This document shows, piece by piece, positions 1-64,000 of a stretch of 64,000 bases of DNA. Location of the stretch: assembly GCA_010015675.1 (NCBI GenBank), contig ML976994.1, positions 675,607 to 739,606 of the forward strand, written 5' to 3'. Source of the DNA: Byssothecium circinans (lineage: Eukaryota > Ascomycota > Dothideomycetes > Pleosporales > Massarinaceae). Below the pieces are notes generated by a model. It saw only the letters and a program-made list of their open reading frames with translations. It did not search any database and had not been told where the DNA came from. Numbering within the stretch: position 1 is the stretch's first letter; every line of letters starts with the position of its first letter. Position numbers and translations under genes: made by a program.

Positions 1-1913
1 GAGTAATAGGTAATCGAGTATGGAGAATATTTCTATACTGCTATCTAGTCGCGATACCTTGAAGGGAGGTTGATCTGCCGCCCCCGGCGATTTATCGCTA
101 GGGGAGCTTGATCAACCTTAAGAATAGATTGCTCGCCACTACTAACCTCCTAAGGGATAGTAGATTGTTAAACCCTCCTTTTTTAAGCTTATTTAGTAAG
201 TTAGATATCCTTTTTAAGTTGCGCAGCTGCTTCCTGGGCGTGCCTGTTATCCTCTATTTCCTGCTTTTTCCATACCTCCTCCTGGAGTCGCATCTCCTTT
301 TAAGTAGCCCTTAGACGACGTTACTCCTCTAATACCCGCTGCTTCTCTACTTTCTCCTTAGCCTTGCGCCTTGTATCCTCTTCTTTTTAAAGTCTCTCTC
401 TTTCTACTTCTGCTTCTTTCTGTACTTCATGATCGTGAGCTCGCTGCACCTTATTTAGGCTCCAGAAGATAGCTCCACCATCCTGATTAGGAGGCTGATT
501 AAGCTAGAGAGCCTTACCTCTCTGCCGGCGCTTCTTTTCATTTACTAGCGCTCGTTTGAGGCCTTCGTTCTCGTGTTTTAAGAGTATATTCTGAGTTGAT
601 AGCGAGTGAATCATCTATAAGAGCTGCTAGGCCTTAGAGTTATAAACGTTGTCAATAACTGCCCTTAGAAGCTTAGCGATCTTTATCTAATCCTTAGCTA
701 TGATGACTAACCTTGAGCTCTTACTAGAGGAAGGTCACTCTGCCTTAGGATCACTGAATCAGCTCAGGATAACCTCAGAGTTGAAAGGGTGGAGACCGCA
801 GGCTTCAAAGCCTAAGAGGATATTTTTAGTCATAAAAGCCTTCTCCCACGCAGCCTAGAACATGCGAAAGAAGTCCCTCTTAGTTATAGCAGAGAAGGCT
901 TGTAATTCTTCCATAAAGCGTACTATCTCTAAGCTATACGCTCGTGAGAGAGGGCTAAACAGGCAGACGTTAAGTGGCTGCAGAGTATAAGTACTATGAG
1001 GAGGATAGACTGCTAGGAGGATCTAGTTATCATTATAGTACTTAATGAACTTTATATTCACGTAGGAGCCATAGCCATTAAGGATAAGTAGTTAGTATTA
1101 CTATTGTAGTAACTTTATTTTAGTCTCTCTATTAAAGATAGTCTTTAACTATTAAAGCCTAAGGTAATTATTTGTCTAGCCACTAGGTGATAAGGTGAAG
1201 AAGGCCTTATGTACTGTAGGATTAAAATCCTACAGCCATGAGTCTTGGATATTGCCCGAAACCACCTGATAGATAAGGCCTGGAGAGAGCGATGATCTGT
1301 CAGCGCATATATAGGCAATTATCGTGATCTACTCGTGATCACCGTCCTATACAGCCTGCTTAACTCCTCCCTCCTTATACCTCTATCAAGAGAAGATTCA
1401 CTTCATCTTTAACAGCACGCCGATCAGGAAGCCCTTCTCATCCATATTGTACATGTTTGCTGGCTTAATTTCATATTCCTTAATTTTGCGCTTTAAGAGC
1501 TTAAAATATAGCGCGTACTTAAAGGCAGAATTAGCTCTTTTTCTCTCCTTATCTAAGCTAGTTGTCCATTTAGATACTAGGTCAACTTAGTGACGCTTGA
1601 GGAACTGATCTGGCCATGAGCTCCCTGCTTATTAGCCGCTTATTTCACTAGCAAAGTTGCGTATCATGTTCTTAGTAGGTGGTAGGCCTCGCTCACACAG
1701 TCTCTCAATATACTGTACAAGCTCCTGCTCTTGATGGTTGTTTAGAAGTCGCTGATTCTCATACTAGGCTGCACGGGAGCCTTGGATTTTGTGCCACCTT
1801 CGCGACAGAGTTAATCGTTCAACACCATATTTTCTCGCAGTCTGAGAGATATTAAGTTTTTCTCCAAGCTCCAGGGATTTCAACGCCACAATCGCCTCCT
1901 CAATTGGGTCCAT
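1..1913 (-). mobile_element. Decayed pogo/Fot1-like (Tc1-mariner superfamily) transposase relic
   Basis: Reading the minus strand from an ATG at 1913 gives a recognisable fungal pogo-type transposase. It opens MDPIEEAIVALKS, followed by a helix-turn-helix stretch (ISQTARKYGVERLTLSRR, about residues 22-40) and a CENP-B-like part (QELVQYIERLCERGLPPTKN). Further along are the catalytic-region motif YNMDEKGFLIG, a GYGS block and a PPHST..LQPL block. The tail is Lys/Glu-rich. The frame is broken by many TAG/TAA codons where Gln is expected and has small frame losses, which is the signature RIP leaves in repeats. The left end runs off the window, and I could not find a terminal inverted repeat or target duplication. 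The family call is firm; activity is excluded. Confidence 0.85.
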
Positions 1914-2119
1914 ATTGGTCGAGTTAGTATTATGTGGTAATTTTGGTGTTCCAGGCCAAAGTGTGCGTCAGGTGAGCCCGTGCGCCAGATGACTAAACAC
2001 GGTATGAGGCATAACCTCATGAACTGTTGCACTCACGGCGTAAGAATGCCTCCTTGTTTCGACGGAGAGGGTCTCTTGCGTGATGATACAGTCAACACAC
2101 CAGCGGGACCTTGCTGCGA

Positions 2120-3643
2120 TCACCCCTCGTCGGCCTCGATAGGGGTGACTTTCGACCGCGCAGTTGTCAAACCCCTGCCACCGAATTGGTGCACAAGCAT
2201 CTGCGCAGCTGACGCCCGCCGCTCCGGATGCAGTCTTGCCATAGGCTCGAGATTTGATGTTGCGGCCTTGGCTTTGAGTAGGCCTAGGCCGACGCCGTAG
2301 TCGTTTGTGGCTGGTGGAAACTCAGTGAAGTTTGAGTACACAGCAACTATGGTTGCGTAAAGGGACCAGACATCCATTTTCGGGCTCTGATCGGCGTAGA
2401 TTCCTGAAATTTGTGGCCAAAGCTCCGGTGCTGAGTAGTAACTGGTACCACAGAGTGTTATGGCCAGCGACTGGTGGAGCGCGAGTCCGAAATCCGCCAG
2501 CTGGAACAGGTAGCCTTCGCTCGAGCGCGAATAGAGAATGTTTTCGGGCTTCACGTCCCGGTGAATCAGGTTTTTGCTTGCCAAATAGTCGAGGGCGCAG
2601 AGCATCTGTTCGATGAAGAGAAAACAGATCTGGTTGGGTTCGTATTTGGATTTCAGTAATGGGACGAGTGACTTCAACGACCCGGAGCGCAGGGGTATGT
2701 GGATCTCAGGGTGCATTGAACGAAAGTATTGGTGTCCAAGCAACTCGATAATGTTTTCCTAGAGGAGTTGTCAGCCTTCGATGCGTTGTTCAGGAAGGAG
2801 AGATAGCAGGGGACCGACGTGTTTTAGCCTCTCCATGACCTTTATTTCCCTGTGAAGCAAGGCGCGCTCTGCCTCAATGTTGCCAGTAGTTCCAAGGTTG
2901 ACCACTTTGATAGCAAACGCGTGGCCTGTGACCTGATCGATCGCTCGGTAGACGGTACCATAGGCTCCCGAACCTATATCCTGGCGGAGGTCACGAACAT
3001 CCTGGAGAACAGGGCGTGCAGTGTTGAGCCTGGTAACATGCCACGAGTGTGCCTCCGTAACGTCGCTTTCCGCTGGCCGGCTACGGGACCTCGGCAGTTG
3101 TTGCAATCCTTCCAAAGATTCTTTATAGCCTTGAACGGCGAGGGCTTTGAGTGACCTGACGTTCTCGTCAAAGTCGAAGGTGATGCTGCGCTAGACTAAA
3201 TCAAATCTGTAAGAAGCAATGGAGATGCTGTAATTTTGATCATAGAGGACGACACCGTCGCCTGTGATTTCTTCTCCATCGATGAACTCTCTAGAGTTTC
3301 TGTGATCATTTTCGGAGGAGAGTCCCGAAGAAGAGACAGACGAGATCCGCTTTGATCGGACAGATAGAAGCACGAGGTGCGTAGTAGGGTTAATCTCAAA
3401 GGCAACGTGAATGGCAGACATAGGGAGTTCAGGAGAACTTTTGCTGAGGATCAGATCGGCATCTCGTCCGAGCCTGGCGATGACATGCCCTCGAGGCAAC
3501 GATGTGACATGATAACTAACTTCGAGGCCAGGAACATTGTTGAAGCTAGATTTGGAGACAAAGCTCTTGTTGTCGGGGTCCAAGAGGGCTTCGTGGGCGT
3601 CCTGGTTGGCGGGCACGAGGTGGAAGAGCGTTTTTGGATGCAT
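2120..3643 (-). pseudogene. FHA-domain serine/threonine protein kinase with one internal TAG
   Basis: The ATG at 3643 opens a frame of 487 codons. Residues about 50-150 look like a forkhead-associated domain (GHVIARLGRDADLIL, a phosphothreonine-peptide-binding fold), followed from about residue 224 by a protein kinase: Gly loop GSGAYGTVY, AIKVV lysine, HRDVKPEN catalytic loop, DFG, and an APE-like SAPELW. A 60-nt intron (2818-2759, GTCGGT...CTGAC...TAG) lies between KH and ENIIELLG; without it two stops would interrupt the N-lobe. The only real defect is a TAG at 3193-3191 between the two domains, where fungal FHA kinases usually have Trp. TGG to TAG here is a C-to-T change in CpA context on the + strand, as expected of RIP leaking from the adjacent pogo relic. 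Readthrough or a sequencing error are the alternatives. Substrates are unknown. Confidence 0.8.
2759..2818 (-). other. Intron in FHA kinase
   Basis: This 60-nt intron has a weak donor GTCGGT at 2818, a CTGAC branch-like motif and acceptor CTCTAG ending at 2759. Removing it joins the kinase N-lobe to the ENIIELLG segment in frame and takes out a TGA and a TAG. Confidence 0.75.
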
Positions 3644-3774
3644 TGGAAAAGGCGGAGGACCAGATGGAGCACGAAGTGAAAGGGCACAGAAAATCGAACC
3701 TAAAGGCGGGCGAAACAACACGGGATAAAAGGAAACCTACGAGCTGCAAGCACCTATTTAGCCAATAGCATTGA

Positions 3775-4756
3775 TTGCTTGAACGATACCCCGTAATTCC
3801 ACGCTCGCATCTGAAAGAAGATGCATCCGCGTCTGAAGCCGAATCTTTTATCATCTTTCGGGTCGAAGTAGCCGAAGAAAAAGCACGGTACTTTCGCCTC
3901 TCTAACGAGCATCGACGGCAAAACAGGTTATCAAGTGGTGGAAGGAGCGTGGAGACTGGAGAGAAGAATTCAACAGCTGGAAGTGGAGGCACGAGTCACT
4001 CTCCCCTGAACCCGAGGATCTTCATCCTATAAAGAGCATGGAAGACGGCCTGGTGGACGTAACAAGTATGGAGCTCTCACCCCTTCTGAGATTGGTGATC
4101 TAGAGACCATTCAGCTTCCGCGCTCTGAGCAACCACCGGGTTTCTGGACCATTGAGGAAGGATACTCGGGACCAAGCTTTCCCGGACAAATCTTGGACCT
4201 TGCCGCAAGCGCTGAGAACACGGTCCAGCCGCTTGAGCCTCCATCAGTTCCTAACTTGTTTGCTCTTTCCCCGCCAAACGCCCCGCCCATAGAAGAGCAT
4301 AAAGATTCGTCTCCCGAACTACCCAGACTGCAACCAGATACTGGGAGCCCTCTACCACAGAACCCACAGTCCTCCGATCATCGCATCCCTAGGGGCTAGG
4401 TCAACAAAGTTCAAAACCAAGACAATCATCCGCCACTGCGTCGCAGTGTGAGGATCGCAAACTTGAAGCGCTCCGCCGAGCCTCTCCCTTCGCAAACAGC
4501 GCCAAACAAGAAACCCAGGGGTAGAGCAGCACCAAAGGCCGCGGCGCCTGCCACTCAGCGCATGACGCGGGAGACTCGCCGCACGAGGGCAGGACCCGTC
4601 CAGGCGGGACCCTCACACACGAAGTCACGAGGACCGAGTACAGGCAAAAAGACAAGGCCGAATAAGCCTTCTGCTGTAACAAAGAATCCGGTGGATACTG
4701 ATCTGCCTACGGGAAGAAGCAGAGATGGCAAAACTGCTGCAAGGATGATGTGGTAA
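3775..4756 (+). pseudogene. Broken unidentified gene with frame changes
   Basis: Coding-like sequence switches frame twice. One frame gives HLKEDASASEAESF...SNEHRRQ (to about 3920). A second gives KQVIKWWKERGDWREEFN through SLSPEPEDLHPIKS (to about 4080). A third starts with TPSEIGDLETIQLPRSE and runs through a basic segment RRSVRIANLKR to a TAA at 4756. The switches fall near an AAAAC run (about 3920) and a CCCC run (about 4083), so single-base indels are likely. A TAG at 4397-4399 also interrupts the third frame. I do not recognise the family. The basic C-terminus (RGRAAPK, KKTRPNK) would suit a nuclear or nucleic-acid-associated protein, but that is inference. It sits divergently from the FHA kinase about 130 bp away and may have decayed with it. 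Confidence 0.45.
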
Positions 4757-6654
4757 GCGCCACGTGGCAGGAACCCCGCGGCTATCGAGTTGTAGGAAGA
4801 GTTATACAAAATTGGATATACTTTGAATGATATTTTTGGACAAGAAGTGCAGAAGTGACGTTATATCCGCAGAGAACTAGCCTTAGTCTACTCCAATATT
4901 ACTACAGTTGACCGCGTCAGTGATCCACGGTGCCCCTTCCAATTAACTGTCATACAGACCTAGCTCTGAAGCATGGGGTTCGTGATTCGTCACCATGAGT
5001 GTTTAGTGGTTTCGTTGAAGGAACAGTGACAAGAGCGCCTGTCCTAGGCACATGGGGAGCGGGTTGTGCAAGCGCATGTGCGTGCAAGTCCCAATCACAC
5101 CGTCCCAGGACATGTATCTGCTGGAAAGTCCGGGAGTTCTTCCTTGGTTGCTGGAGGAAGGGGCCAGATGTTCTTGAAGTAGCTATACTCAGGATGGGGG
5201 GGTGGGGGGATGAGTATAGGCGAAGGATTCTTCATATCGAAAGGGGAAGCCGTGAGGAGATAAGAGTATGCGAGGGTGTGGATGAAGAAGGAAGATGGGT
5301 GAGAGAAACAGTAAGGCTTGAATTTATACGGTGCGACCTTAACTAAGTGAGCATGTGAAAAGCACATTCAACCCGTGTGAAGCTAGATATTAGTAATAAC
5401 CGCTGCAAACTTGGCCCTCATGGCCCTCCATCCAACTCGCCATGGCCGCAACTCCAACCAGGACATGTAGAGCGGGCAGGGGAGCAGCGAACGGGTGTCC
5501 CAAGAGCATTTCCCTTGGATATGGGAGGGCAGGGGCGTTAGTATAGCCTAGGGAGTTCCTTAAACGTACCCCCTCCTAGCACGCAATTGAAACAATTCGC
5601 CGCATACTAAAAAGCTTCACCCTATATTTTTGTTTCTACGCACAATAAAACCTTCTTAATCTCTTCTTATTTATATGTAAAAAATAATTTTAGCTTTATA
5701 CTTCTATATTTTATTAAATTTAAAAGTAATGTGATTAACGTGTTATTGTAGGTGATATTTGGTAAGAGAGTAATAGGTGTGCGGGGAATTCTTTCAACCG
5801 CGTGCTGGACAAATTTTCAAGCCTGGTTACCGGAGTCCTAGGACCCGAGGTCCTAGAATCACTGATAAGAACAGAAGGTGCACTAGAGTGTTAGTAGCTC
5901 GTCAGTTGCAACCAGCGCCTAAAACTAGTGGACCGAATAATATTCATTTTATTCATTTTATTTATTTAGGTACATACGGGATCCGCCTCCTCACGTGTGT
6001 AAGAGTATACCGTATTCTCAGGATCTACTAACTAAAGAAGTCTTCTACATACCTTGTGTAGCAGTCAATCAGTCTTATCTTACGCGCCGCGCTTGTATGT
6101 AAACATTAGGAGGGTGCTGGTAGGTAGTTATAATAGCTAAGGAGAGAAATACTCTGTAGAGAGAGCTGAATCGTCGTTTAGGGCGAACAGCCTTAGGCTT
6201 GGGTTAGAGATCTGGTAGCTGCACGGTATTTAATTTTTGTAGAGTTAAGAACAAGTTAGTTGTATAAAAACGCTGTGTTGAAAGCAGCCGTGATATATCC
6301 GTGTACGCTATCTCCGCAGTTGAATACGCAGGAAGCAAAATCCAAGCAGCTTAAATGAGCGGATGCCATACATGACAGCGAGAATGCAAATTGGGGACGT
6401 AGGGGGAAATTTTAAAACCACCAGTGCGATGGTAAATCTATTCTTATTACAAGAATCTAAACTAAACCACAGCTTTCCATGGTATCATATCCCACCCGTG
6501 GCAGTACCTATCCTATATGCCACCCGAACGCCCCAACCATGCTATATGCAGGTAGATCAAAACCGTACTTTTGATAATGCCGAAGAACTTCGCTTCGGAA
6601 CGCCGCCCACGCTCGCCTAATCCTTGGACACCTTCATCTGCATCGTGACTTAAC
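4757..6654. other. Intergenic stretch, no gene recognised
   Basis: I see no convincing coding sequence. About 5580-5770 is strongly AT-rich with runs of T and A, and then gives way abruptly to mixed sequence, as in RIP-altered repeat remnants. The part 5780-6290 resembles degenerate retroelement sequence, but no terminal repeats or domains could be established. Confidence 0.5.
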
Positions 6655-7775
6655 TTAGAACTCCAGTGCCTTCTTCGCCATCGCGAGAGCACCGTCGTAA
6701 TTCTTGTGCCCGCCGATGAAACCGGCAGCATGCACGAATACACCGCCAGGGATACCGGTCAGCGCATCGAGCTGCTCATCGCGCATACCCTTCCACGGAT
6801 CAGGCAAATCCTTGCGGTTCTCAAAGCCGCTATTCTCCTTGCTGACAGCGCGGATGCGCCACTTGCCCTCGGGCGTGGACTCTGGGAAGAGCACGTAGAG
6901 GACTTGAGGCGCGACACCGTCGGGGATCGGGGTTTCCTTTTCGAGGTTGTACAAGTGGTCGGCCCACGGCATGCCTTCGTTGAGCACCAGGATGCGGCCC
7001 TGGGGATCGTACTGCAGACGCGCATCAAAGGCCTCCTTGACGAGCTTTCGGGCGGGAAGCCAGTAGTTTGCGCGATCGGTCAGCTCGTAGAGGAACTGCT
7101 CGCCTACGAATGACGATGCCTTGGCGAAGCGCTTGTCCTCCTCAGCCTGCTTCTCTTCCTCGCTCTTCCCCAGATCAGCGGCCTTGTCGGGGGAGTAGTT
7201 GTAGCGGTTGACAACGCTGGCGATGCTGAAGCCACGGTCCTCAAACTTCTTCTCCAGGCCGGCCTTTTGAAGGTCCTGGGGCGCAATGACGTTGACGCCG
7301 TTGTCGTTTGCGTCGAAGGCTTCGATGAAGTCGGTGTAGATTTTCTCGTAGAGCAGATCGAGGTCTGCGCCGGGGGATAGTCCGGTCACGGTCGCAATGA
7401 TGTCTTTGCCAAAGTGCATGTAGACTAGCCCGGCGGAGGAGAGCTTTGTGTTGTGGCCGGGGAAGGTCGTGGTGAACTCGCGTTGGTGGTGGTCGTAGCG
7501 CTTCGCAGCGTCGTCGTAGACGGCGCCAACGTCTACCACGGTGTGGCAGTTCTTGAGGGTCTCGGGGTCTCGGGTGCGGACGAGGGGTGAGCCGGTGTAG
7601 GTGGGGAGGAGCCGGAGCATGGACACGGCGAGCGCTTCATCGGCGTGGAAATGGCCACTACGATATTTTGTCAGCTTGCATCTTCCAGCTCTATCCAATT
7701 TTCCTACCTATGGGTTCCAATCAAGGGCGCATCAATGTCCATCTTGAGCTTTTTGGCGGGGTTTTCGGAGGTCAT
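6655..7775 (-). CDS. MYG1: MYG1-family exonuclease (DHH-like), two exons
   Basis: Exon 1 is 7775-7708, the intron 7707-7658 (50 nt, GTAGGA...GCTGAC...CGTAG) and exon 2 7657-6655; the product is 356 aa. The intron splits a Ser codon, so IGTH-S-GHFHADEAL becomes contiguous. This is the family's metal-binding N-terminal motif, and it decides the ATG at 7775. A DHH motif (YDHHQREF) lies near residue 78, and the C-terminus GGVFVHAAGFIGGHKNYDGA matches the family. Length is normal for MYG1. Known family role: a conserved eukaryotic 3'-5' RNA exonuclease of nucleus and mitochondria that links RNA handling in both compartments. The reading frame is intact. The gene is divergently paired with ICE2. 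Confidence 0.95.
7658..7707 (-). other. Intron in MYG1
   Basis: This 50-nt intron (GTAGGA donor, GCTGAC branch-like motif, CGTAG acceptor) has to be removed to create the conserved THSGHFHADEA motif. Confidence 0.9.
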
Positions 7776-8634
7776 GGTATGGGAGAGAAAGGATTGAGGT
7801 CTGAAAGTCGGTTTGGGAAGCGCGAATTGTCGATACGTCGGTCGCAGAGCCCGAGTGAAAGTATTCCTAGCGCAGAACATTCACCGGCGAAATACCAAAG
7901 GTCTAAGTCCAGCACCTGAGTGCAGTGCGAATTGACGCTTGAGCGACTTGGCGTTGAGACGGGCGCTAAGCTGATTCGGTAAGCGTTCAACTCCCACTTT
8001 CACGACGCAGAAACTTGTCCTTTTCCCTCTGCCGGCAGTCAAAAGCTGCTTGGACCCTGCTGCTGCTGTTCGACCACTATTCAACCATCAGCCGCCGTCG
8101 CCGAGAACCCTCCGCCACGGTACGGTACGCTTCCGCTGCCAATTCTTCAACGCTACCCCGGCCCGATCTGTGCGAAGTCCACCATCCCGGCGACCAGCAC
8201 GCGACAGCAGTCGGCCAATAGACCAGTTGTGCATGTTGTGCCTGAGATCGCATCACTGCCTTTGCCTTGATTGTTCTGCTCTTCCGACAACCTCAACTTC
8301 CTGCATTCTTCACCTCTCCCGACATTCTGATATTGCCGACCACGCCTTCCGCACAAGCTCGAGCTTTGCGGAGCACCACGCCATTTGCACGTGAAGAGCC
8401 GGTGGTGCTCCCCGCCAAGGGAACATTCGCTAGAAAGTCGACACAGCACGTCAGCAGCGACACATTTCGACCGCCTCCACCCAAGTCTACCACACCTCCA
8501 CCCGCCGTAGAAGAACGTCTCCGAATTCTCCCGCGCAGCCTGCGCGTCGTTCGCGCGCGTCGCACCCCTATAGCCTCAGTGCACATCGGAAGTTGAGCCC
8601 GTCTGCGGACGAGCTTAGCGAGGACGGTGTGTAG
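7776..8634. promoter_or_regulatory. Divergent promoter region of MYG1 and ICE2
   Basis: About 860 bp separate the two start codons, so both promoters and 5' leaders must lie here. The ICE2-proximal half is C-rich on the + strand with CT tracts, typical of fungal leaders. No clear TATA box was found. Open frames on both strands here lack any domain and are probably chance. Confidence 0.55.
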
Positions 8635-10059
8635 ATGTGGCTCACCAGAGTCCTGTCTTCGACATGTTTTCTCGGCACTATAATATTCACCATACCCCTT
8701 GCCTTTGACATCGGCGGTCGACAATGCGGGCTCGCCTTCTCGCTGGCGCTTAGCACATACTATTTCATATACTCCGCGCTGCGGTTAGCAACGCCAGACG
8801 AGTCGAGGTTCAGATGGGCATTATGCAAGCTATTTGCCGTCACGCAATGGCTCATGATACCGACCTTCTTGATCTGGAGCCTGAACAAATTCTCCGTCGA
8901 CTCGGACAACAACTCGGGCTGGGTGGAGCGAACTTTCGGCGGCAAGAGAGCGCAGGATACAAGTGTGTATGAGTGGCTATTTGGCCCAAACGGGCTGCTG
9001 GAGACTGTTACAATAGGGACGTGGGATAAGTTGTTGCGGTACAGCACCCCAGTGTTCCAGGTCGGCGAGGGCTTCTGCAGCTTGCTGGTCATCCAAGCTG
9101 CGGGCCAGATCACACGATGGCTGGTGAACAGTGAGCGGGGCGACAACTGGATGGTACGACACCTCGCCATGAATGAGGTGAATCAAGCTAACGTGGAGCT
9201 AGATCGGCCTTCTCATCGCTTCTGCATCCATCATTTCGTCCTCGGTCTACTTCCTCTGGCGGATTACGACCTTTCCCGAAGTCAGCAACGTGGATGCCAT
9301 CCTCATCGGCGTGGCTATCACGACTGCCATATTCTTGTGTGCGTGGGGCATCGTTAGTGGAAGGGGCAACCCAGTGGAGTCATCGTTACTCGTGAGTACG
9401 CCTTGTCACACACAGAGCTCGACTAACATCTGCAGTTTGCCTACGTTACACTTTGCATCTACCAGATCTTTACCGACTACCAGCCCGCACCGGGCTCAGC
9501 AGCCGCTTCAGATGCATCTTCCGACCCCGCGTTACCTCCTCTCCCTCCGATAATCATGGCATCCTACACAACGCTCATCCACGCTCTAGGCTCTCTACCT
9601 ACCATAACGCATACTGCTTTCGGCCTCATGGTCGGTGCAGTAATGACAATCACACCGAGTGTGATCATCTCGCTCGCCTACCGCGTCTTCGTCATGTACG
9701 CGGCAGCTCGTATCATTCCAGCCGTCAGGGAAAGCGGAGCGCGAGCTCTCTCGCAAGAACCCAGTCTAGACGATGACGATGACACAACCAAAGTGTTGGG
9801 TTTTCTGACCTGGTTCAGCCCAAGCATTCTGATCGCAGTGTACACGAGTTTGCTGATGCAACATTTTGCAAGTGGAAACGGCGGCACCGATGGAAGTGCC
9901 GTGCAAGGGGAGTGGTGGAAGAACCAAGGTGGAGACACTGGGGGCAATTTCTGGCGCTGGATAAACCTCGCCGTCACCATGGCCATATATGCCGTCGAAC
10001 TGAAGATATCGAAAGAGGACGACGACGGACGGCTGACGAGCCATTGGAAGAGCGATTAG
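8635..10059 (+). CDS. ICE2: ICE2-family ER membrane protein, three exons
   Basis: The exons are 8635-9153, 9203-9391 and 9436-10059, separated by introns of 49 nt (GTACGA...GCTAACGTGGAGCTAG) and 44 nt (GTGAGT...CTAAC...TGCAG). The product is 443 aa. The start MWLTRVLSSTCFLG, then IPLAFDIGGRQCGLAFSLAL, is the family signature, and hydrophobic segments recur along the protein (about residues 10-45, 70-95, 174-225, 236-250, 280-320 and the end), so it is polytopic. In yeast, Ice2 acts in ER inheritance and ER/lipid homeostasis, partly by controlling the lipin phosphatase regulator. The frame is intact. An acidic stretch (SLDDDDDTTK) sits in a predicted loop. Join phases are all zero, which supports the splice choices. 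Confidence 0.93.
9154..9202 (+). other. Intron 1 of ICE2
   Basis: This 49-nt intron has GTACGA at its 5' end, CTAAC as branch, and ends CTAG. Its removal joins RGDNWM to IGLLIASASIISS in phase 0. Confidence 0.88.
9392..9435 (+). other. Intron 2 of ICE2
   Basis: This 44-nt intron has GTGAGT at its 5' end, CTAAC as branch and TGCAG as acceptor. Its removal joins NPVESSLL to FAYVTLCIYQ in phase 0. Confidence 0.88.
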
Positions 10060-10969
10060 ATGAGAGTGCAAACGAGAGAGTCCGCCAAGGTATGCGGCAG
10101 CACCACAAAGATGGTATAGAATATACGATGAGGGAGGGAGGAAAAGGACGCACATACATGTTGCGATTCGCAAGCCGGGGATTCGGAAATGATATTGTTG
10201 GCACCGGCATCACAGGACAGGGCAGGACAGCACAGAGCAGGGCCGGTGTAAGAACGTCTCTTTTTTTTTCATTCGTCGTTAGCAAGCAAGCAGGGAAGTA
10301 AGCATGGAACCTTTTTCTTTTTTTTCCAGATACCCGAAATTTGATATCGATGGGCAATTGCAACTACAAATTTATATATATTTCAATGGCATTGTTTGAT
10401 GGAAGGGGAAGGGGCTTTCCTTTATCTGCATGAGAGCTGTTGTGTTGATGTATGTGTTGGTGAGGAGGTTCTTTTTTTTTTTTGGACGGGGTGGGGTGGG
10501 GAAGGTAGACGTCCTGATAAATAGGGATAGGTTGCGGAACTGGGGTTGTCATGATTTCGCTCCGTGTATCGTAAGGTTAGAGCGAAATATCATCATATAC
10601 CTACCTATATAGAAATTGCGGCCCTCCCCCACAAAGCTTGGATAATTGACATATTCCCCTCCAATTTAGTTTTGTTTTTAGCACTGCAAGTCCTACTACC
10701 CTTTACTATCAACTATTACTATTACAATGCACATCCAAGTCATCTCTTTTTAATGTATACCCTACCGTGCCTATACTAATACTCCCCCTCGCCCCCCTCC
10801 CCACCTTTAAGATAATAGACGAAGGATGCATATCTATTGATCCTAACTCTCGCCCCCCACCCCCGCTCTCCGCGCCAACCCATTCCTATTCTTCGCACAT
10901 TTAGATTTATAATTATTTTTGCAGTCGTATATTTAAAAGCCTTCATTATCTCGTACCAAGGTCGAGTGA

Positions 10970-11040
10970 AGTTTAATTCGCACTGGAGAGTTGAAAGGGT
11001 GGTCGTGCGTATGAGGTGATGTAGAGGGAAAAGTAAATGT
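10970..11040 (+). repeat. Dispersed repeat, copy 1
   Basis: About 70 bp beginning TTTAATTCGCACTGGAGAG and ending GATGTAGAGGGAAAAGTAAA recur at 41757-41827 in the same orientation, with differences that are mostly transitions. A weaker tandem echo follows at about 11050-11105 (CGCGTATAAGGTAGTGTAAA). It may be part of a small non-autonomous element or solo repeat; the ends are undefined. Confidence 0.6.
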
Positions 11041-11248
11041 AAACATCACGCGCGCGTATAAGGTAGTGTAAAGGGAGAACATTGAAATGAATGCAAACAT
11101 CACGTGACCCCGCTGCGTCCCTAAACAGCAAGGGTAGCGGCAGCCTTAATTTAGCGTTAAGGCGCGTTTGAAGGTTTAGCATGTAATCTATTATTTTATA
11201 TTCCCACGATCTTATACCTTACGGGGGGTATGCGACTTGCGGATTTAC

Positions 11249-11356
11249 AATTATCTCAACATCCCCACAAGGAGCCTACGTTAATTCCAAATCAAGGCTG
11301 TTAATTCCTTATCAACAGGAGGTAAGTACGTTCCACGTGTGGATATTGAGATAATT
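11249..11356. repeat. Imperfect inverted repeat with 68-bp centre
   Basis: The arms 11249-11268 (AATTATCTCAACATCCCCAC) and 11337-11356 are reverse complements at 18 of 20 positions. It lies about 300 bp upstream of the protease-like pseudogene. It could be a tiny MITE remnant or a hairpin; no target duplication was found. Confidence 0.5.
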
Positions 11357-11408
11357 GGCAGTCGCGAGGGCGTACTTCCCCCATGAGGTATGCTTCCAAC
11401 TTCTCGAC

Positions 11409-11466
11409 CGCAACCACAACCACAACCACAACCGCAACCACAACCGCAACCACAACCGCAACCACA
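11409..11466 (+). repeat. Minisatellite (CCGCAACCACAA-type)
   Basis: Near-perfect alternation of AACCAC and AACCGC hexamers over about 58 bp. It is translated as His-Asn repeats in one frame, but nothing suggests it is coding. Confidence 0.85.
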
Positions 11467-11651
11467 GACGGCTCTTCTCATTTCTATTCACCCTCTCTTT
11501 CCACGATAAGCTCAGTCTAGCTGTACAACGCTGGAAAATCCGCCCAGCTTCTTTACACTGCTCTTGCTTTGTGAGCATTCAACTAATACTCTCAACCTTG
11601 GAGATCGTCAAAGCCTCTATCCAAGTTTCCGATCAAATCTCCGTAAAGAAC

Positions 11652-13748
11652 ATGAGCCCCGTCGACCATCGTCTCCGGGAGGATGTCGCTCTCGGTGCGC
11701 AATCCTGGCCACCGCGTAAGTCAAAGGAAGTGCTTTGAAATGTCACACTTCCGACAGTTCTGTCCTGCGGCACCCAAATGATTCAAACCTTCATCTGCAT
11801 GGACCTACTAATCCTCTTCTGATAGTACTATCTCAAGCCGCTGACCATTCCTCTTCTAACTTTGAGAACTGGTGTGCGAAATTCTCAAAAGCCGGAACTC
11901 CTGCTCCTGTCCCTGCAACCGATCCGAAGCAGACCATGCTGCCGAAGACTTCACGGTCCCTGTCAACAGCTTCCGCTACCGCCTTGCGACCAAAGCTCAA
12001 GCACAAACCCTCTCTGGTATCCGAACTCCGGCACGCGCTGAAGTTCTGGGACCTATCGAAGTCTTACCGAAACCAGTCCAAAGATACGCTTAACAACGTT
12101 CAACCCTTGCTACTTCCCTCTTCCATGGAGTTCGTTAGCGACAATGCTCGAGCGCTCGCCCTCTTTGAATTAATTGAACATGGCCTGGAGAAGGTTTTGT
12201 TCTTTTGTGGTTACGGCACCTACGTGTACACTTGGAAGGACGGCAAGCGAGTGATGAAAGCCTATGCTCGCCATGACATGAGCCCGAAGAAGCTGCCATC
12301 GTGGATTACCAAGCACTACGTCCTACCTTCGACTCGAGGCGTGTCAGAACGCCGTCAAAATTACTTTCAAGGAGAGTATACTACCGCATTGGACCGCCAG
12401 GACCAAGGCCATATCTCTGCAGGTGACGCAATGTTCGACTCCTTTAACGAAGGCTTTATTGGAACTCTAGCTGGTGTGCTTGAACGAAAGGACAATGGTC
12501 GTCTTCTAGCAATGACAGCAGGCCACGTTACTCTAGTGGGAGACCTCATGATGCGAACGCACGATGTTGGACTGAACAGTACCGAACAGTTCCGCACTGT
12601 TCACCAGCCTCATCCGGCCTAGCCTCGGTCCTTTCCGATATAGTCCTGTCTCCTGAGCATCTTCGCTCGACACACAATTCATCCTTTTCTCTCGATGCTC
12701 TCGGTGCTCAGCTGTCCAACACACGACAAGAATCCCCGACTGACTGCATTTTGGCCTCCTTTAGACGAGCATATCCAATCGAAGTGGGGAGAGGACTGGT
12801 TTTACTACGAAGCCGGAATGCAACTCATCGATGATGTCGACAAATACCTTTTCGAGCACTGCCCGGGTAACGTTGATTTGTATCACTTCTCGCGACCCGA
12901 AAACAAAATCATGGAGGAAGCGACGCCCTCTGATAGTTCTGACGAGCCTGGACCTGATCAAGCGACCCTCGATGGCAAGCTTCTGGCCACAATCCACGGA
13001 GGTTCCCCGATCCGCCGTGACTGGGATATGATGGATCACTGTGATTTGATCGACGAGAATGGACATGCGGGTATAACTGTTCACAAGATGGGGGCTAATT
13101 CCGGAGCTGTGATCGGTAAACTTATAACCTTCCGGTATGTGTTTTTGGATGCAATATATCCCAAGGTTCTTCTAAATGAGTTTCACTAACTATGTAAGTT
13201 ACAAGGCACCGAAAGGATGGTATGTAGAGTCGGATTCCGAAGACGACGGCGAGTAGGAGATGTATCAAGCCCTTGGGTCCGTGTTCAGCGATGATAATGT
13301 TATGGAAAACGATAAGCGGGATACAGCAGATGATGGGGAGTACATGGCATACGACGATGGGGATATCGCAAATGATGATCAAGAGACGCCAATGGAGGAT
13401 CATGAGAAGGAAGTTGTCGAGAGCGCGAAGCTAACAGTCGATGAACAAGACCAGGAAGACAGCGACTCGAGCTCCAGTATGGACCTAGACTATCCCGAGG
13501 AAGTGAGGATGTGGGCAGCCACTGTGGTGGTTCCTGGTGTTGGTAGGGACGCTGAGTTCGGAGCCAGTGGAGACTCTGGTTCCATGGTCTACGCCAAAGT
13601 TGGAGATACAACTGTCCCAATTGGAATCCATATCGGCGGACATCGTGCGGAATACCAGCATACATACTATCGCGAAGCACTTGTGCTTTGTATGGAGGCC
13701 TTTAGTGTGGTGGCAGAACGTCATGGTTTTGAGGTTGGGTTGTACTGA
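11652..13748 (+). pseudogene. Trypsin-like protease with WDF-domain, copy 1 (broken)
   Basis: Model: exon 1 11652-11715, intron 11716-11825 (GTAAGT...CTACTAAT...GATAG), exon 2 11826-13134, intron 13135-13198 (GTATGT...CACTAAC...GTAAG), exon 3 13199-13748; 640 codons in one frame. The N-terminal family domain starts near residue 85 (LKFWDLSKSYRN) and runs through VLFFCGYGTYVYTW. The protease module has TAGH (about 250), EDWFYYE (about 343, candidate catalytic Asp) and GASGDSGS (about 580), the PA-clan His/Asp/Ser order. There is an acidic insert (DDGDIANDDQETPMED) before the Ser motif. Three in-frame TAG codons break it: 12620-12622, 12638-12640 and 13254-13256. Between about 12590 and 12750 another frame looks more protein-like (SPEHLRSTHNSSFS), suggesting compensating indels. 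Unlike its relatives it lacks the intron after the FFCG codon. Confidence 0.7.
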
Positions 13749-14000
13749 ATTCACGGATAAGGTCATGATGTCCATCTAGGTTTGCTGACCGTATTCCCAC
13801 AAATAAACACATTTGCGCATGAATACGTTCTTGTCTCTTTTTCCACCACTTCTCAAAATGACTCACACGCGGGTCGTGCACAAGGCGCGAGCACACCAAC
13901 GCGCCCACGTTCCATACATCTGAACAAACGTACTAAACAGATGTAAACACCAACGACTGTAGAACACAATCAACTCATCGACGACATTAGATTGGATAAA

Positions 14001-14170
14001 ATGGCGAAAATGAATAAGGGCAAAATAGTGTGCACACAGCCTTCGAGTGAAAATCCTACGGTAACCATTGATGATATTGTTCCAGCTAAAAGTGGGTGAG
14101 CTTATCCGTTACTGTGAGAGAGTCATTTTAAGAAGCGTCCCCACACAGCGCCGCCCAACAAACCAAGTGA
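14001..14170 (+). CDS. Possible two-exon small peptide
   Basis: The ATG at 14001 opens MAKMNKGKIVCTQ... over 95 nt, followed by a GTGAGC donor at 14096, an acceptor CACACAG ending at 14148, and a short second exon stopping at 14170 (about 39 aa). The splice sites are good, but the peptide has no recognisable feature and may be a chance frame or a relic. Confidence 0.22.
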
Positions 14171-14287
14171 CCTACAGGTCCAGTTCCGCCATTTCCTAGA
14201 AGTTCCTCCCTCCAGCTGCGAGCAGCGCCTTCAGTTGATTAGGAAGAGTTAATTTACTACTTATCTTAAAGAACGCGGCAAGGTGAT

Positions 14288-14969
14288 TCAGGTACAACAA
14301 AATTGAAATAATGGAGAGAAAGAACCCTTTCTAATCAAGTGGCAGTCAAAGTCTCTGATGACGCCTTCCTTTGTGCTCGTGATTCCTTTGTCTCTTCTCA
14401 CGCTTTTGCTCACACCTCCTTTTCGCATCCTTGGTTGCATCTTTGGGGCGCCTAATCTCATGATCTCCAACAAATGCCTCACAGCCTGCTCCTTTGTCCC
14501 TGATTCAGAATGAATAAGCGATAGCGACTCATTTTTCGAGTCAGTCGCTCGGAGCCATGCTATATACTTAGGCCCCACATGATGAGGTTTGAGACTGATT
14601 CTATAATCAGTGAACCGCCCTCCTTTATCAGAGGCTTCAGCTTCGGTCTCGGTATCGGCCTTCTCTAAACTCCTTGTTAGCACGACACTACTTCAACTTC
14701 CAGGAGAACGGAGACTCAATACAGGTATTCATGCCCTCTTTAAATAGTTCAAGCTCTATCCCAACTGCTTCGATCAACTTGGAGCATTCCTTGGCATCTT
14801 CGGGATGATTGAGATCGAGGTGGGTTAACGATTTGCTATGAGTATGATCGGCTCCATGCGTCGGCTTTCTTGACCAAAAGCTCTTCAGAAATACAATGAA
14901 GTCATGGGCCTTTCTGGCGGCAAGTGAGTTGATCGCGTTCGAAGCTGTATGCAGATTGGAGTTCTTCAA
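14288..14969 (-). CDS. Hypothetical protein, exon structure unresolved
   Basis: Two adjacent minus-strand frames look coding. The upstream one (14969-14688) contains SNLHTASNAINSLAARKAHD and EDAKECSKLIEAVGIELELF. The downstream one (14683-14288) contains ETEAEASDKGGRFTDYRI and VGPKYIAWLRATDSKNES. A GCTAAC branch-like motif and TTTAG acceptor lie between them, but I found no donor with the right phase. An intron (GTAGTAG...CTAAT...TTTTAG) may precede the first segment. No family recognised. It could be one gene with a short intron or a frameshifted relic. Confidence 0.35.
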
Positions 14970-16160
14970 GCTGAGCTAAAACACAATGAAGATTAGCTTG
15001 TGGGAGGTTAAAGGACCTAAACAGGGCTACTACCATAGATATATTCTCTTAGGTCCTTGATTTACGGTAGAGCTTGTGGTGTTGTCGGGGCGGAATTTAT
15101 GCAGACTGAAGCTCCTGTAAGGTATTCTTCTAGTGTTCGTGAAGTGTACGAAACGTTCATATTCGTGAGATGCTTCGAAAAGCTAATCGAAGATGGAGTA
15201 ATGTTTGATTCGATTTGGATCCGTCGTCATCAATTTTTGGATTCTCGGAGGCGGGAATGATGGTGTGAGTTTGATATGAAGCCTACGGTACAGCTCAATG
15301 TTGTGATTTAATGGGAACTGATCGATATGATAGTAAATGTTATAGTGAATTCCAGGGTAACGAGACAGCTGTTTATCTATACTAAACCATAACTCAGAGA
15401 AGAATGGCAATAGGGAGATAAATGTCATATGATGCCATGCCTTTTTTACTTAACCGCAATGACTGACAGCTTTTTCGTGAATCATTATTGCCTTTCCATG
15501 TTTGAGAGCTTCAATCACGCCTCTCTTCCGTAGTTAGACTCGCTTGCTTAGGAAAAGGTTGCCACGAGACTCGAGATAAACAAGAAGTTATTGATTACAG
15601 AGGGAAATCGTCGGTCTTTGAACAACCGTGAGGACCGACCACAGCTGTGGTAGCCCATCCCCATAGTATGAGTCAGTTTCTCATTTGGACGTGATGCGCT
15701 CACTCGTGTGGATAGATAAACATGAAAACGGATAAAGGAAGAGGCCTCTGCGCTAGCATTTACAGTGGCCACACAGATTTTTATCCTTCTCAGATCGATG
15801 GACCGAGGGTGTGAAGTGTGACGTTCACGTTCACGTGTTTGTTTCGCTGCGCGCTAGCCTAATACATCATCGCGCCATTTTTAGCGGCGCCGCCTCAGCT
15901 ATATGTACCTCCAACTTCGACTCTGGTTCTACGACTCATACCACTCTCCCTCACTCACACTTCAACCTACACCTACACATCGACGAAACTTCTTCTCCCA
16001 CGATAAATAGGCATTGTCTTATTCAAGGTATGTCGCAAATCCAAGCACAGGATCGCAGTCGTTTACCCTTCCATTATTCACACTAATCACGCGCAGCTAC
16101 CTCTACAGTGCACTTTGCTGGAATCCACTTGGTGGAGTCGAGTCGAGTCTAGTCGAGGCG
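14970..16160. other. Intergenic stretch before copy 2
   Basis: No gene is recognised. At 16022-16097 lies a good intron (GTATGT...CTAATCACGCGCAG) that probably belongs to the 5' leader of the next gene. Confidence 0.4.
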
Positions 16161-16909
16161 ATGCGAGGCGATCTATCTCCAATGGAACCGGAAACCACGC
16201 TGAACCACCCTACCTCACCCGCTATCGCTGACGATATGCCTAAGGCTGAGCGGGCTGCATCTGTCGAAGAAGTTGCACCACACAAAGGAATGGTCAGCAT
16301 GCAGAAAGACAAGCCAAAGCCATCAGCAGGCACAAAGAGCGTGAGCAAGTCAGATATCCGCCGTGTCGTGGCTGTGTGGAATTTCGAGAAGAGCTACCGT
16401 CAGCAAGATCGCACCACGATTGACCTGGGCGAACAGCTCCTGCTGCCTCCCCAACAGGGAAACGAGCCGACACCTAGGCGTGGGCGTGTGGCGGCTGTAT
16501 ATTCCGCGCTGCAGACATGCATCGAGCGGATTCTGGCCAAGTGTGGGTAAGTCCACCTCTAAATGCTAACTCAGTCTTAAGATTTTGTTGGCTAACTGGA
16601 AACAGCTGCCATACTTTCATCTACGGTCCGAAGTATATGATCGGCCTTACGAAGATCAAGGAAGCGACTCAGCAGAAAATCCCCAAATGGTTGGACATTC
16701 CTTACATTACTATCAAGAACGGCCGACCAACTTGGGAGCATCTACAGGCCAGCATCAAATCCGAGCAAGAAGCGTTGCACAAGGCTCATGTCGAATCTAC
16801 GCAGCGCCTGCAGGATGCCGCGCAGGCCGCGGAAGGCCCCCAACACCATGAGTTGGATCCGCCGGAGCATGCGGTTGTCTCCCAGCAAGAGGAGGTTGAA
16901 CCACAGTAG
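16161..16909 (+). CDS. WDF-domain protein, copy 2 (no protease module)
   Basis: Exon 1 is 16161-16546, the intron 16547-16605 (59 nt, GTAAGT...GGCTAAC...ACAG) and exon 2 16606-16909; 229 aa. The shared domain starts near residue 66 (IRRVVAVWNFEKSY) with TIDLGEQLLLP after it, and the intron falls in phase 2 right after the KCG codon, exactly as in copies 3, 4 and 5. Exon 2 has PKWLDIPYITI, aligned with the protease-bearing copies, and a HELDPPEHAV tail. The TAG at 16907 sits in a Gln-rich stretch, and the same frame stays open to a second TAG at 17056 (DKADLPCRDTYLK...), so the first TAG may be a mutated CAG and the original protein about 278 aa. No protease follows. Function unknown. Confidence 0.65.
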
Positions 16910-17356
16910 GACAAGGCCGATCTTCCATGCCGCGACACCTATCTCAAGCCCGCCGAGCAAGACCCTCCTCAGTACAACATGGACTGTCCGCCATGTGAGC
17001 TCGAGTCTCAGCAACCCGAGGTCACGTATCTACAGGACCATGTGGGCTGTTTTTAGATCGAGGTGAACGCTCGGCTAATTGCTTGCAATTGACGCCACTG
17101 TGCTCCCCTTTACTTCCCAGATTTTCCTCACTCTTTATGGTTTGATGGCGTTTTTCCTTCCTGATTTTGCGATACCCCGGGCGGCCGGGTTTTTCTCCCC
17201 TTGAGTGCATCACATATCCCCATGTGCCGGCATTTGTTTGTTTTCCCTCTAGAGGTACTGGAGGTCGGGTTTTGACACATTCTCATGTACCGGCGTTTTT
17301 TGTTTTTTCTCTATCGGTAATGGAGGTCCAGCGTCTAGCTTTAGCACACTTCCCAC

Positions 17357-20300
17357 CATAGTTGTCAACAATCAAGCCAATCCAAGCTGAGGCGTTAGCT
17401 TGGATTGCTCGTTTTTTGAGGGCGTCAGCTTGGATTGTTGGGGCTAACAAGCTGAGATCGTGAGCTTGATTGAGGCTTGATAGCCTGTACTAGCGCTAGC
17501 CTTAGTGTTGAGTTTCGTCGTCCCAAGTCGCCAGCCCGCACAAAAGCTCCATATTGTCGTCGTCTGCTGCCTCCTCCTCCACTACCTCGTCGTCGCCTCC
17601 GAGGCCAGCTCTTTGCCACCATCGTACGCACTGTATTGCCGCTAGAAGTTGAGGTCCTAGACGTCGTCGTCGCGGCTCTAAGAGGTCGCCCAGCTCACTA
17701 AACAGGCGCTCACACTCACAGCTTGACGCTGGGATAGAGAGTACGTCAAGCGCAAGTTTACTGAGGCTAGGGTAGCAATCGCGCATGCTCACCCAGTATT
17801 TGATAGGGTTATCTGCGTGTTCTGTACCTCTCTCGGCTGCTGGCTCGCTGCGCTTCCACCTCTTAAACTCGTCCTCGTCAGCGGTAAGGCTACTGGCAGT
17901 ACTAGGGTTGAGTATACTATCAATCGCGTCGTCTATATCGCTTGGGATTACTGCCAACGGCCTTACCGCGCGCGGTGAGGTGTTGTACTGCGCCCAGAGC
18001 GCCTGAAAGCTAGCGTTACTGGCCTCGAGCCAGTCGGGCTTCTTAGCCCACGCCTTATCGCAGTAGTACTTATACATTGGATGGAGTATTGTAGCAGCGT
18101 AGTACGCGGGCGAGTCGTCCAGCTTAGAGTAGTAGTCATCAGCCTTCTGCCAAGCTACGCGCAAGTTAATTGTAATGTGATCCTTAGGCGACTTATCGTG
18201 CTCATTATAGTTAACCGCCTCGTACGCGTTGACGCGCTGCTCGTAGTAGGTAAGGAGGTATTTGAATATTAGAATTATCTCAGCAATAGCCCCAAAGCTA
18301 CCGCTTTTGCCGCGCCCTTTGAGGCGCTTTATAGCAGTCTTGAGCGGTTTCAATATGTCCATGTACTCTGTAATTACTGCCCAATCAGCACCTGTAAGGC
18401 CGTCTGATCGCATCCATGGCTGCGTAACTGGCAGCTTATTACCGCGACTTTACGCAAACGTGTCCTCCCTTTGCACCCGCTGTATATAGTGAGTAGCGTA
18501 GGCGTTAACTGCAAACTGTAGCTTTACAGTATGCTTAAAGCATAAGTAGTACGAGTTCCACTGCGTAATGATGGGTTTAACAGGCTTGAGGATCTTGCGA
18601 TCGTTAGCTAACGCGCTAGACGGCAGCTTAGTATAGGCGAGGCGCTGGAAGTCCTTAAAGAGCTTATGCTATTACGGCGTTTTAATGTAGTTCATGATAC
18701 TAAGTAGTACGCTGAGTGGGCCTACGCGCCTCCACTCTGCTATGAAGTCGTGCTCGTCAGTAAGCTCTTATACGTCGTTATTAAATAAGGCGGCGCTGCC
18801 CTTGCCCTAGAGGAGCGTCTAGCTGATAAGGTTAAGCATGTGAGGTCCGCAGCGGAGGCACTAGTAGGTGATATTGAAACCGTACTCTTAAGCTAATATT
18901 GTAATAGTACTATTATTGTTAGTAGCGTTATTAAGCATAAAGTAACTAATTAACTACGACGTAATCTTAAAGTCCTATAGCGTTTTTATAACGACCTCGG
19001 CCATCCTCTCGCCACTGTGAGCGCCTGTTAGCTAGGGCAGCGCTATAGGCAAGTCCTGCAGGTCGCCTCTACTATTAATAAAGTGCGCAATAACGCCTAG
19101 AAAGCCACGCTTGCTGCCCTTTATCATCCATCTATCAAAGCTAAGGTGTACTTTGCTAAGCGCCTGTAATAGTTGCAAGATAACGCGCGGCTTTAGGTGC
19201 TTATACAAGCGCGCAACGTACTGGGAGACACTTACATGAGACGTCTAAAGCGCTTATTCTGCTAGTAGGTTGGAAGCTTTAAGGAGGCGTTAAAAAGCTA
19301 GTGTTTCAAACTTAGAGAGAGGGTAATTATTCTTAACAAGCTAGCTAATAGCTGCTAGCTAGAAGCGCTGGGTATTAAAGCCAGCGAGCTCGTTAGCCAC
19401 CTTCTGCGACACGCTATTGTTGCCGTCTTTGAGCAGGCGTTGTAGCCAGGTAGGTTTTGCAGCGACGGCCGACTTACTGTAGCTATGGCCGCGCTTAGGC
19501 AGCTCTAAGTGTCGCTGCGCTGATGACGTTAAGAGCGTCGTCTCATATATCCCAACGCTAGTATCTGTGTACTTATGCTCATAGCAGTGACAGCACACGA
19601 AGTATAGCTTACTTAGGTCCTTCAGCAGCGCAACGCGGTAGCCATAGCAATAGATCCAGCTCTTACGCGACTTCTGCGACGAGAGCGGCTTCATATACTT
19701 GCGTAAACGCCCCTAATTAATTCCCTTAAAGTCGTCTATAAGGCTCACGTCCAGCGCCTCTTGCAAGGTCTCATTATCTAGGGTTGCTGCCGACAAGGCT
19801 GCTGTTACCCTCTCGCTGCCCTTAGTAGGCGCGATGATAGCGTCTTCAGGCCGCGACTCGCGTAGTTGCGACTCAAAAGTTGAAGCCTGGGACGCCTCTA
19901 CGAGACCTCTGCGAGGCGACAGACGCGACGGCGATGGCGATAGCTGACTATCGACGGCTATAGGCTGGCTGACAGTGCCGCGGGCGGTAGAGGATTTGAC
20001 GCGTTTCTTCGGGCGAGTAAGGTTATTAGAGGCGCGTTTCGTAGGAGGCATGGCGGTGGCAATACGATAAGGGCGATAGGAGTAAAAAAAATAACGCGAT
20101 AGTGGGTTATTTAGGTAGCTAGTAGAGGGAGTATAGTGTTGCAGAAGTTAGGCTAATTACGTACTAGTACTGCGACGACTACAACACCAAAAACCTATCG
20201 TAAGATTGCTCCTGCTGCAAAACGAGCAGCCTCATGCGCTACCTTAATTAAGCCCATCAAGCTAAACAATCAAGCTGACCCTCCTCAGCTTGGATTGCTA

Positions 20301-20394
20301 AAAAATTAGTATAGGCGAGCTTGACTTGATGGGATTGATAGTTATCAAGCTATCAATCAAGCGCTTGCAAGCCGCTTGATTGTTGACAAGTCTG
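17357..20394 (-). mobile_element. hAT transposon with 8-bp target duplication CTTCCCAC
   Basis: The right end reads, on the minus strand, CAGACTTGTCAACAATCAAG. The left end is CATAGTTGTCAACAATCAAG, its imperfect inverted repeat. CTTCCCAC directly repeats at 17349-17356 and 20395-20402, the 8-bp duplication typical of hAT elements. Length is 3038 bp. Subterminal sequence is full of CAAGCTT/CAATCAAG variants at both ends (for example 17390-17470 and 20260-20380). The element lies about 300 bp downstream of family copy 2. Confidence 0.93.
17502..20051 (-). pseudogene. hAT transposase (RIP-damaged)
   Basis: The ATG at 20051 gives MPPTKRASNNLTRPKKRVK. The last 303 codons (18413-17502) are uninterrupted and contain the hATC dimerisation region YPSLSKLALDVLSIPASSCECERLFSELG and the earlier AIKRLKGRGKSGSFGAI block. 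The middle (about 18420-19700) carries several TAG/TAA codons in place of Gln, so the protein is broken. It runs antisense to the host gene family. Confidence 0.88.
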
Positions 20395-20402
20395 CTTCCC
20401 AC

Positions 20403-23400
20403 ATCCCACACGGAGCGATAATTGCTGTGTTCTAGCAACCCCCTCCCCCCCTTTTCCCCTCTCTCCACACACACACACTAGCCCCCCATCAACAACAAAT
20501 AGAAAAAATGAATTCCAAAATAATGACAAACTCCCAACTTCACTCCTTCACATGAACCCCTCCCTCCCCCAATCACATCACCCACCCCTTGACGCTGACA
20601 TAATCCAACCCTCCCTCCCCTCCCCCCAAACCAAACCAAAAACGAACAATGGGGTCTGGGTCTGGGTCTAGGTCTAGGTCGGGGTCGGGGCCAGAACCCG
20701 CGTAGGGCCCTGAGGCGAAGACAAAAAGCCACGAGGACAACATTTCTTCCCCCTTCGGCCCGCCTGCCAGCCTGCCAGCGTGCTGGCACTAGCATCTGCC
20801 AATCTATCGACTGTATCTATCTATCCTACGCCTTAAAACCACCGTGTCCGTTGATTGTGATATTTACGTGCACGTACAATGTTACATGTAACAACGCCCA
20901 CGTGCTCGTGTCGGTGGGTATGCGGCGCGGTTCGTGTTCCTCTCCCCAGCTGCACGCGGATGCGCGTCCGGCTGGCTGTGGTGATTGGGATATTTTTGGT
21001 TTTGTTTGGGGGGAAGGGGTCTCAGCAGTTATGGCGCTGACGGTTGAGATGTATGGGTTTGCCTGGATGATGGGGGGATGGTGCTGCGGCAGTGTTTTTA
21101 TGCTGCGTTTTTGTTTGTCGGGGGCAGGGGTGGGAAGTGAGTGAGGTGAGTTCGATGGGCAGAAAATAAGTGATTGTATGTATTCTGATCTGTAGACTTT
21201 GGCTGTGGGGTTAATTCACACACATGTGCATGCTGATGGGTTTTACGGGGGGCGGGAGGGCACATGTACAAAAATCGAAATAATGTAATGAAAGCATGTT
21301 TGTTTACAATATCACAGGATGAGGGAGAGATATCTAATACGTACGGTCACGAAAGAGTAAAAAAGGGCGCAGCAACCACTCTGTGACCAAAACGGAGAGA
21401 CAAGAATCGGACCCCAACACCACATTCATTGCCTTCTTTCCCCCCTAACCCCACATCCCGAATGTTCTCGCCCACAATCCATAGCCGCACCTGAGACGCC
21501 GAATTCGCCCTCGCCCTCGCCTCCGCCCTCACGACGGATGCGAGGCCGCAAGTGAGACCTGCAGCGTCGCTCGTTCGCGTGTGCGCATGTACGCTGAGCT
21601 GACGGGAACGTTCCTGACCCGCGCAGCGAGGAATGGCGTGCCGGTGAGCACGCACAAGGCAGACAGGACAAGGTTAACTCGGCAGTACCGCGGGTCACAT
21701 AGTCGGCTGACGAGTTGAGCAGTTCCTCGGAGTAAGCGTGGGGAGGAGGGTGCTGATTGAAAAAAGCACATCCGTCTCCGCAACCGCATATGTATTATTG
21801 TGGGTCACCGATCGACTTGAGCCCCGGTGTGCGTGTACGTGTGTGTGTGTGTGTGTGTGTGCTGATGTCTCGCTCGTAAGATGGCGTAGAAACCTTTCTT
21901 TCGCTGCGGCCCACCAGGTGGCCGGAACGGGTAAGTAGGCGGATGGGGATCTGAGCCATGCTCAGGCAAGAGGGTGTTCGTTCAGTGGCAATGTCTGGAT
22001 GTGGCACCAGGCCATCTTGCTTCGTGTAGAAGAAGGCACATCGCCACAGCGTACTGAGTAACGTGACTAGCTCAGCCAGACAGACATGCATCTCACTCAC
22101 CGATGGGGATAGCGCGTTGTTCTACCCGCGCTTGTTGAGGCGTCCCGAAAGGGAAGGAGCGAATATATTAGCCGCGTGGGCCGCCATCAGCTTGTGAGAG
22201 TTTCTCAGGCCATCTACCGTGGGGCCATTTATGTCGCGGTCAGCGAGCTCAGCGCTGTTGAGCATGTCGGATTCCTAATAATGTTTGCTTGAGCATGTCG
22301 GACTCTTGCTATTGTGGCAGAGCGTGGGACCTGGGTTAGAGACGTACGGATGCCATGCGCGGCACAGTCGCAAAGCTTCACCTACACCAGATGCGCTCAC
22401 CGCTTCCTGCATGTTCATCAACGAGCACCTTAAACATGTAGTGTGTGATGGTTGCGCGGCCTGAGGATAGGTGGTGAACGGCAAACGGCTGTTCACAGCG
22501 TGACGGGCGAAGGTGGCACAGTCGAGTCATGCTCTGCATTTCAACTGAAAGCTTTGCCTCATCTCATACTCTGAACACGAACCACCGGCATGCTAGGTGG
22601 GCCTCGGAGCTGGCCAACACTGAACTGACCGAAGCCAGCGTCCTAGCCGACGGGTACTGTGCCCGCGTCTTTAAATATGAGAAGCGCCGCTTCACACGAT
22701 GCCAGCCGACACCAGTTGACCTCAAGTGCTAGGTACCTAGGTAAGCTCGATATCCATCCACGCCAAGCGCCGGCTCGGCCAGTCATGATGCAAGACAGGG
22801 AGCTATTCTTGTTGCAAGCCCGGGAATTAAGTTGAACGCTCAGTTGCGGCACAGCACGTCCGCTGGAGTGGTCCTGGTATCTTAGGCTCTCAGGGCGTCT
22901 TGTTCGCAGCTCGGGTTTGGCTGCGGGTGCATCGTGATCCTCATCGCCAGTGGGTGTGGGCACATACTGCCGTCGAAAGCGTCGTGACAACGGAATAATG
23001 TTAAGCGCGCCGTACGAGGTTAGAACAACGGCCTGCCGTCCCGAGGCAGATCGTAAAGGCGTAAGCGCACGCTGGATCCTTCCAGGTTCTAACGTCTTGG
23101 ATCCTGATTGCTGATTCCTGCCATCCACGCCATTATCGAATATTAATGCCCTGCTGACTGATGGCCGCCTAGCCGTTAGCCGTTGGACATGTAAGTGAGT
23201 TATTGGGCGGACGCATGCATCCAAATCCGAGACGGATATCGACGCTCGCAGCTCGATACTGGCCGTCCCAGATGTCTGGAAGCCTTTGGGCGCTTGGAGA
23301 ATTTCTAGTTACACGGGTGCCACGCTCTCGTCCCAAGAGGGGACCTGCTCTCGGGAGCGGAACGGCGCGGCCCAGGAGAAGGAAATGCATAAGAGCAAGA

Positions 23401-25464
23401 CTCGAGGGCTGGCAGCCGCCGTGAGACAGAATGGAGTCTCTGCAGCGCTGCCTGCGCCGCAACCTTGCCGCCAGGCCCCGGACCTCTCCCATACGAGCCG
23501 AGCCTCGCAACGGATGATGCAAATATTGGATCGTCGCTATTGGGCTGGACGTCCATCTGGCATCTGCATCAATAATACCGTCCTCGGAGCAGGGGGACGG
23601 AGTATGGACGGGGAAGACGTTGGATTCTGGACAATATCAGAGACACCGATCCCGGTTAATACTACGGTGCCGGAGACGCACCTTTAGCCGACCCTCCGGC
23701 CAGATGGTGTGCGTTTACGGCGCGGCGGAGGATTGGAGGAGGCTCGCGGCGGCCCGTCAGCCTGCTGTACTGTACAAGAGACGGGCGCGTACGCCGCCGT
23801 AAGCCAGTGCTCGTATAAGCTGCACAACGCATGCTGCAGCGACCAGTCAAGCTGTTTAAACTCTACACACGCTGCTAGTATGATGGCATCTCTGCTTTTG
23901 CCGCACCAGTTGTATTTGGGCCAGATGACCACGGCTGCGGCACGGCCCTGGGTAATGAAACGCATCCACTGACAACGGGCCTGGAGCTTCGTCATTTGAG
24001 GAAGGTCATGAAACAGGTTCGGGCGGTTACTCGAGGCAGTGCCGCAGCGCAATAGACATGAGTGGCGCCCCGTTGCCGCCCACGCGCGAGAAGACGGCGC
24101 TAAGTGCAGGAACAGAGGGCGAATGCATGGCCCGCCGGTCCAGAGGGGGGATTGCGGGGCGTAAGGCAGTACGCAATGATCGTTGGCCGACGCGTAGATT
24201 CAGCTAGCACCCGAGAGTTGGCAGTGGGCCATAGTGTAATGGAGCGGGTTTGAATCACATCGCGGCGCAGCGCACGCCGCGTGAAGAGGCGCGCTTCGCG
24301 GCTGACGCAAAAAATAGCCAGCTGGCCCTGCCATGTGCGCTGTGCACCGTGCAGCACACATTTCGAGCCCCGCCAATCACGCCCCCGCACGCCGCGACGG
24401 TGTGAAGATGGGCGCCGCGTTCCGCGCTCGACCCACGCTAGCCCGCTTCCTCTTCGCCTACCAGCCCGCCGGGCCCGCTAAGCCCGTTTGTGCACTGGTG
24501 GCTTTTTCTCCCCCCTGTACGGTCTTGGACGCTTCCACCCTCCACCACGCCCCGACTTCGAGCTTTAGGGCTGTAGACGCGCTTTTTCGCCAAAAAAACG
24601 TGGCTCGTGTCTTACAGGATGCAGGGCCCGACCCATCCAAGTTTCCCCATATTTCTCCGCCGCGAACTGGGTGTTTGGTGAAGGTCGATTTTGACTGTGA
24701 CTGGACCATAGCCGCCGGTGGTGGACCGTGTGTCAGGCGGCGGCCAATCAGCGCACAGCAGTGGTCCAGCGGCTGGGGCCCCTGTCTGTGTCTGTGCAGG
24801 AGAAGGAGCGATGAACTGCCGCCGACTCACTGCTGCCCTTGCCCTTGCCCAATCCACCCGCTTGCTCAATGCTAGCTGCGCCTACTCACGCACACACGCT
24901 CACGCACCACGCACACACACGCTCCCCTCCCTCCGAGTGCTCGAGTCGGCGTCGAGTTCTTTATACACCGCCATCGCCGTCGACGGGCGCGAGCTCTTGC
25001 TGCTCCCGCACCCGCATCCGCATCGGCATTTCACCTCCCATATCACATCTGCTAGATTCCTGGACTCGTCCCTCCTCACCACATTCCAGTCACTCACTCA
25101 CTGGATGAGACAGGGAACCTGCTGCCTAACCCTCACCGACCCCATCACCACGGCAGTCAATTCGAAAAATACGTGAACACCAACTCTGGAAACTTGAACT
25201 ATTCGCTCTCGCTGCCCGCTCCATCTGGCACTAAGCGCGAAAGCCGCCTCGTCGTATCACTATCTCTCAAAGACAGTTCCCGACGCCCAAGAAACAGCAC
25301 CAGAGCCAGAGCGGGTGGGGGATTTCTGCGACATTCGACTTCTGATTCGGAGCATCCACGTCATACCAATCACCCACCGGCCAGATCACTTCTTTCTCCC
25401 TTCCTTCTCCTTGCCACTAGTCCTCGTGGCTGGCTCGTCGTCCGTTCTTCTTCGCACCCCTATC
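20403..25464. other. Long non-coding stretch upstream of the Zn2Cys6 gene
   Basis: Five kilobases hold no recognisable gene. Notable are C-rich and GGTCT-type simple sequence near 20650-20700, palindromes ACGTGCACGT and TTACATGTAA near 20868-20890, and a GT microsatellite (21839-21862). From about 24800 a CT- and CA-rich leader probably carries the promoter and 5' UTR of the 25465 gene. The open frames seen here have skewed GC-rich composition and no motifs. Confidence 0.55.
21839..21862 (+). repeat. (GT)n microsatellite
   Basis: About twelve GT units in a row. Confidence 0.9.
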
Positions 25465-27722
25465 ATGCCGGCTGCAGTGTTCGCTCCACTGATCAATCCC
25501 ACTGGCTTTATGTTCAAGGAGAGAACCGGAGAGCCGCCTGCATTTACCGCTGTGAATGGACGAACATCTCCACTCTCGCCCCGCAAGTTGCACGGTATGA
25601 ACGGCACGTCCACCGAGACCATCCACATGCGTCCGTACTCTCGCCAGAGTCCAGAGCAACCCCAGGAGTCCAAGGTCGCCCTACCCAGTAGGGAGGACAG
25701 GCCCCCTGTGAGGGCTGGAACTGACAACAGTACCAACAGTATCCACTCACTATCTCCCACTTCATCAGAGCACGACAATTCTCCAACCAGTCCGACAAAG
25801 AGGAAGCGGTCAAGCTCATCTGAAGACGAGCGTTCATATCATTCTCCAGGCGGCCCTGTAGTCAGTCGTCCGCGGCTGGACTCATACGCGTCCCAGCAAC
25901 AAGGCGACTCTCCAACTACTATTTCCCAGGTCCACCAATTGACCATGGAGCGCCCACCGTCGCGTACACTGCCTCCTCTTGACCGTATTGAGACGGATAG
26001 GACGTGGCCTCCGCCTCACAATGGACCACGCAACGGCTACCATGAAGCCCACCATCGCGATCCGCGCCCAATGGAGCTTGCTTCCGATGCCATCCGCGAT
26101 TCTCACACTGACATCCATATGCCTGCCATGGACAGCTCCGACGGTTTCGAGCGCTCCAGTACGACGGAAATGACTCGTGCTGGCGTGCAAGTGGATCCTA
26201 AGAAACGGAAGAGGGTAAGTTGAACTTGTTGAGTACCGAAGCTCGGCTGACACTCGTAGCAATTTGCCAATCGCACCAAGACTGGGTGCGGAACATGTCG
26301 CAGGCGCAAGAAGAAATGCGACGAGGCGAAGCCTGAGTGTAAGCAAATCCGTGGATCATTTCAAGACTACCTTTTAACATCTTCAGGCAACAACTGCCAA
26401 CGCGGCGGATTCATCTGCGAAGGCTATGCGAACAAAATTCCGTGGCCCAAGAACGGGGTGCAAAAGCCGCACCCTCCTCTGCAAGCCAAGGATCGCTATC
26501 CGGCTGATGCCCAGCTCTATCACAGGTAAGCTTCATGCAGCCCTACGCCCACTGTCGCTAAGAGATCATCAGTCACGGCAACACCCGCGAGAGCTACTCG
26601 GAACAAAATGCTCAGAGCGACACCAATGGTGCTCGCGCCCGGCCCATCGTCGTAGAGGAGCACGATCGCCAACCTCCGCGAAACAGTTGGAACGGCTGGA
26701 GCGAGCCACCACGCGCTTCTTACCCTCCGGAACAGCAGCAGCAGCAAGCACCTGCAGAGTATTCTCAGCCACCTCCGACATCCAGCCACGCAAGACCATC
26801 TTCACGCGATCAGCATCTCCCGCCAACGACACAGGCTCCGCCCTCTTCACGACAGCATAACCCTCGCATCTACCATCATACGCCACAGACAATGAGTCAA
26901 GTCGTCAACCACTCCCCCGTAGTCACTGCAGAAGCTGCTCTGCACCACCAAGCACAGTCGCAGCCTCACCACAGCCATCCACCTCCAATGGCTCCGCTGA
27001 CGGCTGCTCCTCCAGCACCACCGCCCTCCCATTATGCTCCACCACCGCCAAGGCCCTCAAAGAGCGAGAAAGATAAGATGTTGAGCGGTGAACCGTTCCT
27101 CCCGTTCACTCCACAGCTTATAGAGGAGCGCGAGAGGTGCAAAGCCGCCGTCTATCGCTTCAATAATGCAGATAACCCTCACAAGGAGATTGTGCGGGAG
27201 TCGCGCGACAACCTTTTCAGGGCTATTCTTGCAGCAAGGTGGGCCCTTGCCTACAGCGAGCCGGGAAAGCAGGTTTGCGGCCATTTCGGTCGTGAGGGTG
27301 TCCACATTGATGCGCCGTTCATGTGTGACTACGGCTACAACCTTTCCATTGCCGACAACGTCGACATCGGAACCGGGTGCAGATTTCTCGACTCGGGCAG
27401 AATCACTGTTGGCAGGAATTCAACCATTGGCGCTAACGTGACGATTGATACCCAGCGAATGCCTCAAGATGTAAAGATGTTGAAAGGCAGTCGCCGTTCT
27501 GCGGTCGCTGCCGAGGTTCACATTGGTGAGAACGTTCACGTTGGCTCCAACTGTACCATTCTCGCTGGCGTCAGGATTGGTGCGGGTGCCATCGTCCATT
27601 CTGGGTCGGTGGTTGTTCGCGTAAGTCATTCTGATCTCTAATATTTCACGCCTCTGCTAACCATCATACAGGACATTCCCTCGAATTGCATTGCTCGCGG
27701 CAATCCTGCCGATTACGTTTGA
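25465..27722 (+). CDS. Zn2Cys6 transcription factor fused to a maltose O-acetyltransferase-like domain
   Basis: Five exons: 25465-26214, 26260-26338, 26387-26525, 26573-27620 and 27672-27722, with introns of 45-51 nt; 688 aa. Residues 1-250 are Ser/Pro-rich with a basic KKRKR end. At about 260-287 lies a binuclear zinc cluster spaced CX2CX6CX6CX2CX6C (CGTCRRRKKKCDEAKPEC, then CQRGGFIC). A long Pro/Gln/His linker leads to a MAC-type segment at about 497 (PFLPFTPQLIEERERCKAA) and a left-handed beta-helix of hexapeptide repeats (IADNVDIGTGC, VHIGENVHVGSNC, VRIGAGAIV) ending RGNPADYV, as in sugar O-acetyltransferases. A DNA-binding domain and an enzyme fold in one protein suggests a metabolite-responsive or moonlighting regulator; that is inference. 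One zinc Cys codon is split by an intron, which fixes the model. The frame is intact. Confidence 0.9.
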
Positions 27723-28230
27723 TTGTTTCTTTTCGATCGTGGTGTGCTTCGCGCTACTGTGTAGTGCAAGGACATCACGTTGCCTTGTATTTCTGGCGGA
27801 TACCCTGCTTTTTGCAACCTTTTTCTTTTTGCAAATGTTTGATATGTCCCGGTATATGTCGCAATCAAAGAGCAGGATTTTTGTAGGATAGTTATAGCTT
27901 GCGGCAGTCCGCGTGTGGGACGAATAAATCTGGAAAATACATACGATGTTCAGCCGTCGTCAAGCCTCCATTCCAGTGACTTCGTCAATAGTCGTACAGT
28001 CTCATGCCCCGCATACCGCGGGTTCTACAGTCAAAAGGGGATTCTAGATCTCGACAAGCGAAAGACTCGGTAAGCCGTTAGCGCAAGTGAGTAAGTCCGC
28101 ACGTGATTGGCCCTCTTAGCCCATCAAACACTTGGACCAATTGCCGAACGCCGAGCCAAAAATCTCAAGACTCCAAATCTACCACAACCTCATACCATCG
28201 CGCATCCACCACCGCATCACACACGACACA

Positions 28231-29399
28231 ATGCCGCCCCGAGCACCCCTCAATTGGGGACTCCTCCCACCCTCCTTCCTCCTCCCTTCATCAACGCGTA
28301 CCCTTCTCGCTACCATTCGAACTCACACACCCACCCTCCCCAAACCGTCGCAAACGACCATCCGAACAATCAAATCAACAAACACCCCGCGACCCGACCG
28401 CTTCGCGCACCATCCCTCCAAACCCGCACTAAACAGTACCTCGAGCGCCGCGCTGCAACGAAAAGCACACTCCACGCCCCTGCGCACCGGTCTACTCGCG
28501 CAGAAACGCGGCATGACGGCCCTCTTCGATCCCGTAACGGGGAAGCGCACAGCATGCACGGTACTCCAACTCGACCGAAACGAAGTCCTGGCGCACAAGA
28601 CGCGGGAGAAGAATGGGTATTGGGCGGTGCAGATTGGCGCGGGAGAGAAACAGGTAGATAATGTCAGCAGGCCGATGCTGGGGCATTTCGCAGCTGCGGG
28701 TGTTGGGGTGAAGAGGTGGGTGGTTGAGTTTAAGGTAAAGGGGGAGGAGGGGCTGGGGGTGCAGATTGGGGATGGGCTGGGTGCGGGTTGGTTTCAGCAG
28801 GGGCAGTGGGTGGATGTTCGGGGTGTGAGTCGGGGGATGGGGTTTGCGGGTGTAAGTTGCACGTCCTTCTTCCTTTGGGGGAACGAGGAGATGGTTGCAT
28901 TGGGATGGAATACGATTCTTGGAATTATATTGGGTTCAGAAGAGGATGTATGGATGGATACTGATGAGATATGCAGGGTATGAAACGCCACGGCTTCAGC
29001 GGTCAGCCCGCATCCCACGGTCAATCGCTCATGCACAGAGGTATGGGTTCCGCAGGAGGATCGCAAGGTTCCGGTTCGCGTGTGCTTCCCGGGAAACGCA
29101 TGGCTGGACGAATGGGCAATGAGCGCGTCACGGTCAAGAACCTCAAGGTGCTGCAAGTCGACGAGGCGAATGGCATTGTGGTTGTGAATGGTAGGTCAAG
29201 CATTCACTTGCGTCGAAAGCGAAATAGGGTCCCAAGGCTAACATGGAATATAGGATGTGTACCTGGACCCAAAAACCAAATAATAAGAGTCCAAGATGCG
29301 CTAGGTAAGCCCTGGCCTAAGGCGCCGATGAAGGTTGACGATATTGTCCCGGCGTCGATAGCGCCGGCAGTGGCGCAACAAGATGCCACGGCAGCGTAG
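28231..29399 (+). CDS. MRPL9: Mitochondrial large-subunit ribosomal protein uL3m
   Basis: The exons are 28231-28851, 28977-29190 and 29254-29399, with introns of 125 and 63 nt; 326 aa. The N-terminus is Ser/Thr/Arg-rich (a probable mitochondrial targeting peptide, roughly the first 70 residues). The L3 body has GLLAQKRGMTALFDPVTGKR, then SRGMGFAG joined across intron 1 to GMKRHGFSGQPASHGQSLMHR, then GSRVLPGKRMAGRMGNERVT. The role is an early-assembling 23S-type rRNA-binding protein near the peptidyl-transferase centre; the yeast orthologue is MrpL9. It is intact. The Gly codon split at intron 2 (VVN-G-CVPGPKN) supports the acceptor. Confidence 0.94.
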
Positions 29400-31204
29400 A
29401 AAGAGTGTATAAATCATTTGTAGATATAAGACGTGTATCATATAACATTGTCGTCGGCGTTTGGGGCTTGCATCAGAGCGATTCCAGCATCTCATTCATC
29501 AAAAAGATCCGTGTCGTAGTACCTAGAACTAGGGAAATGATAGTTGAGACTTATACTACTGTCTTCAGAACATGGTCATGGTGGAGATGGGGTCTAATAG
29601 CTTGTCTGAAGGAATGGCTCTCGTCAAAGTTTGCAATATGGATGCTATCTAAGACCAGGTGCATGTATGTACTGTACAATTTAAATACCGTCTACATTTT
29701 ATCTAAACTCTCCATAATGCTCCACTAAATCTGCCGTGACGATCCCGCAAAGCCGTTTCCTGAGTGTATATCTTCCAGCGGCTGCAAGTTGCTAAGTTCA
29801 TATCCCCCATGGGGCATCCACACTCATATCTGCCTGCATTCATCGCTTCCAAATATCCGCGCACAAGGTACGCTTATATTTCTGTGCGAGTGACTTATTT
29901 CTATCGATTCGCCTGAGATGATGTGCTGATAAAATAGGTTTCCAGGGTAGAAGAAGACGTACGTCACCGTCTCCATGATTTGGTGTTTGGAATCGCAGGT
30001 GTGGATTCTGGTGCGGGTGTCTCGTAGTTCAGTCCCAGGAGGATACAGGAATCATGAATAAACTTAAGAGCGCATATATAATCGCATAGCCCGCGAAGTA
30101 TAGTGCAGCATATTATAGAACGACTTAGCGTAGAGATTAATAATGCTAATCAATCCAGCTCAAAGGCGCGAAATCATTAGAACACCCAGCATTTAAGGAC
30201 TTGTATACCACAGCATAAAAGTGTTTTCTTCATTTATCTGCAAACACCAATCAAGCCCCTCCCTTAAATCTACAATACCTTCACTACACTCTAACACAAA
30301 ACTTACTAGAAAAAAATAACCCTCTATATCTATCCCGACCTTCTCAGCCAAAGACCCCTATGAAGACCCTAATCGTGGCTCAGGGGCGCTGACTAATCGC
30401 CTAGGCTCAGTAATGGCAGGTTTGTACAGAACACAAACATGAAAGCATCCTAGAAGTCCAGTGCTGGAAGTGTCCGGGTTTGAATTGAAGGATAAAAATC
30501 CCTAGATGTGGTATAGTGTGCAGACCTCTAATTTCTACCACGTTATCTTATATAGAGTGCTCCGCGTTAAACCTCCTCCCTCTTCCCTCTTCCCTTATCA
30601 CTCCAGTATCATTTTTCAAAAGTGCAAAATCTCTCACACATGCATGTGTATGTGCGTTTTTTCTATTATGGCCATGCACCCTATGGGTATGGGCCGTTAC
30701 AATGCGCCCGCTATGTACAGTCTCTCCTTGATATTCCTGTTCCAACTCAGAAGCCAACTATGAGACGAATGCTTACCGCCTGTCTAACGCTATGCTCAAC
30801 AAAAGAAAGAAAGGAAAAGTGAAATGTAGGGGTAGTACCAGGGTTCTGAAAGAATGGACGGGTGTGATCCGAACGGCAGTGATACCCATTCCCGATGCTA
30901 AGCACATATACTAAGGAGCGGTGGTGGTAGCAGGTTGTCGTCCATCACGAATAGCACGATATGAACGTATTGCGCAAGAAAAGATACATTAAATTTTGTC
31001 TGCTGCGAAAACAGTGATGACCCACGAAAGCAGTAGTACTTTTGCACTGCCCCTACTCGATCCGACACCTCCAACTAGCTCCTAGACACGAGCTGCCTGA
31101 TACAAAAACAGCGATGACACACGAAAGCAGTAGTACTTTTGCATTGCCCCTACTCGATCCAACACTTCCAACTAGCTCCTAGACACGAGCTGCTCTTTAG
31201 CCTC
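29400..31204. other. Intergenic stretch
   Basis: No gene is recognised. AT-rich patches lie at about 30040-30320. A tandem duplication close to the 3' end of the secreted-protein gene is listed separately. Confidence 0.55.
31009..31193 (+). repeat. Tandem duplication, two copies of about 87 bp at a 98-bp offset
   Basis: AACAGTGATGACCCACGAAA... at 31009-31095 recurs as AACAGCGATGACACACGAAA... at 31107-31193 with a few, mostly transition, differences. It lies just beyond the stop codon of the secreted-protein gene, so it would fall in its 3' UTR or terminator region. Confidence 0.85.
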
Positions 31205-32010
31205 TCAGGCTGGGGTAGTGGCTGGGGTAGCGCAGGTGAATCCAGCTACTGCTGTCGTTCCACCCTTGACTGTTTCAATGGCGGCAGAACCTGGGTTGGT
31301 GCAAGTGGCAGTGGCAGTAACTGCAGCCGGGGTAGTGGAGCAAGATGTTGTCAATGTTTCGAAGACTGTCTTTGTAATTACATACACAAGCTATAGGATT
31401 GATCAGTAAGAGCACTTTCAGGAAAACCGGACTGGATACATACTGAGGTAGTGTATGGGTCGTATGTAGTGACCACAGAGCATTCGCACTTAGTCGTGAA
31501 GGTAAAGTACTTTGGACAATTGGGTCTGGTTGAAATGCATGTTCCATCTCCCCAGCCAGTGTTTCCTCCTTTCCCAGGTAGGTCGAAAGAAGCATGCACA
31601 CCAATATAGAGATCTGAATTACACTTCCGCCAAGCATCCAGGATGGGCACAGTGCAAGTGGCCGATAGACGATCTGCAGAGATCTTGCAACTGCCCTTGC
31701 CTAAGGTGTACGGCCATTTGCCTTGGTTGTCTTCCGTGATTGGGGTCGTCTGAACGTTGGCGTGAAGATCGGTATAACTTCCTCCTGTCGGCAAGGTCGG
31801 GTAGGTGATGGTCATCGTGCCTCCGGAGATAGAAACGCACACTTGACCAAGTTTGGTATTGGTAGCGCCGTACACGTAGTCAACACATTTTGAGCCAGAA
31901 AGGTCTCGAGGCTGGAGAGCATTGACGGAACGAGCATCCAGGTCCAAAAAGGGCGATGCCTGGACGGAGGTGATAGCCACGGCAGCTGCAAGGAAGGATG
32001 AGAGATGCAT
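31205..32010 (-). CDS. Secreted Cys-containing protein, effector candidate
   Basis: Exon 1 is 32010-31444, the intron 31443-31391 (53 nt, GTATGT...TGATC...CCTATAG) and exon 2 31390-31205; 250 aa. It starts with a clear signal peptide (MHLSSFLAAAVAITSVQA, then SPFLDLDARS). The mature part has about ten Cys spread over the chain, a GGTMTITYPTLPTGGSYTDL beta-rich part, DLYIGVHASFDLPG, TGWGDGTC, and a Thr/Ala-rich tail (TTSCSTTPAAVTATATC). Without the intron the protein would stop early at SLCM. It has the layout of small extracellular ascomycete proteins of unknown function. An effector or wall-associated role is inference from secretion, size and its place at the edge of the transposon block. 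The frame is intact. Confidence 0.78.
31391..31443 (-). other. Intron in secreted protein gene
   Basis: This 53-nt intron has a strong GTATGT donor and a CCTATAG acceptor. It joins DPYTTS to LVYVITKTVFET in phase 0 and extends the protein by 61 residues. Confidence 0.75.
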
Positions 32011-32097
32011 TTTCGCTTTTCAGGCAGAAGGATCTTGGGACAATGTTTTGTGCTGTGGATTTGAGTTATTAGCATGAAAAGCGGAGGGAGAGCACTG

Positions 32098-32106
32098 TTA
32101 TATAGG
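32098..32106 (-). promoter_or_regulatory. TATA box of the secreted protein gene
   Basis: The minus strand reads CCTATATAA about 90 nt upstream of the ATG at 32010, a plausible TATA-box distance allowing for a short leader. Confidence 0.5.
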
Positions 32107-32942
32107 CAGTTATTCTAAATGCCGCACATGCCAGTTTTCTCATACCCAACGCATCCAACTCTATCGAGCTGGACGTAGCCTCGCTACCATGGTACTCATA
32201 CAAGACTGAAAAGCCAACAATAAAGAAAATGTATTCGAGAACTTCTCATGGCGTAAATGGTCACCAACGATCATGTGCCACATCACCATCACACCAGCAT
32301 TAGTACACTTGATCAGAGAAAGAGTACCTTCTACGACGCCACTAATGGTTATATCTTTCAGCTGAAGCCTCTCCCAACAATAAGTGGTACCACAACATCG
32401 TCACGCGAAGGACTCGACACATGCAGGTACTCAGGATACCACAAGTATCACTAGCGGGGCAGCGGAATGTTCCGATTAGTGTCGCTAGCACCATATTTCT
32501 GGCGCAGTAGGCTTTTGGCGTTATTGTCGTCGGTTTTGATGTGGGATGCTGTCTGTTTTGGGAATTAACGCTGCGTCACATCGCCGAATTCTTCTCAGCC
32601 GCACGGTAGACTCGCGTGCTGTAGGCGGAAGATGCCGCTTGCTCGGCCTATTCTGATCTTACGGTACGGAAATGGTAAGCTGATTTCTTCAGCTGCCCAA
32701 TTACATCTTTGTTGTCCCTTAGAGGAAATCCTCTATACCATGGTAGTTTCTACAGGGCTGCCTCAGAAATTTACCCTCAAAATTTAATTCGGCGCAAGGG
32801 TCCAAAAATCAGACTGGTCATCAATCAATCAATCAATCTAACGCCTTTCAAGTTGATTGATTGAGTTCCTGGCAGAGCTCCGATTGAGTTGAGATTGATT
32901 GAGCTCCGCTGCGCGGAGCTCAAATTGAGTTGAGTTGATTGA

Positions 32943-33467
32943 NNNNNNNNNNNNNNNNNNNNNNNNNNNNNNNNNNNNNNNNNNNNNNNNNNNNNNNNNN
33001 NNNNNNNNNNNNNNNNNNNNNNNNNNNNNNNNNNNNNNNNNNNNNNNNNNNNNNNNNNNNNNNNNNNNNNNNNNNNNNNNNNNNNNNNNNNNNNNNNNNN
33101 NNNNNNNNNNNNNNNNNNNNNNNNNNNNNNNNNNNNNNNNNNNNNNNNNNNNNNNNNNNNNNNNNNNNNNNNNNNNNNNNNNNNNNNNNNNNNNNNNNNN
33201 NNNNNNNNNNNNNNNNNNNNNNNNNNNNNNNNNNNNNNNNNNNNNNNNNNNNNNNNNNNNNNNNNNNNNNNNNNNNNNNNNNNNNNNNNNNNNNNNNNNN
33301 NNNNNNNNNNNNNNNNNNNNNNNNNNNNNNNNNNNNNNNNNNNNNNNNNNNNNNNNNNNNNNNNNNNNNNNNNNNNNNNNNNNNNNNNNNNNNNNNNNNN
33401 NNNNNNNNNNNNNNNNNNNNNNNNNNNNNNNNNNNNNNNNNNNNNNNNNNNNNNNNNNNNNNNNNNN
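32943..33467. other. Assembly gap (525 N)
   Basis: Unknown bases fall inside the hAT nest and hide the left end of the inner element and probably the outer element's hATC region. Open frames through the Ns are artefacts. Confidence 0.99.
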
Positions 33468-36181
33468 TGGATGGATTAGCCGGATGTAATCCATTCTCAT
33501 CCATGGAGGCTTCTGTGGCGCACGCCACCAACTTTATAAGATAGTAGATGATGATCTATCGTCGCTATATACATAATTATGATGGCGTTGAGCTTTTCCT
33601 AAGGTCAATAATGCCCACCTTATCCTAGGAGTGTAAACACTGCACCGCTTGTATTGTACTCTAGTTAAGATGATTGCGCCGCTTCGTGATCATCAGCCCA
33701 AGTTAGCTGAATATTCGCTCGGGCTCATCACTTATTGCTGGTATTAACAACATGTTAAAGGCCATCTGCGCAAGGTGTAGATATTTAGTAATACTAACAG
33801 TACGCCACCATTCTAGTGGATACCTAGTGTCAACCTGTACCTAGCTATTATAGTGCTTAAACTTATTAGCGATCACTTGTTTAACGCCTTAACTTTAAGC
33901 TTAAGTTAGCCCTCTCATGCGGTACTCTTCTATCATGTTTGGTTCCTGTTAACTCTGCTTCTTTAGTGGCGAGATAGCTTCTGAGATTAGTTGCTGCTTA
34001 TAGTTAGCAACCTATAGGGCTTTGACTACTCTCTTACCTTTCGTAATCTATGATTTCTAATTAGCCTATTAAGCGTTAATATACTTCTAAGTGTATGAAG
34101 GATGGAGTACAGCAGCTGCCAGATATGCGGGTGAGTTACTAAGTTTAGCATAGTATTCTTCAGCCTTATTAAGCGCGAGTTTAATCTGAGTGGTGAAATG
34201 CCATTCTTCTTTAGTAGTAGCCAGCGAAGCATCTTTATACTAGCTATACGCGATTATAAAATGTTTGATAATGCATTTAATGTCTGCCTAAACGTTGCTG
34301 AGTCTACAAGACTTGCCGTCACCTAGCTAACCCTAAAGATCTATCGTCCCCACCTAGCATGGCTTAAGGAGATCTTTATACTAGATAAGTACTTCCTAGT
34401 CGTCTTTATCGAGGGTGTCCTTAATAATAATATTCTGTGCAGCATCTTCATCTTTAGCCCACTAGCCCTTACTCTTCTCTTTTAAAGCTCACTATCGCTT
34501 AGACTCCAGGAATTCTTTAAAAGGTGCTTATAGTTTGCAGAGCGTCTTAATCTCCTCATAGATACTGTTCCAGCGAGTATCATTACTTCTATGAAGCTCG
34601 CGCGGCTTAATCGTATGCCAAAGACTTAGGTTAATTGCTGACTTGTGGTAGCTAACTTGTGCGTCATGCTAACGTTTTCTTCTTTATAGACTTATATATA
34701 TCTAGATAATAATGTTATAAGCTTTTCTAACTAGCCTAGTCCTTCTCTAGCGCTTTAATTCATCCTTTAAGTCCGCCGACACAGAATCCTCGATTTTGAA
34801 GAGATTCTTGTCAAAACTAAATAAGAGATGACGAGTAATCAAGTTAATGATATAGCCTGCGCAGCGCAGGCGGCGCTTACTTGCTCTAAAACTAAACTCC
34901 TCTGCAATCACTTCCATTGCCGTATTATTGTTTAAGGCGTTATCTAGTATAAAGAAGCCTAACCTGTCTTAGATGCTAAAGTCCCTAATCACTTAAATAA
35001 CCTGCTCAGTAATGTTGAGCCCAGCATGTGAGCTGCTCTGCTTAGGTGTCGCTAGGAGAATTACTTTAGATTTAAATTTAGCATTAATAAAGTATGTAAC
35101 TATGCCATTAAGTAAAAGACAATTGCCAGAGGTCTAGAGGTTGAATAAGATGTAGATCTTACTAATCGCAGTCTGTAACTCCTGCTTCACAGCCACCTTA
35201 TAAATCTAGTATGCCTTTAGCATCTACTCACGGACTGTTGGATGACTAGGCAAAGCATCACCTGCGCGTGGTGAGAGATACTAAATAAGCTCGTGAAATA
35301 GTTTACTATTAACCTACTAAAATAGAATGTTATTATAAATGATCTATTGTATAAGTAGCTCCTAGAATTTCACTTCATTAAATGCTAGCGCAAAGTCATT
35401 AAGTATTGCTTGTTCGCGAGGCTAGGTTAAGTCCAGGTTAGACGGCGCTGGTATACTTAGCAGAAGTGGTATAATCTCTCTCTTCTTATTAAAGGTTTCA
35501 TTGTAGACCTTACGTATATGATTAGTGGGATTCAAGCTGCCTTATTTAACGTTGAAGTGGTAGCGCCGTAGCGTATCATTAGCGGTAGTATGGCAGCGAA
35601 GGCATAACTACTAGCGCTTATTTATTATAGTATGTTTGATTAGTACACTAACTCTCCAGATGCCCAAGATTAACTTATGTAAAGGCCGCGCAATTAGAAC
35701 ACTAAAGCCTAGCAGTCGCTTTTAGTCAACCTTACTATAGTCAAAGTAAGATGGCTTAATTAGAGGAGGCTCGCCCTAGTGCGCTTTCTTGCTAGATTTG
35801 GAGTCAAAGGTTAGCACATTAGTAAAACTTAAGGTGGTAGAAACAATGCTTAAAGTACTACTAAGGGACGGCGATGGTGACGGCGAGAGACCGTGTAATC
35901 TCATGATAGTAGCATAGTATAGATCCTAAGGAGATTTGAAGACTGGTTTAGTAGTATTAAGCAAATTCCAACAGTCCATGTTAAAGATGCGGTGTAAAAG
36001 ACGTGTGATTCATTTAGGAGACTTCTAAACAGTCACCTATAAAAGCTAAAGGCGTAAGCTACCATCGCCTCTATAGATTGTTTTTGGATAGATTAGCACA
36101 ACTATCCTAAATCTAGATATCTATAGCAATAGATGGATCTAGATGGATTAGCTGATACGCAGCCATCCGCTTTCCACACTA
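33468..36181 (-). mobile_element. Nested hAT element, copy A
   Basis: Nearly the same sequence as the complete element at 41990-44765, starting about 60 bp in (TGGATGGATTAGCCGGATGT). Its right end GCTTTCCACACTA has lost the terminal G of CCACACTG. The left end is in the gap. Differences from copy B are overwhelmingly C/T and G/A in both directions. The transposase, read on the minus strand, is riddled with stops. Confidence 0.88.
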
Positions 36182-36189
36182 TCCTTATG

Positions 36190-38183
36190 TGATCTCCATA
36201 GTTGTGAGAAGGACTAGTGACCTTGCTCTAACTAGCCTTTAAAAGGATAAGGGCCCTTAACAGTCTCATTATAGTTATCTAGTATATCCTATAGGTCTTT
36301 GAGCGTGTATTTATACGTAGGATGGAGGATCGTCGCCGCGAAGTAGATAGGAGAGTCTCTAAGCTTGTTGTAATACTTAGAGAGCTTTGCGTGGGCGTTA
36401 TTAACGTTAGTCTTAAGATAATCCTCTAGCGCGTCAGGATCTTCGTAATCAATACCTTGCAGTCTCTCTTTTTGAGCTTCAAGTTGAGCTAATAGCTATT
36501 TAAAGGTGATGAGAACCTCCTAAATAGCACCATGGCTACTAGAAGCGCCTCTGCCTTGTAGTAACATAGTGGCCTCCTTAAACGGCTCAAGCAGCTGCTT
36601 ATACTTAGTTATCGTTGCCCAGTCCTTTGTCTGCAGTCCTCCTTCTTGGATGAACTTGCGTGGCTGCTTACGCGGCTCTTTCTAGCGAGTGGCTACAGCT
36701 ACTTGGTATTCCTCTATCTTTAGGTGGATATAGGCGTTGAGGGGCGTGTGGAGCTCACAGGCGCGATTAAAGTAATCATAATAGGAGTTCCAGCAAGTCT
36801 TGACGGGCTTAATAAGCTCCCTTAGCTTGAATGGCTGGTTATAGTTCTTTGCGTCCTCTTCTTAAAGTCTTATAAACAGCTCTTGGTTCTGTGGCGACGA
36901 TGTAGCAGAAGAAATTGTGTTAAAGAGTACCGTAATAGGACTAAACTATCGCCACTTAGCCATGAAGCCCTCTTCTTCCTACTTAAGCGTTAACGTAGCA
37001 AAGTACTATATAGTGAGGTAGCCCTACGTTAATATTAAGCTCCTTATTCTTAAAAGAGTCCTTGTCCTTACCCCATATAATCACCTGCGCGGTAAGGTTA
37101 AGAATGTGGCATATACAGCGTAACCAGCGATAAGGCGCATAAAAGCTGAGATCTTCTACTAGGAACTCTATAGCGACGTCATTATTCGTAGCGTTATCTA
37201 AAATGAAGTAGCTAACACGTTCTCTATCTATCTTAAAGGCCTTGAGCGTGTCAGATACCAGAGAGCCAATATTTGCGCCAGAGTGTTGCCCGTGTAGCAC
37301 GGGCAGGCTAAGCAGGTAGTCTACCGGCTTAGCAGCCTCATTAAGATAGTGTACGCAGATTCCCATAATTGCTTTCTTATTGCCCGTCAACGTCTAGTTG
37401 TCAAAGGAGAGGTGGATAAGGGTAGTCGCTTTGTAGAGATGCTCCACGACGGCTAGTATTAACGCCTTATACTTGGCAACAATATTATCGTGGAGGGACA
37501 CATGGCTCTTCCATAAGTAGGATTCGGCTAGTGGGTTGGCGGCCTATACTAGCGCGCGGAAGGAGGGTTTCTTAATTACTCAGAGTAACTGGTTGTCGTC
37601 AGCGATCTAATAAGTAACTGCTTGAAGAAACTTGGTGCGGTTGAAGCTTCCTGCCAGCTCGTTGGCCACCTCTTGAGATACCTCCATCCCCTTCATCTGC
37701 ATGGCAGCGAGTATTGACGTTTGATTAGCCGGGGCCTTTATGATCTTGCCTGATTTATCGTAGCCGTGGCCAGGCTTGAATTATGCTAGATGGCTCGCTG
37801 CAGAGCTGGTAGAGAGACTAACGTTATACTCTCTACCAAATCTCTTATGGGTGTGGTAGTACCTGTAAAGCTAGTACTTCTTCTACTGCTCTTAATGCCA
37901 GACTGGCTAGCCGTACAGGTATATCTAGCTTGGTTTAGACCCGCGTAAGTGTTCGTAGGGCCGCTTCTATAGATGAGGTACTCTATTCTAATCCAGGCCG
38001 TCGTATACGTCGTCATTAATATTAGAATCTTCGCGGGGTAGGGGATCAGGGTTATCAAAGACTTCGGACGCGTCGATTTCGGGGCGCCTAGAGGCGGCTT
38101 TTAGAGGCGGCTTTTAGAGGCGGGCGCTTACTATTTGCGCGTGCGGCTGCTTTCTCGAAGGCCTTGTGAAGATTCTCGTTCAT
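36190..38183 (-). pseudogene. hAT transposase of the outer element (fragment)
   Basis: The ATG at 38183 gives MNENLHKAFEKAAARANSK. A 135-codon open part (37390-36983) shows VDYLLSLPVLHGQHSGANIG, SYFILDNATNNDVAIEFL and RWLRCICHILNLTAQVIIWG, the central hAT transposase region. Many Gln codons are TAG/TAA. The C-terminus is cut by the nested element and the gap. Confidence 0.82.
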
Positions 38184-39015
38184 AATCTGTACAGGTAGGC
38201 GCGTGGGTAGGTGGGTAGGTAGTTTTAGTAAGGTAGTTGCGGTGGCCGTTAAAAGAAGTCGTAGTGTTAAGCCTTACCTAAGGCTACGCGCAAGGTACTT
38301 ACTAAGCAGGTTATTGATAGGCGTATATCCTAGGTGCAACGGCCCCTCACAATTTACTCTACGAAACAAAATTTTACTATATACTTCGAGCTCAACTTGA
38401 ACTCAATTAACTCAATCAATCCGGGATCTCCAAGTTGAGTTGTGGTTGAGTTCCACCTATCTCGAGTTGAGTTGTGGTTGATTGGCCATGTCAATCAATC
38501 AATCAATCTGATTGAGTTCAGGTTGATTGATGACCAGTCTGCCAAAAATACGCGACTTACGCCGTGTTCTAGAGCTCTGGGATTTTGACAAAGACTATGA
38601 TGAGCAGGACACCAGCACTATCGATCTAGGCGAACAACTTCTCCTCCCGCACAAGAAAGAGCATAGTTGGAGTAGCGAGGCCAATCGCGCAGTTGCGATG
38701 TCTGCTGCGCTTGACCATGCCATTATGCAGGCCCTGAGCCAATACGCGTAAGCATATGCACATGCACTCATAGAGATGCCCTTGCTAACTTTGTAAAGCT
38801 GCCGCTGGTTCGTCAGGGCCCATCTAGCCAAGAATGGACCTCCGAAGCGAAAGTTCCCCGCTTGGCTAGACGTCCCGTACATTGCCATTGAAGAGGGAAG
38901 TGATGTCTGGGGAGAGGTCGAATTACGCAGAAAAGCGGAGCGAGAAGCGCTGCGCAAGGTCTGGCCGGACATCGCGTGCCCGCAGGATGTCGAGCCCCTC
39001 AAGTCAGCACCATGA

Positions 39016-40385
39016 GTTGGATCCGCCGCCGCATGCGGTAGAAAATCCCTGTGATATGTAGCACTCAAAAACATATACCTGAAGCTCATAAGTATACCGT
39101 TCGTCCCCACTATGTCAGGATCCCGTCTTATGAAAAGCTGTACCCGCATGACCATTATCATCAACCTTATTACAATGCTCGATCATTTCCAACGTTTGTG
39201 AAAAGACGGTCATAGAGGGGCGCTAGATCAGTTCAGGCTTCTGGCCTGAGCACCACCAGAGCTAGGCGCCGAACCCTCTGGTTTATGTTCGCGGGTGACG
39301 AGTATTCATACAAGCCAACTTTGCCTGCCGCCTGGGTAGCGTCGGTAGAGGGGTTCGTCGGCCTGATCGATGGATTGCATACCAGCTTATATTAGACCTA
39401 GTACCCCTCCCCAATCCGATTAATTGCGCTTGTCTACAGCAGGCTAAAATGCCGTCGTTTGCAGAGTCTTATTCTGCGTTTACATCATTAAGTCGTCCAG
39501 CGCCGTGTGTGCTACTGTCATTGCTAGAAGACGGTTGTTCTTTTTAAAGATTCCTGCACTGTTCTCATATTGAAATAATATTCGAGCGTACTATCTATTT
39601 TGTAAGTGCTTGGATAGAACTGGAAAAGGCAGTATGCAAGCTGTGGGTAGATTTTTCATCGTATCCGTCAATGCAGCCCATGTTGAACATACCATGCCTG
39701 GCTCAAACCATCGTGACCATTCAAACAAACATCGGGTCCAATCAATCAAGAAAACAATCGCAAGCAATCCAAATCACCATGCCTCAAAGCAGTCGAGCCT
39801 CCCAGCCACGCCGTTCGGCCATAATCGCAAACGATCGAAGGCCAAGCGACATACTCTTTTCTTCCCACTGTCGTTAGAGGGGCCACCAATATGGGCACCA
39901 AGCGAACCCATAATGTCATTGTGTAGGCCAACCATCATGTACGCCAAGGAAATTCATTATGTCTTCGTCGATGTCAGAGTCAGAGTCCTTTCCAAGCCCG
40001 TTAAGATTGTCCTTGGACTCTTCCTTGGGCTTTCTCCCAGACTCGGACTCGTCTCCAGGCTCCGATTTGTGCTCTGACTCGGACTCGAGCTTGGTTTCGG
40101 GGTCAGACTTATAATTGCATATTTTTCTACGTCCATCCTTTAGAGGCTTTGACTTGCTCAATAGTGGTGTTCAGCTTTAAAGGGATGAGGCATGTGACTA
40201 TGTATAGCGCCGGTGCGCCTTTGCGGATTATCTCCTCATCGGGCTACGCTACCGCCACTAGGGTCGTGCTCCTACTCATTTAAGCCACATACAACGACTC
40301 ATACGCTCAATCACTTTAACAACTTACAACGACAACGACAACCGAAACGAGACTCACAGAATCAAAAGCTCATCTTCTTAAACAA
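39016..40385. other. Stretch between copies 3 and 4
   Basis: No gene is established. A minus-strand frame at 40161-39916 encodes an acidic/basic 81-residue segment (ESESEHKSEPGDESESGRK, then DSDSDIDEDIMNFLG) but has no ATG at its start; it may be an exon remnant. Confidence 0.4.
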
Positions 40386-41178
40386 ATGGGTCTTTTCCTG
40401 TCTAAGGTACGTCTGAAAGTCCATCTCCCCACTGGTATTTCCATCACGCAAATTCATGCGAATGACATCTAGATCCCGCTGTACGTGCCTGGACACTTCG
40501 CCTTCCACGCAATGTATGACAACTCCCCAGCTGCAAGCGCCTCATTCCGAAGTTCCCCTCTCGTGAAACCGGAAGTCTGCACAAGTGAGCCTCCTTCACT
40601 CACCCACTGTGACAACGTGACAACACAGAAGCGAGAGAAGACAGAAGGCGAAGTGAAGGCATTGTTACGCGACAGGGGCACAAAGCAGAAAGATGTTCGC
40701 CGTGTCGTAGCATTGTGGAACTTTGACAAGGACTACACAGAGCAGGAGGTTAGTACTATCGACTGCGGCGAATGCCTTCTGCTGCGTCACATGAAAGGCC
40801 AACAGTGGTACAACGAAGCCGCTCGCGCCTTTGAGGTTTACAACGCCCTCACATTTTACATCGAGCGCATTCTCACTCAGTGCGGGTAAGTTTCCCCTAC
40901 CATAGTTTCTTGCGCTTCTTTTGAATGCCAACGGTACTAATACATGCAGGTGTCGAACCATCGAGTACGGCCCAGGGGGACTCACCGCTTACTCGGACGT
41001 ACCGGGGGCTCCTAAGCCGACAATCCCCCGTTGGTTGGACATCCCCTTCATCAACATCGAGGAGGGTCGGGACGCCTGGGGGGACTTCATTTCAAACATC
41101 GCAGCAGAGCAGCAATCGGTACGCAATGCCCGGGCCGACTCTGCACAGCGCCCGCTGGATGCCCCGCAGGATGGTTAG
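40386..41178 (+). CDS. WDF-domain protein, copy 4, with N-myristoylation-type start
   Basis: Exons are 40386-40406, 40473-40885 and 40950-41178, with introns of 66 and 64 nt (GTACGT...CATCTAG and GTAAGT...ACTAAT...ATGCAG); 220 aa, uninterrupted. The first exon encodes only MGLFLSK behind a good start context (ACAAATGG) and joins in phase 0 to IPLYVPGHFAFHAMYDN. MGxxxSK is the classic N-myristoyltransferase pattern, so membrane anchoring is predicted. The family domain starts near residue 82 (VRRVVALWNFDKDY), with STIDCGECLLL and the phase-2 intron after QCG. Exon 3 has IPRWLDIPFINIEEG. It is the only copy seen here that is open throughout. No protease module follows before the next transposon. 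Confidence 0.7.
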
Positions 41179-41981
41179 GTTTACCGATAATTTTACTTTG
41201 AGTCGGACCCGTCCATAGTCTTCAATCCATCAAGGTAATCAATATAAGCAGCTAGACGTCCGTGATAGACACAGCTATGGTTCCGGCGCATGTATTGGAC
41301 AAACGCCCTAGGCAGCGATCATAGTAAATTAGAATCAGCTTCTATTGCTCCTTAGGATGACTTGAAATCTATTCCACAACAGAAAGAGACAATTTCGAAG
41401 CAGTTCCGCATAGGTAACTATAGGCATGGAATATACTGAGATTCTGAAACCTTTTTCTCAACTCAAACAGGAGTCGTTGACTTTCCAAGTGTATCGTATT
41501 TTGTTCCACCACACCAAGGGATCGACAGCATACCACTGGAATCGAAATGGCAGTTAGCCCAAGCCATATTTCTAGGATTTGGTTTGATGTTTTCGCTTTT
41601 AATGCTTTAAAAAAGTATTCAGGGCAGAGGGCTGGGTGTGAAGTTCAGGCTAGTGGTGAAAGGGAAATCTGTTGTATCCTACGTTTCGCAAATGCAGAAT
41701 TATAATGGTTTATGCAGACTCTTAACTTGGGAGCTTTCATTATTACACAATAAGATGGAGTGAAATCTAATTCGCACTGGAGAGCTAAAAGGGAGGTCAC
41801 GCGTATGGGGTAATGTAGAGGGAAAGGTGAATGCTTACACCGCAGCGACGCCATTCCTCCCCCAAACAGATATAGCGGTTCCCTCATGTGAAAGACAAGG
41901 CACATATAAAAGTTCTACGTGCAACCCACCACTTTATATTTTCGCGACCTCATTTGCTGGGATTTCTCCCACACCCACACC
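41179..41981. other. Stretch downstream of copy 4
   Basis: No gene is seen. It contains the second copy of the dispersed repeat (41757-41827) and ends at the target duplication of hAT copy B. Confidence 0.5.
41757..41827 (+). repeat. Dispersed repeat, copy 2
   Basis: Matches 10970-11040 (TCTAATTCGCACTGGAGAG through GTAATGTAGAGGGAAAGG) with mostly transition differences. Confidence 0.6.
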
Positions 41982-41989
41982 CGTACACA

Positions 41990-44765
41990 CAGTGTGGAAA
42001 GTGGATGGACTTTCGGGCCGATCCATATCTATTACGCCACTTAGATGGATCTGGATGGATTAGCCGGATGTAATCCATTCTCATCCATGGAGGCTTCTGT
42101 GGCGCACGCCACCAACTTTATAAGATAGTAGATGATGATCTATCGTTGCTATATACATAATTATGATGGCGTTAAGCTTTTCCTGAGGTCAATAATGCCC
42201 GCCTTATCCCAGGAGTGTAAACACTGCACCGCTTATATTGTACTCTAGTTAAGATGATTGCGCCGCTTCGTGATTATCAGCCCAAGTCAGCTGAATATTC
42301 GCTCGGGCTCATCACTTATTACTAGTATTGACAATATGTCGAAGGCCATCTGCGCAAGGTGTGGATATTTAGTAATACTAATAGTACGCCACCATTCCAG
42401 CGGATACCTAGTGTTAACTTGTACCTAGCTATTATAGCGCTCAAACTTATTAGCAATCACTTGTTTGACGCCTTAACTTTAAGCTTAAGTTAGCCCTCTC
42501 ATGCGGTACTCTTCTATCATGTTTGGTTCCTGTTAACTCTGCTTCTTTGGTAGCAAGATAGCTTCTAAGATTAGTTGCTGCTTATAGTCAGCAACCTATA
42601 GGGCTTTAACTGCTCTCTTGCCTTTTATAATCTATAATTTCTGATTAGCCCATTAAGCGTTAATATACTTCTAAGTGTATGAAGGATGGAGTACAGCAGC
42701 TACTAGATATGCGGGTAAGTTACTAAGTTTAGCATAGTATTCTTTAGCCTTATTAAGCGCGAGTTTAATCTGAGTGGTGAAATGCCATTCTTCTTTAGTA
42801 GTAGCTAGTGAAGCATCTTTGTACTAGCCATACGTGATCGTAAAATGTTTGATAATGCATTTAATGTCTGCCTAAACGTTACTAAGTCTATAAGACTTGC
42901 CGTCACCTAGCTGACCCTGAAGATCTATCGTCGCCGCCTAGCATAGCTTAAGGAGATCTTTATACTGGATAAGTACTTCCTAGTCGTCTTTATTAAGGGC
43001 GTCCTTAATAATAACGTTCTGCGTAGCATCTTCATCTTTAGCCCACTAGCCCTTACTCTTCTCTTTTAAAGCTCGCTGTTACTCAGACTCCAGGAATTCT
43101 TTAAAAGGTGCTTGTAGTTTGCAGAGCATCTTAATCTCCTCGTAGATACTATTCCAGTGAGTATCATTGCTTCTATGAAGCTCGCGCGGCTTAATTATAT
43201 GCCAAAGACTCAGGTCAATTGCTGACTTATAGTAGCTAACTTGTGCGTTATGCTAATGTTTTCTTCTTTATAGACTTATATATATCTAGATGATAATATT
43301 ATAAGCTTTTCTAACTGGCCTAGTCCTTCTCTAGCGCTTCAATTCATCCTTTAAGTCCGCCGACACAGAATCCTCAATTTCGAAGAGATTCTTGTTAAAA
43401 CCAAACAAGAGATGACGAGCGATCAAGTTAATGATATAGCCTGCGCAGCGCAGGCGGCGCTTACTTACTCTAAAACTGAACTCCTCTGCAATCACTTCCA
43501 TTGCCGTATCATTGTTTGAGGCGTTATCCAGTACAAAGAAGCCTAACCTGTCTTAGATGCTAAAGTCCCTAATCACTTAAATAACCTGCTCAGCAATGTC
43601 AAGCCTAGCATGTAAGCTACTCTGCTTAGGTGTCGCCAGGAGAATTGCTTTAGATTTAAATTCAGCATTAATAAAGTGTGTAACTATGCCATTAAGTGAA
43701 AGACAATTGCTAGAGGTCCAGAGGTTAAATAAGATGTGGATCTTGCTAATCGTAGTCTATAACTCCTACTTCATAGCCGCCTTATAAATCTAGTATGCCT
43801 TTAGCATCTACTTACGGACTGTTAGATGACTAGGCAAAGCATCACCTACGCGTGGTAAGAGATACTGAATAAGCTCGCGAAATAGTTTACTATCAACCTG
43901 CTAAAATAGAATGTTGTTATAAATGATCTATCATACAAGTAGCTCCTAGAATTTCGCTTCATTAAATGCTAGCGCAAAGTTATTAAGTATTGCTTATTCG
44001 TGAGGCTGGGTCGAGTCCAGGTTAGACGGCGCTAGTATACTTAGCGGAAGTAGTACGATCTCTCTCTTCTTATTAAAGGTTTCATTATGGACCTTACGTA
44101 TATGATTAGCGGGATTCAAGCTGCCTTATTCAACGTTAAAGCGGTGGCGCCGTAGCGTATCATTAGTGGTGGTATGGTAGCGAAGGCATAACTACTAGCG
44201 CTTATTTATTGTAGTATGTTTAATTGGTACACTAACTCTCTAGATGCCTAAGATTAACTTGTGTAAAGGCCGCGCAATTAGAACACTAAAGCCTAGCAGT
44301 CACTTCTAGTTAACCTTGCTGTAGTCAAAGTAAGATGGCTCAATTAGAGGAGGCTCGCCCTAGTGCGCTTTCTTGCTAGATTTAGAGTTAAAGGTTGGCA
44401 CATTAGTAAGACTTGAGGCGGCAGAAACAATGCTTGAAGTACTACTAAGGGACGGCGATGGCGACGGCGAGAGACCATGTGATCTCATGATAGTAGCATA
44501 GTATAGATCCTAAGGAGATTTAAAGACTAGTTTAGTAGTATTAAGCAAATTCTGACAGTCTATGTTGAAGATGTGGTGTGAAAGACGTGTGATTCATTTA
44601 GGAGACTTCTAAACAGTCACCTATAAAAGCTAAAGGCGTAAGCCACCATCGCCTCCATGGATTATTTTTAGATAGATCGGCACAACTATCCCAAATCCGG
44701 ATATCTATGGTAATAGATGGATCTGGATGGATTGGCCAATGCACAGCCATCCGCTTTCCACACTG
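41990..44765 (-). mobile_element. hAT element, copy B, complete, target duplication CGTACACA
   Basis: The ends are CAGTGTGGAAAGTGGATGG at 41990 and the matching inverted end CCGCTTTCCACACTG at 44765. CGTACACA repeats at 41982-41989 and 44766-44773. It is 2776 bp and contains no gap. On the minus strand a decayed transposase is recognisable, for example RRLRCAGYIINLIARHLLFG near 43440, with stops throughout. It is the same family as nested copy A. Confidence 0.93.
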
Positions 44766-44773
44766 CGTACACA

Positions 44774-45732
44774 GTGGTGGCAGAAACCACAGCCACGGGG
44801 AAGTCCGCACATTTCGATTCACACTTTTTTAAGCTATGCTACCTGTGTATTCACCGCACGAAATTTGAACATTATCTTTCCTACACTACTCTCATCTAGG
44901 TGGTGTTTTTGAATGAAAGGAAGACCATAACAACCGTCTTCTACCGTAGCGCGCAACCATGAGTGGGTGGATGAGTTTTTCAGTACTCTCAGGGGTGAAT
45001 AGATCTTAGAGCTCAATCAATTTTCAAATATATCTCTAAGTAGTATTATATATAAGTAAACCTTATATAGTAAATCTATCTTAAGATTGTGAAAGGATCT
45101 TAGGTGTGATACAGTATCTGAGCTCTATCAAGGGTGAGATAATCTCTAAGCTCTGTCACACGCAATGCTATATTAAAGGATAGATATGATATCAAAGGAT
45201 ATAATATAATATTAAAGGCGTAATATTATCTCACTATTAGTATTAATAGTAATTATTCTATTAGTGTTGCTCTATCTTTAGCATCCTCGGATATGCTCGC
45301 AGGGGGTGAATGTCAACCCTTTGTTGCTGCACTCCTTTAAATAATGACCGCATTAGTTCTATATATATATAAGCCATTGATAAGGCTATTCTAGCTATAG
45401 ATAACGTTGCTGTATAGCGTTGGGGTGTGTATGTGCTGTATAATAGAATAGGAAGCCACTAAGGTCAGCCTAGTGCACTGCTCCTTCCTCAATTTATATC
45501 TCTAACAGAGCTCCGACAGAGCTCAGAGGCGATCTTAGCCCTAACATGATCTCCAATATAAAGTGTTTGTACAGTACTGTCGCACTTATAAATCTACATC
45601 ACGATTTAGAGTCTATGTTAAAGTGTGATTGGAGTGAGTTACCGCTGTACAGCGTCTTCATTAACCCTATGAAGCGCGGTACGGTAGCAACGACAGCACC
45701 ACGTCACTATAGTGGACGAGCTCATGATGCAA
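44774..45732. other. AT-rich stretch, no gene
   Basis: The part 45001-45300 is very AT-rich with TATTA/AATATTA runs. The part 45310-45511 begins TGTCAACC and ends TCTAACA like an LTR but has no matching flanks. No coding sequence recognised. Confidence 0.5.
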
Positions 45733-46650
45733 ACACAGAACAAGAATCTGCGAACGGATAAATTTTGGCCTCCTCCAAAGAAGAGTAATCAATTGGTTTG
45801 GGGAAGGGTACTAGGTCTGATATAAACCAGAATGTAATGCACCGATAAGGCTGACAACCCCTCTTCTAGCGCTACCTAGGAAAGGTTGGCTTGTATTACT
45901 ACTCGCCACCCGCCAACCTAAAACTGCAGGGTTCGGCGCCCAGCTCCGGTGGTGCTCAGGAGCCTGAGCCTGATTTAGCGCCCCTTGATGGCCGTCTTTT
46001 AGGCGGGTGGGATGGCTCAGTAGTAGAGTGCTGCAGCCTTGGAAAGCTTTTAAGAGAAAGCGTAGGTTTGAATCCTACTCCTATCACAAAAATCACTCTA
46101 CAGAATTTTAAGGCTCTCTCCACACTTTGTGCTTAAAAGTCGCTACCCCTTATCTCTCTCCTTAGTAAGGCAACTATCACTACCCGTTTAAGCTTACAGG
46201 GGTTTCCCCTACCAAGGTTTTTCCCTACAAGATACGGGTATACTTAATCCGCTACTAAAGCGCGGTGCAGAGGGAAGAGAGTGTAGAAGTAGACCTAGGG
46301 GGGGCGGAGGGGGGGTATAGAGGGGAGTACGGCACGGCTAGCTTAAGCAGGTATCTAGGGACCTATAGGTAACTGGCGTCTTTTAAAGGAAGGAAAGCAC
46401 AGGACAGGCTCTCCATAAGGGAGCAGCTATAACAAGAAATGCCCTTATATAAAAGTGTGCTTGGCACGTCTATTATGCCCTATAGGAGGCTCTATGTAGA
46501 TAAAGGCCCCGGCCAAATCTATAGGACGAAAACTAATACCAACCAACCAACCAACCGTCTTTTGGGCGCAAACTTTTGGAAATGATTGATCGCTGTAGTG
46601 AGATTGAAGAAAATGATCAGGTGGGTACAACCGTTCATCATACGGGGTCT
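45733..46650 (+). pseudogene. Protease-module relic, copy 6, interrupted by a SINE
   Basis: Segment 45733-46004 reads KNLRTDKFWPP and, in a shifted frame, GLYYYSPPANLK...EPEPDLAPLDGRLLG, matching copy 1 at 12725-12980 (FWPPLDEH, VDLYHFSRPENK, GPDQATLDGKLL). After the 552-bp SINE it continues as DRCSEIEENDQVGTTVHHTG (46588-46647), matching copy 1 DHCDLIDENGHAGITVHKMG. The His and Ser regions are not visible, so only the middle of the protease module survives, with stops and shifts. This is a non-functional fragment. Confidence 0.7.
46005..46556 (+). mobile_element. SINE-like element with tRNA-type head and (CCAA)n tail
   Basis: The 5' part (46008-46088) has a Pol III A box (TGGCTCAGTAG), a B box (GGTTTGAATCC) inside a perfect GTAGG/CCTAC T-stem, and acceptor-like ends GGTGGGA and TCCTATC that pair with two wobbles. 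The anticodon arm does not fold properly, so it is tRNA-derived, not a tRNA gene. The element ends in AACCAACCAACCAACC. It is flanked by GTCTTTTAGGC (45994-46004) and GTCTTTTGGGC (46557-46567), an 11-bp target duplication with one difference. Length is 552 bp. The insertion splits a protease-family relic. Confidence 0.85.
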
Positions 46651-47868
46651 TGACACTCTAGTTGCTGGAAAGAAATCTTCGATAGGATTATCTCTTGTCA
46701 ATTTTGCGGTCGACTGCACGCTATATCCTGCAAGTCCTGTAGCACCCTCAAACCGATCTCAAATATATATCCCCACCTTTCATCAACGGACGACGCCTTT
46801 CGGTTTACACTTTCGATCTTCGAGAAGTCGAGTAAAATAGCTCTTTGTATAATACGGAACCAACTGCTCTGCAGTATATTGCTTATGCTATACCAAAAGG
46901 AAGTACAAATTGGGATTCAACCCACGCCTTGCGATCGTCAGTAAGAGCGAAATAGTACGCTCTGAAAGACCTCACGACGGTGATTTCTAAGAAGATAGAG
47001 GGGGAGCAACATTTGAAGCTGAAGTCTAGGTTTGGGGAAGGCTTTGAAGGCATGTTCATTCTTAGCATACAGATTGTTTCTACCTGCTAGCAGTTCGCTT
47101 GTTTTATTAGGCTTGCGTAGAGTCAGCGTTACGATGATACGGCCCAATATATTTCGGTATATAGATTGGATCCTTCAAACTCTAATATTTGCATTCTTGG
47201 CTTTCGATACCAACTACATGTCTGCTCACTATGCTCAAGCGAAAGCCTGCAAGTGTGCTAGCGCCAATCCTTCAAAAACAGTGAAAAAATGAGAAGGGTA
47301 TGTGTCTTACATTATGATAGTCATCTGAGCCTTCAAAGGTATCTCAAAATCCTAAGTTTCGTCTGATTTCCTTGGCCATCAAGGGCGCTATCGGACTGGT
47401 CATAACATGGAAGCCATGAGGATCAGTATTCCAAAATCCATGCATAAATTGTGCTACCATAACGGCGGTAATATAATAGTGCGCGAGAAAGAAGCATGAG
47501 AAATAGCAGGCGGTTATTTTAAGGGGCTTGAGGGGTGATGGAACAAACGCGACCATGTTGTATCATATGTGAGTCATTACATCAGCACATACACCATGAC
47601 AAAAGCGCGTAAATCCAAACGGAGTAGAGTGCACGGCCTCAATTCACCCTCGTCGGCATAAAGGCCTTGCATGGAAAAAGAGCCAGCCTATTCCACCTTC
47701 GCTCCAGCACCACCATTGACAACAACCACCCCGCCCCTGCACAACCACAACCTGCACTTCCTTTCCACGCCAAGGCTTCCACGTTCAGATATACCAACCT
47801 AACGCCCGCCTGCAGCTTTTCCAGTAACAAACAACAATAACAACTTCAACCCTCACCCGCCCCGCGCA
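46651..47868. other. Stretch with no recognised gene
   Basis: Two minus-strand frames (47068-46883, FLEITVVRSFRAYYFALTDD; 47556-47344, FLAHYYITAVMVAQFMHGFW) have protein-like composition but no ATG-led model. They could be a decayed gene. From about 47640 the C/A-rich sequence is probably the promoter/leader of the protease gene starting at 50958. Confidence 0.4.
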
Positions 47869-48146
47869 CTCCCATCCAGAGATGTCAACAGTCAGTCCGG
47901 ACTGACAAGACTGACTGACTGACTGGTATATAGCAGTCAGTCCAGTCAGTCCGAGGCCATGATTTATAGCAGTCAGTCAGTCTGAAGGCCTTAGACTGAC
48001 TAGGACTGACTACTATCAGACTGGTATATGCCGTATATTTAATGGAGAGAATCTCACGATAGTTTTATAGTGTTGAGGTCTCTAAGCCTTAGGCCAATTT
48101 GCCTAATCAGGTAATATAAGCGAGATTAAGCTAATAGTAAACATCA

Positions 48147-50417
48147 TGACGCGTATCAACGGGCTGCTATCACCTACCTTTACCCATCCACTAACGCCTA
48201 TCCTACGCTATTTTAAAGCCCTAGATGAACAGCAACCTCAAGAAGGTCTCTAGGGAGACCATTGCGCGCGAATACCATAGAAATCCACCCTAAAAAGCGC
48301 CCTCTATCGCGCCTGCCGTCGAGACGCCTGTTGACCCTCCGGATGACGCGATTCAAGCTGCTCGAGCCCTCGCACCCCTCGATGATGATAGCGACGACCA
48401 TCTACTTGAAGGCCTTAACTGGGCGCGTGTCCCTTACCTACAGAAGCGTTTTACGCAGCATCTAAAGGGCAAACCAAGCTAGATATACGAGTACGGCTGG
48501 CCTATTTGGCACCGCGAGAAGCAGCAGAACTACTAGCTCTGTCACTATTGCCACACGCATAAAATTAGCGGTGGCGAGTACTGCGTCGCGAGCTCCACGT
48601 CCTCAGCTGCTTCTCATCTTAACCAGAAGACGCGTGGTCATAGGATTGATCGTGATGGCAAGATTAACTTTCAGCTTCCTATAGTAACTAGCTCTATCGT
48701 CAACCAGCTCCAGTTCAAAGGCGTCAAGATCTCGCAAGAGGTAGCTAACCAGATGGCCTCTAGCTTCTCACAGAAGCGCTTCCTCGACGCTGTAAAAGAC
48801 TAGGTGCAGGCCGACAACCAGAGCCTCCAGATAATCGAGGCGCCTACTTTCCGCCGTATGATCGCTGCTGCAAACCCACTGGCAGAGCAGGTCCTCTGGC
48901 GGAGCCACAATACCCTTCACGATCATATTTTGGCTGAATACCACGCCTATATCCCCGCTGTCGCAGAGCACCTCCGCCGCGCAAAGTCGCTTATACACGT
49001 ATCCTTTGACAATTGGACTTCGATAGGCGGCAAGCGCGCTCTCACTGGGATCTGTGTACACCATCTGAATGAGGCAGGCAACGTTGAGGACTACCTGCTC
49101 GGCCTTCCAGTCCTACATGGCAAGCACTGTGGCGACAATATTGCTGAAGTGGTGAGTAAGACGCTTCAAGCCTTCAGCATCGACAAGCAGCGCGTCGGAT
49201 ACTTTGTGCTCGATAACGCGACAAATAACGACACGGCCATGACTGCTCTAGGTGATGAGTATAGCTTCTACGCTCCTCACCGTCGGCTCCGTTGCACCTG
49301 CCATGTTCTCAACTTAGGCGCCCAAACGATCATTTGGGGCAAGGACAGAGAGTCCTTTGAGAACGAGGATGAGAATCTACTAGTAAAACAGCCCTCTACG
49401 TTTCTTACTTTTCATAAAACTTGCTAACCCGTCTGCTAGGCAGAGGAGAAGTTCCTTGAGGAGTGGCGCAAATACGGCCCAATCAGAGTTCTATTCGACG
49501 TAATCGCATCAGTTTGCTCACCTCAAGCTCGCGAGCTATTAAAGAAGCTTCAAGAAGAGGAGGCTAGTCGCCTACGCGAAGAGTTTAAGATGAGAGAGCT
49601 AGTTAAGCCAGTCAAGACGCGGTGGAACTCGTACTTTGCGGCCTTAGAGAGGGCTATAGAGCTTCATGGCCCGCTTGACGATTATATACATATTAAGATC
49701 AATAAGAGTCGAGTTGAACAAGCTTCTCAGCGTCGCGATCCCCAGAGGCCTCGCTCAGAGCCTAGGGTCTTTGTCCGTGAGGGTGGCTTGTCAGGCAATG
49801 ACTGGGCGACGATTACTAAGTACGTTAACCTCCTCCACCCATTTCAAGAGGCTACAAAGCTGCTTGAAGGCAGAGGTAAACATGGCAACCACGGTGCGAT
49901 TTGGGAGGTTCTTATCACCTTTGAATAGCTACTCGATCAATTAGAGGAGCAGAAAGATCGCCTCGCTGCTGTCGACTACGAGGACCCGGATGCCCCAGAG
50001 GATCACCTAGTAATGAACGTTAACTTAGCCCATGCAAAGCTCTCAGCGTACTACGCGAAGCTTGACGACTCGCCTATCTACTACGCAGCTACAGTCCTCC
50101 ACCCACACTACAAGCACCATCTTGAGGCTCTGTGGAAGGTCCCAGATAATCACTATGAGAGCGTTGACGGCCCTCACTACAAGAAGGACTGGCTCCCTAG
50201 AAACAACAAGGCCTTCCAGGCCTTGTGGCGATCATATAAAGAGAAGGCTGCTCATGAAGCTGGCAAAGAGTCTCCACCAGGACAGCGTCCCTCGAAGCGG
50301 CAGCGGCTTGGCCCACCGTCGTCGCGATCAACCTTTCTTGCAAACTCTATGAAAGCAGCCATGAAGTCAATAGAGGAGACGCTTAACGACGAATATGAGG
50401 TCTAGAAGAGGCAGCCT
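48147..50417 (+). pseudogene. hAT transposase (mostly open, C-terminus in gap)
   Basis: A BED-like zinc finger (LCHYCHTHKI...) is followed by long open segments with IHVSFDNWTSIGGKRALTG, GYFVLDNATNND, HRRLRCTCHVLNLGAQTIIW, VKTRWNSYFAALERAIEL and AYYAKLDDSPIYYAATVLHP. An intron (49383-49439, GTAAAA...GCTAAC...GCTAG) joins ENLL to AEEKFLEEWRKYGP. A few TAG codons (for example 48478, 48801, 49926 and 50403) break it. The hATC end falls in the gap. It is the least damaged transposase in the window. Confidence 0.85.
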
Positions 50418-50782
50418 NNNNNNNNNNNNNNNNNNNNNNNNNNNNNNNNNNNNNNNNNNNNNNNNNNNNNNNNNNNNNNNNNNNNNNNNNNNNNNNNNNN
50501 NNNNNNNNNNNNNNNNNNNNNNNNNNNNNNNNNNNNNNNNNNNNNNNNNNNNNNNNNNNNNNNNNNNNNNNNNNNNNNNNNNNNNNNNNNNNNNNNNNNN
50601 NNNNNNNNNNNNNNNNNNNNNNNNNNNNNNNNNNNNNNNNNNNNNNNNNNNNNNNNNNNNNNNNNNNNNNNNNNNNNNNNNNNNNNNNNNNNNNNNNNNN
50701 NNNNNNNNNNNNNNNNNNNNNNNNNNNNNNNNNNNNNNNNNNNNNNNNNNNNNNNNNNNNNNNNNNNNNNNNNNNNNNNNNN
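50418..50782. other. Assembly gap (365 N)
   Basis: Unknown bases inside the hAT element. Confidence 0.99.
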
Positions 50783-51769
50783 AGTCCAGTTTAGACCTCC
50801 TCTGCTTACGTTAGCAGTCAGTCCAGTCAGTCCGGCGCCTCTAAAAATACCAGTCAGTCAGTCTCGAGCCCTCCAGACTGACTGATTGACTGTTGACAAG
50901 TCTGCTCCCATCACGATTACCTGAAGCTCACTTCATCTACACGAGCAGGACAGGAAGATGCCACCTCGTCCTATCCCTCAAGATGAATCCTTGCACAACG
51001 CATCACTGCAGTTGCCTTCATCACGTGAGTACTCCCAGAGCCTCTACCTCTATCAAGCTGACTAATTAGTGCATCCACCAGGTGCCTCTTCGCCATCGGA
51101 TCCTCAGGAGCTTCAGCACTCTACAATACTGAACACAGACCTCCCGGCCCAAGGTAAGTCAGCATGCGCCCAGAAGACGTATGATACCCTTGTTCTTAAG
51201 TGACTTTATTAAAACTGTCTCTCCAGGCGCGACAGGTCCTCCAAAGCCACCGAACTACAAGCCCTTCCATGTGACTGGACTTCGACGTATATTGGAGCAC
51301 TGGGACTTCTCAGAGCCGTACAGCAACTAGAAGGCAGCCACGATAGCCTACGCCAAGACCCAGCTCTTCAGCTCTGATGTCAAGTTCCAAAACGGAGGTG
51401 AGGAGGCAGTGATGATCTACGACAAGCTTCAAGACGGAATGCATAAAGTTTTCTTTGCTTGCGGGTATGAAATTCTTCCTGACTCGTCTCAAACTTTGTT
51501 GATCTCTTTTAGTTACGAAACCTACGATTACACGTGCCATGAAGGCAAGCCCAGACTTGGCAACAATCAAACAGTCAGTCCAGAGAGCGTACGGACTATT
51601 TGACTGCGTTTTCGAGGCCGCTGGACTGTTTGTTTGACTGCCAAGCTTTTCAGCGTGAATTGAGACTGTTTGACTGTTTGACAGAGTACGTGGCTTTTGG
51701 ACTGATTGATTGACTGATTGATTACTTATTTGCGTTACCTATACTCAAACTGCTCTAGTTGAGCTTCGA

Positions 51770-53061
51770 TTTTGCTTAAGTCGTCAAGAGAGGTCTCCAA
51801 AGTAGTAGAAGCGTTGGTAGTTGCCAAACGTTTGATGCCTGCTCTCCTCCAGGACTTAACCGACTGTAGGGCGGAGATGAGATCAGGCTTCATACGCAGG
51901 CGTCAAGGGCCTAAGAGGTCTCCAAGCTCACTGAACATCCTCTCACAGTCAGCAGAGGAGGCTGGTATCGAGTAAATATCGAGCGCAAGCCTAGACAGCG
52001 TAGGAAACTGCTTCTCCTGAAGAAGCTAGTACTTGATAGGATTGAGCGAAAGCAGATCATCCTCTGTGAGTGGTGTTTGGCGCTTCCAGACTTCGTATTC
52101 ATCCTCAAGGGCCTCCTCTACTTGACGGAGAGCTGCCTTCATAGAGTTTTCGAGAAAGGCTGAGCGGCTAGCAGATGCTGATATACGTGGCTTTTTAGCT
52201 GGGCGTGGATCGCTGGGAGAGCTCCTGCCCGACTCAGCTGCCAGCTTCTCCCGATAAGATCTATATAGCTTCATGAAGCCCTTGTGGTTATTCAGCAACC
52301 AGTCTCTCTTATAATGAGGGCCATTTTTCTCCTCGTTGTAGTCATCTGGTACACTCCACAAAGCTTCTAGATGGAGCTTATAGTGTGGATGGAGGATCGT
52401 TGTGGTGTAGTATATCAGTAAGTCGTCAAACTTCTGGTAGTACTTAGCCAACTTCGCATGGGCTAGATTAATGTTAACTGCCAGGTGATCCTCTAGGGCA
52501 TCAGGATCGCTGAAGTCCACCTTTTCAAGTCGTGATTTCTGCTCTTCAAGCTCGTCAAGAAGCCACTTGAAAGTAATAACTACTTCCCAGATAGCTCCAT
52601 GGCGGCCGACGTGGCCTCTGCCCTCTAGTAGCTTTATAGCTTCTTTAAATGGACTTAGTAGCTTGATGTATTCGCTAATCGTCGCCCAGTCCTTAGCCGT
52701 CAATCCTCCTTCTTGTATGAATAACCTAGGCTTAGCGCGCTGCAATTGTGTATTGCGACGCTGCGAGGCCGCCTCTACTCTAGCCTCGTCAATCTTTATA
52801 TGGGTGTAGTCGTCAATAGGACCGTGAAGCTAGGCAGCTCACTCCATGGCCCTATAATAGGAGTTCCACCAAGTCTTGATAGGGCGTATAAGCTCATAAG
52901 TCTCTAATAATAACTTGCCTAGCTGCTTGGCCTCCTGAACTTGTAGCTTCTTAAATAACTCTCGGGTTTGCGAGGTACAGATAGACGCGATAATATTAAA
53001 TAGTACACCAATTGGGCCGTACTTTCGCCACTCATTGAGAAACGCTTCTTCTTCCTAGCAA
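51770..53061 (-). pseudogene. hAT transposase, C-terminal half
   Basis: A 239-codon open stretch (52745-52026) has GGLTAKDWATISEYIKLLSP, IKLLEGRGHVGRHGAIWEVV and YYTTTILHPHYKLHLEAL. It is followed by the hATC region (TLSRLALDIYSIPASSADCE, RMFSELGDLLG). It is separated from its N-terminal half by the nested element. Confidence 0.85.
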
Positions 53062-53069
53062 GTAGTTAG

Positions 53070-56000
53070 CAGTGTACTTCATGTGTGGGCTAGCCCACTT
53101 AGCCCATCCAGCCCATCTAGCCCATACGGCCCGGGCCAGCCCATGGGCCATATGAAACACGGTGAACGTCGTCTGATTGGCTAGTTAGGTGTTTTACTAT
53201 AGTTTCGTATAGTTTCAGATGGTCAGGGATTACAGTGAGGCATCAAAATCCAACGTCAACTCATCACGGTAATAGCCCTTAACCACTAGTATATACGTAT
53301 TTGTATCATTTTCAGAAGTCTCCTATTAAAATGAGGTTACGAAGCGGGCAACACCCCCTAAATACACCCCCCCCTCTGTCAGATGGCCAATTATTGAGCA
53401 GCTAGCCCTCTTTGGTGCCCCTAACGTTGCCCTCGTCGTCGTTTTCCGTCCCATCTACGTCATTCAAGATTTACGAGGATAATGACGCTGAGGAGGCCCT
53501 TACTAAGCTAGAGAGCGAGCAGGTCCCTTGCCCTATAGAGTTTTAGGTCACCAACGAGGATAGTGAGGTCGTACATGCCAAACTAATAGGCGCCTTTTAA
53601 GCCCTATACGACTACTCCTTTGTTAACTAGTCTTTAAAGCGTATAGAGACTCTCCATTAGTTATCACGCCCCCACTAAATAACTGCTTAGTGGTAGAGCT
53701 ATGGGGTTCCATTATCAGGGTTAGTCGGGCAAGATAGTAGCCTCTAGTTCTTGTGTCACTCGTGCCACGTTAAAGGCTATAGTAATTACCTATATAAAGT
53801 GAATACAGGGAGCAGGGCAGTACTAGGCTACTTCAGGAAGTCACATACATTAGTTTATATGGCGGCGTTAAATGATCCTGTACCTACGTTTGAAAAAGCG
53901 GCCACCCTCGACCTACTAGATAGAACTGACCCCTAACAACGTGAGGTCTACGTTTAGATGCAAGAGATATTTAAGCTAGAGGTACTTCAAAGGGACATCC
54001 TTTAGTAGGTAGTGTATGACAATATCCCTTATCGCAAGCTTGAGAGTGTTCACTTTCATCAGATCGTAGCCCATATGTTCCCATTTATTAATCAAGAGGT
54101 TATCCCGTCAGCCAACACCCTTTCACGCTGGATTCAGAAGGAGTACATAGCCCATAAGAAGGAGATCTGGAGTGTAATAAGTAGGGCTATTAGTAAAATT
54201 CACCTATTATTTAACCTTTGGACGAGCTGTAGGAGGAAGGCTTTGAATAGGATTACAGCACATTTTGTAGACGAGAACCTTTGGTGCCAAACCATACTTC
54301 TAGCCCTCCCAGAGATGGACGATACCCATAGTGGCAAGAACATAGCGGTATGTACGCTTAAGGTTATTAAGGACTATAAGTTTAGTAAGAACGTCGGCTA
54401 CTTTATACTAGATAATGCCTCTTTAAACGACGTAGCCGCTAACGACCTATGCCTTAAGCTTAGTTTAAACAACTGACGGCTCCCTTGTTCTAGCCATATA
54501 CTTAACCTAGTTGCACAAGCTATGCTATACGGCAAGGACTTTAAGGTCTTTGAAAGGGAGGTTGCTCATATAAAGGACTTCAAGAGCGAGGTTGCCCTCT
54601 AGAGAAAGAGGGGGCCAGTTGGCATGTGCCATTCAATTAGCCTATGGATTAATAGGAGCCTAGGACGAGTTAAGCGCTTCAATCAGGTGCAAGAGAGCGT
54701 ATAGAAGGATGAAAATCCTCAATCCCAGGGTGCCCTAGTACTGTATTCGTTAATTCCAGCCAATGCTATAAGATGGAACTCTACTTTTAATGAAGCTATA
54801 TGATTTATACGCCTCCGCAACTCTATTAAGGAGTTTCTGGACGTAGAAGCGCTTTAATATAGTAATTTAGTTGCTGCTAAAGAGAAAAGACCACTTAACG
54901 AGAAACTAGAGGACTTAGTTACCTGAATAATATTCTAGAACTATATAGGGAGCGACGACTAGGCTATACTTACTAAGATTGTTGAGTTGCTCAAACCTAT
55001 TAAGGAGAGCACTAAAAGGCTTGAAGGGAGACCAGACGAGAGTAGTGCTAAGGGAATTGCAGAGGTGTACCCGTTAATGGCACTCATATTAGCTAATTTT
55101 GAAAAGCTAAAGGCTTAATATGAGAAGTCTAACACCCCTGACGGAAAAGCTCTCTAGGCGGCAATTGAACAGGGATGGAATAAGGCTAACAAGTATTATA
55201 GCAAGCTTGACAACTCCCTAGTATACACGGTAGCTGTATTTCTAGACCCGCAGCTTAAATCTGAGTACTTAGCAAAGGAGTGGAAAGAGGAGGAAGCTAC
55301 GTAGCAAGTACAGAAGGTGCAAGAGCTATAGGAGAGTAATTACCGTTAACTATCTCTACCTAAACTAGCCACTGTACTCTAGGAGACGTCTGCTAACGTT
55401 TAGTGGCATAAGAAGCGTAAGTATAGCTCTATGGCTAAGGCTCTTGATTAGTCCTATAGTTTTCCCCTCCTAAAGAAGGCTATAGATGAGTTTGCCGTAT
55501 ACATGGCAAGTACGCGAGATATAGATAGGGACCTTGTGCCATTATAGTACTAAAGACGGCCTGACGTACGTGCAACGTACCCTACGCTTTCCTATATAGC
55601 TATCGACGTCCTAGCTATCCCAGCCATGAGCTCCGAACCAGAGAGAATTTTCAGTCAAGCTAGAAATACACTCACTGCCCGTCGAAACCGCCTCTCTGAA
55701 CAATCCATAGAGGCTGCCCTTTGTTTATTAAGCTAGGGCAACTTAGGGCTCATTCAAATGGGGCTCCATAACTAGGAGCTCCATAGCAGTAGAAGCGCTG
55801 ATTTAAACTCCCTAATCAACACCAGTGAGGGCAACGTTGACGGCGAGGTTCTTTTTTAAGAGAATTGGGCGGAGGTACTACAGGGCATGAGGGACAAACA
55901 ATAGTAGTAAACAGAGCGTGAAATATATACTATGGGGCAGAGTATTAAATTATTAGTGACAACTTTCAACTCTCTAAAAATAGCCCCGTAAACACTTTCA

Positions 56001-56190
56001 CTAATACTAAGCTTAACACCAAGGGCCTCTAGGGACCTAATATTGCTGTACGTTTAAGCTTTCTACTACGTGTGACCCTTTGCCCATACAAGTTAGTACT
56101 ACAGGGGGGTCAGTTTCAGTTGGCCCATGGATTAGCCTAGGCTGCCCGGGCTAAATGGATGGGCGGCCCATCCATCCATGGAGTTCGCTG
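53070..56190 (+). mobile_element. Nested hAT element, target duplication GTAGTTAG
   Basis: The ends are CAGTGTACTTCATG at 53070 and the inverse of CAGCGAACTCCATG at 56190. GTAGTTAG repeats at 53062-53069 and 56191-56198. The subterminal regions are rich in GCCCA/TGGGC words (AGCCCATCCAGCCCATC). Length is 3121 bp. It belongs to a different hAT family from its host element. Confidence 0.93.
53400..55860 (+). pseudogene. hAT transposase of the nested element
   Basis: An open 154-codon part (54012-54476) has IHLLFNLWTSCRRKALNRIT and VGYFILDNASLNDVAANDL. Further on are the SSHILNLVAQAMLYGKDF block and the hATC end YIAIDVLAIPAMSSEPERIF, SQARNTLTARRNRLS. Numerous TAG/TAA codons break it. Confidence 0.85.
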
Positions 56191-56198
56191 GTAGTTAG

Positions 56199-57367
56199 CA
56201 GGCGGCAGGAAAGTAAGGAGGCTAGACGCTTAGTTTTACCTATAAATTTAAGTCCTTATTCTTAAAGGCTTCCTTATCTTTACCCCATATCACTAATTGA
56301 GCGCTTAGGTTGAGGATATAACATGTACAGCGGAGTCGTCGATGGGGCGCCCAGAAGTTGTACTGTGTAGCTAGCGCGTTGACAGCTGCGTCATTATTCG
56401 TCGCGTTATCAAGCACGAAGTAGCCAAGTCGCGATTTGTTAATATTAAAGATCTAGAGAGTCTTACTTATAATGTAGGCAATGTTCTCACTAGAGTAGCA
56501 GCCGTAGAGCTGCGGTAGCCCAAGCACATAGTCCTGAATGTCGCCCTGCTCGTCCAGATAATGTACACATATCCTAGTGAGAGCGCGCTTGCCACCATAC
56601 GTAGTCCAATTGTCAAAGGATATATAGATAAGGGATCGGGCCTTCTTCAGGTGTTGCGTAACGGCCGGGATCATCGCGTGGTATTCGCTCAGGATATGGT
56701 GGCTAAGAGAATTGTGACTCCGCCAAACTGACTGCTTTGCAATAGGATTAGCAGCTTTAATTAGCTGGCAGAAGGCAGCAGTTTCTACGACTCAGAGCGA
56801 CTAGTTATCGGCGACTATCTAGTTAATAAGCGCGTCCTAGAATCGCTTCTATGAGAAGCTTAATGCCATCTCATTTACTAGCTTCTGTGATACTTTAACA
56901 CCATTCCATTATAACTAATAGATGATCAAGCTTATACTTAGCAGCAGGTTAAAGCTTATTAGCCCATCCTTATTAAATCCGTGGCCTGGAGTGTTAGTAG
57001 AGAGGTATGTACTAGTAAAGGAAGTTAATGTGTGTACGTTATATTCGCCACGCGGCATTTTGTAGATATGATAATATTTGCAGAGCCACCACCTCTTTTG
57101 CTTCCTGCTATGCCATAGAGGCCACCCGTATTCATATATCTAGCTTGTAAAGCCTCTCTTGCTGTCCTCTTTTCATTACTATAGGTGTGGGACACGTCTC
57201 CACTTAATGCTATTAAATTACTTGTCGCGATTATCGTTATCTATTGGTTAGACTTCATTGGGCTCATCATTAAGTTTAGGAGCAAGGGAGGGCGATATTA
57301 GGGCCGTATTTTTATGGTTTGCGCGTGTAACACGCTCGCTAAAGACTCTTTTCGCGTTTCTGTTCAT
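56199..57367 (-). pseudogene. hAT transposase, N-terminal half
   Basis: The ATG at 57367 gives MNRNAKRVFSERVTRANHK. Further on are IYISFDNWTTYGGKRALTRI (about 56630) and RLGYFVLDNATNNDAAVN (about 56390) in decayed sequence. It is the other part of the transposase at 51770-53061. Confidence 0.82.
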
Positions 57368-58987
57368 ACTATAGAGCAGCGTAGATGTGGGAGGGCGCGT
57401 AGAGTAGAGAGTATAGGTAGAAGTAGCTAGGTGTTAATGGTAGAAGCTGTGTTATTAAAAGTTTAGGTAGAGCTGCCTATTTAGGTAAGGCGTTAGATTT
57501 TTCGCTCTCTAAAACCTTAATACTAAAAAAGTATCACGACTTTAGGCTATATATTGACATCGATTTATCCACTAAATCTACAAGAAAAAAGGCTATATTT
57601 AGCCAATCAATCAATCAGTCTGGCAACTTTCAGACTGTTTGATTGGATAATTAGAGCCCTTCAGACTGTTTGACTGATTGCTTACAAAGCAATCAAACAA
57701 TCAGTCTGACTTTTTCAGACTGATTGTTGCCAAGTCTGGGCAAGCCCGCCATCGAGATATACCCAAGCAAGGGGGGCGCGACGCGGAAGCTACCAAACTG
57801 GTTACCCAAGACCTACATCATTATCAAGCCTCGTAGAGCGATGGGAGTGTATATCAACCACGCTCGCTCTGATATAGATATATTCCGGAAGCCAGGCGAT
57901 TCAGACGACTCAGACGACGAGGAAGGCAGCGCCGCACCGGATGATGATGGCGGCAACAACTCCGAGGCCGATTAGAGCACGATTCATATGACGGTGACCG
58001 CATTCAGCCGCGATAACAAGGACCTAATAATTTCTGGTGACACACTGTTCGATGGTCTGATGGACACTTGTGAGGGCACGCTTGGTGCTGCCATCGAGCG
58101 ACTGCGTCCTCAGGGTAAGGACCTTATAGGTATTACCGCAGGACATGTCTTGGAACGTGCCCACGAATTTCTCATAAAGACGAAGAACCGGAACGTCATG
58201 TTGGATTGCAAATGGCCGCCTCCATCTGCACTACTCGACATCGACTCATGGGTGGACTGGGCGCGCCTAGAGTGCGGCATTTTAGAAATTGCCCAGGCCG
58301 ACAAGACTCTGTTCAAAGGATTTGAAGGGGACGTTGACCTCTATCACTACTCGCGATATAGGATACCCGATTCCGTAGATGGGCGCCTGATCGATCATAC
58401 CTACGATCGAGCAAAAGACCTTCAAGTGAGGTGTTCGAAGGGCGGAATCACTGTCTTCAAAGATGGGGCCCAAACCGGGAACACCCAGGGAAAGATCGTA
58501 CGCATTCGGTGAGTATTTTTTAACGCCACTACATGCAGTCTTCACATTTTAATGTAGTGCAACGTGCTAACATACATCTAGATACAAAGCCCCACCGTCC
58601 TGGTATAACGTGCCGTTTCCCGCCGAGCCCGATGCTACGGACAATGGCGCCCAACATGTGTTCGAAAATGACAGCGGGCTAGCAGAAGTGGCTGACGAGT
58701 TATGGACCGATGAAGAATTGGAATACGACTTCGATGACGATGAGTCCGACACTGACGAGATCCCTACTCCCAGGCCATGGCTCGCGACTTTACAGCACAA
58801 TCCATCGTTTGCAGATCATGGAGACTCGGGCGCGTTGCTGTATTCAAAGGTCGAAAATACTAAGGTCCCAATCGGTCTCTGGCTTGGCTCCACTGCGGAA
58901 CTAAAGGTTAACGAAGGTCTGGTACTTGGTCTAGATTGTTTTGGGTTCCTAGGGTTAGAGAACAGGTGTCGATATCGGTTACTCTAG

Positions 58988-59613
58988 ATCGAAGCTTGGA
59001 ATAGATCTGGAGGGGGAGTATCGGGGGCAAAAGAGCGTTTTTATGAGCCTGAGACAATAGTTGGGTCATATGCTTGTCCAGCTGGTATAAGGATGAAGGT
59101 AGTCTCCTGTTGATATTTTATAGTTGACCGACCTAATTTGTATTGTTCGGAATGAGATCTCTGCATACAAATCTATATGTAATCCTTAATTTTCCCTTTG
59201 CACTAAGTAACTCCTACGTATGACCTATATTATATCTCACAGCATAACTACTTAATAGTATAGCATACTTTGTAGTATATTATATTGTATTATATCTTTA
59301 GATCTTTACTATATCTACTCTACTAGTAATTGTAGAGAGATTTTTGACTAGATCTTGGTCGTCCTTGGCTGACTTTGTTAGGAGTTTCTTATATTTTCTG
59401 TTCACAATTGTCGATAGGGTCACGACCACATTGATGACGGCCAGTCTCGGCACACCATATTGGAGTGTTTCGCTTTGTTTTCCTCCTCCTCCTCCTCCTC
59501 CTCCTCCTCCTTCCCCTTCACCTTCTGCTTTCAAGATAGCTTGGATGCCATCGCCATCTCTTTTTTCGTATAGGACTAAGTGAATACTACTTTTGTTAAA
59601 CCAAAGTTACCGG
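58988..59613. other. 3' region of copy 5 and AT-rich spacer
   Basis: The part 59160-59340 is AT-rich. A CCT microsatellite lies at 59480-59513. No gene recognised. Confidence 0.5.
59480..59513 (+). repeat. (CCT)n microsatellite
   Basis: About eleven CCT/TCC units. Confidence 0.9.
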
Positions 59614-60008
59614 CTATTCTTGATGGCAATTTCCAAAAGTTCCAGAGCGGCTGTAAGACGGTTCCAATTTCTTGATCAATCCGTCGTACATTTCCTTCTT
59701 AGATTCGTGCTGCTCATAAACTTCGAGAGTCTTGGAATTGGTTATGCTCCGGAAGCATTCAATCTTGATGGTTCCTGCATACATGCCGCTGTCTCGTTTT
59801 TCAACTTTAAGCTTTAGATCTTTGGGCGGATCCGACATCTGTTTCTTGAGGTCTACAAGTTTCTCTACGCGCCCTGTAAGCTTTTTCGGATCAAGTTCGT
59901 TCATTCAGAGAGCGACATACCTTGCACTCGTCGGCGTACTTCTTCAATCTCAGGATCTGGTCCGTGCATAAGCTCCTTTTCTTTCCTATTTTTGACCGTG
60001 TTATCCAT
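59614..60008 (-). CDS. Small two-exon hypothetical protein
   Basis: Exon 1 is 60008-59921, the intron 59920-59874 (47 nt, GTATGT...CTTACAG) and exon 2 59873-59614; 115 aa. Exon 1 gives MDNTVKNRKEKELMHGPDPE. Exon 2 continues RVEKLVDLKKQMSDPPKDLK and KTLEVYEQHESKKEMYDGLI. It is highly charged, rich in Lys/Glu, probably helical, with no signal peptide or Cys pattern. The Gly codon split across the intron and the total length divisible by three support the model. I do not recognise the family. It borders the transposon block. Confidence 0.5.
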
Positions 60009-61029
60009 TTTTTGTTAACCGTGGTGTTTATTTCAAAATATAGAGCCTAGGACGCGTCTCCGAATTCTCTTATAAGATACTCTGAATCGCACAGTGTTTA
60101 GAAGCGATCATCGTCGATTAAAACTGTTGGGAATACTCGAAGCTGCCAATGAAGAAAAGTTTGTGGTTGTGAAGAGGAGGGTTCATTCAAAGCATTGCTA
60201 GATGTGCCTTTCATGTATTCCGCACTGGTGAGTCAATACCGGGCGATGAGTATACGATTGTTCAGACACATAAGGTAGAAATATGAGTCACCTCACCAGT
60301 CCTTCTCGTACGGCTTATAGCAAATGACACGTCATAAATTCAGGGAAGTTTACCACGTAAGTTTGTGGCGTGGAGTTGAAAGTGTGAAGTTGGAATTTAC
60401 ATGATATTAAGCCCTAAAATAAAAGGGACTCCTAACTACCATAGTACTAATTTGTCCTTGGGGGAGTTTTACCACCATTGCTGATTGATATTGAGACACA
60501 AAATTTCTATACAAAAGACAGGGAAAGCAAGCGCAAGATAGCTGAGCGACATAGGAACGAGCTGTATTGGGCTGGAGTATCTCAATGGTGTAATCGATGG
60601 CATTACAGAGGCGACGTGATCATGGGACCTTGAACTGTATGAGTATCTAAGAAGACAAAACCAGAAAGACATATTCGATAGCAAAGAACATGAAGTGACT
60701 CGAGTTTCGTTGACTGCCACGTTGACGGAATTGCATCACGGCTCGAGCGTCATGGAGGAGTCGTCGTCGATCGGAAAATCCCTTCTCCGCACCCGCATTT
60801 CTAAAACACGAAGAATGAGTGGCTGGTGGGTGGATGTGGCACGGCAGGTGTGGCTAGTGCCGACCGAACCGAACGACAATCTGCCCTTGGGGACACGCAT
60901 GCCAAGTAGGAAACATTGAACTTCAAGCAACAGCGAAACGAGCAGTCGCCTCACTCCGACAGCCCCCAATGGTGTTGCAATCCTCTATCCTCTACCTTTC
61001 AGCATACCGATAATTGTGCGCCGCCCGCC
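60009..61029. other. Intergenic stretch upstream of the RUD3-like gene
   Basis: No gene is recognised; it includes the RUD3 promoter and leader. Confidence 0.55.
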
Positions 61030-63065
61030 ATGTCTGCCGCTGCGACTTCCGACCCGGTGAAAGAAAGTGGTACGTAGCACCTGCATACATGGATGGTGAG
61101 GGAGAAGGAGGTGAAGGAGGGGTGATGTGGGGTAAGGCTGACTGGGGGAACAGGTGCGGCTTCGAAATCGAAAAAGAAGAAGAACAAGAAGAAGAGTGGT
61201 GGGGCGAACAAGGTCGAGGAAGCCGCGAGCGTGAATGGCAATGTTGAGAAGCATGAGGAGCATACCGATGAGCCCGAGGATGATGAGGAGGAGCAACACC
61301 CAGTATGACTCCCAATATGACTCCCAATATCTCGGCTACTTTGCTACCGACAAGAAGGAGCTGACACCTGTCCCAGCACCCAGCCGCACAATCGGCTGAC
61401 CGCGACGATGTCGATGACGACCAGCCGCTCTCCCCTACCGCAGCGCAAGCTAACGGGAACAAGTCGCATTCCATATCCTCCGCTGTCGCCCTCGGGCTCT
61501 CAAGATCACGCTCGCAACAAGGCCTATCACCCTCTCCACCTCCGCCATCAGACACAAGCGCTCGACTCGATGCGATAGCCAAGGAAAGGGATGCGTTACG
61601 GCAGGAGGTCATCGAACTCCGAAAGAGCTTGGAGGGCATACAGGAGAAGCATGAGTCGGAAATCAGTAGTCTGCAGGGCGAATTGGAAGAGTCAAACGAG
61701 AACAGAGACCACTTCGAGACGCAGTACCAGAACCTACTGGGAAGGGTGAATACGATCAAGACTTCGTTAGGTGACCGCTTGAAGGCTGACGCGGTAGGTC
61801 CCAACGCACAGGAGCGCAATTTGGGATATTGAACATGACTAAGTATCCCAACAGGCCAAGATTGCAGAGTATCAAACCCAGCTCACAGATCTGGAAGAGA
61901 GCAATCACGAACTTCAGGAGAACAATGCCTCATTAACAGAAGAACTCGAGAATTTACGAAAAGAGAGTGAATCACAGAAAGCGGAAGTCGAAAATCTCCG
62001 AAGCCGCGGAAACCTATCACAGCAAAACTGGATCAAGGAGCGTGATGAGCTCATCTCAAGAGAAGCTTATGCAAGGGAAGAGTTCGAGAATGCGAAGCAA
62101 GCCATGCAGGACTGGGAGGTACTTGCCATGAACGAGCGCTCATTACGAGAAAACCTCGCGGAGAAAGAGGGCGAGATGAGGGAACAGCTGGAAACATTGC
62201 GGGAAGCGTACGAGAAGGCCGCGAATGACCGTGATACCAACGGTCAGGCTGTAGAAGGCCTGCAGAAGGCTTTGCAGGAAGTGCAGAACTGTAAGCATTC
62301 CATTCACAACTGCATTGCGTAGAACTGACATGTGATTCAAGTGCGCAAGTCTGAGCTCAAAAGATCAGTCGAGACCTACGAGTTGCAAATCAATGACCTT
62401 CGGAAACAAGCACAAGTTGCGGATGAAGAAGCCGCCCTGGCCAAGTCAACACTCGAAAAGACACGGAAAGAGCTTGCAAGAGCACTGCCGTTCGAAAAGG
62501 AGGTCAAGGAGAAGAACCTACTCATCGGCAAGCTACGACATGAGGCGGTAACGCTGAATGAACATCTCACCAAAGCCCTGCGCATATTGAAAAAGGGCCG
62601 ACCAGAGGACAATGTGGACCGGCAGATCATCACAAACTATTTCCTTCATTTTCTCTCTATTGATAGATCGGATCCGAAGAAATTCGAGGCACTACAGCTC
62701 ATTGCCGCGCTGTTGGGCTGGACTGACGGTACGTCTTACAATTGATCCCCTAATATCTCTAGCTAATGGGGTTAGAACAACGCGAACAAGCTGGCCTCGC
62801 CCGACCTGGAGCATCCAACAGCAGTCTTCGCATACCCATGTCGCCCTTCCGGCGGACGCCGTCCACGCCATCGCTCAACAGCGGCATGAACGATCCCATG
62901 CTCATGGCCAGTAGCTCCAGTAACAAAGAGTCACTGGCCGAGCTCTGGTCAGACTTCCTCGAACGCGAAGCTGGTGAGGACTCTCGACGCGGAAGTGGCA
63001 GCGTTGCTACATCGCCTCCATCGCGGAGTGAGGCAGGAAGTGGTCTCGGCATTAGTGAGAAGTAA
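61030..63065 (+). CDS. RUD3: RUD3/GMAP-210-like golgin, six exons
   Basis: Exons are 61030-61069, 61154-61302, 61377-61793, 61855-62290, 62342-62728 and 62776-63065, with introns of 47-84 nt; 572 aa. The N-terminus has a Lys-rich run (SKSKKKKNKKKSGG) and an acidic patch (EDDEEEQ). Residues about 120-430 are long heptad-type coiled coil (LRQEVIELRKSLEG, LEESNHELQENNASLTEELE). A GRAB-type (GRIP-related Arf1-binding) domain begins near 440 (DRQIITNYFLHFLSIDRSD, then FEALQLIAALLGW). A Ser-rich tail (TPSTPSLNSG) ends the protein. Known role: Golgi tether recruited by Arf1 that helps organise the cis-Golgi and ER-Golgi traffic. All splice phases agree and the frame is intact. Confidence 0.9.
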
Positions 63066-63343
63066 TAGCATTTTCGCATTTTGAGTGACTTCTTGTATTT
63101 ATATACGATACCTCCTGGTCGCGTGTGGGGGCTACGACTACGGGATACTAGTGAGCTCATGAAAGTCACGGCTTTGGCGTTCCCGAGATTGAGCGACTTG
63201 ATGCGGTATGCTTAGATTTGCCTCGATGGCTAATATACATTCTTTTCCCTCTGTCTTTGTCACAGTTCCCAGTCATCTATAGGCTTCCCAAAATCTTCAC
63301 ATATCCCACAGTAGTGTTACAGCTTTCCTCCATATTCATCTGA

Positions 63344-63928
63344 TCACCGCGCCCTCCAATCGCCGTGCTTGATGATGGGCTTCTCTTCCCGCGGATCGGG
63401 CTCGGCGGTGCGCTTCCTCTTGTTCTCATCGCGGGCCTCGCGCTTGAGCTGCTTCTGCTGCTTGACGGTCGGTTTCCGGATGGACCACCAGACCTGCTCG
63501 AAGATGTTGGTCTTGATGGCTGTACCGTGTTAGACGAGACTACCTCAACCGATGATGGGCTGCATACCATCCACGCAGTATGGACATAGGATGTGTGCCC
63601 GCTTCACCCTCCCGCATGCCGAGCACTTGTTCAGCGATGTGAGGTCCTTGAGACCCTTGCCGGCCATGAACCGCTGGCGCTTCTTGCGATATGACGTCTT
63701 CTTCTTCGGCACCGCCTTCAGGATTCCTTCCCAGATATCTGCTAATGAGGGTATCGACGGGATGGAGAGTGCGGGGATTGCGAGGGCAGCGAACGGCGTG
63801 GGCAGTGACCGAAAGGGCTGCGAGAGACGCTGCAGGAGCGGCAGATTGAGGATGGGGTGCCGGGCAGGGCCATTGAGGGCGGGCAGCAGCGTCTGCCACA
63901 GCGGCGGCAATGGACGGGCGAGCGCCAT
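63344..63928 (-). CDS. MRPL32: Mitochondrial large-subunit ribosomal protein bL32m
   Basis: Exon 1 is 63928-63568, the intron 63567-63520 (48 nt, GTATGC...TCTAAC...TACAG) and exon 2 63519-63344; 178 aa. A hydrophobic/Arg-Pro N-terminal region (MALARPLPPLWQTLLP...) acts as presequence. The L32 core starts VPKKKTSYRKKRQRFMAGKG and has a zinc ribbon with two CxxC pairs (KCSACGRVKRAHILCPYC). The intron is needed to reach the conserved continuation IKTNIFEQVWWSIRKPT and to avoid a premature stop after PIIG. In yeast, the L32 presequence is cut by the m-AAA protease, which gates mitoribosome assembly. The frame is intact. It lies tail-to-tail with RUD3. Confidence 0.93.
63520..63567 (-). other. Intron in MRPL32
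   Basis: This 48-nt intron has a GTATGC donor, TCTAAC branch and TACAG acceptor. It joins CPYCVD to AIKTNIFEQVW with a split Ala codon. Confidence 0.85.
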
Positions 63929-64000
63929 GGCGAGGGCAATGGGGCTGTTTGATGGATCGTCAGATGTTGTCGGCGCGACTTTTGGTGTTTTGCACGAATC

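Follow-up and report, generated by a model that had tools for sequence, protein, structure and literature searches.

Organization of the gene family

The 64,000-nucleotide stretch of DNA analysed here (the window) corresponds to positions 675607-739606 of contig 18 in the Byssothecium circinans assembly (Pleosporales, Massarinaceae; 48.4 Mb in 109 contigs). It contains seven copies of a gene family, comprising three domain-only copies (D; c2, c3, and c4) and four copies or fragments with protease sequence (P; c1, c5, c6, and c7). A domain of ~140 residues is encoded at 11.65, 16.16, 38.5, 40.4, and 50.96 kb, and a search within the window with c1 as the query matches the other four domain copies (E values of 9e-11 to 3e-4), in agreement with the first-pass annotation of this DNA. 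The family copies also match one another in protein-level comparison. As originally described, the domain is fused to a module with PA-type protease motifs in some copies and stands alone in others. The count of six members, all on the plus strand, has to be revised, as a seventh copy, the truncated module fragment c7, is located on the minus strand (39545-39039).

The P and D copies adjoin one another, with c1 next to c2, c4 next to c6, and c3 and c7 in convergent orientation. A 157-bp stretch upstream of c1 recurs between c4 and c6 (76%), and together with the neighbouring P and D copies this would fit, if only thinly, the duplication of an old P-D unit. The earlier description of the locus as a fast-changing compartment applies to the part of the window that is transposon and repeat DNA, but MYG1, ICE2, and a hexapeptide-repeat transferase are neighbours beside and between the family copies. 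A RIP-type index above 0 was obtained in 10 of 32 two-kb windows, nine of which coincide with mapped transposons or repeats.

None of the five copies whose start can be recognised has a hydrophobic N-terminus: their best 9-residue hydropathy is -0.08 to 0.49, whereas the control, a likely secreted protein encoded nearby, reaches 2.42 (c6 and c7 lack a start). A signal peptide is absent, as had been noted at first pass, and the family proteins were probably intracellular. Single-protein searches of the 48.4-Mb assembly, in which only the best candidates are scored, identified no family members outside the window, and word-based searches of limited sensitivity among 5.8 billion proteins identified no homologues outside the B. 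circinans locus. Within the same limited sensitivity, these protein searches gave no homologue showing the pairing of P and D in another species. As far as these searches reach, this is a real and hitherto unnamed family. That it is a small orphan family at one place in the assembly, with P consisting of a helical domain plus a module with PA-type motifs and D of the domain alone, is well supported.

N-terminal domain and domain-only genes

Two of the domain-only copies are open throughout. c2 (16182-16909, plus strand; exons 16182-16546 and 16606-16909) is identical to the public entry P0002 (222 aa, hypothetical protein CC80DRAFT_549309), with which our gene model agrees (100% identity), and c4 spans 40512-41178 on the plus strand, with an intron at 40886-40949. 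The third copy, c3 (38530-39015, plus strand; intron 38748-38798), is open through the domain. Across c1, c2, c3, and c4, 13 positions are invariant (R-W-K-Y-Q-T-LLL-R-L-P-W). The C-G pair of the domain precedes a phase-2 intron whose position is shared by c2 and c4 and has its equivalent in c3; c5, as read by eye, shares this position too, and c1 lacks the intron. An AlphaFold model of the domain (mean pLDDT 70.6, with blocks of 67-91 across residues 51-150) predicts three helices, two strands, a further strand, and a long C-terminal helix. Pfam and profile scans place the domain, which had been described as unnamed, in no known sequence family, and no solved relative or convincing fold match was identified.

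Codon-position identities among c2, c3, and c4 are 0.56-0.65, 0.63-0.66, and 0.38-0.42 at the three positions. In neutral simulations of c2 (300 per level), 3.7%, 0.7%, and 0.3% of the sequences were stop-free at 75%, 60%, and 50% identity, respectively. These identities and the rarity of stop-free neutral drift indicate that the family copies have been genes for most of their history. The possibility has to be considered that the D copies are duplicates of P that were cut short and have no role in trans, in a protease family collapsing under transposon insertion, since most copies are damaged, the ATG of c3 (38530) now sits within the terminal repeat of a hAT element (element 2, see below), and the C-terminal tail of c3 runs on in another frame. 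However, c2, c3, and c4 have in common, 3' of the domain, a tail that is missing from the corresponding position of the protease copies. This shared tail and the divergence under coding constraint suggest that the domain-only genes were probably long maintained as genes, and we consider truncated duplication possible but doubtful.

Putative protease module

The module is present in c1 (11652-13748, plus strand), where the domain (~12017-12322) is followed by TAGH at 12515, EDW with its Asp at 12794, and GDSGS at 13569, and in c5 (50958-58987, plus strand), which has a domain half (51229-51551) and a protease half (57739-58987). The open end of c5 (57988-58987, intron 58509-58581) is the public entry P0001 (308 aa, hypothetical protein CC80DRAFT_505494); it comprises only the last 308 residues of c5, over which our model agrees with the annotation (100% identity). 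The modules of c1 and P0001 are 36% identical in alignment, with X standing in for the stop and for two exon junctions of c1. Both have TAGH (TAGHV), DW, KxGxx[TS]GxxxG, and GDSG in this order, followed by a strand-like VPIGxxxG, and the third block aligns as GITVxKxGA...G...GK. The succession of His (TAGH), Asp (DW), and Ser (GDSG) parts resembles that of PA-clan (chymotrypsin/trypsin-like) serine proteases, which we take to be MEROPS clan PA, and the KxGxxTGxxxG block is presumably similar to a block of bacterial S1 proteases. Unlike PA-clan proteases, the family has no profile match above cut-off, carries an N-terminal domain of no known family, and has an acidic spacer 5' of GDSG (85 residues with 21 Asp+Glu in P0001; 129 residues with 38 Asp+Glu in c1).

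The four-block pattern was recovered in 0 of 300,000 shuffles of P0001 and 0 of 300,000 of c1, and the reduced pattern of only TAGH and GDSG matched 1 shuffle of P0001 and 32 of c1 (300,000 each). Since the pattern was written after viewing the sequences, the shuffles show only that composition does not explain the motifs. Codon-position identity between the c1 and c5 modules (0.50, 0.60, and 0.37) points to past coding constraint. It is nevertheless conceivable that the module does not encode a protease, or already encoded a pseudoenzyme before decay, and that the motifs are due to chance or are non-catalytic, as it obtains no support from protein families, the PDB, or fold comparison. PF00089 and PF13365 have no match to P0001, c1, or the family pieces in the Pfam scan, and assembly searches with both matched other genes, never this locus. 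An AlphaFold model from a four-row alignment (mean pLDDT 36.1, pTM 0.20) is too poor to judge a double beta-barrel. The retention of four motif blocks in order by two copies as divergent as these, together with the coding constraint between them, makes a non-protease or an earlier pseudoenzyme quite improbable. Given the failed fold prediction, the sub-cut-off match to family S64 described below, and the lack of a PF00089 or PF13365 match, we call the module PA-type by motif, short of proof.

The best Pfam match of P0001 is Peptidase_S64 (PF08192; E 0.01, 14.8 bits versus a cut-off of 23.6), at residues 246-267 around GDSG. This raises the prospect of a divergent signalling protease of the Ssy5/S64 type involved in nutrient sensing, and both proteins would be intracellular with an N-terminal regulatory part, as described for Ssy5 (PMC12958826). 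The match is, however, below the cut-off (10.7 bits on a piece), involves one of two members (the Pfam scan of c1 gave no Peptidase_S64 match and nothing of note), and covers ~22 of 692 profile positions, outside which nothing matches. In addition, the family has several copies and is decaying, which sets it apart from a conserved nutrient sensor, and we regard an S64-type role as highly unlikely.

Transposable elements and gene disruption

Four hAT elements are present in the window, all with an exact 8-bp target-site duplication (TSD). Element 1 (3038 bp, 17357-20394; TSD CTTCCCAC) starts 447 bp 3' of c2 and carries a hAT C-terminal dimerisation domain (17502-18413, minus strand, E 1.2e-19). 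Element 2 (5732 bp, 32810-38541; TSD CCAAAAAT) has its right end within the first exon of c3, element 3 (3028 bp, 47877-50904; TSD CTCCCATC) lies 53 bp upstream of the c5 ATG, and element 4 (6187 bp, 51552-57738; TSD GGCAAGCC), which has matching terminal repeats, lies within c5. Elements 2-4 are tied to element 1 and to one another by DNA similarity, and the hAT terminal repeat has 65 + 62 occurrences in the assembly (at most 1 mismatch; 0 for the reversed control).

The first-pass annotation assigned a module with PA-type motifs to the 11.65- and 50.96-kb copies, and the ordered TAGH, DW, and GDSG motifs of c1 and of the 58-kb part of c5 bear this out, but neither reading frame is continuous. 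In c1 a TAG interrupts the frame at 13254, past the Asp part and ahead of the Ser part; a 69-nt stretch (13220-13288) is a candidate intron that would remove this stop, although it has no branch-point match. An intron is also required between ~12580 and ~12740 of c1, where canonical sites are absent. In c5, the supposed 527-codon gene is split by element 4 and interrupted by two in-frame stops (TAG at 51328 and at 57973). The 45.7-kb copy (c6, 45685-46655, plus strand) is a degenerate fragment of the module, as reported, but is also split by a tRNA-headed SINE (549 bp, 46006-46554, plus strand; Rfam tRNA match at 46006-46086, 42.7 bits). A 14-bp direct repeat borders this SINE on both sides (45992-46005 and 46555-46568, 93%), and its sequence is matched 29 more times in the assembly, in nine cases close to full length. 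An alignment of c6 with c7 covers 313 bases at 79% identity and scores 163, versus 12.0-17.5 for ten shuffles of c6.

The family cluster is thus decaying. All four P copies are disrupted, with the reserve that an unusual intron may remove the TAG of c1, and one of the three D copies (c3) has been entered by a transposon; this difference is not significant (one-sided Fisher p ~0.14, worked by hand). The enzyme-bearing copies are damaged mostly by transposable DNA, and the two enzyme-less copies c2 and c4 look whole. P genes are longer than D genes and hence larger targets for damage.

Proposed function and comparison with known systems

The reading that we favour, with a probability of about 0.4, is that of an orphan family of intracellular PA-type proteases, now decaying, in which the domain regulated the enzyme and the D proteins acted in trans. 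In P, the N-terminal domain would be a regulatory domain or pro-domain that keeps the enzyme inactive or directs where it acts, by analogy with Ssy5, an intracellular fungal protease whose prodomain stays with the catalytic domain and keeps it inactive until the prodomain is degraded (PMC12958826). D would use the same domain to associate in trans with P or with a partner of P, as an inhibitor, adaptor, or decoy. The sequences show the shared domain, the linkage of the copies, the order of the motifs, and past coding constraint, whereas the enzyme activity, the contact between domains, and the direction of regulation are inferred. If this is correct, fungi have an intracellular trypsin-like enzyme under the control of a domain outside the known families, which acts both in fused form and from separate genes, and a PA-type member would join the S8 and CHAT proteases that have been linked with cell death in fungi.

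The first-pass annotation had suggested working sensor/effector or self/non-self recognition pairs. This is not supported at the present locus, where four of four P copies are disrupted (c1 possibly rescued), Pfam scans of the family pieces and models gave no match to NACHT, NB-ARC, HET, S8, or CHAT, and the protein searches gave no homologous pairing elsewhere. An immune or self/non-self role for the family is conceivable. In one such scenario, the locus would be a self/non-self or killer locus, P a cell-killing intracellular protease, and D its antidote or allelic partner, the decay of P and retention of D representing an end stage. The clustered divergent paralogues, the transposon-rich surroundings, and the damage to four of four P copies with two of three D copies whole are consistent with this scenario, but the asymmetry in damage lacks significance, as noted above.

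Analogies with known systems bear on the same scenario. Fungal gasdermins are under the control of protease genes next to them, and HET-Q1/HET-Q2-type gasdermin-protease clusters likewise combine an intracellular protease gene with small partner genes; ~63% of fungal gasdermin genes are beside S8 and 19% beside CHAT protease genes (PMC10197012; PMC12881547). The gasdermin-linked proteases described there are S8 or CHAT rather than PA-type, and in the present family the place of the gasdermin is taken by a second copy of the N-terminal domain of the protease itself. No gasdermin, HET, or NACHT domain was identified by Pfam in the family pieces or in the 20 of 57 other ORFs of at least 120 aa that were scanned (read unspliced). 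Also missing from the family pieces and models in the Pfam scan is the hallmark of fungal NLR/STAND proteins, NACHT or NB-ARC in the same protein. To our knowledge, the wtf meiotic drivers are not proteases. They are similar to the present family in being multicopy, located near transposons, and pseudogenised in several copies (PMC6526906), and a wtf suppressor is reported to work by mimicry of the antidote (PMC6283613). The available part of a survey of fungal NLRs has Peptidase S8 among the N-terminal domains and no trypsin-type one (PMC4986451). Overall, we consider a killer locus unlikely. More specifically, and with still lower odds, the locus might represent a new type of poison-antidote or self/non-self system, in which an intracellular PA-type protease does the killing and its own N-terminal domain, encoded in free-standing form, serves as antidote or allelic partner. 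In this isolate, transposons and stops would have put the killers out of action, leaving two antidote genes. The Ssy5 and gasdermin-cluster precedents do not make the family a member of either.

Even as a case of decay, the locus provides a compact example of the dismantling of an orphan gene cluster, in which four hAT elements and a SINE lie at its members or no more than 0.5 kb from them. The locus also calls for caution in annotation, as the automated gene call retained only the 308-residue remainder of c5 as a gene.

Repeats and neighbouring features

The window contains a tandem duplication of 97 bp (91% identity, 30997-31190) and, on the minus strand at 31378-32010, encodes a likely secreted protein that has a clear hydrophobic N-terminus. 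A Pfam scan of this protein returned zero matches at an E value of 0.01.

An AT-rich repeat of 2.7 kb is present in two copies with 92% identity, one within hAT element 2 (33468-36180) and the other (42052-44764) between the domain-only copy c4 and the degenerate protease-module fragment c6. Searching the B. circinans assembly with a 1-kb piece of this repeat yielded nine matches, itself included. The tRNA-headed SINE family represented within c6 (46006-46554) has a unit of approximately 549 bp and 30 matches in the same assembly, including this copy.

Two stretches of N (32943-33467 and 50418-50782) each lie inside a hAT element. On contigs C2, C4, C8, C9, C13, and others of the assembly, the hAT terminal repeat is frequently arranged in inverted pairs separated by approximately 3.0 kb. 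It is also found there in pairs with a span of approximately 160 bp, and these pairs resemble short non-autonomous derivatives.
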